Shown piece by piece: positions 1 through 64,000 of a stretch of DNA of 64,000 nt. Every line of letters begins with the position of its first letter. Position 1 is the stretch's first letter. Origin of the DNA: Salisapilia sapeloensis (lineage: Eukaryota > Oomycota > Peronosporomycetes > Peronosporales > Salisapiliaceae); assembly GCA_023334545.1 (NCBI GenBank), contig JAADVB010000027.1, forward strand, positions 1-64,000. Direction: 5' to 3'. The notes beneath the pieces are model-generated. The model saw only the letters and a program-made list of their open reading frames with translations. It was not told the origin of the DNA and did not search any database. Made by a program: the position numbers and the translations under genes.

Positions 1-870
1 CATTTCAACCCTAAGACGTGCTGTTCCAACATGTTAAATTGCAATTGTATGCCAAAAGTCCTCTTCTCTTCGCTTCGAGTTTGAAAAGGATCTTGCTTTT
101 AGACAGTGCACAGATACTTCGCCTCAGTAGAGATGACAACTAGAACGACGATAGATATAACAACCAAATATGAACTTGACTTATTTCTCTTATCAACTTG
201 TCTTCAGACCAATTCGTTTGGTCCCTTGTCCTCGGATTTCAAAGTGAGCTCTAAGCTCTAAGCTCTCGTCCAGCGCTGACGTCAGGTTTCCACGTCAGCC
301 TGGACTTCCAGCCACTGCGACTGATACGCATCTTCCGGGCTTGCGTGCTGGTAGGAAAACCATGACCTGAGTCACGGGATCGACTCAGGTCTGGGCAAAA
401 AACCTCCGCACATATGGCAAGCCCACTTCCCGCAACTGCCTTCCCATGTCGACCATATCGTTGTCATCTCGCGTCTGGCCAGCTACATATCTTCAATGTC
501 TTGATAAATCACTCATCTCACAATTGCTAGTCAATCCAGAGAGCACTGCAGCTGTTTAATGAAGGCCAATCAAATTAAGAAGGACTTGTCGTTTGGCAAG
601 CTAACTTGTCTATGGTAAAAAAATTGTGACAACTGTAGTTTTTATCCTCAAGACAGATCTGAACACAGGACCTGGTCCGGACCAACCTATCGACGTCATA
701 TTTTGTATACACTTGGTGGAAATTTGAGTATATCTTCAGTTGAGTATATATTTTTTGTATGATCAATGGGGTCTTCTAAGGAGGTGGGATTGTACGCTTT
801 TGTTCGTGTTATTTTCTATGCTCTGTTTCTAACGTTAATTGTGTATTAGCGATTTGAACAAAACAAAGAC
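1..870. other. Gene-free flank upstream of the N4BP2-like gene
   Basis: I see no convincing coding region here; the only ORFs are short and lack recognisable protein features. The stretch contains a short direct repeat of the unit agctcta near 248-265 and a small inverted repeat at 275-299, annotated separately. The last part is presumably the promoter and 5' leader of the gene starting at 871. Confidence 0.6.
275..299. repeat. Small inverted repeat with ACGTCAG core
   Basis: Arms GCTGACGT (275-282) and ACGTCAGC (292-299) are perfect reverse complements around a 9-nt spacer. The segment 285-298, GGTTTCCACGTCAG, recurs exactly at 45080-45093, again inside a small inverted repeat. It may be a transcription-factor site or a trace of a dispersed repeat; function is not known. 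Confidence 0.5.
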
Positions 871-2639
871 ATGGAAGCAGTCACGTCGATCACTTCTTCT
901 GCTGATGGTAGTGCTATCAGTACTAATGTGGATGAATCTTCCGTCGATCAGATTCTAGAGATGCTATCCCCGCTACCAGTGTCAAGAGGTGAAGTGTACA
1001 AAGCACTTGAAGACAGCAAAAATGACGTTTCAGCGGCGGTGGAGGACTTGATGGGCATGGCAACTGCTCGAGAGCAAGAGCTCAGTGAAAATCATGACGG
1101 CTCTGGTGAATCTGCTCTAGACTGGGACCAGCTTTGCACTACCCTCGGTCTCTCTCCTGACGATGTGTTCGTGCAGGCACTCGGAAGTCTACCCCAGGAA
1201 CATAAAAACTCTTTACTAGCACACGACGGCGCGTGGATTCAGCAACTCCTTTTACAACTAGATGAGGCTGAAAAAATGGACCAAGAAAATAATGTAGAAG
1301 AACATCCTCTGGCCCAGCTACAGGCCCTGTACCCAACCTACAAGCTGGGTGTCATTGAGCGCGTGTTGGACCAGCAAAACTATGATGTCGATGCTGCTGC
1401 TACTGCCCTGGCGAATGTAAGAGCGAATTCAAATGTACAGAGCTACGCCTCGGCTGTCTCGGGCTCGTCTCGCGATGGTGTTACAACATATTTGCATTCT
1501 AGTGTCGGAGAGAGCGACACGCCGAATGCAGAGTTCCCAGGTCTCCAGCAAGTAGCGTCTCCAACACGAGATGGTAGGCACAAAGTGAAGAAAAAGAATG
1601 GACATAGACCTTGGCAAAATCAGGAGCCGAGGGTTCTTGTGGGGCAAGATGTCAATGCTGATGGCGTATGGCGCAACTCGAGTGCTCCATTGAGCCTTAC
1701 GAATCGGCTGAAAGTCGATCGCCTCCACTCTCTTCTTCCCTCCATCGACCGAGACACTATCCAAACAGTATTCTTTCATATTGCACGTTCACTGTCGCCG
1801 ACAAAGTCTAATCTGCATTTTACTTAGACGTTCTATCTGAATGGATGTAGTTCGGACGCGACAGAAGCAGTGCTACGAGAGACGTACAACCTTCCTATAT
1901 CGGATGCTGCCAAGTCGTCCTTTGAGGTAGCAGAGGATTTGGAAGAAGTGGAAAACGGAGTCAACGGAGGCTTTGTCATTGTCGACCCCATGGCTCGCAA
2001 AGGTTCGTCTCTTTTATATGCCCACTATTCCGTCTACTGGATATGACGTGCCTATTGTACAGATTCGGAGTACGTCCAAAGCAGAAATAGAGTGGAGGAG
2101 TCTCGCAGTGCACTCAGCGACCGCTACGCCAACGTCCTCCGCAGCTTCCGGTCGTCCAACGCATTTCTTGCAGGCGACCGAGTTCGAGAGTTCGTCTTGC
2201 TTCCCTTCGCCATCTTCATTCGTGCCATAACTTTTCTGTTATTAGATTAAGTCAGGCTCGTCGGGACTTACGGGAGGCTCAGAGAGATGCTGCTCATATG
2301 TTCTTCGAAGCTCAAAAGGAGCAGCTCAGGTATTGCATTTGTTCCAGTAGACCAAATCGAATAGTTACAGCTGAGTATCATGACAGACGTGGACAGCCAG
2401 TGGACTTGCACGGGTTGATCGTTCTTGAGGCGTTGCAGGTTTCGAAAGAGTCGATCGAATTTTGCAAACAGGAGCGCATACGGCGTTGTCGGCTGATATG
2501 TGGCGCCGGCTACCACTCCAAGCAAGGAAAGGCCCGCATCGCAGCTGCTCTAAAAGTGGCCTTTGACAGGCGAGGCATCCCATATCGCCAGGATAACAGC
2601 GGTATGCTTACAGTCTTCCCTCTCCGCAGCTCTCCTTGA
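871..2639 (+). CDS. N4BP2-like UBA/CUE, DUF1771 and Smr domain protein
   Basis: Five exons fit: 871-1767, 1828-2002, 2063-2181, 2256-2329 and 2387-2639, giving 505 residues with all phases consistent. The N-terminus (about residues 20-70) is a UBA/CUE-like ubiquitin-binding helix bundle (VDQILEML...VEDLMG). Exons 3-4 encode a DUF1771-type helical stretch (ARRDLREAQRDAAHMFFEAQ) running into exon 5 with the Smr signature VDLHGL, followed by a GAGYHSKQGKARI segment typical of Smr nuclease-like folds. In other eukaryotes this architecture occurs in N4BP2-type proteins linked to ubiquitin binding and RNA or DNA nicking. The 2330-2386 intron is chosen because it removes non-conserved residues and joins DUF1771 directly to the Smr motif; the frame is also open without it. 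The first in-frame ATG of the long ORF was used. Confidence 0.85.
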
Positions 2640-3109
2640 CACTAGAGGCTACAAGTCAACGGTCATGCTCTTGCAGTTGAATCATACTAATCATCGTACA
2701 CTCTTTCACATCCGAAGTTGGCGTTGATCCTTCGACTCTCCATCTCTTTTGCGTTTAAAATTACGTTTGGAATTTTTCAGTAGAATTACCATGCGACGTA
2801 TCTAGTTCTGCCACATGAGAAGGCGCGTACAGCATATTCTTCGCTGTCATCGAAAGTTAGAAACGTGAAACTGCTCTTGCCAAGAACGGAAGCGACGAGT
2901 CACTACGTGCAGTGCCAGAACCTACAATGCTAACGAGGCATCAGAGACGCTTTCCTACTTGTCACTGCGCTTCACGAACTTTGCGTAAACTCCACTGCAG
3001 GCGCCAAACTCTCTCCTTCTGAACACCAAGTTGAAGCTACATCCCACCTCCCCGAGACACTGCTCCCGGTCATCTCATTTCCATCATTGTCCCACTGCGG
3101 CTCAATTCA
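2640..3109. other. Intergenic region between the Smr gene and the PH protein
   Basis: No ORF with protein-like features. It must hold the 3' UTR of the Smr gene and the promoter of the PH gene; a candidate initiator lies at 3073-3088. Confidence 0.55.
3073..3088 (+). promoter_or_regulatory. Candidate oomycete initiator upstream of the PH gene
   Basis: TCTCATTTCCATCATT matches the first half of the published oomycete core promoter (consensus about GCTCATTYYNCAWTTT), with TCATTTCC at the expected initiator position. It lies 22 nt before the ATG at 3110, a typical short leader for this group. Confidence 0.45.
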
Positions 3110-4084
3110 ATGGCAAGCGCCTCTCCGCTGGAAGAATACCTCGCGCAATTCTCTCGAACGAGTAGCGGATATCTCCACGAGATACCAGCGACAGTACACA
3201 GACCTCCAGAGCAGACAAACAAAGGCCCAGTCGCTTTAGAGGATCAATTCTGTGGGTGGCTGTGGATACGAGAGTCCAAGCTCCGGAGATGGCATCATCG
3301 CTACGTGTGCCTCAACGATTCTGTTCTGTCCTATTTTGCCACCTTTCCCTCGGAAGAGTTTCTACGCCAGGCAGAACTTCGCTTTTCCATCGACCCGGAA
3401 TCTCGCATGCCCGTTGGTTCTGGCGGATCTCTCCCTCTCGGCGTCATTCGGATAGCTCATGTCGACGACTCTGTTCACAACGTTGGTTTCGACGTCTATG
3501 GGGCTTGTGGAAAGAAACTCGAAGTCCGGGCCAGAAGCAAAGAAGATCAAAATTCTTGGCTGAGAATGCTGAAACGTCCTGCTCGAAGAAAGTCTCGGTC
3601 TTGGACGAAAGCAGAGTCCGAACATATGCGCTACAGCTCGGCTACGTACAATGCCGACAGCGCCTGTGCATTCGAACGACAGTCGATTCCAGTCTTATCG
3701 AGTGGATGGCTCTACGTCCAGCATCGATCATCTGGTAAGAACGTTTCCAAAGTCTTCTCCGGTCTTTGGCATCTTTGGCGGCGACGATTCTGTGTTATCC
3801 AAGGAGAAACATTTGCCTACTATGCCAGTGAAAAGCCTTATGATGTGCCGAAGCGGAGGGCGTACGTTCAAAGTGTCAAGGTGGAAGTGAGCTGTGGAAA
3901 TCGACACGAGTTGGTGGTTCGAATGGAAGAAGGGGATTGCTTACGCCTCAAACTCACAACTGCTCCGGAGCTAGAGAGCTGGCGGACAAGATTGCTCGAG
4001 TGTGTCGCTGCCCGGAGAGATCGTGCCGCATCAGTCGAGACGTCTGCGTTGCTCCGTCAGCAGAGCTCCGTAGCAGCCAATTAG
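3110..4084 (+). CDS. Protein with two pleckstrin-homology domains
   Basis: Single-exon gene of 324 residues. The first PH domain spans about residues 43-152, opening GWLWIRESKLRRWHHRYVCL and ending with a C-terminal helix around EDQNSWLRML. The second spans about 195-305, opening SGWLYVQ, with an insertion before LWRRRFCVIQGETFAYY, and ending with ELESWRTRLLEC; both closing helices hold the near-invariant Trp of PH folds. PH domains bind phosphoinositides or proteins at membranes, so a peripheral signalling adaptor is likely. No catalytic domain, signal peptide or membrane segment is visible. The ATG at 3110 lies just after an initiator-like motif, which supports the start. Confidence 0.85.
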   Translation: MASASPLEEYLAQFSRTSSGYLHEIPATVHRPPEQTNKGPVALEDQFCGWLWIRESKLRRWHHRYVCLNDSVLSYFATFPSEEFLRQAELRFSIDPESRMPVGSGGSLPLGVIRIAHVDDSVHNVGFDVYGACGKKLEVRARSKEDQNSWLRMLKRPARRKSRSWTKAESEHMRYSSATYNADSACAFERQSIPVLSSGWLYVQHRSSGKNVSKVFSGLWHLWRRRFCVIQGETFAYYASEKPYDVPKRRAYVQSVKVEVSCGNRHELVVRMEEGDCLRLKLTTAPELESWRTRLLECVAARRDRAASVETSALLRQQSSVAAN

Positions 4085-4383
4085 TCGGTATATTGTATTG
4101 TAAGTAGCTTGAAGAGACTCAAGTACAGCGTTTCCTATTTCAGTTATCTTTGGCATCCTAGCTAGTCTCACATCTCCGCTTGGCTGTCATGTGAGCTTCT
4201 GGCATCTTTTATCCGGCAAGTCGAGACATGCGATTGTTCTCATATCGGAGTACTTGTAAAAAGCTTCCATATCTCATCGCAGTAGTGTCATTTCTGTTTA
4301 AATTTATGGACTACCGGCTATTCTAAGCGAAAACGAAAGAGCACTGGCATCCATACTGGTCTCCCCTATGTCCTCAACAATAT

Positions 4384-4893
4384 ATGGGTGTAGACCGCTA
4401 CGCATATCTGCAGCACATGTGCCGCATAGGTTTCCGCCCACATGAATCCCTCACAATACCCACGGCGCCCTCTTTTTATATGTACATCTCCAATTGTCCC
4501 GCCTTAGCGTTCGCATGTCTTCGCTCTGTGTATCTTCTTCAGTTCATTTCGGTCGTCGAAACGTCCATTGTCAGCTACCTTCGTATGCTGACTCCTTCAG
4601 GTTGCCTTGCCATTTTTGTTAAATGCAAGGCATTTCAGCCACACTTCGAACTCCCTCCGGTTGGCCGGCACACTTTGGCGAAGAAGAGACTTCCAGGAAG
4701 ACCGGGGCTTCGAGAAGTCTTGCGCGATGAGCTACAGTGGAAATTTGTAACCGAGGCAGGAATTCGGAGATTGAGCAAATTTGTACAGGGCTCGAAAGTA
4801 AGAGTGGATGGGATTTTAGGTTGGAAAGATAGCCGACAGGTCCGAAAGGAGTACGTAGGTGTGGATAGAGAAGAGAGCATAAGAGCTAACTAA
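4384..4893 (+). CDS. Doubtful ORF, 169 codons, unknown
   Basis: An uninterrupted ORF of 169 codons. The N-terminal half is hydrophobic and Cys-containing; the second half is charged (AKKRLPGRPGLREVL...). I recognise no family and the antisense frame is partly open too. It could be a small lineage-specific gene, the last exon of an unrecognised gene, or chance. Confidence 0.2.
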   Translation: MGVDRYAYLQHMCRIGFRPHESLTIPTAPSFYMYISNCPALAFACLRSVYLLQFISVVETSIVSYLRMLTPSGCLAIFVKCKAFQPHFELPPVGRHTLAKKRLPGRPGLREVLRDELQWKFVTEAGIRRLSKFVQGSKVRVDGILGWKDSRQVRKEYVGVDREESIRAN

Positions 4894-5537
4894 GGAATAC
4901 ACTGTCGAACGCGAACAGTCTTTAAATTGCAGTCAATTCACTTGTCCATCCATTGTCCTTCAAAATATACCGTGAATCCGATAAGGTTCTCTTACTGCTA
5001 CCGTCCCGAGAATCGCTCCGCAGAGTCCTCTTCGTATTCTGTTTCTCGGCAATTCATTTTTGGCAGCCTAAAATATACATTTTAGAGGTCTGGCGATACG
5101 AGTTTGGCGATCCAATGAACCACCGTAGGAATGTTTGAGTAGAACCAACAATAACTGATTCCAAAGCAGTACACCGTAGCAATAATTTGCTTCGCATCGG
5201 TTGATAGCTACGGTGCCTATCAGAACGTGCATATATTTACAAATAAAGCAGGTCAACCTTCAATTTGTAAATGGCAAAAACTAAAGCGATCGGTAAGCTG
5301 GCCATGTTCCTCTCTGTGATGTCGAATTATTCTTTTGTACTAATGAATTACTGGTAACCATATTTGTATGCGTTGCCACTCGATCTTTTGTAGAAGCATT
5401 CATGGAGAACACGACAGCGTCAAAGCTATTTCCACCGTATAAGTAGAGCAGACACGATACTAGAGCTGTCTATCTCACTGGGGTACCAAAAACCACTTTT
5501 GCAATGCTCTCCATGTATTTTTGCTCACTGTTGTCAA
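4894..5537. other. Intergenic region downstream of the GST gene
   Basis: No supported gene. It includes the 3' side of the minus-strand GST gene. A stretch at about 4932-4957 (gtcaattcacttgtcc...) resembles an initiator, but no ORF with an ATG follows it. Confidence 0.5.
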
Positions 5538-6215
5538 CTACAAGGACACATTCTTGATACCCAATTGCTCCACAAGTCCATCCACTTGACTGTGAATTTC
5601 ATCATGGTGCGGCAGTTTCTTCATGGCCGACAGCCAGTTGGCCGTCTTTGGGTACTTGGAAGCATTGAAGACATTCATTTGCTCCAGCTGATGCACTTCG
5701 GGATACATCAGCAAGTCGGCAATGGAGAAGCTCGAGGTACCAGCGACATAGGAAGAAGATGCGAGATATACCTCCAACCGCGTGAGAACCTTTTCGAGCG
5801 TCTCTGCTTTTTGCTGAAGGTAGACTTTGTCCAAGTCCGACAATTCATTGGTTTTCTCGTGGATGACAGGAACGAGCAGTTGCGATGTGATGAGACGGTC
5901 GCCACTGTGGTGCCAGTGGAGCATTTGGTTCACTTTTGCACGCTGGTGCGCATCGGTCGGGTACAAGTCCGTCCAGTTGTGTTTTTCCGCCAAATACTCG
6001 AGAATGGCGCTGCCTTCGAAGAGTGCAAAGCCGTCGTCTTCAATGGTAGGGACCAAACCGTTCGGGTTGAGCTTTTTGTACTCGGCCGAAGACAGCTTTT
6101 CAGAACCGAGTGGCGTATCCTCAAACTTGAATTCTACGTTTTTGATTTTGAGTGCCCACAAGACGGAGCGAGAAGGTTGACTGATGTAGTTGCCGTGCAC
6201 AACGAGCATTTTCAC
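5538..6215 (-). CDS. Glutathione S-transferase, theta-like
   Basis: Intronless, 225 residues, the usual length for cytosolic GSTs. The N-terminal thioredoxin-fold domain (about 1-82) starts with MLVVHGNYISQPSRSVLWAL, where the Ser of SQPSR sits where theta-class enzymes have their catalytic Ser. It continues with NPNGLVPTIED, including the cis-Pro, and FEGSAILEYLAEKH, the glutathione-binding ES/GS helix. The all-helical C-terminal domain contains SIADLLMYPE, the conserved N-capping region (normally S/T-x-x-D). Expected role: conjugation of glutathione to electrophiles in the cytosol. The acidic residue before Ser in the usual ES-AI motif is present as EGSAI. Confidence 0.92.
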   Translation of the reverse strand: MKMLVVHGNYISQPSRSVLWALKIKNVEFKFEDTPLGSEKLSSAEYKKLNPNGLVPTIEDDGFALFEGSAILEYLAEKHNWTDLYPTDAHQRAKVNQMLHWHHSGDRLITSQLLVPVIHEKTNELSDLDKVYLQQKAETLEKVLTRLEVYLASSSYVAGTSSFSIADLLMYPEVHQLEQMNVFNASKYPKTANWLSAMKKLPHHDEIHSQVDGLVEQLGIKNVSL

Positions 6216-6593
6216 GTTTCTGGTTGCTTCTCTGTTCTGGGCCGAAAAGGAAAGTGACTGAGATCTTGAAAGAGAGAAGAGGATCAGCTGATCGGTAAAA
6301 GATTTTTCCGTTTATATTGATTCGAGGCCTGTAAAGGAGGATGCCTTTTTGAATCTGATCGCTTGCTTAACCTTGAGATCCGATTGAAGCGTACGCATCC
6401 AGAGTATTGATACATGATTGAACTCTGCCTCTAAATACCAAAAGGAAGGCGGGTGATAGCTATTCAAATTGTCTACAGGTAAAAGTGGTTGTATATCTGC
6501 ATGTGTAGAGCCAAAGATCGTCAGTTCTTTACCAAATATACCTAGTCTTGACACCATGTCACGTCCAGAAGTGTAAAATGCAATCGTTGTCAA

Positions 6594-6986
6594 CTACAAG
6601 TTGAAATACGGATCGATTTGGGCCTTATATAGAGCCTTGGCGTATGCACTAGGAAGGAGTTTATCTAGCACTTGGTGACCAAGGATCTGGATTCGAGCAT
6701 TCCAAGGATGTTCGTATAGAATAGTGTGCAATCTTGAAACAATGCGGAGTTCATCGTCCAAAGTGACTTGCTCCAGTATATTCACATGTTCCGCAGCTAA
6801 TAGCTGAAGTTTCTTGTTGATGGCGTAGAGCGAGCGTTGGAGGATTGCTTCATCCACGGGGTTAGCATCCATCAGACGAAGGATTTGGTGCCACTCCCAA
6901 TGGATCGTCGGCCGATGATGCAGTTTTCGCAACCGGGCTTTTGCCAGCTCGCGCAACTCGTCGACAGGATCGCCATTTTCGTTCAT
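6594..6986 (-). CDS. Small conserved-looking protein of unknown function
   Basis: An ATG at 6986 opens 130 residues of helical, charged sequence (MNENGDPVDELRELAKARLRK...PYFNL) with no Cys and no membrane segment. The frame stays open upstream of this ATG (AGIDHLHEMNENG) to just after a possible 3' splice site near 7015, so a 5' exon may be missing. After the TAG stop the same frame remains open for another 94 codons down to 6312. I do not recognise the family. Confidence 0.5.
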   Translation of the reverse strand: MNENGDPVDELRELAKARLRKLHHRPTIHWEWHQILRLMDANPVDEAILQRSLYAINKKLQLLAAEHVNILEQVTLDDELRIVSRLHTILYEHPWNARIQILGHQVLDKLLPSAYAKALYKAQIDPYFNL

Positions 6987-7916
6987 CTCATGCAAGTGGT
7001 CGATACCGGCGCACTATTTTTAGTTTCATATCATTTTCACAGGCGGCATTCACCGTTGTTTGTTTGACGTATCCATTTCGTGTCTCGACTCATGTCTGAG
7101 CTACTATCCTTTCCACCTAGCTCTGCTGCCCTGCGAGTTCTAGGTGCACGCTCAACCCGATCTGAACCGAGCACATCCTGCTACTTTTTTCGGTCACATC
7201 GCAAAGGTATGCATGAGACAAAGTTTGTGGATTTCTGCTCAACGCGTAAAATATTCCACTTCCTTTCCACTGTTCATGAGTGCATTGTAAACTCGCCATG
7301 TCCAATAATCGGTAGCATCGAGTCTTTTAACCGAATTGAGAAGCTCGTAAGGACAACTCGCCTTCGAGTGGTAGGACACTGAAACTATATTCAAGCACTA
7401 GAAGCTTGATTTTAATCGACGTGTGATGTGCTGATGGATAGGAGGATGAGAAACGAAGTTTCCAAACCAAAAATTGGTGCGAATGATGACGAAAACTAAA
7501 AAATACTCTTTTGTATCCATGTGTACAAGAAGGTCATCTCTACGCTGGAAAAGTGCGAGATTAAGTAGGAATGGGGATAGTCACACTTGATGGAGAAGGG
7601 ATGAGAAAACCAACTGTGCTTCGTATACGAAATAGGAGATTGCAAAACGCAGGAAGAAAGCGGAGGAGAATGAAAACTCATACCACTGCATCTTCAAGGA
7701 AAAAGTCGAAAGTAGGACAAGGTCGTCTGCTAGATCTCGTCGCAGAGAGTCTCATCACTGGCCAAAGCTCAAGATGGATGCGTTTCCCGTTGCCCACGCC
7801 AATCAGTTGCACCGGAAGATTGGCGTACTGTCAAGCGTTGCAGCATGTAGACGAGGTTGCACGAACAGTAGCGCGACCGTGGAGCAACCTCGTCGAAGAT
7901 CACAACCGCGTTTCTG
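6987..7916. other. Intergenic region between divergent genes
   Basis: Only short, unconvincing ORFs. The plus-strand ORF 7571-8020 is basic, low in family character and overlaps the start of the RING gene in another frame. The region should contain promoters for the minus-strand gene ending at 6594 and the plus-strand gene starting at 7917. Confidence 0.5.
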
Positions 7917-10409
7917 ATGTCGGACGAGTCCGACCGGCGCGTCTTCATGGTCGCGAGAGCTCACTCCCCACGCCGCATCGCAGGAGAGGGAAACCCCGGT
8001 GGAAACCGGAACAATGGTGACGCTGAAAACAACCGCAACGATGGCGGCCCAGGACTCATTAACGTGAACAACATGGGTGCCATGGAAGCAGACTGGAGGC
8101 AGCAGCAATTCCAGCGACAGCGAATGCAACTGCTCAGTATGGCCATCTTCCTATGCTTCATGGTGCTCTTCTTTGACAATCGAGCTGGAGAGGCTCGTCA
8201 TCGTGCCGCGGAACGCTCTGGTCGTAACCGGTACTCGATTCCCGACAGTCAAGGGTTGAATGTAAGCGAACGCAAGAAGCAAGCGGACGAGCTGGAAAAA
8301 GTGCTGCACGACCAGCCAGATTATATGCCGAACATACCTCCGATGAACGTTTCTGGTATCTACAGCGGTATGCTCTTCTCCTGTCTACTTTATTTTATAT
8401 GTCACCCAAGTTGCGTTTGAAATAGGCACATGGAAATCGCTGTCGGCGGAAGAGTATGACACCGAAAAACCAGTGTACTCGGACGTTATGTAAGCAGTGT
8501 AGATTTTATGATCCAAAAGCGATGTATTCATTATGTGTCTCTAGTCCGTACCTAAAGGTGGATCGAGACATTCATGACCAGGACTATGAGCAGCCGGAAG
8601 AGCTCGGCAGCTCTTGGCTCTTCCTCAAGATGAAGACGCCTCCCATCAAAGAGCTGGAAGACGACGTGTCTTACGTCACAGGCCAGCTCGTCATCTACGA
8701 AGAACAGGCCTCTCTCGCCGCTACGATTCTACCAGTCCAAGGTGTCTTTCTGCGTCGGATGGCCAAACTGACGCTCTTTGGCAACAGTCCAGACTCGACG
8801 GTGCAGCTACTGTATCGAAAGCCGAACGCGACGAGCAACTCAACCACGAGTGTCACGGTGAAGAAGCCGCCAGTGGATACTGCGGATGCAGAATGGAGTG
8901 AAGTAGAGGAAGGGAAGCCTCTGACGACCAATTTGCGCTGGCGGCAAACGATCGATTTACGTAGTGGTCGTGCAAGGGTGGAGGGTGTACCGAACGTTGT
9001 GGACAAGCAAGACTTTGCTAGTGTCGACGTCTCTCCTCCACGCTATGCCTACGTCTCTCGCTTCCGCTCGAGCGACTCGTTCAGTGACCAATGCCTCAGC
9101 ATTGTTGAAATGACGCTGCGAAACAGCACTAAGGGAGGACAGGAAGATGGTGAATTGTCCAACCAAAAGGGTTCGACGTTGGACGGCACACTCGCAAGTG
9201 TCAACTGTGGACTGTACTTGCAGCTGAGCACGGACTTTCAGGAAGAGAATTTGGACGTGTTCTTTTCGAAAGCCTCTCACTACGCCGTCCTCATGACGCT
9301 AATCGCCATGGTCGAGATCTACGTCCTCTTACGACAGCTCCAGTTCTCCAACACCCAGGCGGCAGCAGCTCGAGTGTCGCTCGTGACGGTCGGCCAGCAG
9401 GCTATTTTGGACTCGTACTTGTGTTTGGGTCACTTGACCATCGGTATCGTAGCGCAGAACGTCTTCACAGCCTTTGCGTCCGTCGCGTTCGTGAAACTGA
9501 TAATCTTTTCGGTTTTCGAGATGAGGTATCTACTCATCATCTGGAAAGCGAGGCGGCCGCAGGGCTTTGCAGAGGGCTGGCTGACTCTGCGTCGAGAGCT
9601 GACGACGCTCTACTCTCGCTTTTACATCTCTCTCCTGGCGGGACTGGTGATCTTGTACAACTTTTCGGTACGCTCTAGCTGGCATACTATGGCAGGATCT
9701 GATACTAAATCTTCTGAGGATCTGACAGAACTACGCGAGCGTCCTGGTTTTCCTGTGCTATTCGTTCTGGGTCCCACAGATCGTGCACAACGTTCACAGG
9801 TACACTGCATCGTCTGTCGTAGAGCCTATCCCGTGCACTCTGATCTGATGCGATGGCTGACTGACATAGGGAGGTACGCAATGCGTTTGACCCAGGATAC
9901 CTGTACGGCATGAGTGGCTTGCGCATGTTCCTGCCGCTCTACTTTTTCGGCTGTCCGAGCAACTTTTTGTCAGCGTTTCCCATGGTATCGATTCTATGCT
10001 GCTTGGTGCGCATCTCTGATTTACATCCTAACGACTTCAACTTCAGTATGAGAATAGCGTGGATTATCAGCTGTGCTACTCGCTGATGGCGTGGATGGGC
10101 CTTCAGTTGTGCACCATCTTCCTTCAACAAAGACTTGGCCCACGCTTCTTCGTCCCGGCCATGTTCCTCCCAGTCAAGTATAACTACGAGAGGAAGGTTA
10201 CCATGCAGGACCTCGCGCTTTTGAGGAACAATCCAGGCGACGGCGACTCGGCCATCGACTGCGTCATCTGCATGGTCGAGCTCGACGTCGACACGGAAGA
10301 CTACATGATTGCGCCTTGCGACCACATCTTCCACCGCGACTGTCTCCAAGGGTGGATGCAAGTCAAGATGGAATGCCCGACATGCCGGTGCGCGCTCCCA
10401 GAGCCGTAG
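7917..10409 (+). CDS. Transmembrane RING-type E3 ubiquitin ligase (Tul1/Dsc1/FLY family)
   Basis: Six exons: 7917-8367, 8426-8489, 8545-9667, 9729-9799, 9870-9984 and 10047-10409, giving 728 residues with matching phases. After an N-terminal membrane anchor (about residues 62-80) comes a long luminal domain. A multi-span membrane domain follows, with the family block SHYAVLMTLIAM...VFEMRYLLIIW and, across the short exons 4-5, SFWVPQIVHN and PLYFFGCPSNF. The C-terminal RING-H2 finger has CVICM, CDHIFHRDCL and CPTC in order. In yeast and plants this family sits in Golgi/endosomal membranes and ubiquitinates membrane cargo. Recovery of the WVPQI motif only after removal of introns supports the model. 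The start Met could be a little downstream. Confidence 0.9.
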
Positions 10410-11194
10410 AATTGAAAAGGAGGATGCGTTCGAAATCGGATGGCATTGGCGGGACTTGAAGAGGTTAAAGACAGGATTATGTAGAAGTATATGCTCGTGA
10501 CAGAATGCAAGGCCTTTTTGCGTTGATCCGTCCAATCCATACCATCCTCCCCGCGATCCGTCTTTTTAATACCACCTTGAAGTACGGGAAAAGATCCGGT
10601 GCGCTGATCGACTAGGCTGATGGCCACCCACATTGACTCGTCGCGAGGTCTCAAACATCGCGTGATGACTCGGTTTCATCTAACATCCTATTTTTCCACC
10701 TACCATCACCTACTTCGAGGACGATTCGCTGCACGGCGCAATGCACCGGCACTTTTCCCTAAATAGCAAAGTTCCTGTAGACGAAATTTCTTATTCAAGA
10801 TATAGTGGACTTGGCCGATTAGCGAGAGCCATGAAGAACAATCGCCACGTTGTGAAACTTCAGAAGACAGCTCCTGCGCTCCCAGTCTATGCATGCATCG
10901 ATTTCCTAATCCCTCGCTAGGGTTAAGCCCCAAGCAGCGTTTCTATAGAAAACCAAGTCGAGTAAGCACACACTGGCTTTTCTCGTATCATGCCATCCGC
11001 AGGATTTGTTTTCAATGGATGCTAGAGAGTCCGTCTTATTTGCAAAGCCACGTTGATACGAACCTCCGACGAACTATGGGCTGACGCGATAGAGATCATG
11101 CTAGTTGCAGGAGCAGCGTTGTCACAAAACATCCGCTTGCACTTCAGAAAAACGAGCGACAATCGCTGCGCCCAAAATTCCGCTCTTCCTCTCA
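10410..11194. other. Intergenic region upstream of the transporter island
   Basis: No supported gene. It contains the 3' UTR of the RING ligase gene and the promoter of the first sugar transporter. Confidence 0.55.
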
Positions 11195-11210
11195 GTTCAC
11201 TTGTCAATTT
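11195..11210 (+). promoter_or_regulatory. Oomycete-type initiator plus flanking element, transporter 1
   Basis: GTTCACTTGTCAATTT closely resembles GCTCATTYYNCAWTTT, the oomycete core promoter joining an initiator and its flanking region. It lies 57 nt upstream of the ATG at 11268. Confidence 0.55.
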
Positions 11211-11267
11211 CGTCTCGACCAAGCACACCGCCTTCTCCATCTACCCAATTTGGATTGAATCAACATC

Positions 11268-12785
11268 ATGGCCGCGCTCGACAACCCCAACGACGTGTAC
11301 ACCGCTGCCAACAACGACTCGGACAGCGCCAGCCACACCAACCCGAGTGAGCCCAAAGACGCCTTGGTGCTCAAGCCCAACGCCATCCTCTACACGAGTG
11401 TGCTCGTCTCCTTCCTCCTTCCGCTCCAGTACGGTTGGAGTACCAGTCAATTGAATCTGAACAAATTCAACAATGAAGACGACTGTAACGCTGACCCGGT
11501 CCAAGAAGGAACGTGTGTCATGTTCCCGGGTCACTCCAAGCTCCAGTGGACCTTTGCCGTCAACGCATGGATTCTCGGAGGTATGATCGGTGCACTCTCG
11601 ATTGGTCGCTTCTCTGACCGCTTCGGTCGTGTCCCCAGTCTGCGTGGCAACTGCGTCCTTATGGTCGTTGGCGCTGTCATCCAACTTGCTGTCTCCAATG
11701 TCTGGGCATTCGCTGCCGGCCGTTTGATTGCCGGTCTTGCTTCCGGTGGTGCCTCGGGTGTCGTCAGCTCCTACATTGGTGAGATCTCTCCTCCGCACCT
11801 CCGCAGTTCGCTCGGTGTCGGTTTCCAGATTTCTATCACGCTTGGTATTCTGATCGTCAGTCTCACCTTCTTCTTCGCCAACACCTCCAGCGGATGGCGA
11901 TACATTGCTGGCTTCCCGATTATTCTTGCTGGTCTCTTTGTCATCCTCTCGCCGATGCTTATGGTCCGAAGCCCAGTCTGGCTGCTCAACAAGGGCAAGG
12001 AAGATGAAGCCAAGAAAGAACTTGCTCGCCTCTACGGTGAAGAGAACGTCCCGATGGCCATGGCTTGGCTCCAGACCAAGCTCGAGGACTCGGACGATGA
12101 AGGTGCCGACGGTGCTGAACCCGTCAAGGACAACAAGCGTGCTCCCAGCATCTTCTCGTCGCTCCTCATTCGCCAGTTCCTTACGGCTACCTTCTTGGCC
12201 TGCTCCCAGCAACTCCTTGGTATCAACGCCGTCTTCTACTACTCGAGTGACCTCTTCACGAGCGCTGGTATTGATGACGACCGAATTGGTACGGTTATCA
12301 TTAACGTTGTGAATGTGGTGCCGACTCTGTTCGCCGGTATGCTATCCAACCGCTTCGGCAACCGTCCGATGGTTCTCACTGGTTTCGCCGGTATGCTTAT
12401 CAGCTGCATTGGTATCACCATTTCCCTGTCCACCGGCGTTGACTTCTTGTCCATCGTCTTCACGGCGCTCTACGTTGCATTCTTCGGTATCAGTATGGGA
12501 CCGCTCGTGTGGGTCATCCTGCCGGAACTCTTCCCGAACAACGCTCGTGCCACGGCCGTGTCCATCTGTGTCGCTCTTAACTGGCTGTCCAACTTGATTG
12601 TCGGTGTCGCGTACCCGTACATTGCCAGTGCTCTCGATGACCTAGGCTTCTTGCCCTTCATCGTTCTGCTCGCCATCTTCTTGCCGACTGCATGGTTCTG
12701 CGTCCCGGAGACGTTCGGCAAGTCTACCGATGAGATCCAGGAAATGTTCATCGGTGAGAAGAAGAACGCTCTCGCGGAAGCATAG
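11268..12785 (+). CDS. MFS sugar transporter 1 (GLUT/hexose type, canonical motifs)
   Basis: Intronless, 505 residues, 12 predicted membrane helices. GLUT-type signatures are intact: SDRFGRVP in loop 2-3, GEISPPHLRSSLG after TM5, QQLLGINAVFYYS in TM7 (the two Gln that contact sugar in human GLUT1), WVILPELFP in TM10-loop, and PETFGKSTDEIQ at the C-terminal end. The first external loop carries two Cys (DDCNADPVQEGTCVMFPGHS), shared by all copies in this island and probably disulfide-bonded. Expected role: plasma-membrane sugar uptake. It is the most canonical member of the local family and the likely ancestral type. Codon use is strongly biased to C-ending and GT-ending codons, as in a well-expressed gene. 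Confidence 0.92.
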   Translation: MAALDNPNDVYTAANNDSDSASHTNPSEPKDALVLKPNAILYTSVLVSFLLPLQYGWSTSQLNLNKFNNEDDCNADPVQEGTCVMFPGHSKLQWTFAVNAWILGGMIGALSIGRFSDRFGRVPSLRGNCVLMVVGAVIQLAVSNVWAFAAGRLIAGLASGGASGVVSSYIGEISPPHLRSSLGVGFQISITLGILIVSLTFFFANTSSGWRYIAGFPIILAGLFVILSPMLMVRSPVWLLNKGKEDEAKKELARLYGEENVPMAMAWLQTKLEDSDDEGADGAEPVKDNKRAPSIFSSLLIRQFLTATFLACSQQLLGINAVFYYSSDLFTSAGIDDDRIGTVIINVVNVVPTLFAGMLSNRFGNRPMVLTGFAGMLISCIGITISLSTGVDFLSIVFTALYVAFFGISMGPLVWVILPELFPNNARATAVSICVALNWLSNLIVGVAYPYIASALDDLGFLPFIVLLAIFLPTAWFCVPETFGKSTDEIQEMFIGEKKNALAEA

Positions 12786-13084
12786 GGCCTAGTCATACCG
12801 CTCAACATTCAAATATCTACCCGATAACAAAGTTCAGTTTTACACATCAACTCTTACTCTTGTCATTACATCTGCACCACTCTATTGTCTCTTCTTTGTC
12901 TTCACAAGCTACCAGTGTAGACTCTTCCGACGCATGGCCATGACTTCAGCTTTACAAAGTCAGTAACATCCTCTCCACATCATCTAACATCGTCCGTGCC
13001 GTCTGCGTAATACTTGTATCGCTTTCGTACGCTCGTCCAAACCTGCAGAAGCACAACATATCAGCCACTGCCGATTAATTTTAA

Positions 13085-14615
13085 TCAGTAGCTGTCTACA
13101 TACACTGTCAACGAATGTCGCAGGTGCTCACGTGACTCCAGTAGAGCAGACCGTTTGTCAGAAGATGTGCATGCATCCATTCCAGATTCGTACAGCAACT
13201 TGCCAATCTGCATATAAAGGAGGCCACGGGATGGGAGGGCTAGTTTCGGAACGACCCATTCTGTGGCACTCAATTCCGCTCTGAGGTAGTAAACGGGAGG
13301 TTCCTGCTCTTTGCCTTTTACATCCATGTGGTCGATGAGAAAGTTGCCCAAATCTCGAGCCAACGATGCTTGGGTGGCGTTTCGGCGGTGATGCAGTTTG
13401 GACGATATCAGCCAGCACTTCTTGTAGGCAGTCCATTGGTGTTGGGCTGTAGGAAGAGACGGGATCTGACTCAAGAGAGACGAAAACTCTTTTGTGGCTT
13501 GCAGGATGCTTTCGTCAGAAGCACGGAAGCCACAACGAAGGCATTGAAATGGACAAGTAGCTGATAAAACGCCATTTTCATCGCAACTAGGATTCAAGCA
13601 CTTGTATCCGTCGAGATAGTCATCTTCCGTCGGTCTATCGGTACTCGTCGCCAACTGTGTCGAGCAGCGAGAGCATTCACATGTGAAAAAGTAGGATGAC
13701 TGGAGGGCTTGTTGGCGTTTGGGCGTGGATTCCAACAGCTCAGTGTAGGACACCTAGTGTTATACACACCAATAGGCGTTAGTCTTTCCCTTCGTATTCG
13801 TAGTGACGTACAAGACTTACCGTCAGCTCTTCGCCAATCTCTACGTGCCGTATAGCTCGAATGAACATCTTGTCATTCCGAAAGCTGACGATGCAGTTCG
13901 GGTAGCAAGAGTGATTGAGCATGGCAGCGTCAGGAAAGAGACCGATCGCAACCGGCGCGTTGACATCATTGGCGATCGTAAATGCGTTGCAGTTCACTCG
14001 ACAAAAGAGCAGCACAACGTCATCTTTTCGCCGCTTTAGAAGCTCTTCAAAAGATGCCTTCACATGATTGTACTCGGAACGGGTGATGAGCTGTATCACG
14101 AGAGCACTCATCTCTTCAAATTGTCCGATCTTCGTCTCGGCGTGCTCACCTGCAAGCGGATTTCACTCAGCCATAAACGACAATCACGAGAAGAAAAGAG
14201 TACCGTAGTGATGCTGGAGTTGGAGTACGCCTTGCATTTCTGTCGAGTTCGAATTGCTCGTGAAGAAGAGTTTGCAAGCTAATCGGAAGACGAGCAAAAC
14301 TGTCTGAGAGACGGATTTGCCGGACGCCATAGGAATCTCCTTCCATGCAGCACATTCCAATTTGTGTCCTCCCCTCCATGCATTTTGCTGACACTGTCGA
14401 CTGCAAAAGCGAAGACGCCGACAGCTTCCACACTTGCGGAGAATGACGTCTCTTGTGCTAGTCCGTAAGCACCAGTCGCATGCTGTTACGGACACGCGTG
14501 CAAAGGCAGACGACTCTAGAACACGTGTATATGGAAGAATGGGATGCAAGGCGACTCCTCCGCGGCCTCGTCCAGTCGAAATCGACTCGACAGCGAACAT
14601 TGGCTTTCGTGTCAT
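13085..14615 (-). CDS. SET and MYND domain (SMYD-type) lysine methyltransferase
   Basis: Three exons on the minus strand: 14615-14204, 14149-13821 and 13753-13085, giving 469 residues. A MYND zinc finger (CDWCL...CGSCRRLRFCSRQC...HKLEC, about 46-90) is inserted in the N-terminal SET part. The SET core follows with NHSCYPNC and GEELTVSY, the latter formed across the second splice junction, then a post-SET CECSRC. This order matches SMYD proteins, which methylate lysines on histones or other proteins using S-adenosylmethionine. The C-terminal helical domain is present. It lies convergent to transporter 1, 299 bp from its stop. Confidence 0.9.
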
Positions 14616-14846
14616 TTAAGTGTGTCCAGGTGTCAAGCCACGCCGCTGGCACTTTACGCCCGAAGTGACGAACCATTCAACAGAACGTATTATATTTCAA
14701 GCCAAAGCACCAATCATGCTGTCGGATATGTCAATTTCTCGTGTCTCTACTTCGACAAGAGCAGCGACTACCACCATTTTAAGACGCTGCATACGTGAGC
14801 CTGCAATGTGTCCGAAGAAAAGTGCTGGAAATGACATGGATGCCTA

Positions 14847-15820
14847 GACGAGCATCACATTCGCATTGTTACCAGCTTGCTTCATTGGTCCCAATGCGAT
14901 CAAAGCACAAGCCAGCTTAAAGTCGATGTCTACAGCTCCGACGAGATATGCCATGCAGATCGGGCGAAGAAGAGTCTTTACATCATGCTCCCGGGATATG
15001 TAAAACTCGAGCGGATGATTATGTCGAACGCATGGATTGGTGGAGAAATTATCAGTGCTCTCTTTCTGGATGCCTTTGGTCATCGAAAGGCTGAAATGTA
15101 TAGCTGCAGTGCCACTCTCATCATCGAGTTATGTGTACATCTGGGTAATGTCAGCCGGGTAGCTCATGTCTGGCTTCGCTTCTGAAAGCGCAACTTTCAA
15201 AAAGCAGTATTTCGACATCATTTGCGTCTAGATGGACCAGCAAATCTTCTCTAACAGCGCAGTAGCTTTCTACGCATGTGACTTTCCAAAAATGACAGCA
15301 TCAGCAATGACAAGATTTAGACAATCTTGATGAATGTCGTCAGTGTGACACCGACATACCTTGCAGGTAGCGGTCTACACGCTTTGGTAATTGATGGTGC
15401 TCTGTACAGACCCTTCGTCTCGCTCACCGGTACTATAGGCATGATAACCGCGTTGCTCATGAGCATCTTGTCAGTATCCTTTCCTCTTCACAGCAACGGA
15501 TGTTATTGAATAGGAGGTCGGACAAGATACTATCACGCAGGCCATCCTGTCTCACCTTCTACCAAGTTCAGCATGTGCAAATGCTGTGTTCATTTGCTTA
15601 AGCTCGAGTTGGCTTTCCGATTTTATTGGTGGCCTTAGTCATCCTTACCTATTGTCTCCTTAAAACGACTTGAGCTTTGTGTCTTTTGACGTCCTTTACA
15701 GCGTCGAAAGTCATCTCCTACTTGAGCATATCGTTGACTGGAAAGTATATGACAGAGGATATCTAGACGCAATTTCAAAAGAAGCATTAGCCGAACCAGT
15801 AAGCGCTACAGCACTTTAAA
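14847..15820 (+). pseudogene. Decayed sixth sugar transporter of the island
   Basis: Pieces of the neighbouring transporter can be read in order but in shifting frames with stops. They are: a TM1-loop part (TSITFALLPACFIGP, compare TSVLVSFLLPLQYGW of copy 1); a MLPGYVKLE...SNAWIGGEIISALFLD block (compare MFPGHSKLQW...NAWILGGMIGALSIG); QQIFSNSAVAFYACDF (compare QQLLGINAVFYYSSDLF); MMNVVSVTPTYLAG (compare IINVVNVVPTLFAG); and ACANAVFICLSSSWLSDFIGGLSHPYL (compare ARATAVSICVALNWLSNLIVGVAYPYI). About 170 residues between TM4 and TM7 are missing. The tail retains a KEALAEP match to copy 1. Several frameshifts and stops rule out a working gene. It looks closest to transporter 1. Confidence 0.8.
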
Positions 15821-15880
15821 CAATTCATTGTATGGCTGGTCTATCGCTACTCTTCGCTTGCCCTATCGCCCGCTCATTTC

Positions 15881-16916
15881 CTACGAGTCTTCGTCTGTCA
15901 TCCGAAACGGAGGGCCGGCCGCAGGTTGGATGATGCGGCTCACGTCCACTAGTTTGGACTTGAGCAGCCCATGGTACAGTCCAGCACTCACGGACGCATT
16001 AAACTGGAACTTTTTCGCTTCTTCCTCCGTCAGCACCTGCTTCGTCGGACCTCGATGAGGCCTTTTCTCCAACTTTGATAGGAAGCGGAGGACTTGGTCC
16101 ACCGACTTGGCACTAGTGTCGCTTCCGACTGTTATCTCCACAGGCGAAACGAGTAAGCACGGGTAGAAAAATCGGACGCCTAGAAATCGTTCAGGCGTTA
16201 CGAGGTTGCTCCTACGTATCGTTCAGCATGATTAGTTGTGATTCCCACCTCTCAGCAAGTCCAGGGACAAAAGCGTACTGTATAGAGTCAATGGTCAGGT
16301 TGATGGTGCTCGTCGCAAGGACGGTCGAAAGAGAACATATCTTTTCCAGTTCCTGGAACAGCTTGGTCTTTGCAGTCAGGTCGTCCGGGATCTATGCTCA
16401 TAGAGCAAGTGGTGAACTCTGTTATGTTTTTCATACCTACTTATCCTTCATACCGCCTCGAGGACGACGTCAGCTTCTGCACAGCCGCTCAAATCCGACA
16501 CAAAGTTGATGCCATTTGATGCTTCCGTCACCATGCGCTTCGTGATGTAGCCGAGGTGAAGTAGCGGAGTCAGTAGCTCATACGCCGACGTTGAGAGCTA
16601 ATGTTTTCATATCAGTCGATGCTGGATCGAAGTTGTAAACTAGGAACTCTACCATAGATGCGATGTTTGGATCCCTGTCGATAACAGTGACTTGAACGCC
16701 TTGCAAAGACAGATCCACTGCAATGCATCTATGCCAGTCGCATATATGTTAAAGATATCGATCATGAGTCCATTTACGAGCACTAGAATCGTACTTGCCG
16801 AGAACCCCTGCGCCAACGATGGCTACTCTATAGTGCGCCGCCTCGCAGGAAACAAGATTCCGCTCCAGGTTGCGGTAGGCAGAGAGGGGAAGCGGGGCAG
16901 GCGCGCCATGGGACAT
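15881..16916 (-). CDS. 3-hydroxyacyl-CoA dehydrogenase-like protein, frame broken at last junction
   Basis: Exons that fit: 16916-16795, 16728-16653, 16597-16454, 16391-16249 and 16179-15881. The NAD-binding Rossmann start is clear (YRVAIVGAGVLGKCIAVDLSLQGVQVTVIDRD), followed by ADVVLEAIPDDLTAKTKLFQEL and VLATSTINLTIDSI, all hallmarks of HAD enzymes. The last exon has FFYPCLLVSPVEITVGSDTSAKSV, equivalent to the HFFNPVP..VEV....TS region. However, every plausible donor leaves phase 2 while the last exon needs phase 1, so one extra or missing base separates the two parts. It may be a recent pseudogene, a sequencing error or an unusual splice site. The protein then diverges from the family where GFI.NR is expected. 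Start at 16916 is the first ATG of the open frame. Confidence 0.6.
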
Positions 16917-17527
16917 CTTTGAAAGACAGACTTTTGTGCCAGGTCCAGTTGGTGGATGGGTACCATAAAAGCGGAGAAATTGCACGATGCGAACGTTATT
17001 TTATTAGACATATTCAGAGTTTCGTGTGGTCGAAGCCTTCCGATGTGGCAATTGCTAGCTGTACCTCCGGTACAACATCAAGGGAGCGTGCGAAATGGTG
17101 ATTGTCCGACGAGTATCGGCAAAGCGGTGCCGAGCATGATCAGTGAGTAAGAGAATAATCATAAAATAGGATTGCGCGGATCGATTAAGACGTGAGGAAA
17201 AATGCATTCAATGCGCATACAAAATAGTGATAAATTGGTTGACATTTTATGAGATCGTGGACTTGACGCGTGATAAGACTGCTTGAAGTTTCGGTCTTTC
17301 ATCTTGATTAGAGGAGCAAACGCGACCAGGGCGAGATGCCGAAGAGCATTTTACAAACGAAACAGACTCGTCTATAGCTTCTAATACATCATTAGTTCAT
17401 ACACCGCTTCAGCACTATCCTCCAAAGACGTTAGAGGTCAACCTCGTTGACTGCTGTTCCCGTTGACCGCTCGCTTGCTCTCTCCACGACAGCCGATTTG
17501 CCGCCGACGCTGTTCTATCTGTGTCTT
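16917..17527. other. Intergenic region between HAD-like gene and transporter 2
   Basis: Divergent promoter region. Nothing else recognised; ORFs here are short and of uninformative composition. Confidence 0.5.
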
Positions 17528-17543
17528 CCTCACTTTTCAATCT
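17528..17543 (+). promoter_or_regulatory. Oomycete-type initiator plus flanking element, transporter 2
   Basis: CCTCACTTTTCAATCT is a strong match to GCTCATTYYNCAWTTT, 32 nt before the ATG at 17575. It fixes the likely transcription start and argues against any longer N-terminus. Confidence 0.6.
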
Positions 17544-17574
17544 CCTGTACGCTCTCAAATTGCAATCACATTTC

Positions 17575-19101
17575 ATGTCAGCAAAGCTATCGCCGCGTCA
17601 AGGCGACATGAACGTCAAGACACCGGTCATCGACGAGCAACCTACCACGCACTACGAAGACCTGCTCAAGGAGCCAGAACACAAGTTGAAACCACGCTTG
17701 ACGCTCTACACGAGCATCATCGTCGCCATGGTCGTTGGTGTGCAATACGGCTGGAGCATCTCCCAGCTTAATCTTTCGACTTTCCATGACTCAGATGACT
17801 GCAACGCTCGCCCTGTACCCGAAGGTCGGTGCTTGATGTTCCCAGGACACTCGGACCTCGAGTGGGTTTTTGCTGTCAATGGCTGGATCTTTGGAGGCAT
17901 GATCGGATCCCTTGGCACTGGTCACTTTGCCAAGCGCTATGGTCCAAGGAATACATTGCGAGGTGCATGTGGCATTATCATCATCTCGGTTGTCATCCAA
18001 ACAAGTTCTTATAACGTCTGGCAATTTGTCGTTGGCCGTCTAGTAGCTGGGCTTGCATCCGGTGCCTCCTCTAGTATCATCAGTGCCTACATTTCGGAAG
18101 TTTGTCCACCGCATCTTCGTAGTGCGTTTGGCGTCGGATTTCCACTCGTGTTGTGTATCTCCATCTTACTCGTTGCCATCGCCTTCTTCTTTGCAGACAC
18201 ATCCAGCGGATGGAGATATATGGCAGGCTTCCCACTGATCCCGACAGCCATCTACTTGGTCGGGTCTTTCACTGTGATGGTAGAGAGCCCGCCATGGCTT
18301 CTTGTACAGGGTCGAAGAGAAGAAGCAAAGCAGGAACTTGCTCGTCTGTACGGCGAAGAGGGCGTAGTCATAGCTCTTGCGTGGATCGAGCCCAATGGTG
18401 ACGAGTCTCGCATCAGTCAATCCTACAGCGACTTGGGTGACGACATTGTCCATCCGCTTCACGATGGTAAAACGCCAACACTATTCTCAAGGGAAATGAT
18501 ACTGCAGCTATTGGTTGCGCTTGGCGTGATCGGTTCCCGTCAGATGTGCGGCATAAATACTGTATTCTACTACTCTGCTGGTCTGTTTGTCGACGCTGGC
18601 ATTGAAGATGATCGTATTGGGACGATTATCATCAACGGCGTCAACTGCATCCCACCCTTAATAGCTGGTGTGCTTGCCACAAAACTCGGCAACAAGAAGA
18701 CCCTCATTTCAACGTCATTTTGTGGAATCCTAAGTCTCATTGGGCTTACGATTGCTCTCGTCACCGACGTTTCCGCGCTCTCGATCGTCTTTACGGCTAC
18801 ATTCGTCATCTCCATCAATGCCGGATTGGGTGCATTGGCGTGGGTCGTGGCAGCGGACGTCTTCCCAGACGAGGTACGACCGAGTGGATTCGCGCTCTGT
18901 GTTGCCTCACAATGGTTAGCAAACCTTATCGTCGGTGTTGGATACCCATACCTTGCATCCGCAATAGGGACGCTGCGTTACGTCCCTTTCATTGGCATCT
19001 TGGTCATCGCCATTCTCTTCATGATGATGGAACTCCCGGAAACCTCAGGAAAGACGAACGAAGAAATCCAGCAATACTTTCAGAAACGCCGAAACAAGTA
19101 G
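17575..19101 (+). CDS. MFS sugar transporter 2 (diverged motif set)
   Basis: Intronless, 508 residues from the first ATG; the open frame extends upstream but has no ATG and the promoter motif lies there. Twelve helices, the two-Cys first external loop (DDCNARPVPEGRCLMFPGHS) and C-terminal PETSGKTNEEIQ identify it as a paralogue of transporter 1. Diagnostic positions differ: loop 2-3 reads AKRYGPRN instead of SDRFGRVP, TM7 reads SRQMCGINTVFYYS (Arg in place of the first sugar-contact Gln), and the PELF motif reads AADVFP. It is likely a functional transporter with changed substrate or coupling. A 23-nt stretch (17836-17858) is identical to transporter 4 (26075-26097), pointing to recent duplication or gene conversion. 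Confidence 0.9.
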   Translation: MSAKLSPRQGDMNVKTPVIDEQPTTHYEDLLKEPEHKLKPRLTLYTSIIVAMVVGVQYGWSISQLNLSTFHDSDDCNARPVPEGRCLMFPGHSDLEWVFAVNGWIFGGMIGSLGTGHFAKRYGPRNTLRGACGIIIISVVIQTSSYNVWQFVVGRLVAGLASGASSSIISAYISEVCPPHLRSAFGVGFPLVLCISILLVAIAFFFADTSSGWRYMAGFPLIPTAIYLVGSFTVMVESPPWLLVQGRREEAKQELARLYGEEGVVIALAWIEPNGDESRISQSYSDLGDDIVHPLHDGKTPTLFSREMILQLLVALGVIGSRQMCGINTVFYYSAGLFVDAGIEDDRIGTIIINGVNCIPPLIAGVLATKLGNKKTLISTSFCGILSLIGLTIALVTDVSALSIVFTATFVISINAGLGALAWVVAADVFPDEVRPSGFALCVASQWLANLIVGVGYPYLASAIGTLRYVPFIGILVIAILFMMMELPETSGKTNEEIQQYFQKRRNK

Positions 19102-19743
19102 ATTAAAGTCGTGCGTAGACTCTGGAAACTTAGCCGTCCAGCATGTTAGAAAGTGTCTACAGTCACCAACTTCGAGATAGTTTAGGGCGTTAGTAAACGT
19201 TTGTGAGATTTCGCAGTTCTTGAATGCTATTTTGTATGGTGTAACCATGGAGATGGAACTTAGGCAGCTAACGATTTTTGTTCATAGGCTGAAGTAGGCA
19301 ATCTACTACATAGAAAAAGCGTATCTCCTCCCTGGAATCGCTCCGGCAGTCTCCACAGCTGTCGTGCATCAATTTGTAGGGTTTGGTGTTTTGGATTATA
19401 AGCTACGATCATTGGCTAGTCCAGCAATTAACGTAGCCCATATGCAATTAAGTACGAACTGTGTACTAAACCACCTTAATGTTGGTGACTGTAGACGTTT
19501 TTTATGTACGAATACCACATAACGTGTTGGATGCCCAAGTTACCAGAGTCTAAAAGTGCTTAGTGCTTAGTGCTTAGGCATCTTCTAAACGGACTATAAG
19601 CCCAGCAGAAATGCAAGCCACAATTTACTTGAACGGCATGCCTAACATCAATCCTGCTGTATTGTACGCGGACGAGAGACTTGTAGGAAATGTATTAAAA
19701 CCTATACTTGAGCTAGAATGAAACTGTCGGAATTTACTTGTCC
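19102..19743. other. Intergenic region between convergent transporters 2 and 3
   Basis: No gene seen. A short tandem repeat of the unit gtgctta lies near 19556-19576. The region holds the two 3' UTRs. Confidence 0.55.
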
Positions 19744-21264
19744 TTACGCACGTGCGGCAGCCTGACGCCGCTTCAGCCGATCCTGAAATATCCCCTGAAT
19801 CTCTTCATTCGATCGGCCTTGAGTCTCTGGTACTAGACACCAAAGGAAGAGAACTATCAGCGCCATGATGACTATGAATGGCACGTAGCGAAGCGATCCT
19901 AGCGCAGATGAAATGTACGGGTAGCCGATACCAATGAACAAGTTGCTAAACCATTGGCAGGCGACGCAAAGAGCGAACCCGCTTGCACGTGCGTAGTCAG
20001 GGAGGACGTCAGCTGCTACGACCCAGGCCAAGGCCCCAAGTCCTGAGTTAAGAGTAAGCACGAACGTACACGTGAAGACGATCGAAAGCTCCGAAATGTC
20101 CGCAATGAGTGCAATGGTAGTACCGATGTGACTTATGAAAGCACCCGTGGACATCCAGAGAAGCGTCTTTCGATTACCAAACTTGGTGGCAAAGACTCCG
20201 CCTATCACTGGCGGTAGCATATTGACACAGTTGACCACGACGGTTCCAATACGGTCGTCCTGGATACCCGCGTCTGTAAAGAGCGTAGAGCTGTAGTAGA
20301 AGACAGTATTCAAGCCTGAGAGCTGCCTGGATGCTATTGTTCCCATTCCGATAATTAGTTGAGGAAGCACGGACTTGGAAAACAGCGCCGGGGTCTTGCC
20401 TTCGTGAATCGGTTTGATAATGTCTTCGGCTAGGTCACTGTAGGAGCTGCTGATGTGCTGACTGTCCGTTCGAGTCGTTTCAATCCAGCCCAAAGCCATG
20501 GACACGTTTTCTTCCCCAAAAAGTCTTCCCAGTTCATGCTCAGCTTCATTGCGTCGACCTTTTAGTAGCAGCCAAGGCGGACTTTCCACCATCACTGTGA
20601 ACGATCCAACGAGATAGAGGGCGCTCGGAATCAACGGGAAGCCGGCGATGTACCGCCAACCGCTAGAGCTTTCGGCAAAGAAGAACGAGACAACGACCAT
20701 CAAGCTTGACGTCGCGATAGCAAAGGGCAGCATCACGCCCATGGAACTCCGCATGTGAGGCGGAGCCACTTCTTGGATATAAGTTCCAACGATACTAGAA
20801 CATGCACCAGAAGCAAGACCGCCAATGAAACGGCCGGCAGCGAATTGCCACACGTTAAAAGAGCTGGCCTGGATGATGGCAGCTACGATAGCAATCACGC
20901 TAACGCCACGCAATGTGGCTCGTGGACCGTAACGGGAAGAGAAATGGCCAGCACAGAGAGAACCCACCATGCCGCCGAAGATCCAGCCATTCACGACAAA
21001 AAGCCACTCGACTTCGCTATGACCTGGGAACATTAAGCATGTGCCATCAGCGATGGTCGCAGCGTTGCAGTCATCTTTGTTGTTATACGCTGTGAGGTTC
21101 AGTTGTGATATACTCCAGCCATACTGCAGAGCAGTTAGCAGCGAGCACAAGATGCTCGTGTACATTATTTGATTCGGCTTCACAAGTTCGAGCGGGTCCT
21201 CCAAGAGGTCCTTGTACTGCGTATGCGGCCCGGTATCCGGCGGTGGTGTCTCGACATCTCTCAT
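19744..21264 (-). CDS. MFS sugar transporter 3 (diverged motif set)
   Basis: Intronless, 506 residues, on the minus strand. It has the same family frame: DDCNAATIADGTCLMFPGHS external loop, SSGWRYIAGFP after TM6, and PETQGRSNEEIQ at the end. It shares the changed residues of copies 2, 4 and 5: SSRYGPRA in loop 2-3, SRQLSGLNTVFYYS in TM7 with Arg for Gln at 20326-20328, and AADVLP in place of PELF. By motif pattern (AADV) it is closest to transporter 2, with which it is convergent, consistent with an inverted duplication. Expected to be a plasma-membrane solute carrier. Confidence 0.9.
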   Translation of the reverse strand: MRDVETPPPDTGPHTQYKDLLEDPLELVKPNQIMYTSILCSLLTALQYGWSISQLNLTAYNNKDDCNAATIADGTCLMFPGHSEVEWLFVVNGWIFGGMVGSLCAGHFSSRYGPRATLRGVSVIAIVAAIIQASSFNVWQFAAGRFIGGLASGACSSIVGTYIQEVAPPHMRSSMGVMLPFAIATSSLMVVVSFFFAESSSGWRYIAGFPLIPSALYLVGSFTVMVESPPWLLLKGRRNEAEHELGRLFGEENVSMALGWIETTRTDSQHISSSYSDLAEDIIKPIHEGKTPALFSKSVLPQLIIGMGTIASRQLSGLNTVFYYSSTLFTDAGIQDDRIGTVVVNCVNMLPPVIGGVFATKFGNRKTLLWMSTGAFISHIGTTIALIADISELSIVFTCTFVLTLNSGLGALAWVVAADVLPDYARASGFALCVACQWFSNLFIGIGYPYISSALGSLRYVPFIVIMALIVLFLWCLVPETQGRSNEEIQGIFQDRLKRRQAAARA

Positions 21265-22521
21265 GGTGTGGTTGGGCGTTTATTCCGAGGAGAGAGGGAT
21301 CCGGAGCGCACGTTGAATAATGGTTTATCGGGGCGAGGAGCATCGTTTACTCATACGACTGTCCGAAAGGGTGGTATAGCCGATTCCAATCACGTGATTG
21401 CAGATGTCTGATTGCTCGGTGATTTGTTGTTTTCTCGCGCTGTACCTCTTGCAGATATCGACGACGATGCGCATTACCTCTCGATTAACACGGATATACC
21501 TAAGGCTATACTTTCATGCCACGCAGTAGAATGTGATGACTACTATCTATCGTGGAGTAATAAAAAGATGCTGCTTTGTCATAGTAACCCAGGGTGCCAA
21601 AGTTCAATAGGCGCACAAATGAGCTGGTACTTTAAGCGACACATACACGTGCAGCACGTCAGACGCCCCTTCTCGGAAAGCCGTATATCGTTTCAACGTG
21701 GCAAGAAAGGATTGACACCCATACTTGAAGTTCAGTCTACCTGCTGAACTCCAGACGGTCGGAGTATGAAGCGACGAAACAAGCTGCACACACGTGTACG
21801 GGCGCATTGCGGCCCTTTCAGTCTCAAAGAGCCTTACTACTCGTCCGCTTGTAACCGACAATTTCTGAACTTCCAAGTGTGCTTTTTGGACGAGTCTTTT
21901 GGTAGAGCAGTTGGAGCAGCCGAAGCATACAAATCGCACACTTTTCAAGCAATCTTGTCCGGCTTTCATATTTGTTGGTTCAGCGATAGAATAAAGGATT
22001 GGTGTTGATGCAATGGATCAGACGTGATTGTGCATTGCGCCAAAGATATGCTACTCATTTGCTGTGGTCAGATCAGCCCTGTAGTCCAACCCGGTACCCT
22101 ATCACGGATTGCTCGACCCATCATTCAACAAATGAATGTCTGTGTACTGTGATGTGACTAGCTGCATGACAGTGCTCCAGTATAGATGGCTCAGTTCAAG
22201 AAAGAGAAATGTACAGCCAATGTTGAATAAGGAGTTTTGTGCTCGAATGAGCCACGACAACTATTATGCATTCGCCTTCACTGCGCTTCTAATTTCATTA
22301 AGCCTAAAGGTAACACGTGCGATGGATGCGGTCGGTCTTCATGTTATTTAGTTCGATATACTTCTTTGCTTGCATAACATCTTCCTGCTACCTGACAGAG
22401 TATTATAGGATGTATGTCTATTTGTTCCTTGTACCTTTTGCCAACCACCTAGCAAGCATGCACGCATAGCCACTATGGTCGTATGGTGGTAAGCTGCAAA
22501 GCCCGATTGACACAGGATACT
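21265..22521. other. Gene-poor region between transporter 3 and APC5
   Basis: About 1.26 kb with no intact gene. ORFs such as 21604-21969 on the minus strand lack family character. One short segment (22136-22252) resembles a transporter TM1 region and is listed separately. Confidence 0.5.
22136..22252 (+). pseudogene. Possible short relic of a transporter TM1 region
   Basis: The plus-strand frame reads VYCDVTSCMTVLQYRWLSS followed by residues including MLNKEFCA. This aligns with the start of transporter 3, MYTSILCSLLTALQYGWSIS and YNNKDDCNA, sharing the L-Q-Y-x-W core and an N-K-x-x-C spacing. No other part of a transporter is recognisable nearby, so this is a weak assignment resting on about 35 residues. 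Confidence 0.35.
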
Positions 22522-25128
22522 TTATAACGATAGAAGAGCAATAATAGCCTCTGCAGAGTCTATCTTGGCACTGTATCCTTCAGGTTGTCTTGCCAGAGCT
22601 ACATGTCTAGTCTTCTGGAGACTCAGGAACCTAGAAGCGCAGCGGTCGGCGTTCTCTTTATCATCAAGCTGAGTAACGTAAACCATCGACTCGAGATACG
22701 CCACTTGCATTTGGCTCTCAATATCCCCCGAGAGAAATAAGAGTTTGTCGCTTTGATGAAGCCACTGAAGTATCTGCTGCGATCGTCTAGCAGAACTGAC
22801 GGAAGTAGCCATAGCCGCTTTAGCCAGTGTCAACAAAGCCTCTCCACGCAAGTGGACGTCTCCATGCTCTTCTAGTGTGGACATTAATATCTCTAAAAGG
22901 GTCCATGCGCTTTCAGCTTTCCCACTAGCGATCAAGATCTGACTGAGCGCCACATTGGCTTCGCACCAGAGCAAATCGTAGTGATTCTTCCGAGACATTG
23001 CAATAGCATCGAATGCAGCCTCCATTGCTGCGGCTGGATTTTCTGGACTAGATGCTAGACGCACTTGGGCGGTAGCAATGAGTGCCTGCGCTTCCAAGTA
23101 GCTAAAAGACAGCTCCTCAGATGCGAGTGTGAGGTGTCGAAGCCACTGGAGCGCATTTTCATACTCTTCCGCTTTGCTGTATAGGAGAGCCTGGGCCAAG
23201 ACAGCATCGAGGTAGGCTGGAAGGTCTTCCTCTTTCCGACACAGTTTCCACAGCTCCTGCATATGTAACGACGCTTGTGTGATCTCTCCACGATGCATAC
23301 ACCATCGCACTAGCAGCAACTGAGCTGCTCGTTGGATTGATTCTTCCTCCAGAACCGACTCAGGGACGCTTTCGGCCAAGAAGAAAAGTGCCTGGGAGTA
23401 CACATTTTCATCCTGCTCTGCTTTTGACGATTTCCACAGTCTACTTAATGCCATACGAGTGACGGTAAGCGCGATCTCGGCGGAGCTAGCCGAGTCATGA
23501 TGGCAAAGGGAGTGAAGCTCATTGTACGCATCTGTCAGCGTCCTGTGGCCCACGACGCTCCATCCTGCGGACGAAGTCAAGCACACTCCGCCGCTTAATC
23601 TCCATACTCTCTCCAGCACAGAGGATGCAGGAGACGGCCACTGCACCCCACCACCCACTTTTGTCTGCAAAGTCGACGTGTCTGTTTGTCGAGAAGCGTC
23701 CTGGGCTCTCGTCTGCCTCGAGTGCATTCCGATCGCAGGTCCGGAAGAGGAAGAGCTTTGTTCTGGTACTGACATGGAGCCAACTAGCGTCACGCACTCA
23801 CGTATTTTCTGCCACATATGGAGGGGCCGGACTGCTGACGACCGCCACGAGGCGGCAGCAGCGATGCCTCTCCTACTTTCCCTCGTCGATGTCGAAAAAG
23901 AGTTGGGACTGGAACCCAACAAGAGTTCGTTTTCTGCCTGAGCCAGCGATGTGATGACCTGAAGCACAGGAAGTTTGAGTTCCTTGGCGTACTCGAGTGT
24001 GCTCTGCATCATCGACATGACTTTGTCAGGCGGAGATCCATGACGCTGGTGTAGTCGGAGCTGCCACGAGAGCGCAAAGGCGATGCAGACATGATCACCC
24101 TCGCTTTGGCCGATGCGCATGGCCTCATCCAGGGCATCGTTTGCTCTATCGAAATGGTTAAAGAGCAGCTCCAATCCAGCAGAGTTCAGCGCTGCGTACT
24201 GTGGTCCGCAGCCAGCAAGAGCTGTTGGAGGGTTTGCAGAGCGCACAGTAGACGAATCACCCGGTCCAGCGTTCCAGGATTGAGCGTCCATGCCTTGGTT
24301 TATATTCACGACGCTTGTGTCTGCCGTGCCGCCCCCGATGGTGGAACTCCGTGACGTGCTTGAGCCTCGTCTGCCAACAGGATTCGTCAGCACGAGATCG
24401 TGGTACCGATGTAAACTGGTCACTGCATTGTCGTAGTCTCGTCTTTCGACTGCGCGAAGGTACTGGGAGAAGACGTGACTCGGTGTCTGTGCAGTACGCT
24501 CTTGCAGAGGCGACTCACCGCTGCTTTCCTCAGCAATGTCCTTTGTTTCATTCAACTTATCGAGCATGAGCACTACTTCTTCGCTGGTCCAGTCTGCTGT
24601 TTGCCGTCCAGACGGATGAGCTCTGTGTGTCGGTGCCTCTTGAAAGGTAGCTCTAGCGTCGGTGAATGTACCAATAAACGTACGAATGTCATCCAAAAGG
24701 TCCGCGACTCCCTCAAAGAAGCGGGCGTGAACGTTCGTGAGGAAGGTTCGAATGAAAAGTCCTAGTTCTGTGGCCCGACCTACTGCGCTTTGATGCGACT
24801 CGCCATTTCCTGTGACGAGCTGCTCGATCCAGTCCAGTACTTCTTCCACGTCCTCTGGCGTTTCAATCTTATGAAAACAGTCAAGGACGAAGGAGCCTAG
24901 ATAACCCACAGCAGACCGATTTCCAATGGACTGTTGGAGCTGCAATAACAGCTCTGTTGGCGTCGACGAGCCTTCCGACTGGGTCTGCATACGAAGGAAG
25001 CCAAGTAAAGACAGCACTACGGAAGGAGGCAGCTGGACAGCCAGGTCTCTTTCTGCTGGTGCATCTTGGGAATGGTGCTGCCGTGTGTACTCTCCGATGA
25101 GCAAGCTCACAGCGAGTCTCGTGGCCAT
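22522..25128 (-). CDS. APC5: Anaphase-promoting complex subunit 5
   Basis: Intronless, 868 residues, close to metazoan APC5 length. The N-terminal domain starts LAVSLLIGEYTRQH and contains helical blocks typical of the family. The central block GPQYAALNSAGLELLFNHFDRANDALDEAMRIGQSEGDHVC is the APC5 signature TPR, and TPR-like helix pairs continue to the C-terminus (for example SYLEAQALIATAQVRLA and RGEALLTLAKAAMA). The subunit is part of the scaffold of the APC/C ubiquitin ligase that triggers anaphase. Ser/Thr-rich loops around 245-290 and 440-500 are predicted disordered. Its place in the transporter island looks coincidental. Confidence 0.88.
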   Translation of the reverse strand: MATRLAVSLLIGEYTRQHHSQDAPAERDLAVQLPPSVVLSLLGFLRMQTQSEGSSTPTELLLQLQQSIGNRSAVGYLGSFVLDCFHKIETPEDVEEVLDWIEQLVTGNGESHQSAVGRATELGLFIRTFLTNVHARFFEGVADLLDDIRTFIGTFTDARATFQEAPTHRAHPSGRQTADWTSEEVVLMLDKLNETKDIAEESSGESPLQERTAQTPSHVFSQYLRAVERRDYDNAVTSLHRYHDLVLTNPVGRRGSSTSRSSTIGGGTADTSVVNINQGMDAQSWNAGPGDSSTVRSANPPTALAGCGPQYAALNSAGLELLFNHFDRANDALDEAMRIGQSEGDHVCIAFALSWQLRLHQRHGSPPDKVMSMMQSTLEYAKELKLPVLQVITSLAQAENELLLGSSPNSFSTSTRESRRGIAAAASWRSSAVRPLHMWQKIRECVTLVGSMSVPEQSSSSSGPAIGMHSRQTRAQDASRQTDTSTLQTKVGGGVQWPSPASSVLERVWRLSGGVCLTSSAGWSVVGHRTLTDAYNELHSLCHHDSASSAEIALTVTRMALSRLWKSSKAEQDENVYSQALFFLAESVPESVLEEESIQRAAQLLLVRWCMHRGEITQASLHMQELWKLCRKEEDLPAYLDAVLAQALLYSKAEEYENALQWLRHLTLASEELSFSYLEAQALIATAQVRLASSPENPAAAMEAAFDAIAMSRKNHYDLLWCEANVALSQILIASGKAESAWTLLEILMSTLEEHGDVHLRGEALLTLAKAAMATSVSSARRSQQILQWLHQSDKLLFLSGDIESQMQVAYLESMVYVTQLDDKENADRCASRFLSLQKTRHVALARQPEGYSAKIDSAEAIIALLSL

Positions 25129-25786
25129 CTCGTGGGCTTTTCGCTGATGGTATCTAGCGGTTCGGAATTATATACGCAACTGTTAGATAGATTTTTCTGG
25201 GCCACTATCCATACCATGTGGTGAAAATGGGTTCACTTATTTGGTATTGTCATATCCGTTTCAATTTACCGACTGCCGGTTATTCGAAGGTTTGCGCATA
25301 CTGACCGAGAAGCGCAGTACTCGCAAAAGACTGCAAAGGCAGTTGACTAGCATTTGAAAGCTATTGTACCATGTACGACAAGTAATCTATTCGAGCTGTA
25401 GAATGGATGACAATATAATTTGTGTCAACATAACGCTGTCCAAGATAGACACAGTAAGAAGCGGAGTGCTTGCACAGGAAGAAGTAGAGATATGCAAGCC
25501 TACACTGTCATTTATTGCGATTTATTCGATGAGCGTCGCAGTCAACGCATGATGGGCATTTTAGTCTATTGATGCTTACATTTGGAAAGTCAACCACGCA
25601 TCGCGGCATACGAGAGACAGATGTAGCATGAAGCTCTTCATTACCAAGAGAAACTTTGTAGACATTTATGAGTCCGACCATCCTCGCTTGGTGTAAAACG
25701 CAGATGGTTGTATCTGCAGAAAGCTAGCATAAACGAAGAAGATTACCATTAGTCAATTCACAGACTTTGGCTCTAGACTTTCAACT
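25129..25786. other. Divergent intergenic region, APC5 / transporter 4
   Basis: Nothing recognised except presumed promoters for both flanking genes. Short ORFs are not supported. Confidence 0.5.
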
Positions 25787-27343
25787 ATGACTTGCAGAGA
25801 GATGGAAGGCACTGGCGTGTCACCAAGGCAGCCATTTGCGTCCTGTAGTACTCCAGAAGTACTAGAAAACAACTCATTTACGATATCGCACGTAGACCAA
25901 GATAAGCATCTGAAGACTGAAGAGCCAAAGCCCAAATGGATCATGTATTCAAGCGCTGGATTGGCAACCCTCTTCGGGTCCCATTATGGCTGGTGCATTT
26001 CCCAGCTCAACCTCTCGACTTTCCATGACTCGGATGACTGTAAAGCTCGTCCAGTACCGGAAGGCAAGTGTCTTATGTTCCCAGGACACTCGGACCTGGA
26101 GTGGACATTTGTTATTAACCTTTGGCTCTTTGGCGGTATGGTCGGTGCCCTCAGCGTCGGCCATTTCGCTTCCAAATACGGTCCAAAGCGGGTGCTTCGC
26201 TTCAACGCATTTGTGATCATCGCTTCGGCAGTACTTCAAGCCAGCTCCTTTCACGTTTGGCAGTTCGCGATCGGCCGGTTTATTGCTGGACTAGCGACTG
26301 GAATTACCTCTGGGGTGGTGCCTGGATATTTGTCTGAGATCTCTCCTCCCAGCATGCGAAGCTCACTTGGTGTTTCGTTTCAAGCTGCGACTGTTCTTTC
26401 GATCTTGCTGGTTATCCTGACATTCTACTTTGCCAACACAAGCTCTGGATGGAGGTACATCGGTGGCTTTCCTAGCGTTCTGGCGCTCACGTTTCTGCTC
26501 TTCTCTCCTCGAACCATGGTTGAAAGTCCAGTTTGGCTGGTAGTAAAGGGAAGACGAAGCGAAGCAGAAGGCGTTCTGGTACGAATGTATGGCAAGGAAA
26601 ATGTGCATCTTGCCATGCAAGGGATTGAGTCCACTCGAACTGACGACGGCAACCTGAATAGCATCTACAGCGACCTGTCGGAAGACCTCGTGAAGCCACT
26701 AAGAAGGGGAGAGACACCATCCTTGCTGTCACCAGAGTTACGTCTGCAGATGATCGCTGGTCTGGCTCTCGTCGTCGGCAGGCAGATGACGGGTATCAAT
26801 ACAATTTTTTACTACTCTAGTGGCATGTTCCGGGATGCTGGTGTTCAAGATGATCGCGTCGGAAACACAATTATCGACATTGTAAACGTTTTACCTATGC
26901 TGGTGGCCATCAAATGTGTGAGCAGATTTGGAGCTAGAAAGATGCTCATCAGCGGCACTTGCACGATGTTGGTCAGCGCCATCGGGATGACTGTAGCGCT
27001 CTTAACCGAAGTCTCCGCACTGTCGATCGTCTTTTCCGGTATCTACGTCTTCGCTTTTCAAATGAGCCAAGGACCCTTCGTCTGGACAGTTTGCGCAGCG
27101 GTGTTTCCAGACTCGGTCCGAGCGACTGCTATGTCTCTCTGTGTCGGATTCCACTTTTTCTCCAACCTCGCTGTTGGCGTCTTCTACCCATACCTCTCGG
27201 CTGAAATCGACGCATACCGCTACATCCCGTTCTGTGGCTGCATGATAGCCCTTGTCTTCTACTTAGTCATCTATCTTCCCGAAACGACTGGCAGAACGAC
27301 GGATGAAATTCAGCAAGATTTCCTAGCTCGTCGCAAAAAATAG
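25787..27343 (+). CDS. MFS sugar transporter 4 (diverged motif set)
   Basis: Intronless, 518 residues, 12 helices. External loop DDCKARPVPEGKCLMFPGHS and C-terminal PETTGRTTDEIQ are as in the other copies. Loop 2-3 reads ASKYGPKR, TM7 reads GRQMTGINTIFYYSS (Arg codon at 26780-26782 where GLUT-type proteins have Gln), and the PELF position reads CAAVFP, losing the acidic residue altogether, as in copy 5. The loop after TM6 and the first external loop are very similar to copy 2 at DNA level. Copies 4 and 5 share GVVPGYLSEI, which groups them. Probably a functional plasma-membrane transporter. Confidence 0.9.
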   Translation: MTCREMEGTGVSPRQPFASCSTPEVLENNSFTISHVDQDKHLKTEEPKPKWIMYSSAGLATLFGSHYGWCISQLNLSTFHDSDDCKARPVPEGKCLMFPGHSDLEWTFVINLWLFGGMVGALSVGHFASKYGPKRVLRFNAFVIIASAVLQASSFHVWQFAIGRFIAGLATGITSGVVPGYLSEISPPSMRSSLGVSFQAATVLSILLVILTFYFANTSSGWRYIGGFPSVLALTFLLFSPRTMVESPVWLVVKGRRSEAEGVLVRMYGKENVHLAMQGIESTRTDDGNLNSIYSDLSEDLVKPLRRGETPSLLSPELRLQMIAGLALVVGRQMTGINTIFYYSSGMFRDAGVQDDRVGNTIIDIVNVLPMLVAIKCVSRFGARKMLISGTCTMLVSAIGMTVALLTEVSALSIVFSGIYVFAFQMSQGPFVWTVCAAVFPDSVRATAMSLCVGFHFFSNLAVGVFYPYLSAEIDAYRYIPFCGCMIALVFYLVIYLPETTGRTTDEIQQDFLARRKK

Positions 27344-28377
27344 ACTTGGCTTTTGCTCGTAGGTTCCTTCTTGGCATGTTTGCTGTGGGTAAGAGAATGT
27401 GTTCGTACTAGTTTTGACTGGGCATACGTAGCATGCTTCCGCTCGTACCTACTCAATTTAGCGCTGCATGTACAGCTTCTAGCGAGCCACACCAAGGACC
27501 TAGTGAAAGATCTCAATCGAATTTGGATTGCGCTGCACTTGGGTGCAATCTAGCATGTCGCTTGCATACTCTTGTCGCAAATACTGCGCCGTAGCAGCTG
27601 AACACTACCATGAACGCACCAAAATTGTACTCGAAATGTCCAACCAGCAAGCAAAATTCACTCGAAAATGACAAATACCATCATTTAGAAGACCACAAGA
27701 TGACCACGAGACACGCTGGGAGCCTGCCCATCGCAGAGCACACTCGGCACCAGCAGAAAGGGAGTTGGCCGTTCGATTGTCGCTAGCTCTAGGCCTGCCT
27801 TTACTTTTAACTCCCTCGTCAGCAGAATCAACCGGAAGGCTCGCCGCCGTCGACAACGCTGCTATCGCGATGTTAGCAGTCCGTTAGGACTGTGAGCCAG
27901 GGCTAAATAGGCTTCTTCCTCATCTCATTTTACAAAAAAACTCCAGATGACGAGAGATTTATCGCACGCAAGACGAGTCGACGACTTCAGCGTCGCAACG
28001 AAATATGCCGATACAAACTGAAGCAAATCGCTATGACAGTTGCACCGTCATCACTCTTCTTAATCTGCTTTATTGCTCAGCCTCTAAGCAGGTCTATCGT
28101 AAAGCATATTAATCGTGTTTTATTGCTGGGGTGTTCGGAAGAGGACAGAGAATGACATTTTGTTGTCACCAATTTTAATCTACGTGGTGCCGACTTTAAC
28201 ACCATTGGTCGTTTCGTGGGATACGAGAGTAACGGATCACTAGCGTATCACACAACCTTTCCTGGTCTCGAATGGCTGTGAAGCGACGGAAGCTTCTCGT
28301 GGATGGAGTCAGCAACAGTGATGTTTACGAGGGTGATCAAATCGTCTGTGAATGCCAGCAGAGTAAATTTTGAACAA
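27344..28377. other. Intergenic region between transporters 4 and 5
   Basis: About 1 kb without a supportable gene. The minus-strand ORF at 27605-27856 is short and compositionally unremarkable. I could not recognise an additional transporter relic here. Confidence 0.5.
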
Positions 28378-28393
28378 CTTCACTTTGCCTTTT
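28378..28393 (+). promoter_or_regulatory. Oomycete-type initiator, transporter 5
   Basis: CTTCACTTTGCCTTTT resembles the oomycete initiator plus flanking element and lies 19-34 nt before the ATG at 28412. It supports that ATG rather than an upstream non-ATG start of the open frame. Confidence 0.45.
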
Positions 28394-28411
28394 GCACTCG
28401 ACATCGAAGCA

Positions 28412-30001
28412 ATGGCACCAAACGCCTCCGATCGGATTCCATCACCACATAATGGTGCAGACTACGTAACGTATGAGACTTCTGCTACAGGCTCTTCGCC
28501 AAAACATCATGCGGATCTTTTGACTCCGGCAGAAGAGGAAGTCACGCCTCGATGGACCATGTACTCCAGTGCCTTCATGGCTGTATTATTTGGTTGCCAA
28601 TACGGCTGGAGCATCGGCCAGCTCAATCTTTCCACATTCAACGACGCGGACGAATGTAGTATGCGACCAGTACCTGAAGGTCAATGTCTCATGTTCCCTG
28701 GGCATTCCAAGCTAGAGTGGACTTTTGTCGTCAACGCGTGGCTTCTCGGTGGCATGGTCGGTGCACTCACCATTGGACACTTTGCGTTCAAGTACGGCCC
28801 AAAGACAGTGTTGCGAGCCAACGCTTTCGTGATGATCGCATCAGCTGTGCTGCAGGCTAGCTCCTTTAACGTTTGGCAATTCGTTGTCGGGCGATTCGTA
28901 GCTGGATTGGCGACTGGAGCCACTACCGGTGTTGTGCCTGGTTATCTGAGTGAAATCGCCCCACCGCGTATTCGAAGTGCTGTTGGTGTTGCGTTCCAAA
29001 TTTCGCTTGTTGCCTGCATGCTTCTTGTGGTCATCACATTCTTCTTCGCCAACACAAGCAGCGGATGGAGGTATATTGGCGCCTTCCCAGCTGTACTAGC
29101 TATTATCTTCCTCGCCTTCTCTCCATTTTTCATGGTCGACAGTCCCGTGTGGCTGCTTGTGAAGGGACGAAGGGATGAAGCCGAGCGTGAACTCGCTACT
29201 CTATACGGCAAAGAGCACGTTGCTACAGCTTTGGGCTGGATCGAATCTACGCGGACTGTCGACGGACAAATTAGCAGCGCCTACAGCGATTTATCCGAAG
29301 AACTTGTCAGACCCGTTCAAGAAGGAAATACGCCATCTCTGTTTGCCCCCGAAATGCGTCTACAGCTCATCGCAGGACTCGGGCTAGTCATCGGAAGACA
29401 GCTTACTGGATTAAATGCTATCTACTACTACTCCTCGAACCTCTTCCAAGACGCTGGTATCGAGGACGGTCGAATTGGTACGGTCATTATCAATTCGATC
29501 AATGTTATCCCGGTCTTGTTCGCTGGCTCCATGGCGACGAGATTTGGTGCCACAACATTGCTTCTTTACGGCACATGGGCGATGTTTATCAGCTTTATCG
29601 GCATCACCGTTGCTTTTGCCGTCGACATATCCGCGCTGTCGATCGTCTTCTGTGGAACATTTGTGTTTGCGGCTCAGCTCAGTCATGGTCCTTTTGTATG
29701 GACGGTGTCTGCAGCGGTCTTCCCTGACAACGTCCGTGCAACAGCCATGGCTGTATGCATCGGTGCCCATTTCCTGGCCAACCTGATCGTTGGTGTCGGA
29801 TACCCGTACCTCTCGTCGGCCATCGGTGACTACCGGATGGTTCCATTCGTCGTGTGTATGGTATTCATGATCTGGTTCTTAATGGTCTTGGTGCCCGAGA
29901 CGACCGGGAAGACGACCGATGAAATTCAGGATTATTTTGCGGACAAGAGGAAGGCAAAGCGAGTTCCTCGCTCTAGTCACGATGTCGGACACAACGTGTA
30001 G
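28412..30001 (+). CDS. MFS sugar transporter 5 (diverged motif set)
   Basis: Intronless, 529 residues. It has 12 helices, DECSMRPVPEGQCLMFPGHS external loop (DEC instead of DDC, both Cys kept), and PETTGKTTDEIQ near the end. The C-terminal tail is longer than in copies 1-4 and basic-to-polar (KAKRVPRSSHDVGHNV). Loop 2-3 reads AFKYGPKT; TM7 reads GRQLTGLNAIYYYSS with Arg at 29396-29398; the PELF site reads SAAVFP. With copy 4 it forms a tandem same-strand pair. Expected to be a plasma-membrane solute transporter of changed specificity relative to copy 1. Confidence 0.9.
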   Translation: MAPNASDRIPSPHNGADYVTYETSATGSSPKHHADLLTPAEEEVTPRWTMYSSAFMAVLFGCQYGWSIGQLNLSTFNDADECSMRPVPEGQCLMFPGHSKLEWTFVVNAWLLGGMVGALTIGHFAFKYGPKTVLRANAFVMIASAVLQASSFNVWQFVVGRFVAGLATGATTGVVPGYLSEIAPPRIRSAVGVAFQISLVACMLLVVITFFFANTSSGWRYIGAFPAVLAIIFLAFSPFFMVDSPVWLLVKGRRDEAERELATLYGKEHVATALGWIESTRTVDGQISSAYSDLSEELVRPVQEGNTPSLFAPEMRLQLIAGLGLVIGRQLTGLNAIYYYSSNLFQDAGIEDGRIGTVIINSINVIPVLFAGSMATRFGATTLLLYGTWAMFISFIGITVAFAVDISALSIVFCGTFVFAAQLSHGPFVWTVSAAVFPDNVRATAMAVCIGAHFLANLIVGVGYPYLSSAIGDYRMVPFVVCMVFMIWFLMVLVPETTGKTTDEIQDYFADKRKAKRVPRSSHDVGHNV

Positions 30002-30458
30002 GTTAGTGTAGAAGTGAATTTACATACATCCGTAGGATAAAGTAATGTAAATTTATACGCATGAGTATCATAACTTCGAAATGGTCGTGTCTAGCGAGCT
30101 GTATGAAGAAAGGTATCCATAAGCGAGAATAAAAAGGCGGCACCAATTTCCATGTTTATTAGTGCAGCTTTTGTGTTTAAGGTTTAGATTGAAGTCTAAT
30201 TGAAGCAAAAAGACCACCTGAAGGCGTGACCAGTTTTGGTGGGAATGAGATTTTCCCATTACAGTGAGCGCTTGGGAGTGGATGGAAAGGCAGCATTAGT
30301 TTAAAGCAGCTAAAAGGGATATATTCGTCTTTAAGAAATCTCGGTTATACACACTCGGACGTCTACTTGGTCAATCAACTATATCATCACTTCATCCTCT
30401 TTCTATAGATGTGGATAAACCTCGCCGATTGACCTCAAACGTTAAAAACATAAAAGTT
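30002..30458. other. Intergenic region before the tRNA
   Basis: AT-rich, no gene seen. It contains the 3' UTR of transporter 5. Confidence 0.5.
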
Positions 30459-30531
30459 TGGACACTGGGGGTATCGATCCCCCTACCTCCCGCATGCGAA
30501 GCGGGCGCTCTACCATTTGAGCTAAGCGCCC
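30459..30531 (-). tRNA. tRNA-Ala (anticodon CGC)
   Basis: The minus strand folds into a full cloverleaf of 73 nt. The acceptor stem GGGCGCT pairs with AGTGTCC (two G-U pairs). The D arm is GCTC..GAGC. The anticodon arm is CCCGC-TTCGCAT-GCGGG with anticodon CGC, and the T arm is GGGGG-ATCGATA-CCCCC. The discriminator base is A. The ATCGAT T-loop and D-arm sequence are typical of eukaryotic alanine tRNAs. No intron is present and CCA is not encoded. Confidence 0.95.
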
Positions 30532-32132
30532 TGGATGTCAGATTAGCATCTTTAAAATATATATTAGCTTTATCTACATGTAGATGCAATAAAACGTGGA
30601 AATATTTATTGTTGACAAGAATTGGCAGACCATCGTGCGTGCCCATATCGGGAATACAAATTGTTGTTTATGCCTATTCTATTCTGCTATCTGTCCATAT
30701 TCTGGTCCAGCAGAGATACGCGCTCTTTTTTGTCAGCTACGATCAGTGGTCATTATGTATCTGGTTCAGAATTGAGGAGAATATTTGCTCTCCGCATCGA
30801 ATCGTTTCTAGAAATAACACTAATGATTATCCTCCATCTGCCTTCTGAAGTAGATGAGTACTAACGGTCACCACGAAGCAGATTCCAACACTTAGACGTT
30901 TAGCTAATCAAAGTTTACGTGAAACAAATAATAGGAAGCTTCTCCAGAGCTTGCCAATGCCAGACAGCTTGCACTGATATCCAGTTGAATATGCTCCGCC
31001 GTTAGGATCCAGCTTGCGCTTCATAGCGGTAGGATGTATCCATGCAGCTATTTATTGCTCTACTCTTGCATCTCACGACAAGCCTTTTATGGTTCGTAGA
31101 TGTAGAGTCAATAACAATAGCTCAAAAAGTCAAATCTCAATTCGTCCAAGGTATTGAAGATCTGGGCTACTACCATAATATTTCTTTCGGTATTATGCAT
31201 TTATTGCTGGTATGTGCGATTCTGAGGGTATGCTAGCCGGCATAACTATCAATTTTCCGTTCGTCCGAAGTGTAGAAGATTGATCGGATGGTACGCTTGA
31301 AAGTTTTCGAATATAATAGTGTCTCGCAGTAGCGAGCTTACGCTTATCATCATGGATAAATTTAAGTTACGTGGTTGTTTTTGATAACGCGGGATCTACT
31401 ACACCTTGGTAAGGCTGTGTACTTTGTTTTCCAACCTGTAAATTGTGTCTAAGCGTGATTCGAATCTTGGACGGAAAAGTGTGCAAGATAACACTACACA
31501 ACCGACTATTCATGGTCACTTTTAGTTTGTCTCCGATGCATAAGATAGTGAAAAGATAAATAATGGTAGACAAAGGCAAGACTGGGCCTCACGCACAGCT
31601 ATCTTCGATTTTCTAGTCTTGTATGGTAACCTTGTCCTACGTCTATATTTTATTAACACCAATCTACAGAAGTAAATTCATCCCTGCCTACTCCCTCATA
31701 ATATTGCTGTACGCTCGAATGTAGTGGACATATTCCTTGTACTCTGACATGGATGAAAGACATCTTCGACCGTCACGTATCTTTACCGTACCGATTTGGT
31801 ATCAATCCATGGAACTTCAACATAGAGTTAACCCAAAGACAATGTTCGTACACCCGGTAAAATTCACTAACAAGAGCTTTGGAGATTGCATGCACCACAT
31901 TTTTCAACTCTGAAGCTTGCTCGCAGCGGTGACCGAAATTGTAGCCGACCTGCCGTAGAGACGTTGCACGAGTGTAACGCTCACTTCAACATGATAATTG
32001 GAGCCACCTTCGTCAAACCTATCTTGGGGACACTATTGCACGTGGCGAGTTCACGGGAAGTGAAGAGCGAAGTCTAATCCGCTGTTGCGAACATCCTCGT
32101 AGAGATTACAAGATAGTGCCGTCGAGAGAAGA
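30532..32132. other. Long AT-rich intergenic region between tRNA-Ala and SEC24
   Basis: About 1.6 kb in which no ORF has convincing length or family character. Short ORFs at 31042-31236 and 31886-32077 are not supported. I saw no mobile-element or repeat structure. Confidence 0.5.
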
Positions 32133-32150
32133 GCCACTTTGTCAATCTCG
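32133..32150 (+). promoter_or_regulatory. Weak initiator-like element upstream of SEC24
   Basis: GCCACTTTGTCAATCTCG resembles the downstream (CAAT-T) half of the oomycete core promoter and sits 18 nt before the SEC24 ATG at 32169. The initiator TCA is replaced by CCA, so the match is partial. Confidence 0.3.
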
Positions 32151-32168
32151 AGCCAGAACGGATCCAAG

Positions 32169-35100
32169 ATGCAGCCCCCAAGAGGACCTCCAGGCCAGTA
32201 TCCCAATGGGAATCCTCCGATGCGATCCGCACCTCAAAACCAAGGTATTTATCCTCCTCTCTCCTTTACTAGCACAGTCTCTACGTTATAGACTGCTTGA
32301 CATGGCTCCCTGCTGCATGACATTCCTAATGTCGCCGTTTGCTAACGAATACGTCTTGATATGCATTGGCTCGAATTGAACATTATGCAGGACCAAGAGG
32401 ACCGCCGAATCCAGGCCAGCGTAAGTTCCAGCTGCATGCCTCTCATAAACTTGTTCCACTCCTTACATTGTTGTCTTGAAGAGATGCCGCCTCAGCAGCA
32501 GCAGCAGCAGCCTCGACCTTCGCCGCCGAACCAGCAAATGATGCGTGGACCAGCGCAGCAACCTCTTCAAAACCCCACGCAGCCAGGCGTACGACCTCCG
32601 AACGGTGCTCAGCCACAGATGCGTGGCTCTCCAGCTCCGCGTCCATCTCCGCCATCAGCAGGCTCTCCTGCTCCTAGAGGTCCAATGCCTTCGAATCAGA
32701 TGGTGCGAGGTCAAGCACCGCCTCCAGGTCCAAGCAGTGCAGGAGCGTCACCTTCCATGCGTCCTCAGTCTAGTCCGTCTCAGCCAATGCGACCATCAGG
32801 TCCATCCTCCGGCAATGGTGCCTCACCAATGCAGCAGATGCCACCCCGAGGTAGTCCGATGAGCGGGCCTCCTCGGGGTGGAATGCCGCAGGGACCTCCC
32901 TCTACCGGCAGCAACAACTCTGCTTCCTCTGCTTTACGGCCAATGGCTCCATCTCCAGGTGGAATGAACAGAGGGCCACAACCTCCTATGCAGCAGCCAA
33001 ATGCTCGTGGACCACCGCCGCCTCAGGGTCCGGGTCCGAATCAGTCACAAGGCAGAGGTCCGCCCCAGCCTGGTAGTATGCCACCTAATAATGCACCTCC
33101 ACCAATGCAAACTCCTGGAAACCAAGGCATGCGTCCTCCACCAAACCAAAGCATGCCTCCTCCAAATCAAGGCTATCAGCAGCCTCCGCCGCCTAATCAG
33201 GGCATGCCTCCTCGTCAGGGTTACCAACAGCCTCCTCCTCGCAACCAGGGCATGCCTCCTCGTCAGGGTTACCAACAGCCTCCTCCACAGGGTTACCAGC
33301 AACCACCCCCGGCGAATCAAGGCATGCCTCCGCGTCCAGGCTATCAACAACCTCCTCCTAATCAAGGCATGCCCCCACGCCAGGGATACCAGCAACCCCC
33401 ACCGAACCAAGGCTATCAGCAACCTCCTGCGCCTGGCCAAGGGATGCCTCCAAACCAAGGCTACCAGCAACCGTCGGATCCGCCAGCGCAAAAGCACCGA
33501 ATCGATCCGTCGCAGATCCCTCGACCTGTCGTCTCGAAGAAGAAGGAGGTGTACCATGCCCGAGGTCACACAGTGACGATGCCTCCGCCGGCGTCGAGTG
33601 AGTTTGTCTGTGAAGATGAGGGCTGCTGCAATCCTCGCTTCATCCGTCCGACGCTCAACCACGTTCCGGTAGACAAGCAGCTCGCACAACAGGCAGCACT
33701 GCCATTCGCGGCCGTCATCTGTCCTCTAGCAGAGCTCCACGAGGACGAGCGACCGATCCCGCTGGTGGACTTTGGTCCGACAGGTCCCCTGCGATGCACG
33801 CGATGCATGGCGTACGTGAATTCGTTCACCAAGTTCACGCACGGCGGTCGGAAGTTCATCTGCAACATCTGTACGCTCGCGAACGACACGCCGGACGAGT
33901 ACTACAGCGGTACGGACCAGAATGGCCGTCGACGTGACGTGATGGAAAGAGCAGAGCTGTCGCGTGGGTCCGTTGACTTTATCGTGCCCAAGACGTACAC
34001 TGTTCGTCCTCCGCAAGAGCCCATCTTTGTCTTTGTAGTTGACGTATCTGCGTCTTCCTTTAAGAGTGGGTTGGCGAATGCCGCGTTGGACAGTATAAAG
34101 TACCTCCTTCCATCTTTGGCGCAGAACGCACGGAAGAAGGTCGGCATCGTCACGTTCGACTCTGGTATCCAGTACTACCGGATGGACCAAGCTAGCGGTA
34201 TCTCCGTCTGTGCTATGCCCGACGTGGACGACCCATGCGCCCCTCTACCTCCAGACAGTTGGTTGGTGTCCATGGCGGACGGAAACGCAGCGCAGGAAAA
34301 GTTGTCCAACCTTATCGATCTCATCAAGACCACCTTTGAGGACACCACTGAAGAGCAAGCAGTGTCCGGCGCGGCATTCGCCAGTGCCGTCGACGCGCTG
34401 CAGGTCATTGGCGGCCGCATCGTCCTGTTGCATTCGAGTGCTCCGCGCATAGGCTTGGGTAAGCTGTCGCGTCAGGAGAACCCTGGCGCCTACGGTTCGA
34501 CGTCCGAAGTGGACCTGTACACACCAGCAGAGGACACACCGTACTCTCGCCTGGCCAAGCAGTGCGTCACGTCCCACATCTCGCTCGACGTCTTTAGCGT
34601 CGCGAACACATACTCTTCTCTCGCCGACATTGGTCGCGTCTGCGAACTCACGGGCGGACGAGTCATGTACCTGCCGCAGTTCGCCAAAGAGCTCAGCAGC
34701 AACCGACATCACCTCACGACGTCTCTCCAGCGACTCGTGGACAGAGAAGCTGGGTACGAGGCTGTGCTCAAGGTGCGTGTGAGTGCCGGCGTCCGGGTCG
34801 ACCGGTCCTACGGCAGCTTCTACAGCCCCGTCAGCTTTGACGGCTACAGCGTCGACGAGATGGAGTTCAGTGTCATCGATCAAGATCGATCGGTATGTGT
34901 CACGCTCGCGCACGACGAGTCTCTAGTTGAAGGGTCGGACGTGCACATCCAGGCCGCTCTGCTCTATACGCGGAGCGACGGTCTGCGATGCGTTCGGGTG
35001 CATAACTTGGCGTTGCAGGTGGACCCGCTGCTGTCGAACGTCTTCCGGTATGCAGATCTGGATGCTACGTGCTCTGTCTGGCAGCGTATGGCTGCAAGGA

Positions 35101-35888
35101 AGTTTGTGGACCACTCGCTAATGAAGTCGAAGCCGACGGCAGTGAAGGAGCAGCTCGTGGACGACTGCGTGACGGTGCTGTACAACTACCGCAAGCACTG
35201 TGCGTCCTCTTCGTCTTCTGGTCAGTTGATCTTGCCGGAAGCTCTCAAGCTCTTGCCTCTGTACACGCTCTCAACACTGAAGAGCCGAGCGCTGCGTGTA
35301 AACCAGACTGGAAACCCGCCGAGAGGCTTCATTGATGTCCGAGCAGACGAGCGTGTGATGATGCTTGGACTGCTGAATAGTCTCCCTGTGGAGTTCGCAG
35401 TCTCGGCAGTCTACCCGAAGCTCTACAGCATCCACGACATGACGGAAGAATGCGCGACGTTGGACGAAGACGGACACTTTGTCCTGCCACCGCAGCTGCC
35501 TCCTACGGCTGAGAAACTGGAAGAAGAAGGCGTATTCTTGGTCCACTCGGCCATGTTCTGCTACCTCTACGTAGGCCCCAAGGTCAGCAGCGAGACGCTC
35601 ATGGCGCTCTTTGGTGTCGAACAAGTGGACACGTCGGAACGTATTCCCGACATAATGGAGCCGCAGGAAGGAGAGCAGGAGGACGGACTGCGGGACAAGC
35701 TCCGCAGTCTGGTCGAGTACTTGAACTCGACGATTCCGATCTCGCAGCCGCTGGAGATTTTAACCAAGCAGGACTGGCGCTCTGGCAAGTTCATGAGTGC
35801 GCTCGTGGAGGACCGGACGCGAGACGACGTGTCGTATGTCGAGTTCCTTGTGCAGTTGCACAAGAAGATCCAGCAGCGCGGACGCTAG
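32169..35888 (+). CDS. SEC24: COPII coat cargo receptor SEC24
   Basis: Three exons: 32169-32244, 32391-32420 (a 30-nt exon) and 32482-35888, giving 1170 residues. The N-terminal ~400 residues are Pro/Gln/Gly-rich and disordered, with a tandem repeat (see 33121-33480). The conserved core follows: a zinc-binding domain (CTRCMAYVNSF...FICNICTL), a trunk vWA-like domain (EPIFVFVVDVSASSF), then beta-sandwich, helical and gelsolin-like domains (GVFLVHSAMFCYLYVGP). SEC24 selects cargo and pairs with SEC23 on ER exit-site membranes. The first two small exons are supported because splicing joins Gly-Pro-rich sequence in frame (NQ-GPRGPPNPGQ-QMPPQ). Confidence 0.93.
33121..33480 (+). repeat. Tandem coding repeat in SEC24 N-terminus
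   Basis: About ten imperfect copies of a unit around NQGMPPRQGYQQPPP (roughly 45 nt, with shorter variants) run head to tail. Units differ mostly at third codon positions, and half-units (QGYQQPPP or NQGMPP alone) are interspersed. This suggests repeated unequal exchange or slippage. Confidence 0.85.
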
Positions 35889-36002
35889 GCGAAGACCGTT
35901 TAGATTTGTGGCCAAAGACGAGAGTACGATTGATTAGAGTCCAAATCAAGCAACAGTTGAAACTACATTGGCACGCTTTTGATTTCGTTGGTATTTTTAA
36001 TC

Positions 36003-36998
36003 ATGGAAGACCAGGAGCCTATACAAGAGGCTGGCGAAGTGCATGAGGAAAAGGTAGAGGCTGAAGGAGATAAGCCGGAAGAAACAGGAGCAGTAGTAGA
36101 GGAGACAAGCAAAGAAGAGGATGCGGTTCACAAGCCTTCATCATCACTCCAAGTAATTGCAGGTGGAGACGATGACGTTATTGAAAGAAAGGAAGAAAAA
36201 CCAATCCAAGAGCCTGAGCATTTAGAAGGTCACCAAGCCAGCGAAACTAAAGATGAGGGTAGCAAACACGAACATGAAGAAGACGTGGTGCAAGACGAAT
36301 CCTCGCATAATCCACTATTGTCATTACCCGATGAAGCCGGAGGGTCTAGTGATAGCACTGCCCAGACACCAAAGACTTTGGATGTGCCAGCGATACAATC
36401 TGAGCTTCAACCAGCTATTGCACTAACAAGTACGCCTCGAGCGGACACCCGAGTACAAGTAGAGCAGAAACCGTTGATCGTCAAACGTGTACGCAATAGT
36501 ATATCGTCATTTCCTACACAAGCGCAAACTTTACGAACCCAAGTACTTGTAGAAAGACTCGTTCGTCGATGCTAGCGCTCTGTCTGAACTCCAAGCGTAT
36601 CTACTCCAAAAGGTATTCCTATTCTTTGCTGCTGCATTAAAAGTGTGGGTAGCTAAATGAGGTGCTAGATACCAGAAAGTGAAACCTCGGAAGCCGAGCA
36701 GACAATACACAAGGCCATCACATCCAGGTTGACGGAGAAACAGATTTGCCGCTACCTTCCACCCATGCTGAAAGAGATCACGGACCAGTTCCAGTCGAAT
36801 GCAGCCTTTGTAAACGACCAAGGGGAGATGGCACTGGAAATCCAATCCAATTTGTGTCTTCTCGAGCAGATCTACCTCGACGCAGGACGCAAGTCGCCTT
36901 TGCAGAACATTTACACGGAGGAAGAGACCGAGATGTTGGAGCTACTCTCCACATCCAGTGCTCCTCCGACGCCTCGAGTTGTTCAGATAGAAAAATAG
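36003..36998 (+). CDS. Acidic protein of unknown function with helical C-terminus
   Basis: Three exons 36003-36488, 36553-36612 and 36669-36998 give 291 residues in frame. The first ~150 residues are highly acidic and probably disordered (many E, D, S, P). From about residue 160 the sequence becomes an ordered, helix-rich domain (KDSFVDASALSELQAYLLQK, LTEKQICRYLPPMLKEI, SNLCLLEQIYLDAGR). I do not recognise the domain. No membrane segment or signal peptide. It lies 114 bp after SEC24 on the same strand and its stop is 28 bp from that of the convergent GTPase gene. Confidence 0.7.
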
Positions 36999-37026
36999 AT
37001 TCATTTCGTACTCTCATTCTCTCCTG

Positions 37027-38622
37027 TCAACGTATCCGCACGACCTTTCCGATGCCTTTTGCTTGGCCGTCTCGGAAGATGAAACGCATACCCTTCTTCA
37101 GAAACTCGGGTGAGTGCAAGAAGCGGAATCGCACGAGAGCTCGGTCACCCGTGCGGATTACTTCCTGATTCGTCTCGATCGCCACGATCTCAGCTGTCTG
37201 GCGCACCGTCCGACAGTTGATCATCGGCTGGTATCCGACCGCCACGGTTGTCTGGTGGTGCAAAATCACCACACGAGCTTCAAACTCCTGCGATACGAAC
37301 TCAGACACAGGAACACTCGTGCTCAAGAGCACCATGCCTTTGCGGAACGTCTGACGATTGATAGCATACTTCTTGTTCACAGATCGCACAGCCAACGCTG
37401 CGGTTTGACCTGGAGTCAGTTCTTTCTGAGGCAAGTACATGCACTCCATGCTCCGAATCGTAACCTTGTGGAAGTGGCCGTTGTAGTCTGGACCTATCTG
37501 CATCGTATCATTCACACGCAGCGCACCACTGAGCAAGGTTCCAGCAATGACGAAACCGACGCCAGGAACTTGGTATGTCTCGTCGATCGGCATCTCGACC
37601 GCCTCCGATAGACCGTCCGGCGCGGAAGACGTTTTGGCTACTGTAGGAGCCAAGGACGCTTTGAAAAGCGCTGAAGGACTGGCCTCGAAAAATATTTGGC
37701 GGAGGTTCCTCAACCCATCTCCCGTAACGTTCGAGAGTGGCAGAATAGGCGTCACTCGGTTCGACGGAACGCTCTTGGCTGCAGTCGTTGCCTGATCCAG
37801 CTCTTTCACCAGCATCGGCATCTTCCCATCTACCAGTCCCTCGTTCATGTCATCATCTGCAGTATATATAAAGACAATTGAAAGAGTCACATTTGCGAAG
37901 AATCTGACGGATGCTCTTTAGAGTCTCCTTTGCAATGTTCTTCGGGGCAATGTCGACTTTGGTAATCACGAACACAAGCGGAATCTCAAGCTACATCCGC
38001 GTAAGTCTATGTAAAGCCATGTAAATCCATGAATACGTACAGCAACAGCAACAGCAATGTGCTCTCGAGTCATCCGCTTGACGCCCATGTTTGCACCAAC
38101 AACGACGACGACCATATCAGGCACCATCCCCGTTAGACCATAAGTCGTCGTTTTCAAATACTTTTCATGCCCAGCGAGATCGATCAACTGTATTCGTTTC
38201 TCAGCAGCCCTTGCTAGTTCCACCCACGGCATTGTCTTCCCAGCTCTCTTGGACAGGACCTGTTCACCAGAAGGATCGAAGCCCATGTAGGCAGTGGCTA
38301 CGCTGCTCGTCCGTCCTGTTTCCATCTCGTGCTTGTGGCGAAAGACAGCACGCCTGGCCGACCCACGACCATCATCGAGGTCGCCCTTCACAAGCGTTCC
38401 TAGACAGCAAGCGACGTGAGCGAGAACAACATTAAGAATCTTAAAGTGACGTATGGACGTACCGATCAGACTCGATTTTCCACTGTCCACGTTGCCCACA
38501 AAGGCTATTCGCAACGTACGAGCGTGATCAGTGGACGAGTTTTCATTTTGCTGTTTACTAGTGACTTCTTCCTTGGACTCATGTGTTTCCTCTAGTTTCG
38601 TCTCGCTCTCCGTGGCCGCCAT
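37027..38622 (-). CDS. GTPBP1/2-like translational GTPase
   Basis: Exons 38622-38463, 38399-38041, 37990-37891 and 37856-37027 give 482 residues. The GTPase core has G1 GNVDSGKSSLIG, G3 DLAGHEKYLKTT and G4 ITKVD, with the long switch region HKHEMETGRTSSVATAYMGF typical of GTPBP1/2. Domains II and III follow (VPGVGFVIAGTLLSGALRVND; FEARVVILHHQTTVAVGY). Human GTPBP1/2 act in ribosome rescue and mRNA turnover. An ATG at 38889 in the same frame would add 89 residues of a different, Cys/His-rich character; I prefer the ATG at 38622. The third intron is only 34 nt if the donor at 37890 is right. Confidence 0.85.
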
Positions 38623-39094
38623 ACTTCTGCTCAAGCTCCCCAAAGCACTTGTGAAGTCGAAGTGCTGTGGAAATAGACGCACGGAGCAATACCGGGTACA
38701 AGTGTAATGACGTGTATTAAAACGAGACGGCTGTTCTTGAAGTTGAGGACAACAAAGCTTATGGACGTTTCGGTGCCCAGCTTTCCATGAAACGGCGGTT
38801 GATATCCACATTACGCCCATGAGTGATGGTGCCCAATCTGCACGCGTTGGTAAAATTCTCGTGGCAAGTAAATACCTATCGTCCACCATAGCTTATTCCT
38901 ACCAAAACTTAATGACGAATATGCAGTGTATCACATCTACCTCGTGCCCAATCGTGTTCTCATCCTTTGCCATCCAAAAGATCAATCCGAGTTGACTCCT
39001 TTTAGCATTCTTTTTCTTTTCTTTGGACGTATCCAACACGTTTCGAACACAGCAACACGCTGCCAACCCGCGATCACCGCGTTCGACCCAAGAG

Positions 39095-41175
39095 ATGGCG
39101 CCGCCTGCAGCGGACACACTCAGAATCCTCCTGGCTACAGATAGTCATTTAGGTTATCGTGAGAAAGACTCTGTGCGTGGTGGTGACTCCTTCCGTTCCT
39201 TCAAAGAGGCGTTGTCCATCGGCAAGCGTGAAAAGGTGGACTTTGTCTTGCTCGCCGGCGACTTGTTCCATGACAATCGACCTTCTCGGACGACACTGTA
39301 CCAGACGATGAGCATTCTACGGTCCCAGTGCATGGGCCCGGCTCCTGTTCAGTTCCAAGTCGTGAGCGACCAGAGCCTCAACTTTCCCAACTTTGGCGCC
39401 GTCAATTACGAGGATCCGAATTTCAACGTCGAGCTGCCCATCTTTTCCATCCACGGCAACCACGACGATCCGACGAGAGACGGCGCTGGCACACAGCCAC
39501 TGGCTGCTTTGGACCTCTTGTCGGCAGCCAACCTGATCAATTACTTTGGCCAAAGCGACCGCACCGACCTCATTGAAATCTTCCCAGTGCTCATCTGCAA
39601 AGGTACAACTTGTAAGGACTCTTAGCTGATGAGGAGACTAACTTAATATCACCAGGAAAGACGAAACTGGCCATCTATGGACTGGGTAGCATGATGGACG
39701 AGCGACTGCATCGCATGTTTGCGCAGAAAAAGGTGGTGTTCCGTCGTCCAGCAGAGCACCAGTCGTCCTGGTTTAGCATCTTTGTCGTACACCAGAATCG
39801 AGACAACAGAGGTCGTGGATCGAAGAACTGTCTACCAGAGTCGTTCATACCAGACTTCATTGACTTCGTCCTCTGGGGCCATGAGCACGAGTGTCTGATC
39901 GAACCGACTGAAAGTGCCCACGGAGATTTCTTCATCTCTCAGCCAGGATCCAGTGTCGCGACATCTCTTATTGAAGGCGAGTCGGAGAGTAAGCGAGTCG
40001 GCATCCTCCAAGTGCACAAGCAAAGCTTCCATCTCACCAGCCATCCTCTCACCTCCGTCCGAAAGTTCAAAATGGACGAACTTTCCTTGTCAGACCAGCC
40101 GCAGCTAGATCCGAATGACGCACAGGTAGCAGATCGAATTCAGGAGATACTGGAAAAAAAAGTAAAAGCGCTCTTGGCAGCTGCACAAGAAGAGGCTGGT
40201 ATCGATCCGAATGACGTACTGAATGGAGAGGAAGACGAAAGTAAGAGTAAGCAGGTGTTGATTCGACTCCGTGTGGAGCACTCTGGCTTTCCTATCGTCC
40301 AGAACCAGCGCTTTGGGCAAAAGTTTGTAGGTCAGATCGCCAATCCGAACGACATTCTTCTCTTCCATCGACGTAAAGAAAGAGCTAGCTCTGGTCAAGT
40401 GGACGTCAAGGCCAAGGAGCTGCTTCAAGCTCCTACCAAGCCATCTCATCAATCGGAAACAGTTGAAACTTTCTTACGGCAGCAACTGTCCACTGCAGAC
40501 GACTCGCTTCGTTTCTTTCCAGAGAAACAGCTAGGCGAGGCGCTTGAGACGTTTGTAAGAAAGAACGCTGCGTCTGCTTTAGAGGATTACACAAAGAGTG
40601 CCTTAAAGGAGTCTCAGACGAAGCTCCATGCAAATGGAGAGCAGACAGACATGACAGTGCAGCAAGTGCATGAGGCTGTAAAGAAGCAAAAGGAGGAGAG
40701 TAATCAGCAGGAGCAATTGGCGAATCAGGAAGAAGATCTGTTGGCGAGACTGCAGGCGCCAGCTACAAATGCTGCGTCTGATAGTGAAGAAGAGTATCAA
40801 CCGAGTGAAGAGGAGAAGCCTGCACCGAAGAAGAAACCTGCACTGAAAATGAAGCGAGCGCCGAGACAGACTAAAGCGTCGACAGTGAAAAAGGAGAGCA
40901 AGAAGCGTAGTCAAGCATCCATCTCGACCATGCTCGAAGCCAAGTCTAGGAAAAAAGTAAAGAAAGAGGAGAGCGAGGAAGAGTTGGAGAGTGATGACGG
41001 ATTCACCCAGACCAGTCGACGGACTTCAGGTGCAGACATGGAAGAGTCTGCGTTGCAACCTTCCCAACGCTCCAAGAAGAGGCTGCCGACTTCTCGCGTA
41101 GAATCTCAAGGGTCCAGTCAGCCGCAGAAGAAAGCAAGCTCTGTTCGATCTGGATGGAACGTACCTCGACGTTGA
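39095..41175 (+). CDS. MRE11: DNA double-strand break repair nuclease MRE11
   Basis: Two exons, 39095-39602 and 39656-41175, 675 residues. All phosphoesterase motifs are intact: LLATDSHLGY, LAGDLFHDNRPS, SIHGNHDDP and VLWGHEHEC, giving the two-metal active site. The capping domain follows (QPGSSVATSL..., RVEHSGFPIVQNQRFGQKFVGQIAN). The C-terminal ~200 residues are charged and disordered, with a Lys-rich KKKPALKMKRAPRQTKAS stretch that may bind DNA. MRE11 works with RAD50 and NBS1 in break sensing and end resection. It is divergent from the GTPase gene. Confidence 0.95.
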
Positions 41176-41331
41176 TATAAGCTACTGGACAAGAGCATTT
41201 AATGTAATAGAAACGACCGTCCGAGTGACGGAGGGCTGGATAGACACATGACTCGTGGCACCGACAGACATCTCACCATCAATTTGTCTATTTTCAAAGT
41301 ACAACTTATCTCGGTCTAGTGTTCATGTGCT

Positions 41332-42208
41332 CTAGAATTCAATGGAGGGCTTCCGACTGCGGCTTTTGTCTTGACTGTCAAAACTCATGTTGCTGCTCTG
41401 ACTGTCGCCAAAGCCGTGTCCATAGCTGTCCTCAGGGTTGTACTCTTCCAGTGTTATTTGGCTCGAACCACTCTGGTAGTTCGTGCTATCTTGCCAGTGA
41501 ATGTCCTGGGCGTCTGCATCGTAGACAGAATCCTTTTCGTTCTCGTACCCGTGCATGCTGTTGTGCTCGGTCGCAGTCATGGCTCTCGAGTCTTTCTGAA
41601 TTGGGTACGCTGGTGTGGACTGCTGCGTGTCGTCACTGGGCGTCGGATGAGCCTTGCCTAGGAACTGCTGTTTGTCTGACACAATGGACTTATCATCGGA
41701 CCGAGAGGCCTCCGTCCTTCTCTTGTCGGATGCACGAATGGCTTCTCGATTGTCACCTCTCGTCGGACGGTTCTGGAAGTAGAAAAAGTAGATGGTGTAG
41801 CCTACGCCGATGGCGGCAATGACACCGAGGAGTATGAGACAGTAAATCCACGTCTTGGATCCACTCAAGTCGCCTTCTCCATCGATTAAATCGGAATCGG
41901 ACGAAACGCTACCGACGGAGCTATCGGTGCTACTCTGAGAAGCCTCCAATTGCCGTCGTAGAGCTACTCCTGGAGTCAGTTGAAAGTTTTTCTACTAGCA
42001 GACATAGTGCATGCTAGAAAAGTAGTGGAGGTACGTACTGAAGGTGCCTGGTGGAGAATACATGAAGGCAGTCGGACGCTGGGCGGTAAGGATTCTTACT
42101 GTGGAAGGACGTTCGCACAACAGTGGCAGATGGTAGAAAATTGATTGACGAGAATAGATGCCAGCACAAGCTTTCTCTCACGCTAGCAGCCACTACGTTC
42201 GTACACAT
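41332..42208 (-). CDS. Single-pass membrane protein with Ser/Asp-rich tail
   Basis: The main exon 41969-41332 encodes an acidic Ser-rich stretch, one clear membrane helix (TWIYCLILLGVIAAIGVGYTIYFFYF), a basic stop-transfer segment and a polar tail ending SRSRKPSIEF. A 5' exon 42208-42100 joins in frame (248 residues in total); an additional 9-nt exon at 42051-42043 would also keep the frame. No cleavable signal peptide or Cys-rich region is seen. The helix-plus-polar-tail layout and the C-terminal S-x-E-F resemble the membrane protein at 45273-47201 (ending RKSMEF), so it may be a truncated relative. Function unknown. Confidence 0.6.
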
Positions 42209-42609
42209 CTCTTTTTCAGGTATTCATGTGCAGGTGCTTGACAGAAGTTCTCCTGAATGGTAGCAAGTGGAATTAATAGAAATGATCTTCATATAAAAAC
42301 TAAAAGCTACAAGGTCATGGCTACCCATCATGATGCGTTTTCAGAATATTTATGCCCTCAATGCTGCAGTTAAACATACACTCGCAGTAAGAACTTGTAG
42401 TACGCTGTCTTTGATACTACAAGACTCTTCTCGCGATGGAACACTCAGAGAGGTTTTAGACATGGCATAACCTCTCGAGCAGGATGCTTGGACACTTGAT
42501 ATCACTCACTTTTTCAAGACACCTTTATAAAAAGCAATACACCATATAAATAGCTTCGTAAAATCGACAACGAAACTCGACACGTTCGAACGAAAGTCGA
42601 TTGAAAGCC

Positions 42610-43888
42610 ATGTCAGCATTCCGGACGATCCGATACGAGTGGCAGCGGATCCCAAAGCCGGTCAAAATTGTTGCTGGCTTTGGTGGATGTATGTTAAACT
42701 ATCTAGAGCTCAATGATACCGTGTAATAACGCCATATTGATATTTGGTAACGAAAAATGTCTAGTGTACGCGGTATCCAGCATCGAAACGCTGCCGATTT
42801 CTGGACGAAAGCGCATGATGTTGCTTCCATACAGTACGTATACGTGTATGCACGCATTATTGCCTGTATATGTAAACCACAATGCGAATAGGCTTCGACG
42901 AGTATGTTGGACAGCAAGCATATCAAGTACGTTTGCGTCATAGTATGACTCTGGCTCAGTATATAACCTTTTTAATAACAGCAAGAGCTTCAAAGTCGGC
43001 GCGTCCTACCAGCATCCGATCGCGTATGTACATGCTCCATAGCTTCTTTAATAGACGTTTACACAAAGCTATACTGTAGAGATCAAAAGTCGTTAACCGC
43101 ATCGGACAGAAAATCATCCAGCATTCAGCTAATTCTAAGCTAAACTGGCGTTTTCATGTCGTCGAGGATAGTACACCAAACGCCTTTTGTCTACCTGGTG
43201 GCAAAGTCTTCGTTAACACGGGTCTCTTCAAGACTGTTCGCAATGAAGACATGCTAGCCGCAGTTCTATTTCACGAAGCTGCACATGGAATTGCTCGTAC
43301 GCTTTACATACCATTCTCTATAGCCATCTTTAGCTAATGAAAAATATATAGGTCATGGAACGGAAAAGGTACAGGGCACTGCGCTCCTCCAGACACTTTT
43401 GTATTCGGTCTTTTTCTTCTTTCTACCAGACGCTTCAAGTGATATGCTACGTATGAGTGACTTTGTAAGTTTCTCCTTTTTTAAGCGTTTAAGTATGGTC
43501 TCATCGTATTTTTACAGGTACTAAGGATGGCCACAGAGCTTCCCTTTTCTCGGAAATTGGAATCTGAAGCTGATTTGATCGGACTCAAGCTCATGTCTAA
43601 AGCTTGCTACCCGCCAGAAGCCAGTCTGGAGATGAACCGAGCACTTGCCAAATTAAACAAGGGCAGTGACGATTTCACGAGCAAGTACTTTTCGACGCAT
43701 CCGCCGAGCAAAGAGCGAATCGAGGCTATTCGGTATATCATGATCCACTTCATTATCAAGTCTTGCAACTTACATAGGCATCAACTGTTAATATCTCTCG
43801 TAGTCAACACCTTCCTGACGCCAAAGCCATTTATGAATCCTTCGACTGCGCGCATACCAAACAGTCCTTCCGTCGCATCATGCAATGA
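42610..43888 (+). CDS. M48 family metallopeptidase, OMA1-like
   Basis: Eight exons fit with consistent phases: 42610-42688, 42765-42833, 42892-42926, 42982-43023, 43080-43296, 43352-43464, 43518-43732, 43804-43888. The total is 284 residues. The zinc-binding HEAAH (LFHEAAHGIAR) and the downstream third ligand in ESEADLIGLKLM define M48. Upstream, LPISGRKRMMLLPYS and NAFCLPGGKVFVNTGLF match OMA1-type proteins. After HEAAH a short hydrophobic segment (LLYSVFFFFLPDA) follows. The basic N-terminus (MSAFRTIRYEWQR) could be mitochondrial targeting. OMA1 is a stress-activated inner-membrane protease; this protein is at the short end of the family. High intron density contrasts with its intronless neighbours. 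Confidence 0.85.
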
Positions 43889-45272
43889 ACGAATAAAACA
43901 CGCACTTAGTCTGACATGTTAACTGCTACTTTCCTATGAGCATTCATGATGCTGTGCAAAATATCGGCTTGGTTATCAGTGTGTTCTTTGTTGCTGCATC
44001 TATTGCTTACACTTAGGATATTATAGCATACAGATTAGCTTTATTCAAACAAAGCAGACACGTATTGGCTTGGCAAGATGCAGCGTAATACATTTTGTTT
44101 TTGATGATAGTGAGGCTTCTATACTACCTAATGCGAGAGGCTGGGCAAATTTGATTAGAGGTGTGGTAACTTGACTGGGAATGGCTCACACGTTTTGTAA
44201 ACACGCTACAGGAGGTGCTAGTGGGCTAGAAATATTGATGGAAAAGGTTGAAGAGGCTAACGATTGCATAAATCGACAAGAAGTCAGTTCAATTCGTCCT
44301 TATGGTAACATACCCTTTCCTGCCTGATCGTTGATAGCTTTTAAAGACATTCACTGTGTCACTACTAGAATATATGCTTTTAATCTAGCCGATTCTGTAC
44401 AGCAAACTCTAATAGGAAGTGCACGAACTTTGTCACAAGACTAACAGACGTCTAATAACAAGTCATTTTCACTCTCACTTGTCATCCAATAACCACCAAA
44501 AATTCTTCTGCCCAAGTTTCTACTGGATTTCGTGATCTGGCAATCAAATCTTCCTCATTCGACTTTATCCTTATCTGCTAGGCAGCGCTATGGTTACACT
44601 CGATCATGCTATCGTCATATCTCTTATCCTACTTCAGTCGAGAGCGGCTCTTCTTTGCAATAATCGTTACCTGATATGCGAACTCCCGCTCGCACGTCAA
44701 GACCGAAATTGAGTTTAACTGTTCGGTACGGACAAGATGTATACTCTAATTTATACCGTAGTCACATCTTGCGAGACCCATACTGTTCGTCGCTTATCGT
44801 CGAGTGCTCCAACACATCCAGGGAGCTCAGTCATATCCTAAAGCAAAAAATTATTCAAAGAGGCAGTGACTTGATATAGAGCCTGCTGATGGCAAGCTAA
44901 AGCAGCTCTCGCTTCGCTGTCTACTCCATCCGAAAGCCATAAAAATTATCCATGATAAAGTGCCACCTCAGCAGTCACTGTCCCGAATTATACACACTAA
45001 AATAAGCATTGTTTTTGTATAAATTTGCTGCATTTAATTTGAAAACTCTTTCTATTCGCTCGCTTCATGGACACCTGGCGGTTTCCACGTCAGGTGCCAG
45101 CTCATGCTGAATCACCAGCATAATGCTGTCTTCGCCTTCATTTTGCCACTTAAGCGACTAGTTCTGCACTACTCCGAAGCTATCTAGACAGTTCAAAAGT
45201 ACGTGGGAACTACCTATCGCTCGGTCATCTCCGGTCCGATAACACAAGCTTCCGAATTGTTAATTAATCAGG
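43889..45272. other. Gene-free region between OMA1-like and membrane protein genes
   Basis: Nearly 1.4 kb with only short unsupported ORFs (for example 44676-44879). It contains one small inverted repeat at 45072-45096 that shares a 14-mer with position 285-298. Confidence 0.5.
45072..45096. repeat. Small inverted repeat sharing GGTTTCCACGTCAG with position 285
   Basis: CACCTG (45072-45077) and CAGGTG (45091-45096) flank a 13-nt spacer. The 14-mer GGTTTCCACGTCAG at 45080-45093 is identical to 285-298. It lies about 180 bp upstream of the gene at 45273, as the first lies some 570 bp upstream of the gene at 871. Confidence 0.45.
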
Positions 45273-47201
45273 ATGCGAGCGACGAGCATTCTAGGCGTCG
45301 CGTTGGCGCTTTTAACATCTCAAGTGCATGCCAACGATAGTCTTCCCGACTCGGTATGTGATTTTGAGTTGAGCAGAATGTACCGACTAGACCCAGAAAC
45401 CTCCTCCAAGTCGAAGCAATACTACACGCAATGCGATCCAAGCGACAGATGTGAAATGTGTCGATGCCGATATATGAAGAAGCGTAAAGTGGGAGACAAA
45501 ATTCACGTCTGGGGCGTCTGCACGGCCGATGAAGACATAGAAACCTGCGAAGAGTCTATTAACAACATCCTGGACACTACGAAAAGTGTCGGCGAGAGAA
45601 GTGACTTTACGTTTTGCGATGAAGACGAACCTGGGATCAGTTCGTCATCGTCTAGCAAATCTGATTCCTCATCAGGAAGTGATGAACTGCCATCGGACGA
45701 TCCACAGGCATCATACGATGCGCCTGGATCATCCACTAGTAACTCTACGTCTGCAGATGCAAGCTCATCTTCAACTTTGGACAAGAACTCGTCGGACAAA
45801 GGTGAGATGGATAACTCAAAGTATGGAAACGGGCCTAACGCTGGAGACGATTCAGTTGACGATGATGACGACCGGTCAAGAGATTCTAGTTCTGCTCAAA
45901 GCTCTCACAGCAGTGCAAACAAAGACAATCATTCAAGTAGTTCTAGTCCCAAGCAAAGCTTTGACAGTGATGATGACGACTCAGCTAGTTATTCTGGCAG
46001 ATATCATCCGGGCAATGTAGTCGGAGGAGCGGGTGTCGGTAGTGACTCAGCTGATTTTAATGGTGACGGCAAAAAAGGCCTGACCTTTGATTCATCTACT
46101 CCGTCTGCATCGGAAACTGACGCAGAAACTGGATCCGATCAGAGCGAATCTGGAATCTATGCGAGTGAACATGATGGTACAAATGATTATCGCCCCGCGA
46201 CTCCTTCCCAGGACAAGGATGCAAAACATTCCAAGCCACCAACTCCTTCCCAGGACGAGAGCAAACAAGATCCTCCGCCATCAACTTCCTCTCAGGACGA
46301 GGACGAGGGAAGCATTGCCTCCGAGAATACGGACAACCCGAACACACTTTCCGACAGATCAAACCAAAAGAGCAGTCGACCTCTCGAATCCAACACTGGA
46401 GCCATCGTCGGTATTGCCATCGCATGTGCTGTTGGCGTCGCGGCAATCGTTGGATTATTCGTCATGCGCCGTCGTCACAATAAACTTCAGAAACAAGCAT
46501 CTGACGGTCCCATTTGGCCTCCTCAAGATGGGTCTATGGGCATGTACGCACCTACGGATCGTGGTACGAGAGAAAGCGCTGATTTACCATCCAACTACGC
46601 TGGCAGCTTCTTGGAGACATTCCGGCCCCCAATGGCGCTGACTACCATGTCCGTTCATGGCCAAGGTGACACTTCAAGAAAAGGTAACTCTAGGTCAGGT
46701 CCGTCTCCGAACCACAAAGGCTCGAAGGATGCGTATAATGACCGCAGCAACAAGAATGACCTCTATGAAAGCGATGACAAGTTCTCTGTTGGAATGAGTG
46801 TGTACGATGACTCGAACCACCAGTCTCTTGATTTCCTTTCCAGCAATGCATCCGGTGCTAGTAGTACCTGGGACGAATTCTCGTCTCGTACAGGTGGCTT
46901 TGCGTCTGCCATGCAGAGCAAGGTGAACAAGGGCGGCAATAACCGAACGAGAGACAAGAACAACTTCAGTCGCGTGGAGGAAGAGTCTGATCCGGACAGC
47001 AGCTCTGGTTTCGAAAATGATGAAGAGTTCTACCGGAATGGTTCCTCGAGCCTCAATCTCAACAGCAGCCTTCCGGCCTATTCTAAGAATAAGAAGACGA
47101 CGGGTGGTATGACTAACAACTGGGGCAGCTCCTCAAGCGCACTAAGTGCTCATGAGGAGGAAATGAGCGACAAGGAAGATCGCAAGTCGATGGAGTTCTG
47201 A
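45273..47201 (+). CDS. Type I membrane protein with eight-cysteine ectodomain
   Basis: Intronless, 642 residues. A signal peptide (residues 1-20, cleaved after HA) precedes a small Cys-rich domain with Cys at 29, 54, 60, 63, 65, 83, 92 and 115 and the motif CRCRY. A very long acidic Ser/Asp/Thr stalk (about 120-360) contains three imperfect repeats around P-T-P-S-Q-D. One membrane helix follows (about 371-393, ending VMRRRH), then a polar cytoplasmic tail ending RKSMEF. The ectodomain resembles that of the gene at 49207 (VCDFE against VCDIE, CRCR, matching later Cys spacing). I know no named family. It could be a surface receptor, adhesin-like or wall-associated protein; function unknown. Confidence 0.75.
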   Translation: MRATSILGVALALLTSQVHANDSLPDSVCDFELSRMYRLDPETSSKSKQYYTQCDPSDRCEMCRCRYMKKRKVGDKIHVWGVCTADEDIETCEESINNILDTTKSVGERSDFTFCDEDEPGISSSSSSKSDSSSGSDELPSDDPQASYDAPGSSTSNSTSADASSSSTLDKNSSDKGEMDNSKYGNGPNAGDDSVDDDDDRSRDSSSAQSSHSSANKDNHSSSSSPKQSFDSDDDDSASYSGRYHPGNVVGGAGVGSDSADFNGDGKKGLTFDSSTPSASETDAETGSDQSESGIYASEHDGTNDYRPATPSQDKDAKHSKPPTPSQDESKQDPPPSTSSQDEDEGSIASENTDNPNTLSDRSNQKSSRPLESNTGAIVGIAIACAVGVAAIVGLFVMRRRHNKLQKQASDGPIWPPQDGSMGMYAPTDRGTRESADLPSNYAGSFLETFRPPMALTTMSVHGQGDTSRKGNSRSGPSPNHKGSKDAYNDRSNKNDLYESDDKFSVGMSVYDDSNHQSLDFLSSNASGASSTWDEFSSRTGGFASAMQSKVNKGGNNRTRDKNNFSRVEEESDPDSSSGFENDEEFYRNGSSSLNLNSSLPAYSKNKKTTGGMTNNWGSSSSALSAHEEEMSDKEDRKSMEF

Positions 47202-47252
47202 ATAATTTGAAACAAAGGACATTTCATTTTACTTTTACTATCACGACTTTCG

Positions 47253-49090
47253 TTACTCATCCATTCGACGCAGTAGTTTACGTACGATCTCAACGTCTTC
47301 TGGTTTTTGATGCGTATCGTCCTTCGAAAGCACTAGGCTGAGCAGTCTGCGTGAATTGCGGGAAGCAAAGAAGGCTTCCTCGACAATGGCGATGAAGATG
47401 TTCAGCACAACGTACATGAACAAACTCATAAACAAGTACATGAAGGCTTTGCCAGAAACTGGAAATCCGCCACTGTCAAGAGCTTGGAAGACGTCTAGAA
47501 TCTCGTCTCCATTCATGACAGCAAAGAGAGTGATGATAGAGTCACTCAGCGATCCAAACAGCGCCACTCGAGCACCAAAGTACGTCGAACCGAAGAGTGC
47601 AAAGCCGACAAAGATAGGAGATACACCGGCTAGGAACTGGAGCACTCGCGGGATACTCGTTTTAAGCGTCAAGACAATCGAATACAACGAGTTGCTGTGC
47701 TCGAGATACCCCACGACTGCACTCCAAAGAAAGAGCAAGGCGGAGGAATGTACTAGACGGTGGGTGAAGGCTAATGGGACGTGCGCTTGGGCAGCTGAAA
47801 GGCTCCAAATGCAGCTAGTAATTAACAAAACCAGCGACAAGCATACCAATAGCTGTCTGCGAGATAAAATGCCGTCAGTAGCCATGTATAGGTAGAGACA
47901 AGAGGTTGAAAGGCTTACAGTTTGTTGAAGAGACGAAATTGTAGTGCAAAGGAGGCTTCGACTCTTCCCAATGCAGAGGAGATGACTGGGAACCGTTCGG
48001 ACGGAGACGACATCAGAGGGCTTTCGGGATCTGTTTCGTCTGTCGAATTTACCTGTTCCTCTTCTAGAAACCGTCGCACCCTTGCTACCCTGCGAACGTA
48101 TCAGCAACCTACAAGTTGCTGTAGGAGATAGATTATAACGTACATGTGGAAGGAGCGGTAGACAGCTCGAACGCTCAGCACCAAGTAGATAGAGGCAACG
48201 AGTAAACTGGCCAAGTGGATCCAGACAAAGTGGTCTTGCTGAACTGATTGCCACCAAGGGATGCGGTGACATCGCCGAACTTCGGATTCGTCCACTTCTA
48301 CCTCCATACGCATGCCTTCCCGCACCTGCATTCGCAGTCGGATATTCCAAACAAAGCATTCCGAGTAAAAGCGTCCGGCTTGCATGTCTTTCAGTTGAAA
48401 TGCAAACCGGATCGATTCTGTTGCTCGGACCAACTTCCTCTTTGCGATCGACGGCATGTCCGAGTGAAATGGACCGAGGAAGCCTCTCTCAAAGTCATCC
48501 TGATTAATACTATAGTCCGTCGTTTGTGCTTGCTTTGTATTAGAAACGAATCGCGTGAGGGAAAGATGGAGAGGGGCGATGTCAAAATCATCGGTCAAGA
48601 CGTGTTCGTAATTGGCCACGGATGTCTTCGGCGTTTCAAAGTATGCGCCTGATATGTGCTCCACCGCCGCAAACGTGTCGTTGACAGTGTACAGTGCTCG
48701 CAAATACCTCAATCTATGCCCTAGCGTTTGTACCTTTTCTATTCGACGCTAGGACGGGGGATATGAACGTACTCGTCACCAGCTTCGTCTGCGGATGGAA
48801 GGAAAAAGTAGGCCCTAGGAACATAACGAAGCAAACCATGAGTGGCTTCGAATCGAAACGTCATCCGCGGAAAGCGTTACTCGGGCATCTATTTACCAGT
48901 TTCGATGGGAAGCCCGCAGATACGACGCATTCTGTGCGTCATACAACTGGATTTGCGCTAGTGTCAGGAGCAAAAGCACTAGGTGGAGCACCAGTTTAAC
49001 CGGGACTTTGCGGTACAAGCGCCACTTTTCGACGGGGGACAGCAGCAGCCTCTCGGCAGATCGCATCTCGCTCTTGTCCGACTCGGTCAT
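47253..49090 (-). CDS. TRPML/mucolipin-like cation channel
   Basis: Five exons: 49090-48897, 48814-48780 (35 nt), 48720-48144, 48089-47919, 47856-47253; 526 residues, all phases consistent. TM1 (LVLHLVLLLLTLAQIQLYDAQN) is followed by a mucolipin-type luminal domain (NWAYFFLPSADEAG, YAVYT-like LRALYTVNDTF). TM2 and further helices come next, then the pore region SDSIITLFAVMNGDEILDVF, whose NGDE matches the NGDD filter of mucolipins. The last helix LFMYVVLNIFIAIVEEAF is the conserved TM6. Mucolipins are endolysosomal Ca2+/Fe2+ channels gated by PI(3,5)P2. The basic SPVEKWRLYRKVP N-terminus fits the lipid-binding region. Its ATG is only 116 bp from that of the divergent gene at 49207. Confidence 0.88.
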
Positions 49091-49206
49091 CGTGTGTTTA
49101 AAATTCACCCATACGATTTCTTCCACCTGAGTCGATTAAAGCTCGATTTTGCTTGAACTACACTACTAAGCTCCTTTCGTCACCTACGATACACCTTCGC
49201 TAGACT

Positions 49207-50576
49207 ATGTCAGCTGCAGTCGACGTGTGCGACATTGAAGCTCAGGATTGGTATTTTGATAACCACGGCGAATACAGCCCATGTCTCAAGAACGGCAAAA
49301 TCGCTCGTGTCTGTGTCGATGAAGATGGACAGCGAGACTGTCGCTGTCGATGGCCGAAAGAAAGATACATTGTGGATGGAGATATTGCCATCATGGCCAT
49401 TTGTCAAAAATGGGATGGCGAAGCAGCATGCTTGAGCGACAATGGCACAATATGCGTATCAGGTACTTTGGATCACCGACAGTATGCTGTGCATGCAGTT
49501 AAGTAACTCTGGACGTAGGTGGCAGTGAAGCTGTACGTGCGCATGCACCAGATCTATCGCTTTCCAACAACAGTACTTTTGACTTCGCTTCGAGTGCCTC
49601 CAACTCGGACGCTTCTTCCATAAAGCGTACCCAGCAAGATGGATCAAGCTCACAGGACGAAGCTTTTGAAATGGATAATAACATGATCCTCGTTATCGTC
49701 ATTGCTGCTATCATCATCATCGGCTCTATCCTCTTCATGACCAGACTAGCGTATCAAAGCCGCATCAGATCTCGGGCAGCTCAGTCCGCTGGCACTTCGA
49801 GTAGCACTCAGGATCCTCCAAGCGGTCCTAAACAAGAGACTAAAGGAGCGAGCACCACATCAGATTCAAACGCAACAAATTTGTATGCAAGCAATATGTC
49901 TGGCCTAGCTGCCAACTTCCTCTATCGACTACGTTCATCTGCTTCGTTAAATACCGGATCTGGGCGCTCTACTGATTACCATAGAAATTTGACCCATCAG
50001 TCCGGCCAACAGAGCTCAGACACCACTGCGCAAGGTACACAGGATCTAAATGACATGTTCGGTGGCAAGCAACCGATGCGGGAGTACATGGCAAAGTCTC
50101 AGTTGACAGGCAAATCAGTCTTTTACATGGATTCGGACAATGCAAGGACAGAGGACAAGCTACCTCGCTTCCGGGATGAGTCTCTGCGCCACCCAACAGA
50201 ACAGACAAGTGATCGACGGCGTTTTAATTCTGAGTTTAATACGATGAACACTGGCAATGCAGATGCCATCTACTCTCGGTCGACAATCTCGCTCGGAACG
50301 GATCGCGTTGGGTCCGGCAAGACAGATGAATACTTGAACTCTGCGACACAAAGGACGAACACAAACAATGTACCTTCTGCAGCATATGCGACTGCACCGA
50401 GCTCGAGCAATCGGATGCTGGACACGTGGGCCAGCTACCTCTATGGCGCAGACTCGAGTGAAGAAGATGATTATAAAAGCAGCAACCAAATGAGCAGCTT
50501 CCGTTCTGTCGATGAGCTACATTCGGATCAAACATGGCAAGAGCAGAACAAAGACGAGGATATTGTGCGACTCTAG
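49207..50576 (+). CDS. Membrane protein with eight-cysteine ectodomain, paralogue of 45273
   Basis: Two exons, 49207-49462 and 49519-50576, 437 residues. Exon 1 is almost exactly the Cys-rich domain: Cys at 8, 26, 36, 45, 47, 66, 75 and 83, with VCDIE and CRCRW. Exon 2 gives a short Ser/Asn-rich stalk, one membrane helix (MILVIVIAAIIIIGSILFM) and a polar tail ending DEDIVRL. Unlike its paralogue no signal peptide precedes the Cys domain, and no ATG lies between the divergent mucolipin start (49090) and 49207. Either a 5' exon overlaps the mucolipin gene or the leader was lost. Function unknown. Confidence 0.7.
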
Positions 50577-50648
50577 ACGTACAACATCCTACAGTGTTTA
50601 TTTCGGAAACTGCATAAGGTACAAAACCGTGAATACATATCGCATTCG

Positions 50649-51780
50649 TTATTCCAACTCGGCTACGGTGGTTTCCAAAAGATCTCGCATCGCCTTCAAA
50701 TTGTCAAACCAGTTACTCCACTTGTCCATGTCTTGCATTAAATCCGGTTCCTAAATCACATCAGTCGTAAGCACAAAAGTAGGTAATAAATATAGATGAA
50801 CGCACTTCTAACACGAGGAAGACTTGGCCCTCCGGTCCTTTCTCCTGGAAACCCATGGCTCGCAGGCACTTAAGACCTCCGTCGAACTGACCCACATCTT
50901 GATGAAAGTTTTCGTTCGCGAGTGGAATCTGCCGATAGATGAGGTTTTCAGGAGATGCTACGATATTCTCTAAAATCCTCTGGACACTTGTGACGGTTGT
51001 TTTCACCTGCGCTCTGCTCTCGACTGTCTTTTGAAGATACGCAATCGCTTGCTTTAAAGTTTCAGGTCCAGCATTCCGGACAGCCTCACGATTGCGAGCG
51101 CGCCTCTCCTCACGCTTATCTTCTTCCTCCTTCTCCTTCTTCTCCCTCTCCAGTCTTCGCTGCTCCCGACTTTCGTTGGCCAGTCGTGCCAGTTCCTCTC
51201 TCTCCTCCTTTTCTTTCTTCTCTTGCTGTTCCAGAACTCTAAGCTCCTCCTCTTCTTTCCTCTCTTTCTCTTCTTGAGCCTTCACTCGAGCTGCATGAAG
51301 TCTTTGTTCTTCATTTTGTTTCTCCTGTTCCAATTTGTCAGACTTAGCTGCACGGAACGCAGATATACGGTCTCGTATTTGGTCAGTTATGCTGCTGGAC
51401 TCGTATGCAGACAGCACATTGTCATATTGCGAAAGCACCTCTTCCACTTTTGTTTGCATCTTGGGACCGAAACGAGGTTTTTGGGTGACCGGATCGACGT
51501 AATTCAACCTCTCTCGATACTTGGCGATTTTACGTCTCGTTTCACCTTCTTCTTCAACAGACTCCTAGAAAGTTCAAACGTTATATGCTGCAACTATCTT
51601 ATCTTTGTAATAAACACACGAAGTCTAAGCTCGTACCTGCAGAAATGCAAGCTCCTTTGCTTCTTCGTCTGCTTGTTCTTCATTCTCAATTAAATTTGAA
51701 CTACTCTGCCTCTCTTGCAACAACTCAAAAGTACGTTGGAGCTTGTCCACCGTATCGTTAAGCTGTCTAAACTCGGCCAT
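50649..51780 (-). CDS. PUB-domain protein with long coiled coil
   Basis: Three exons, 51780-51637, 51564-50806 and 50750-50649, 334 residues. The N-terminal third is helical; residues about 120-220 form a highly charged Glu/Lys/Arg coiled coil. The C-terminal ~100 residues form a PUB domain (VQRILENIVASPENLIYRQIPLANENFHQDV...GGLKCLRAMGF). The final exon (EPDLMQDMDKWSNWFDNLKA) continues in frame. PUB domains bind the C-terminus of the p97/CDC48 ATPase in ER-associated degradation and ubiquitin pathways. No UBX or transglutaminase domain is present, so it is neither a typical UBXN6 nor a PNGase. Confidence 0.8.
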
Positions 51781-51942
51781 TCTCGCTTCGGTATCTCGTG
51801 TCAAATTTCGTGTCAAGAATCTATCCGTAATTTACATTTCTCTGCAAACTATAATGACCTACAAAGTATCTTCCACGGTCAACAGATTTAACGAACAAAT
51901 ACTTTTCAACGTAGAGTTTCCATTTACTTCAGTACATATCTT

Positions 51943-53539
51943 TTATTCAGGAATAGTGGCATGGGTCGACGTCGACACGACATTAGTAGACGTCTGTTGT
52001 GACTTGCTTATCAAGTACTTTTGTCGCTTCTCCTCGTTCGTCTTCAAGAAGCGTTCCAAGACGTTACCCAAGAACGGGGCCACGGAATCCCTTTCCTTCT
52101 CGTAACAATACAAGAGTACTCCCATAGAAGATGCAAACAACGCCACTTCTCCATGGGGCACACTACCAACCATCCGACGGTCCTTAAGTAGCAGATACAG
52201 ACTATCCAATGCTCTCGGGAACACGTACAGTGCCAATTCCGAGCGTCGACTTGGCTGCTCGACGAAAATGGACAGTGATGCGCCAAGACCAAACAAGTAG
52301 TACATGAATCGATGGTCGGTGCTGACTACCTTTCGATGCACACATACGAGCGCCAGGAAGAGCGTCACAAAGCACGACACGAACGCATTCGACCTAGCTG
52401 CGTTCGTCACTGCACGAAGTGTCATTTTTCCCGGACTGCTGAGGAATCTCCGGTGCTGGAGCACTAGAGATGGCGCGAGGAACAAAGACAGGTAGAGGGG
52501 AAAGTTACGCAGAAAAGCTTTGTAGAAACATCGGAAACTGCCATGGACACATCCCGTCGCTTCTGCATGAGCGTACGCGCATGGGATGATAGGCGGGTAG
52601 TCTAGTGGCATGGGTGGAGCCACTCGCTTTAAATGAGGATTCTTCCTGATCAACTCTGCCAGCGTGTTTCGGTCGAGAGGCAGCCCTCGATTGCACTCGC
52701 GTACCATCTTCATTAGCTGCGTGGACGTCGGGCTCGTGCCTTGGATGAAACGCATGTACTCTGCTGGCAACGTCGAAGGACGCATGACATAGGCGTACAT
52801 GACCTGCGCACTGGATAGACCAAACAGTAACGAGTCTCCATGGGCCCAGTCGCTTCCCCAAAAGTGCCACGCGCCTCGGTTCTTGAGCATATTGTACGCT
52901 GTTTGCAAGGCTCGAGTGAAGGCGTAAAGAGCGACGGAGCGTTGGCGGGACTTGTTCAAAGAAAACAAGGACAAGGAAGCGACGGCGGCAGACGTCACAG
53001 ACGCAATCTTCAGTCGATGCTTGGCATCTCGAACGTGGTGAGACAAGAGGTGGGAAGTGACAGCCAAGAGGGCACGGTATCCGCCCGAGAAGCCGCCGAT
53101 GAAAAGTCCGAGCGAGACAGCATCCACCCGAAAAGACAGCTTGCTCTCGTCCAAGAGCTCACGTAGATCCAGCACCGATCGTACATTTCTATAAAAATAT
53201 TAGTGCTAGTCCAAGCGGCGTGTGTCTCTGCATCAAATACTTTTTGCGAAGGAGTTTGAAGATGCGCATGAGCAGACCGACACCAGCGCGGAGGTTATAG
53301 GCTAGTAAAAAGTTGGACGTTCCGAGGTAGAGTGCCTGCAATAGCTGTTTGCCCAGTTTCTTGCTCTCCAAGATCTCCACGATCTCCTCGGACGACTTGA
53401 CCTTCTTATCACCGTCTGCAAGCTGATCGATAGAAGAGTTCGATGCGTCGTGGTCCCGAAGACTCAGGTCGGAAGGCGACGGCGTCATCTCCATGTTGGA
53501 AAGTGAAGCGGAGGAGGCTCCTGTTGGCAGCTTCATCAT
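51943..53539 (-). CDS. TMEM135: TMEM135-like membrane protein
   Basis: Two exons, 53539-53241 and 53188-51943, 514 residues. Blocks include LLQALYLGTSNFLLAYNLRAGVGLL, SLGLFIGGFSGGYRAL, and a Cys-containing central part (CAYAHAEATGCVHGSFRCFYKAFLRNFPLYL), followed by further hydrophobic helices (RFMYYLFGLGASLSIFVEQPSRR). This matches TMEM135, which is found in peroxisomes and mitochondria and linked to lipid and DHA handling in animals. The splice junction restores LLRKKNVRSVLDLREL. It is divergent from a PUFA elongase, with 237 bp between ATGs. Confidence 0.85.
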
Positions 53540-53776
53540 GCTGTCGGGCGAAGTGGGAGCTTCAGACTTATTGCTGCTCGAACGACGGTCGATGGTTTCA
53601 GCCCCTGGGTGTCAAGATGACGTCATAGTTACTTGCAGATCTCAGGATGCGGCCACCTCCTTTCAGCCAATCGCACATCTGATCTACCTGATAATGTCCG
53701 TGGCCACCCATCCTGTGATCTCACATCTCACGTTGCAGCTCGGACCATAGTCGATCTTGTCAACGCCGGATCTAAC

Positions 53777-54631
53777 ATGGACAGTATGAACGAAACCTGG
53801 ACGCAATACAAGGTCTGGGCCGATGACGTCGAGGAGTCCTTCCTCTCGTGGGTCGACCCGTCCATGAACTACAAGAAGAACCCGATGCAGGACTACCCCG
53901 GGGCGGACTTTGCCACCGTCTTTGCCATCTGCGTCGCGTACGTTGCATTCGTGATCATCGGATCGCTCGTCATGAAGGCTGGCGTCCCAGCCATTAAGAC
54001 CAGTCCGCTGCAGTTCGTGTACAACCCGATCCAGGTCATGCTGTGCTCGTACATGTGCATCGAGGCGGGTATCCAGGCGTACCGCCACAACTACTCGGCC
54101 CTGCCGTGCAACCCGTATGACGCCGAAAAGCCTGTCATGGGCAACGTCCTGTACATGTTCTTCTTGTCCAAGATCTTGGACTTTTGCGACACCATCTTCA
54201 TTATCTTAGGCAAGAAGTGGAATCAGCTGTCGTTCCTGCACGTGTACCACCACCTGACCATCTTCTTCATCTATTACATGAACTTCCGCACCATGTACGA
54301 CGGTGACATCTACGCCACGATCATCCTCAACGGCTTCATCCACACCATCATGTACACGTACTACTTTGTGAGCGCCCACACTAAGGACATTTGGTGGAAA
54401 AAGTACCTCACGGCCATGCAGCTCATCCAGTTCATCACGATGAACGTCCAGGGATACTTGATGATCTCTCGCCAGTGCGATGGCACGCCTCCGACGGTGC
54501 CCGTCCTGTACGTCGTGTACATCCAGTCGCTCTTCTGGCTCTTCATGAACTTTTTCATCCGTTCCTACTGCATGCGTTCTCGCACCCAGTCTGGCAAGAA
54601 GAACAAGAACAAGAACAAGAAGACCCAGTAA
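53777..54631 (+). CDS. ELO-family polyunsaturated fatty acid elongase
   Basis: Intronless, 284 residues. It carries the histidine box LHVYHHLT and the blocks KILDFCDTIFIILGKKW (KxxExxDT type), NGFIHTIMYTYYF, and MNVQGYLMI before two last helices. The C-terminus KKNKNKNKKTQ is Lys-rich, as expected for ER retention. ELO enzymes condense malonyl-CoA with acyl-CoA in the ER. The HVYHH box, with Val-Tyr rather than the HxxHH spacing of saturated-chain members, places it among PUFA elongases of oomycetes and related protists; exact chain preference cannot be told from sequence. Confidence 0.92.
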   Translation: MDSMNETWTQYKVWADDVEESFLSWVDPSMNYKKNPMQDYPGADFATVFAICVAYVAFVIIGSLVMKAGVPAIKTSPLQFVYNPIQVMLCSYMCIEAGIQAYRHNYSALPCNPYDAEKPVMGNVLYMFFLSKILDFCDTIFIILGKKWNQLSFLHVYHHLTIFFIYYMNFRTMYDGDIYATIILNGFIHTIMYTYYFVSAHTKDIWWKKYLTAMQLIQFITMNVQGYLMISRQCDGTPPTVPVLYVVYIQSLFWLFMNFFIRSYCMRSRTQSGKKNKNKNKKTQ

Positions 54632-55135
54632 CCTCGTTTTCCTGTAGAGCGTACGGCGATCAGCAAGTCGTTAGAACACAATGCAGCTGAAAATGTTTAG
54701 TTGTATTCTTTCTCTTCCGTTTGCCTAGAGCTTTTCCGTGAAAGTGCAGTATCAGTTTAGAGACACGGCGGTCACCTGCGATAGCAAGATGTCTACCAAC
54801 ATGTTTCACGCACTCCCGAACTTTTGGAGCTCAACATGAAGCCACTGCCTTTTACAGACTATAACGTAGTATCTAGCCAAGTATCCTTTTCGTGCAGTGC
54901 CTACTTGTACTACAAGTCGCAGAACGTAGTAGCTCTTCGTCTTCAAGTAGTTTCGAGACACTCGAGTGTACCACGAATCCAAGTATACTTGAAAATTGTA
55001 TGGTCAGCCGCAAGAACAGTAAAAAACACCAGGCACGGTCGGCCAGAAGGAGCGACCATCAACGGACTCGAGAGCTTGACAAGGACGGTCAATTTTCAGA
55101 CTTGAGAACCTTTATTGAAAAGTTCTCATGCAAAG
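54632..55135. other. Intergenic region between elongase and PHD gene
   Basis: No supported gene; short overlapping ORFs only. Confidence 0.5.
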
Positions 55136-56569
55136 ATGGTCATTTTAAAAGACAGCGGTAGTGAAAGCCCTAGGAGCGTCTCGAGCGACTCGTCCAGCGT
55201 CAGCTCCAGCGCCAGCGAGCACGACCCGAACGATGAACCTGCGCCGCCAGTGCCAGCAGAAGAGCCGCCAAAAGTATCCTACCCGGTGGCAGATGTCCAC
55301 GAAAGTGATACACTGATAACCCCAGAAGAAGAGAATGACAACAGCTCCGTCAGTAGTTCCAGCTTTAGCTCCAGCAGCGACAGCGACAATGAACACAATA
55401 CGACGTTGGAACCAGAGTTCCAGAAGGAGAATACCTCCATTCAAAGTGCAGTCGTAGATGCTGTGTCTGTAGAAAACAACGAGGCAGACACTACGGACGG
55501 AAACCCCGAGGCTGAAGGACCGACTGATAGTCCGAAAGACACGTTGGATGCTTCCATCCATCTCGATGCTGTGCAGGTAGAACAGTCCCCTGCAAGTGAC
55601 GACACGTCCGACGCACCCTTTTCCCTCCAGTCATCCTACCCAAAGCTTCCACCTGCCCCAGTCGACGCCCTCATCTCCCTCCGGCTCCAATCTCGTCAAG
55701 ACGAGCTCAAGATCTCCGACGACTTGCTTCAGCAGGAAGTCGCGTCCGCTCGAACGCACTTGCAAGAGCTGGAGGCTAAATCTTCTCGTCAGAAGAACAA
55801 ACTGTCTGCCTCCACCAACTCATTTGCCATTCCTCTTCCTTCCGCGTCTCCTACCGACGCTGGAGCAGTGAGCTGTCGATGCGGCAATAACGTCGATGAT
55901 GGTCGTACAATGGTCCAGTGCGAGGACTGTCTCAAGTGGGAGCATGTCCTGTGCATAGGTGAGCCTCCCTCACGCGTACAAGACCCTACCTTCCGGTTCT
56001 TCTGTCTCGACTGCGAGTGGGAGTTCCGGTGCGTCTGTGGCATACGAGCGAAGAACCATGACGACGGGTCGCACATGATCTGCTGTGACTTTTGTAAGAA
56101 CTGGTTGCACTCGTTCTGTGTCAAGGTCGATCCGAACGACCCGCCAGAGACGTACAAGTGTCCTCGATGTAAAAAGGCTGGCAGTCGAAGGCTAAAGCAG
56201 AGGAAGGAGGCGCGCGAACGGAAGAAGAAGGACGTGAGGCCTCCACCTCCGCCACCGACCACGCCTCCTCCGCCACCAGAGTCTAGTCCTCCGCCGCCTC
56301 CTCCATCGACCCCACCGCCAGTCCTGCGTGGGAGAAATACGAACAACTCGAGGTCGAGCGACTTGACTTTTGACGAGGAAAAGCTCACTGTGGTCGTTCG
56401 GCCCAACCTGCCGTCGAGTTCAGGACCATCGAAAGGTCTGTCGCCCATGTCTCCGACAAGTCCGGGAGGAGAGACGCCGAGAGGAAGCAACGGCAAACGA
56501 GGGAGGAAGCGCAAGCCAGGGACTGCCAAGAGTCGATTGGAAAAGAAGCTACGAAAGAGACGTCGTTAA
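55136..56569 (+). CDS. Protein with two PHD-type zinc fingers
   Basis: Intronless, 477 residues from the first ATG. The N-terminal ~190 residues are acidic and Ser-rich. A short coiled coil (about 190-225) precedes two fingers. Finger 1 is CRCGNNVDDGRTMVQCEDCLKWEHVLCIG ending FFCLDC; finger 2 is CVCGIRAKNHDDGSHMICCDFCKNWLHSFC ending YKCPRC. Both have the C4HC3 pattern with a Trp before the His, as in methyl-lysine readers. A Pro-rich run (about residues 370-397) and a basic C-terminus (KRKPGTAKSRLEKKLRKRRR) suggest a nuclear chromatin protein. Its stop is 23 bp from that of the convergent PIGV gene. Confidence 0.85.
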   Translation: MVILKDSGSESPRSVSSDSSSVSSSASEHDPNDEPAPPVPAEEPPKVSYPVADVHESDTLITPEEENDNSSVSSSSFSSSSDSDNEHNTTLEPEFQKENTSIQSAVVDAVSVENNEADTTDGNPEAEGPTDSPKDTLDASIHLDAVQVEQSPASDDTSDAPFSLQSSYPKLPPAPVDALISLRLQSRQDELKISDDLLQQEVASARTHLQELEAKSSRQKNKLSASTNSFAIPLPSASPTDAGAVSCRCGNNVDDGRTMVQCEDCLKWEHVLCIGEPPSRVQDPTFRFFCLDCEWEFRCVCGIRAKNHDDGSHMICCDFCKNWLHSFCVKVDPNDPPETYKCPRCKKAGSRRLKQRKEARERKKKDVRPPPPPPTTPPPPPESSPPPPPPSTPPPVLRGRNTNNSRSSDLTFDEEKLTVVVRPNLPSSSGPSKGLSPMSPTSPGGETPRGSNGKRGRKRKPGTAKSRLEKKLRKRRR

Positions 56570-56592
56570 GCGCTAAGAAATCTATATTCCTT

Positions 56593-58039
56593 TTATGTCC
56601 ACGGATAGAACGCGCTGAAGAGCGACGTGCCTAAGATGTTGTAGAGTAAAAAGTAGGACAGCAGCGTCTTGCCTTTCGCACTGTCCATGGGGATGGCGGC
56701 GGCGCTCCAGTAGAGAGCAGGACAGGCAGACAGGAGGCGCGTAGTTACTTGGATGTGCACGACAAGGACAGCGTTGATGGCGAGGAAAAGCCAATGGCTG
56801 TAGTAGGGTAGCAACTCACTTTTATAGCACTTCAAGTACTTCATGAGACTGTAGGCTGAGAAGATCAGGATGGGAGAGGCCAGGAGGAAATTGGGGAGCT
56901 GCTGCAGCGTGTAGTAGCTGAAGAGACCGACGCCCCAGTACTCCTTCTGAATGAACATGTACATGGCGGATGGGTTGGGAAAGAGAGAAGCGCACCATGG
57001 CCGATCGTCAGCTTCGGAAGAAGACAGAGAAGGACAGTAGATGTAGGCACTGTAGGCAAAGTAGACGAGCTGTGGGACGAGGCAAAGTAGTCCGAGGAAA
57101 GCCGTGGACATCCAGTGGGTAAGAAATCTGCTGATGGAGGCTAGAGACGGAGTCGCCTGTAAGCAACGGTACGCCACGAACACTAGCAGATACGACGTTT
57201 TAGGATAAAGATTGGTATGAGGAGAGGAGGCAAGATACAGGACAGGAGGTTTCCATTCGATCTGGTCGCTGCGGCGAGACCAAAGAGAGCCGAGCATCGA
57301 AGCAGGTCAGAGTATTTGGACGACTGACGGTGCCGTTCGAGGTAGTAGAAGCCCATGAAACTCAAGCAGGCCATCAGACTACTCGTACATTCAACATCGG
57401 CAGATCTTTCGTACGATTAGTATGAATGTATACCTTTCCGTGTAGACAGCGGTCATAAAAATAGTGGCAGGGTTGATGCAGAACAAGAGGACAGCAGCTA
57501 GAGAAAAGTTAGGATCCTGGAAGAGGAGGTTCGTGAGACGATACAGGTAGACGGCAGCGACCACAAAACTCATGTTGCTATACAAGGTGCATGTTAGACG
57601 GTTGGTAGCGTGGTGGTGATTATCAATAGTACCTGATGAACCAGCCACTGACGATGACACCAGTGGTAGTCGTAAACGGGAGCAAGGCACTGAGGAAGAC
57701 GCAGTACCGGAAACGTATCCAACGTTCAATAGATACATACGTAGCAACCGAGTTAAATGCACAATCAAAATGCAGTTGTAGTATTTGCTACCTCATTGCG
57801 CGCATGAGCATGGGATAGAATGGGAAGAACGCGTGCATCTCTTCGTACGGGTAGCCGTGCTCAGCTATGGTCATAAAGTAGACTCCGTCCCAGTTGGCAA
57901 AGGAAGCGAGGGGCATCTTGCCCGACCCCGAGTACGCCGAGGTGTCATAAGGCTTGACGACCGCAGAGGCCATCCATGCGAGGAGAGAGACGACAACTCG
58001 AGAGGCCGTCGCGACGGCCACCACTCTGGTCTCGGCCAT
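56593..58039 (-). CDS. PIGV: GPI mannosyltransferase 2 (PIG-V)
   Basis: Five exons: 58039-57792, 57689-57633, 57577-57434, 57381-57239, 57182-56593; 393 residues. The catalytic luminal motif FANWDGVYFMTIAEHGYPYE followed by AFFPFYPMLMR is the PIG-V signature (Asp of WD). Later blocks assembled across junctions are NMSFVVAAVYLYRLT, CINPATIFMTAVYTES and SLMACLSFMGFYYLE with ATRSNGNLLS. PIG-V adds the second mannose to the GPI anchor in the ER lumen. The first intron (57690-57791, 102 nt) is longer than its neighbours. At 393 residues it is somewhat shorter than animal PIG-V. Confidence 0.88.
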
Positions 58040-58287
58040 GCTTGTTGAACAGCTATCCACCCTTGTGACATTTACTACCTGTGATCTTTGATATTTGTTT
58101 GAAATTAATGCGGTCGCGAACGTCCGGATTTGAATTTAACAGGCTGATGAGTATGCTGGATGACCAGAAGACAGTGTCCTGTGAAAAGTAATTTCTATCG
58201 AAATGAGTCCATTTCGCGATTCACCGACCAGAGAGAAGTTGCCGCCCGCGCGCTTTTCTTCTTCATACTATCGACGACGGCCGCACG

Positions 58288-60119
58288 ATGGACCCGCATG
58301 GCGTCAATCCGATGGGCATGCCGCAGATGTCCATTCCCATGAGTGGAGCTCTGTCGTCTGGCGGAGGAAACGCGTCCTCTGCGCAGATGATGAATATGGG
58401 CCAATACGGCATGCCACCCAATCAAAGCCAGATGATGATGATGAACACCATGAACGCGATGACGATGGGCATGAAGATGCCGCCGAATGTACAAATGGGC
58501 GGACACCAGATGAACCCGCCGCAAACGTCGCGACCGCAGGGCGGGGTCAACGCTCCGTCCGGTAACGACTGGCGAGTGCAACTGACGAGGGAACACCGCG
58601 CGAACCTCATCGCAAAAATGTACGAGCGCCTCTTACGTATTCATAAACACGTATACTTATCATTGCTAGTTATAACGAGATGGTTCGCGTGCAAAACGAA
58701 CCGCCCCCAGGTATCAAGCTTTGGATGCACGCGGCATGGTTCGAGCTGACCAACTACAAGGAGGCGCAGACACAGCAGGAGTACATCAACAAGATCTTCG
58801 GCAGGTTAAAGCAACTTCGAGGGCAGCAGACCAATCCGGCGGCGGAGGCCCAGAGCCAGAATATGCCCAACCGAGGCATGCTCACGCGCTTGGATTTCTC
58901 CTACTACAACAACAATCCTCATTTTGCCAGACTCCATCCGAGCGCAGGTGGAGCTGTCCCTAGCAATCACGAAGTGCCGTTAGGTGGAGGGCCGAATATG
59001 CCACCTCCGAAAGACAACAGAGAAAATATGATCGGGTCGAGTGGCTCCAGTGGAAACGCAGAGAATCCGGATGAGTACTGGACGCAGCACGCCGCGCTCA
59101 AAGCAAAGTACCACGATGACGTTGAAAAAGTACACAGTGCGTTTAAGAAGTATGTGGATCACATGAAAGATCAAAATGAGACGGACCAGAAGAGAAAACT
59201 GCGGTACCTGCTAGAGTACGTTCACTTGTGCGCCTGCGTGCTGAACGAGGACAAGTCGACGCATCCGCCGCGACGACTGGAAGAACTGGACAAGGTGTAC
59301 AAGTACATTGTCAAGATCGTGAACCCGTATCTGAAGAAATTGCGAACTGAAACGGACAAGCGCAGCTACGATCCGGCGACGAACACTTCTAGCTCCGCGA
59401 CACCTAATGGCAACAACTCGTCCGGGACGATGCCCGATCCGAACAAGCAGATGCATCAGGGCAAACCGCAGCAAATGACGCCACAGCAAAAGCAGCAATA
59501 TCACCAAATGCAGCAGCGCCAAGCGCAGATGCAACGCCAACAGCAGATGCAGCGCCAAACGTCCAACCCATCGCAGATGCCGCCTCACCAGCAATCTATG
59601 CAGCAGCAACTACGGCAGCAACAACAACAGCAGCAACAACAGCACCACCACCAGCAACAACAGCAGCAGCAGCAACAACAGCAGCAACAACAACAACAAA
59701 GAGGGCCGCAAGCGCGATCGCCGATGCCGAACCAGCAACAGCGACCGCAAGGAAACAATGGGCAGCAGAACATGCAGCGACCTAACAATGGGCAGCAGAA
59801 CCAGCGATCAGGAAACCCGAATAGCCGAGGGAGTCACGACAACATGCTTTCGCTTGACGATCCAAATTTGTACGGAGGAGACAGCGGACTGATGCACATG
59901 TCGTCCGGCCTGTCGACGTCGGGCTCTGGGAACCAATCGAGCAACAGCATGAGTTTCCCGAATGACCTGTCGCCCGGTACGCCCATGGATTTTATCGATT
60001 TTGACAGCACACAGCTGTCCGGCCTCGCCTTTGACGGCCAGGACACTGGCGCCAATGGGAACTCTGGGAACGACAATAATGACTCTTCCGACTTTATGAG
60101 CTTTGTCGAGACGCTCTAA
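58288..60119 (+). CDS. MED15: MED15-like KIX-domain, Gln-rich transcription coactivator
   Basis: Two exons, 58288-58619 and 58670-60119, 593 residues. A Met/Gln/Pro-rich N-terminus precedes a KIX-like helical bundle formed across the splice junction (NDWRVQLTREHRANLIAKI + YNEMVRVQNEP...QEYINKIFGRLKQLR, about 92-160). A second helical segment (about 265-350, WTQHAALKAKYHDDVEKV) is followed by a long Gln-rich region with poly-Q/His. The acidic C-terminus (SPGTPMDFIDFDS...) could be an activation region. The architecture fits the Mediator tail subunit MED15, which recruits Mediator to activators. A CBP/p300 origin is unlikely as no acetyltransferase, bromodomain or TAZ finger is present. Confidence 0.75.
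59615..59700 (+). repeat. CAG/CAA repeat encoding poly-Gln/His in the MED15-like gene
   Basis: Mixed CAG and CAA codons encode about 25 Gln with a short run of His in the middle (CACCACCACCAG). The codon mixture means slippage is slower than in a pure CAG tract, yet length variation between strains is expected. Confidence 0.9.
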
Positions 60120-60206
60120 CCACTCTGTAGGATGAATGCAAATTTTTCTTTCCGTTATAAATCCACTTGAACGTGTCTCGAGTCCAGTAGGGGTGTTAAC
60201 TGTGTA

Positions 60207-60909
60207 TTAGGAGCGACGCAAGCGCATGGTGACTTGCTGCTTGCTGTTGTATATCTTGAATAGGTAGTCAGTCATTCGGATTAAACATGACCTATGCAAG
60301 ATGGAGGCTGGATATCCTTGTTCTTTCGACAGTGTACGTTTATGCAACAGTGACAGCACCTTGCATGCCCTTTCGTTCCGAACGGATACATTGACTAAGG
60401 TGGCAACGTCGTGAAATGCAGGGTCGCGCAAATTGCGATACATCGCCTGATTAGACTACGGCCGCTATCACGGACAGTAACAAGAACAAAATGAAGCAGG
60501 GGCTTCAAGGTGGCAGTCGCTCCTAGTATATCGCGAATTTGTCCTAGGAAAGAGTTAATGAGGGTGAGAGCTTTGCAGGAGGTAAAAAGTTTGTCTTTGA
60601 AATGCATTTCAAAGACCAATGGACACTTGGACTCTTGTTGTTGAGAAACAAAAGCATTGCAAAATACCACCCTTTGATTCGAAAGTAATGTTGCTACCAC
60701 CTTGATACGGAGACTCGAGAAGACAGTGACAGAACTGCAGACGATCCATTCGTTGTAAGAACAGCCCACAAGCAGGAAAAGGATATACACACTCCGATAA
60801 AAGAAAAAATAGAATGCTCCGTATGCAAGACTTTGGCTATACAAACACCAGATATTCTCGAAACCCTTCCTCGTGCAAGTAAATGCAATAAAATCCGCAT
60901 CCTTTCCAT
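60207..60909 (-). CDS. Unresolved multi-exon gene, helical protein of unknown type
   Basis: Three minus-strand frames are open in succession: MERMRILLHLLARGRVSRISGVCIAKVLH (from 60909), SKCPLVFEMHFKDKLF...LGATATLKPLLHFVL (middle), and MYRNLRDPAFHDVATLVNVSVRNERACKVL...VTMRLRRS (to 60207). Possible introns at about 60698-60624 and a very short one near 60478-60444 would connect them. Leu/Ala-rich helices and RISGVCIAKVL or LVNVSVRNE look like alpha-helical (armadillo/HEAT-like) repeats, but I cannot prove this. The frame of the first piece is open further upstream towards 60960. Confidence 0.35.
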
Positions 60910-61097
60910 AGTAGAGCCATGCTCGCAGCTACAAGCTCTCTCAAAGCCTCTTCCGTCCTCTGACAGTGCAGCAACTGCAGTTTAAAAACGCATCAATGCT
61001 TCTTTTATCTGGACATGCCTATCAAGGTAAATCAGATGGAAACCGTGCCTCGAAATGAGTCTATGTCGCTGGCTTTTTCCCATTAAACGTAGCGACG

Positions 61098-63251
61098 ATG
61101 AAAAAGAGCTCAGGCAATCGGTTGCTCAAGACTGCCAGCACAAGCAGCATGGTCGGGAACAACCTCAACCTTCCGCCGTTGCGGTCCTCGGCCATCTCCA
61201 AAACGCTGGAAGAAGACCTGGAAAGCCAGGCACGCGCAGCTCTCGCACCCTTCAGCTTCGGGACGCAGGAAGCATACTTAAACTGGTCCGCCGTGCAGGA
61301 CTATGCAGGAGACAAGTCGCTTTCGAGCTCGAGCTCGGGTAAAGAAGCCATGAGTGCTAGTGGAGGACCCACTGGCGCCTATGCCGTCCTGTCGGAACGC
61401 GTCGCCCCCGTCGGTGTCAATGCTTTTCTATGGAATTTGATGAACAACAATGGCGATGCACTCGCGGCCAGTGCTGTCAATGACACTTCGACGGAAGACA
61501 CACCTGCGACAGACAATGATGAGACCGCCACGCCTCACAACGGCAGTCTCGGCTCGGACAATGATAACACAGGTGGACACAGTAGCTGGTTCACGTCGAA
61601 ATCGCTACAACAGTACTATTGCAAGAGCTCTGCGACTCTCCCAGCAACTGTGGCGGAAGTCGTGGACGCTGTCAACAGAAGCGACAAGGAAGAGTGCACG
61701 GACTTTGCCATGCAGTACTTTGTCGGCGTGAAAAACAGTGCGTCCGGTCTCATCTACCGCCGTCCGTCGACTCGTAAACGCGGGTACTCTCGCCCGTACC
61801 CCGGGACACAGCGTCCATCTCGAGAGATGCGTCGAAAGTTTATGCGAAGACACAAGTCGTCGTCCATGGGTCGCAAAACCTCCGGCTCAGCTCCGAGCAC
61901 ACCCGACAGAGACATGATCATGCGCCGCATGCAAAAGCATCAGAGCGAAAGCGAGAGCTCCGACGATGAAGAGAAGCTGTCGGATATGTCTCGTCCACCA
62001 AGTGCCGGCAGGATGTTCGGAGGCAACTCGAAGCGATCTAGTTGGACCATGAAACGAGAGGAATCAACCGGCGGATCGGAATCCGACTCGATGGAGTCGG
62101 TCGAAGAGCTTTCTCTCCAAGACCTAGGCCGCCACGTCCGTCGAGCCTCCGCGTCGTCTCCAACAGAAGCGGATAGTCCTCCCATGGATCCGACGACCAC
62201 GACCTTTCCTCCTCCGAATATGAAGATCAGTGCCATGCAGGAGAAGCTTCCACCGACGTCGGAAGTCGGGAACTACATGGACGAGTACGACATGTCGTTC
62301 GACATGAGTGGGAATCAAGGCCACATGACGATTAAGTGGGTTGTAGGAGAAAAGTCTGGTCGGATGTTTGGATCGAGAGCGCACTTTGTCCTTTTGGACT
62401 ATGAATGCGTCATCATAGACGACTGGGCTCCGAACTATGGACCCATGTACATTCGCATCCTACAGTCCATCTACTTGCCCCAGTGCCAGCCATGGACAGA
62501 TGAGTTCCCAGGTAGGAGACCGACAGACTTGCAGCCAGTGGGCTTCATGGTCCGTCCGTCGCGTACAAAGGAGGACCACGTAGATATTCAATTCGTCGGC
62601 TCTGTCCTGGAGAAGATGCAGCTCCCGATGGCCAGTCGACGCGCCAAGCTCAAGCAGCTGGCCTTTAAGCTCCCGACCAAGCTCCAGGAGCTGCTCACGA
62701 GTCGACGACTGTCTCAGTCGTTGCGGACGCACCAGCCTCTGTGGGTGCATAACCGGGAACGCATCGGATGCAAGCTATGCGACGCTCGCTTTGGTCTCTC
62801 TCGTCGACGTCACCACTGTCGCTTGTGTGGAGAAGTGTGCTGCGCCGACTGCTCTCCAAAGGTCGGCATCAATAGGAGAGAGAGTTCGATGCTCTCTCGT
62901 AGTACAAGTAATTCTGGTAGTAGTAAAAGTGTCCGAGTGTGCATCAGTTGTCTCCAGCGACGCCGACCGAGTGACGAAGCCACTGGGAACAACTCGTCTG
63001 GCGGTTCTGCAAGTCAGAACGCCAAGCTCAGTCCGACGAAGGGACTCGGCTACGGCGGCTGGAGCTCTGCGTCTAGCTACAACCTGTCGATGCCGTCGCC
63101 GCCGTTGAGCGTGAGCGACAGCCAGCAGTTCCAGATGAGTCGGTCTGCCACGAACGTCATGTCTCCATCGGCTCATGACATGCACTGGATCGGCAGCATG
63201 GGCGAGAAGAAGCACTCGCTTTCGGCGAGTGTTCTGCGTCGAAAGAAATAG
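61098..63251 (+). CDS. START-like and FYVE zinc-finger protein
   Basis: Intronless, 717 residues. Residues about 395-540 resemble the second half of a START lipid-binding domain (MYIRILQSIYLPQCQPW...LQPVGFMVRPS...HVDIQFVGSVLE). A FYVE finger follows (about 560-625) with the PI3P-binding core RRRHHCRLCG, first CxxC in GCKLCDARF, and final CISC. An insertion rich in Ser/Arg lies between Cys pairs. The START-FYVE pairing is greatly expanded in oomycetes and suggests an endosomal PI3P-dependent protein. The N-terminal ~350 residues are polar and probably disordered, with a basic RRKFMRRHKSSSMGRK patch. Confidence 0.88.
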   Translation: MKKSSGNRLLKTASTSSMVGNNLNLPPLRSSAISKTLEEDLESQARAALAPFSFGTQEAYLNWSAVQDYAGDKSLSSSSSGKEAMSASGGPTGAYAVLSERVAPVGVNAFLWNLMNNNGDALAASAVNDTSTEDTPATDNDETATPHNGSLGSDNDNTGGHSSWFTSKSLQQYYCKSSATLPATVAEVVDAVNRSDKEECTDFAMQYFVGVKNSASGLIYRRPSTRKRGYSRPYPGTQRPSREMRRKFMRRHKSSSMGRKTSGSAPSTPDRDMIMRRMQKHQSESESSDDEEKLSDMSRPPSAGRMFGGNSKRSSWTMKREESTGGSESDSMESVEELSLQDLGRHVRRASASSPTEADSPPMDPTTTTFPPPNMKISAMQEKLPPTSEVGNYMDEYDMSFDMSGNQGHMTIKWVVGEKSGRMFGSRAHFVLLDYECVIIDDWAPNYGPMYIRILQSIYLPQCQPWTDEFPGRRPTDLQPVGFMVRPSRTKEDHVDIQFVGSVLEKMQLPMASRRAKLKQLAFKLPTKLQELLTSRRLSQSLRTHQPLWVHNRERIGCKLCDARFGLSRRRHHCRLCGEVCCADCSPKVGINRRESSMLSRSTSNSGSSKSVRVCISCLQRRRPSDEATGNNSSGGSASQNAKLSPTKGLGYGGWSSASSYNLSMPSPPLSVSDSQQFQMSRSATNVMSPSAHDMHWIGSMGEKKHSLSASVLRRKK

Positions 63252-63280
63252 AAACAAGAGGTAATGGAACACGTGTGTCT

Positions 63281-64000
63281 TTATTTTTGCTCCGGATGGA
63301 AATACTTTTGCAGTCCTTGACGCTGCGTTTCTGTCAGCTCCCTCGGGAACACGACATCGAATGTGATACGGAGATCGCCATGTCGACTCGGATCGTTCGT
63401 TCGAGGCATACCTTGGCCCTTGGCGACATGAACGTATCTCGGAGGTGTCACCTGGTCTCTTTCGATGTTGACGACGTGTCCATCTAGATGCTCCACTTGC
63501 TTTTGGAAACCGACGAGACTCTCCTTAAGACTGATGGCAAGGTCCATGTACAAGTCGTCTCCATCTCTTGTGAATACTGGATGAGGTAGTGTGGACAGGA
63601 TGATACGCAAGTGACCTGCTTGAGCATGTTTGTTCTCCGGGTGTTCATCCGCGTAGTTCTCCAGCTCCACTTCTAATCCGTCCGGAGATCCTTTCTCCAC
63701 ATCAATGTCAAAGTGCAGGTCCGTCATCTCCACCTTTCGTCCGCCGCATACAGGACAGGTGGACGTCGACATCTTTCCTTTGCCACCACACTTGTCACAA
63801 GTCGATTGGAACTGCTGGATGAAGCCCATGCCCATACGTCTCGTCGTCGTCTGGACACCAGACCCTCGGCACTGGTCACACACGTGGACGTGGTCTTCAT
63901 GCGCTGCTCCGGAGCCATGGCAGTGCGGACACACAGTCTGTCGACGGTAGGAGAATTGGATGGTCTCGCCAGAGTACAGGGTGGCTAGAGAGACTCGAAG
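63281..64000 (-). CDS. DnaJ/Hsp40 co-chaperone, C-terminal part (cut by window end)
   Basis: The frame runs off the right edge, so the J domain lies outside. The visible part has a client-binding start (LRVSLATLYSGETIQFSYRR), a zinc-finger region with CPHCHGSGA, CDQCRGSG, CDKCGGKG and CPVCGG (four CxxCxG-type motifs), and the second client domain (GDDLYMDLAISLKESLVGFQ, HGDLRITFDVVFP). This is a type A (class I) DnaJ. The lack of a CaaX C-terminus and the EN-YADEHPE context resemble ER-luminal Scj1/ERdj3-type proteins more than cytosolic Ydj1, but this cannot be settled without the N-terminus. The stop is 29 bp from the FYVE gene. Confidence 0.9.
   Translation of the reverse strand, partial: LRVSLATLYSGETIQFSYRRQTVCPHCHGSGAAHEDHVHVCDQCRGSGVQTTTRRMGMGFIQQFQSTCDKCGGKGKMSTSTCPVCGGRKVEMTDLHFDIDVEKGSPDGLEVELENYADEHPENKHAQAGHLRIILSTLPHPVFTRDGDDLYMDLAISLKESLVGFQKQVEHLDGHVVNIERDQVTPPRYVHVAKGQGMPRTNDPSRHGDLRITFDVVFPRELTETQRQGLQKYFHPEQK

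Follow-up and report, generated by a model that had tools for sequence, protein, structure and literature searches.

The pair of glutamines in TM7 is among the best-kept parts of the hexose site in the huge family of sugar porters, and the substrate choice of these transporters is still difficult to predict from sequence. GLUT9 (SLC2A9), the urate carrier, is described in an excerpt of PMC11169512 as preferring the anion. In the SLC17-like galactonate:H+ symporter DgoT, an Arg in the cavity holds the carboxylate of the sugar acid and sets off closure of the outer gate (excerpt of PMC11649914). Here, we describe transporters in which an Arg has taken the place of the first Gln of the TM7 pair. 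Could such an Arg turn a hexose site into a site for something else? Most likely, these transporters form a lineage-specific sugar-porter branch whose central site was retooled, plausibly for an organic anion.

The window (the whole stretch of 64,000 nucleotides that was analysed) contains five single-frame ORFs of this type. Copy 1 (11268..12785, + strand, 505 aa), which falls outside the Arg clade on the tree, keeps QQLLGIN, with the codon CAG (12207-12209, + strand) in the first-Gln column. The other four carry Arg at the place of GLUT1 Q282, namely R322 in copy 2 (17575..19101, + strand, 508 aa, SRQMCGIN; CGT at 18538..18540, + strand), R313 in copy 3 (19744..21264, − strand, 506 aa, SRQLSGLN; AGG at 20326..20328, − strand), R332 in copy 4 (25787..27343, + strand, 518 aa, GRQMTGIN; AGG at 26780..26782, + strand) and R329 in copy 5 (28412..30001, + strand, 529 aa, GRQLTGLN; AGA at 29396..29398, + strand). 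These codons confirm to the base the original prediction of QQ in copy 1 and RQ in copies 2–5. Its placement of the Arg also stood, as phmmer pairs R322 of copy 2 with Q280 of GLUT3 5c65 (equivalent to GLUT1 Q282) and aligns the TM7 motif gap-free. A decayed relic of this family (14856..15744, + strand) lies between the first two copies; it consists of weak pieces with internal stops that match copy 1 best. The genes separating the copies resemble a SET/MYND protein and APC subunit 5, and a search among them for a clue to substrate or pathway found none.

At the 282 place, Arg was absent from all 143 other oomycete rows (149 retrieved minus 6 outside 400–600 aa), in which we observed 131 Q, 3 gaps, 3 L, 2 H and one each of S, V, M and T, the rows with S and T being gapped at the motif. 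The same was true of 80 loci from prokaryotes (64 with Q, 8 with C, 7 with N and 1 with S), where two apparent Arg residues proved to come from wrong reading frames and disappeared when the tblastn frames were used, and of 34 further rows (P0155–P0188), which makes 0 of 257 rows and loci scored. The protein searches covered the best 120 of 227, 141 and 193 matches, and the top identity to the Arg copies among the matches listed was 52%, in Globisporangium polare. Neither GLUT3 nor GLUT4, the solved hexose carriers aligned, has Arg here. Listings and excerpts of the literature on oomycete hexose and sugar transporters, on GLUT-type proteins and the QQLSGIN motif in oomycetes, and on sugar porters with galacturonate or organic anions contained no instance of it, and none of the papers searched paired glucose transporters with Q282R, Q283R or Q288R. 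Among the carriers compared, the expectation that this Arg is not common in characterised neutral-hexose carriers held. Since this positively charged residue was unseen in the relatives examined, the transporters that have it may now carry a substrate other than an ordinary sugar. Automatic labels such as "Hexose transporter 1", which many oomycete relatives bear, may not suit every paralogue.

All four copies carry the Arg, as had been claimed, but it is not confined to them. At least eight paralogues with RQ are present in the assembly: the four in the window, a fifth (C190_80k) on the same contig ~50 kb beyond the window copies, and three on another contig. All eight have RQ instead of QQ, and they encode the Arg with five different codons; because these copies lie at separate places and differ in codon, an assembly or sequencing error is ruled out. 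Gene conversion as the origin of the common Arg is also unlikely, because the copies are only ~41–61% identical to each other and their codons differ. The six full-length RQ copies form one clade (UFB 99 / aLRT 90), which implies a single gain of Arg on that tree, on which C316a is a long branch, and all eight RQ copies group together on a separate tree. With one clade on both trees, separate gains in copies 2–3 and copies 4–5 are not favoured; a clade of copies 1, 2 and 3 was rejected. Together with the five codons, the trees uphold the proposal that the change is fixed in one clade.

The QQ pair is present in copy 1 and, elsewhere in the assembly, in the conserved paralogue C218. Sister paralogues have Cys (codon TGT, a single step from CGT) or Phe, not Arg, at the 282 place, which shows that this position was loose in the lineage. 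Such looseness, the decayed relic inside the array and the strong divergence between copies (dN 0.30–0.57) are what would be expected if redundant tandem copies had simply drifted at 282 under relaxed constraint while copy 1 and C218 carried the housekeeping load. We consider this highly improbable: the frames are full-length and stop-free, dN is well below dS and purifying selection acts overall on the Arg copies. Furthermore, the Arg has been held across old duplicates by at least two codon classes (AGR and CGN), and the predicted folds of two Arg copies are confident (see below).

All four proteins scored against PF00083 (Sugar_tr; gathering cut-off 22.3 bits) pass, with 349.1 bits for copy 1, 259.2 for copy 2, 261.9 for copy 5 and 276.9 for C316a, and copies 3, 4 and C190_80k match copies 2 and 5 over their full length. 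For TIGR00879 (curated cut-off 237.8 bits), four of the seven proteins scored pass (copy 1, 322.0; copy 2, 242.9; copy 4, 247.2; C190_80k, 248.2) and three lie slightly below (copy 3, 231.6; copy 5, 236.3; C316a, 230.4). The AF2 model of copy 5 (pLDDT 87.9, pTM 0.86) places R329 late in the first half of TM7 (helix 316–331), adjoining the helix break, and the predicted fold of C316a is confident too. These models show a GLUT/XylE fold that is, as predicted, preserved in the Arg copies.

The N-domain A motif, with the consensus Gx3[D/E][R/K]xGx[R/K][K/R], is said in an excerpt of PMC7898563 to govern the balance between outward and inward states. In GLUT1 itself, the position of the acid is occupied by Asn. 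The acid and Arg92 are lost in all six Arg copies that show the motif (L, S, K, S, S and F at the acid place; L, P, P, P, P and P at the Arg92 place) and also in C60 and C160. Both this A-motif loss and the loss of Gln 282 recur in the two sister paralogues with Cys or Phe at 282. One could therefore suppose that the Arg copies are not carriers at all but sensors, regulators or binding proteins that keep the fold and cycle poorly, a supposition in line also with Ala at E393 in copies 4 and 5 and with TIGR00879 scores of 230–248 against 322 for copy 1, three of the six being below 237.8. On the other hand, yeast glucose sensors have long C-terminal tails and the copies do not; the array copies retain GxP-W in TM10, Arg126 in TM4, Glu146 in TM5 and the C-terminal PETxG; and E393 departs in many working oomycete relatives as well (D in 97 and A in 14 of 116). 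A role other than transport is thus improbable.

The Arg does not stand alone in the central site. Residue 411, a published glucose contact that is Asn in GLUT1, has been replaced by His or Gln throughout the eight Arg copies, and residue 380, Glu in GLUT1, is Gln or Asn in five of them. Copies 2 and 3 have P at 161 (Q161 in GLUT1), N at 380 and Q at 411, and copies 4 and 5 have Q at 380, H at 411 and F at 412. The original prediction of an otherwise intact fold is therefore right for the fold itself but not for 411, 380, Q161 and the A motif, and because these have changed too, the Arg is one piece of a broader remodelling. Statistically, seven columns are disjoint from the relatives and cover two of the 20 published contact columns; the sugar site is weakly enriched in strongly changed columns, with P values of 0.036 for six copies and 0.010 for five copies when 282 is counted, and 0.23 and 0.065 without it. 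Other oomycete clades have 9 and 13 disjoint columns. As 98 of 484 columns are invariant among the six Arg copies, the invariance of the Arg is by itself not special.

These changes bear on the main rival explanation, in which the proteins would still be carriers of a neutral sugar or polyol with altered selectivity, the guanidinium of the Arg replacing the Gln amide as hydrogen-bond donor and residues 380 and 411 reshaping the site. Five of the eight Arg copies, those of the array, retain the sugar contacts Q283, N288, N317 and W388, as well as N415, so that a sugar-like ligand is likely there. Moreover, position 282 is not fully rigid (L, H, V and M occur in oomycetes; C, N and S in prokaryotic loci), and GLUT1 Q282 is called not critical to transport, on the basis of an older mutant, in an excerpt of PMC4376911. 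The same excerpt reports that Hxt1 Q335A, at the Q282 place, failed to restore growth of hxt-null yeast and, within a group of mutants, lowered 2-NBDG uptake by 50–80%, and GLUT1 Q282A is among the mutants with <50% uptake in an excerpt of PMC9867014. The remaining three Arg copies, the C316 trio, are altered at 288, 317 and 412: they lack N288 and N317 and have a second Arg at 412 (the two Arg of C316a are R345 and R470), a poor fit to a neutral hexose. Position 412 is W or F, not Arg, in the window copies, and Arg is absent there in C190_80k too. A search within the helices for a new acid that could act as salt-bridge partner of the Arg found none shared by at least two of the Arg copies. 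Taken together, altered selectivity among neutral sugars appears somewhat unlikely.

We return to the reading in which copies 2–5 are members of a GLUT-type sugar-porter (MFS) expansion specific to this lineage and the Arg at their central site is predicted to bind a negative group of the substrate or an anion, to which we assign a probability of roughly 0.45. The first Gln of the TM7 pair would have been lost in the ancestor of this expansion, and the Arg would have been fixed in one branch, to be found today in at least eight copies. Situated on the gating helix TM7 and presumably facing the central site, it may bind the negative group of a sugar acid, an organic acid or a phosphate ester, or alternatively a bound anion such as chloride, and this binding would help TM7 to close. 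The leading prediction for the substrate is an acidic sugar, which is helped by the second Arg of the C316 trio at the SLC22 anion position. Furthermore, at the place of XylE Asp27 (GLUT1 29, TM1), which we take to be the proton site of XylE, there is S, C or M in the six Arg copies showing the site and S in copy 1. Since no copy has an acid there, the Arg copies are more likely to be facilitators or anion exchangers than XylE-type proton symporters. Two known systems argue against this reading. According to an excerpt of PMC6156506, Arg144 of LacY is among the sugar-binding residues, alongside acids; a neutral ligand is thus also possible, because this Arg belongs to a neutral-sugar site. GLUT9 shows that an anion can be carried in the GLUT fold with Tyr, not Arg.

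It is a further, more tentative possibility that a GLUT-type branch became carriers of organic anions such as sugar acids, stepwise and independently of SLC22, through basic charge in the hexose site. In this order of events, Arg at 282 and polar changes at 380 and 411 would have come first, and one sub-branch would next have gained Arg 412, at the OAT/URAT Arg place, and lost N288 and N317. One genome offers a natural series on one scaffold (QQ, CQ, FH, RQ, and RQ with a second Arg) that suits asking how a neutral-sugar site turns into something else.

Compared with the class I SLC2 carriers GLUT1, GLUT3 and GLUT4, the Arg copies have Arg for Q282, His or Gln for N411, Gln or Asn at E380, and an N-domain A motif without the acid and Arg92. 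They resemble GLUT9 in being SLC2-type proteins with the Q282 and E380 places altered (Tyr327 and Cys427 in GLUT9; excerpt of PMC11169512), but have Arg in eight of eight copies where GLUT9 has Tyr327, and GLUT9 is not a near relative, its score for copy 1 being below those of GLUT1/3/4/5. The TM11 cavity residues Arg466 and Arg477 of OAT1 and URAT1 (SLC22), which correspond to GLUT1 412 by motif spacing rather than by residue-level structural alignment, have a counterpart in the Arg of the three C316 copies, whereas the TIGR00898 scores of seven proteins (58.0–89.0 bits; cut-off 550.75) set them apart from that family. The role of the Arg may be akin to that of these residues and of Arg47 in DgoT, which serves as a mechanistic model although its Arg lies in TM1, is paired with Glu133, and belongs to a proton-coupled transporter of another family. 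Finally, an oomycete QK clade (14 rows, including Phytophthora sojae P0125 and Pythium oligandrum P0121) differs in having Lys at 283, Tyr or Phe at 388 and Ala at 411 with Gln 282 kept, and is separate from the Arg clade on the tree, but like the Arg copies it couples a basic residue at one of the two Gln places with a change at 411.

The assembly searched (19.5 Mb in 452 contigs, with the window at the start of contig C190) yielded 23 matches with copy 2 and 24 with copy 5 as the query, of which the best candidates were scored. At least eight paralogues, using five different Arg codons, carry Arg at the place of GLUT1 Q282, that is, RQ rather than the QQ of the TM7 motif kept by copy 1 (11268–12785, plus strand). 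Five are array copies, namely copies 2 (17575–19101, plus), 3 (19744–21264, minus), 4 (25787–27343, plus), and 5 (28412–30001, plus) and a copy at 80.5 kb of C190 (RQVTGIN, Arg codon CGC); contig C316 holds one full-length copy (C316a, L016) and two part copies (L019, L020) with the motif GRQLxGIQ and the Arg codons AGG, CGG, and AGA. Two close paralogues are without Arg: C60 (L035) has Cys-Gln (CQLSGIN) with Glu at 380, and C160 (L036) has Phe-His (FHFSGIN) with Asp at 380. A remoter paralogue, C218, keeps QQ. C316 breaks within two Arg copies that share starting letters, and the matching N-terminal half, a part copy without the TM7 motif (L037), ends contig C125; the assembly therefore appears to be broken at a repeated family here. 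Within the array also lie the decayed remnant of a further member of this transporter family, between copies 1 and 2 (14856–15744; nearest copy 1, weakly, in two pieces at 30–38%) and two unrelated genes on the minus strand, one with SET and zf-MYND pieces (13779–14615) and one for APC subunit 5 (22522–25128).

The original prediction had read the Arg of copies 2–5 as a change fixed in one clade, and the trees bear this out for the larger set. With FastTree (156 rows, two motif columns omitted), the eight Arg copies grouped in a single clade together with the C125 part copy (support 96). With IQ-TREE under a mixture model (53 rows), the six full-length Arg copies were monophyletic (UFB 99/aLRT 90), copy 1 fell outside them, and C60 plus C160 formed their sister group within an own-species clade (98/99); C316a is a long branch whose placement is less certain. 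A grouping of copies 1, 2, and 3 together was rejected (p-AU 0.007). One change suffices for R versus not-R on the tree, and we are nearly certain that Arg at 282 was gained once, in one clade of at least eight copies. The C60 Cys codon, TGT, differs by a single step from CGT (Arg), and Cys may have come either before or after Arg.

How rare is Arg at this place? Because the Arg copies themselves served as queries (best 120 of 227, 120 of 141, and 120 of 193 matches), Arg-bearing relatives should rank first. From 149 oomycete rows, 6 outside 400–600 aa were dropped, and among the matches listed none of the other 143 has Arg at 282 (Q 131, gap 3, L 3, H 2, and S, V, M, and T one each, the S and T rows being gapped). 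Arg is likewise absent from 34 further rows (P0155–P0188), which include bacterial and fungal proteins plus a single gapped oomycete fragment (Q 16, N 8, G 4, S 3, V 1, M 1, gap 1), and from the best 80 of 561 prokaryotic loci, picked as top relatives of one QQ protein (64 Q, 8 C, 7 N, 1 S). The place is thus not wholly rigid, though Arg was unseen in these 257 other rows and loci.

Other residues change alongside Arg (mapped via GLUT3, in GLUT1 numbers). All eight Arg copies have His or Gln at position 411, and none of the 143 oomycete relatives does (theirs: N 102, S 22, A 14, T 2, M 1, gap 2); the five array copies have Gln or Asn at 380 (relatives: G 107, S 19, A 13, E 4). Q161 is Pro in copies 2 and 3, and the C316 trio additionally shows N288Q, N317A/S, and W412R. 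Neither the acid nor Arg92 of the N-domain A motif survives in the six Arg copies showing the motif, nor in C60 and C160. Within the helices, no new acid able to neutralize the Arg occurs in two or more Arg copies. Separately, the N-domain SP motif reads VRSP, with Arg for GLUT1 Glu209, in copy 1 and C316a. The QQ pair bears another conserved basic substitution in 14 oomycete rows forming a clade of their own (P0028, P0065–P0067, P0077, P0082, P0088, P0096, P0110, P0121, P0125, P0126, P0129, and P0141), with members from Phytophthora, Nothophytophthora, and Pythium oligandrum: Lys at 283, Tyr/Phe for W388, Ala for N411, and, in 12 of the 14, His for Q161.

Letters disjoint from those of relatives occupy 7 of 440 columns (88, 92, 279, 282, 321, 411, and 433). 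Against 20 published contact positions, 2 of these 7 fall at contacts for the six copies (P 0.036; 0.23 omitting 282) and 3 of 11 for the five array copies (P 0.010; 0.065 omitting 282). Since the Lys clade has 9 disjoint columns and one QQ clade 13, the Arg-clade divergence is ordinary in amount; what sets it apart is which residues occupy 282, 380, and 411 and, for the trio, 412. Relaxed constraint would be a quite improbable account: the reading frames are open, and Arg is retained across AGR and CGN codons alike, with dN of 0.30–0.57 and dS either undefined or at least 2 between copies. Invariance per se is unremarkable, being shared by 98 of 484 columns.

Could the Arg on the TM7 gate bind an anion, possibly chloride? 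We consider this the most likely single reading, at a probability of roughly 0.45, judging from characterized transporters, the spacing to 412, and rows with Arg at 412. In GLUT1, Q282, Q283, N288, N317, and E380 contact glucose, and the urate-preferring GLUT9 is described with Tyr327 and Cys427 at the places of Q282 and E380, its Y327Q mutant binding urate more weakly (231 to 867 µM; PMC11169512). Ala at the Q282 place impairs hexose transport in Hxt1 (PMC4376911) and GLUT1 (PMC9867014), though an earlier GLUT1 mutant at Q282 is said to retain transport (PMC4376911). DgoT has an Arg that binds the galactonate carboxylate and triggers gate closure (PMC11649914); in OAT1, Arg466 binds both chloride and probenecid, an inhibitor (PMC10643130), and URAT1 Arg477 binds urate (PMC11528023). 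Two points count against anion binding and towards a changed neutral ligand, which we hold to be the less likely of the two: an Arg is also reported in the neutral-sugar site of LacY (PMC6156506), and the array copies retain most sugar contacts. That the Arg copies are non-carriers seems improbable.

By Pfam and fold, the Arg copies are members of the sugar porter family, with borderline TIGR00879 scores (four of seven proteins above the cut-off). We found no published account of Arg at the 282 place in the literature on oomycete sugar/hexose transporters or on sugar porters with galacturonate/organic anions. The Arg copies lack two marks of GLUT-type hexose carriers, the QQ pair and the A-motif consensus, differ from GLUT9 in having no Tyr at 282, and do not belong to the SLC22 family. 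Arg at 412 occurs in 5 of the 34 further rows, four of which best fit an aromatic acid:H+ symport model, below its cut-off, the fifth being a plain sugar porter. OAT1 Arg466 lies 12 residues past a conserved Arg, a spacing equal to that of GLUT3 Trp410 (GLUT1 412) and of the second Arg of C316a.
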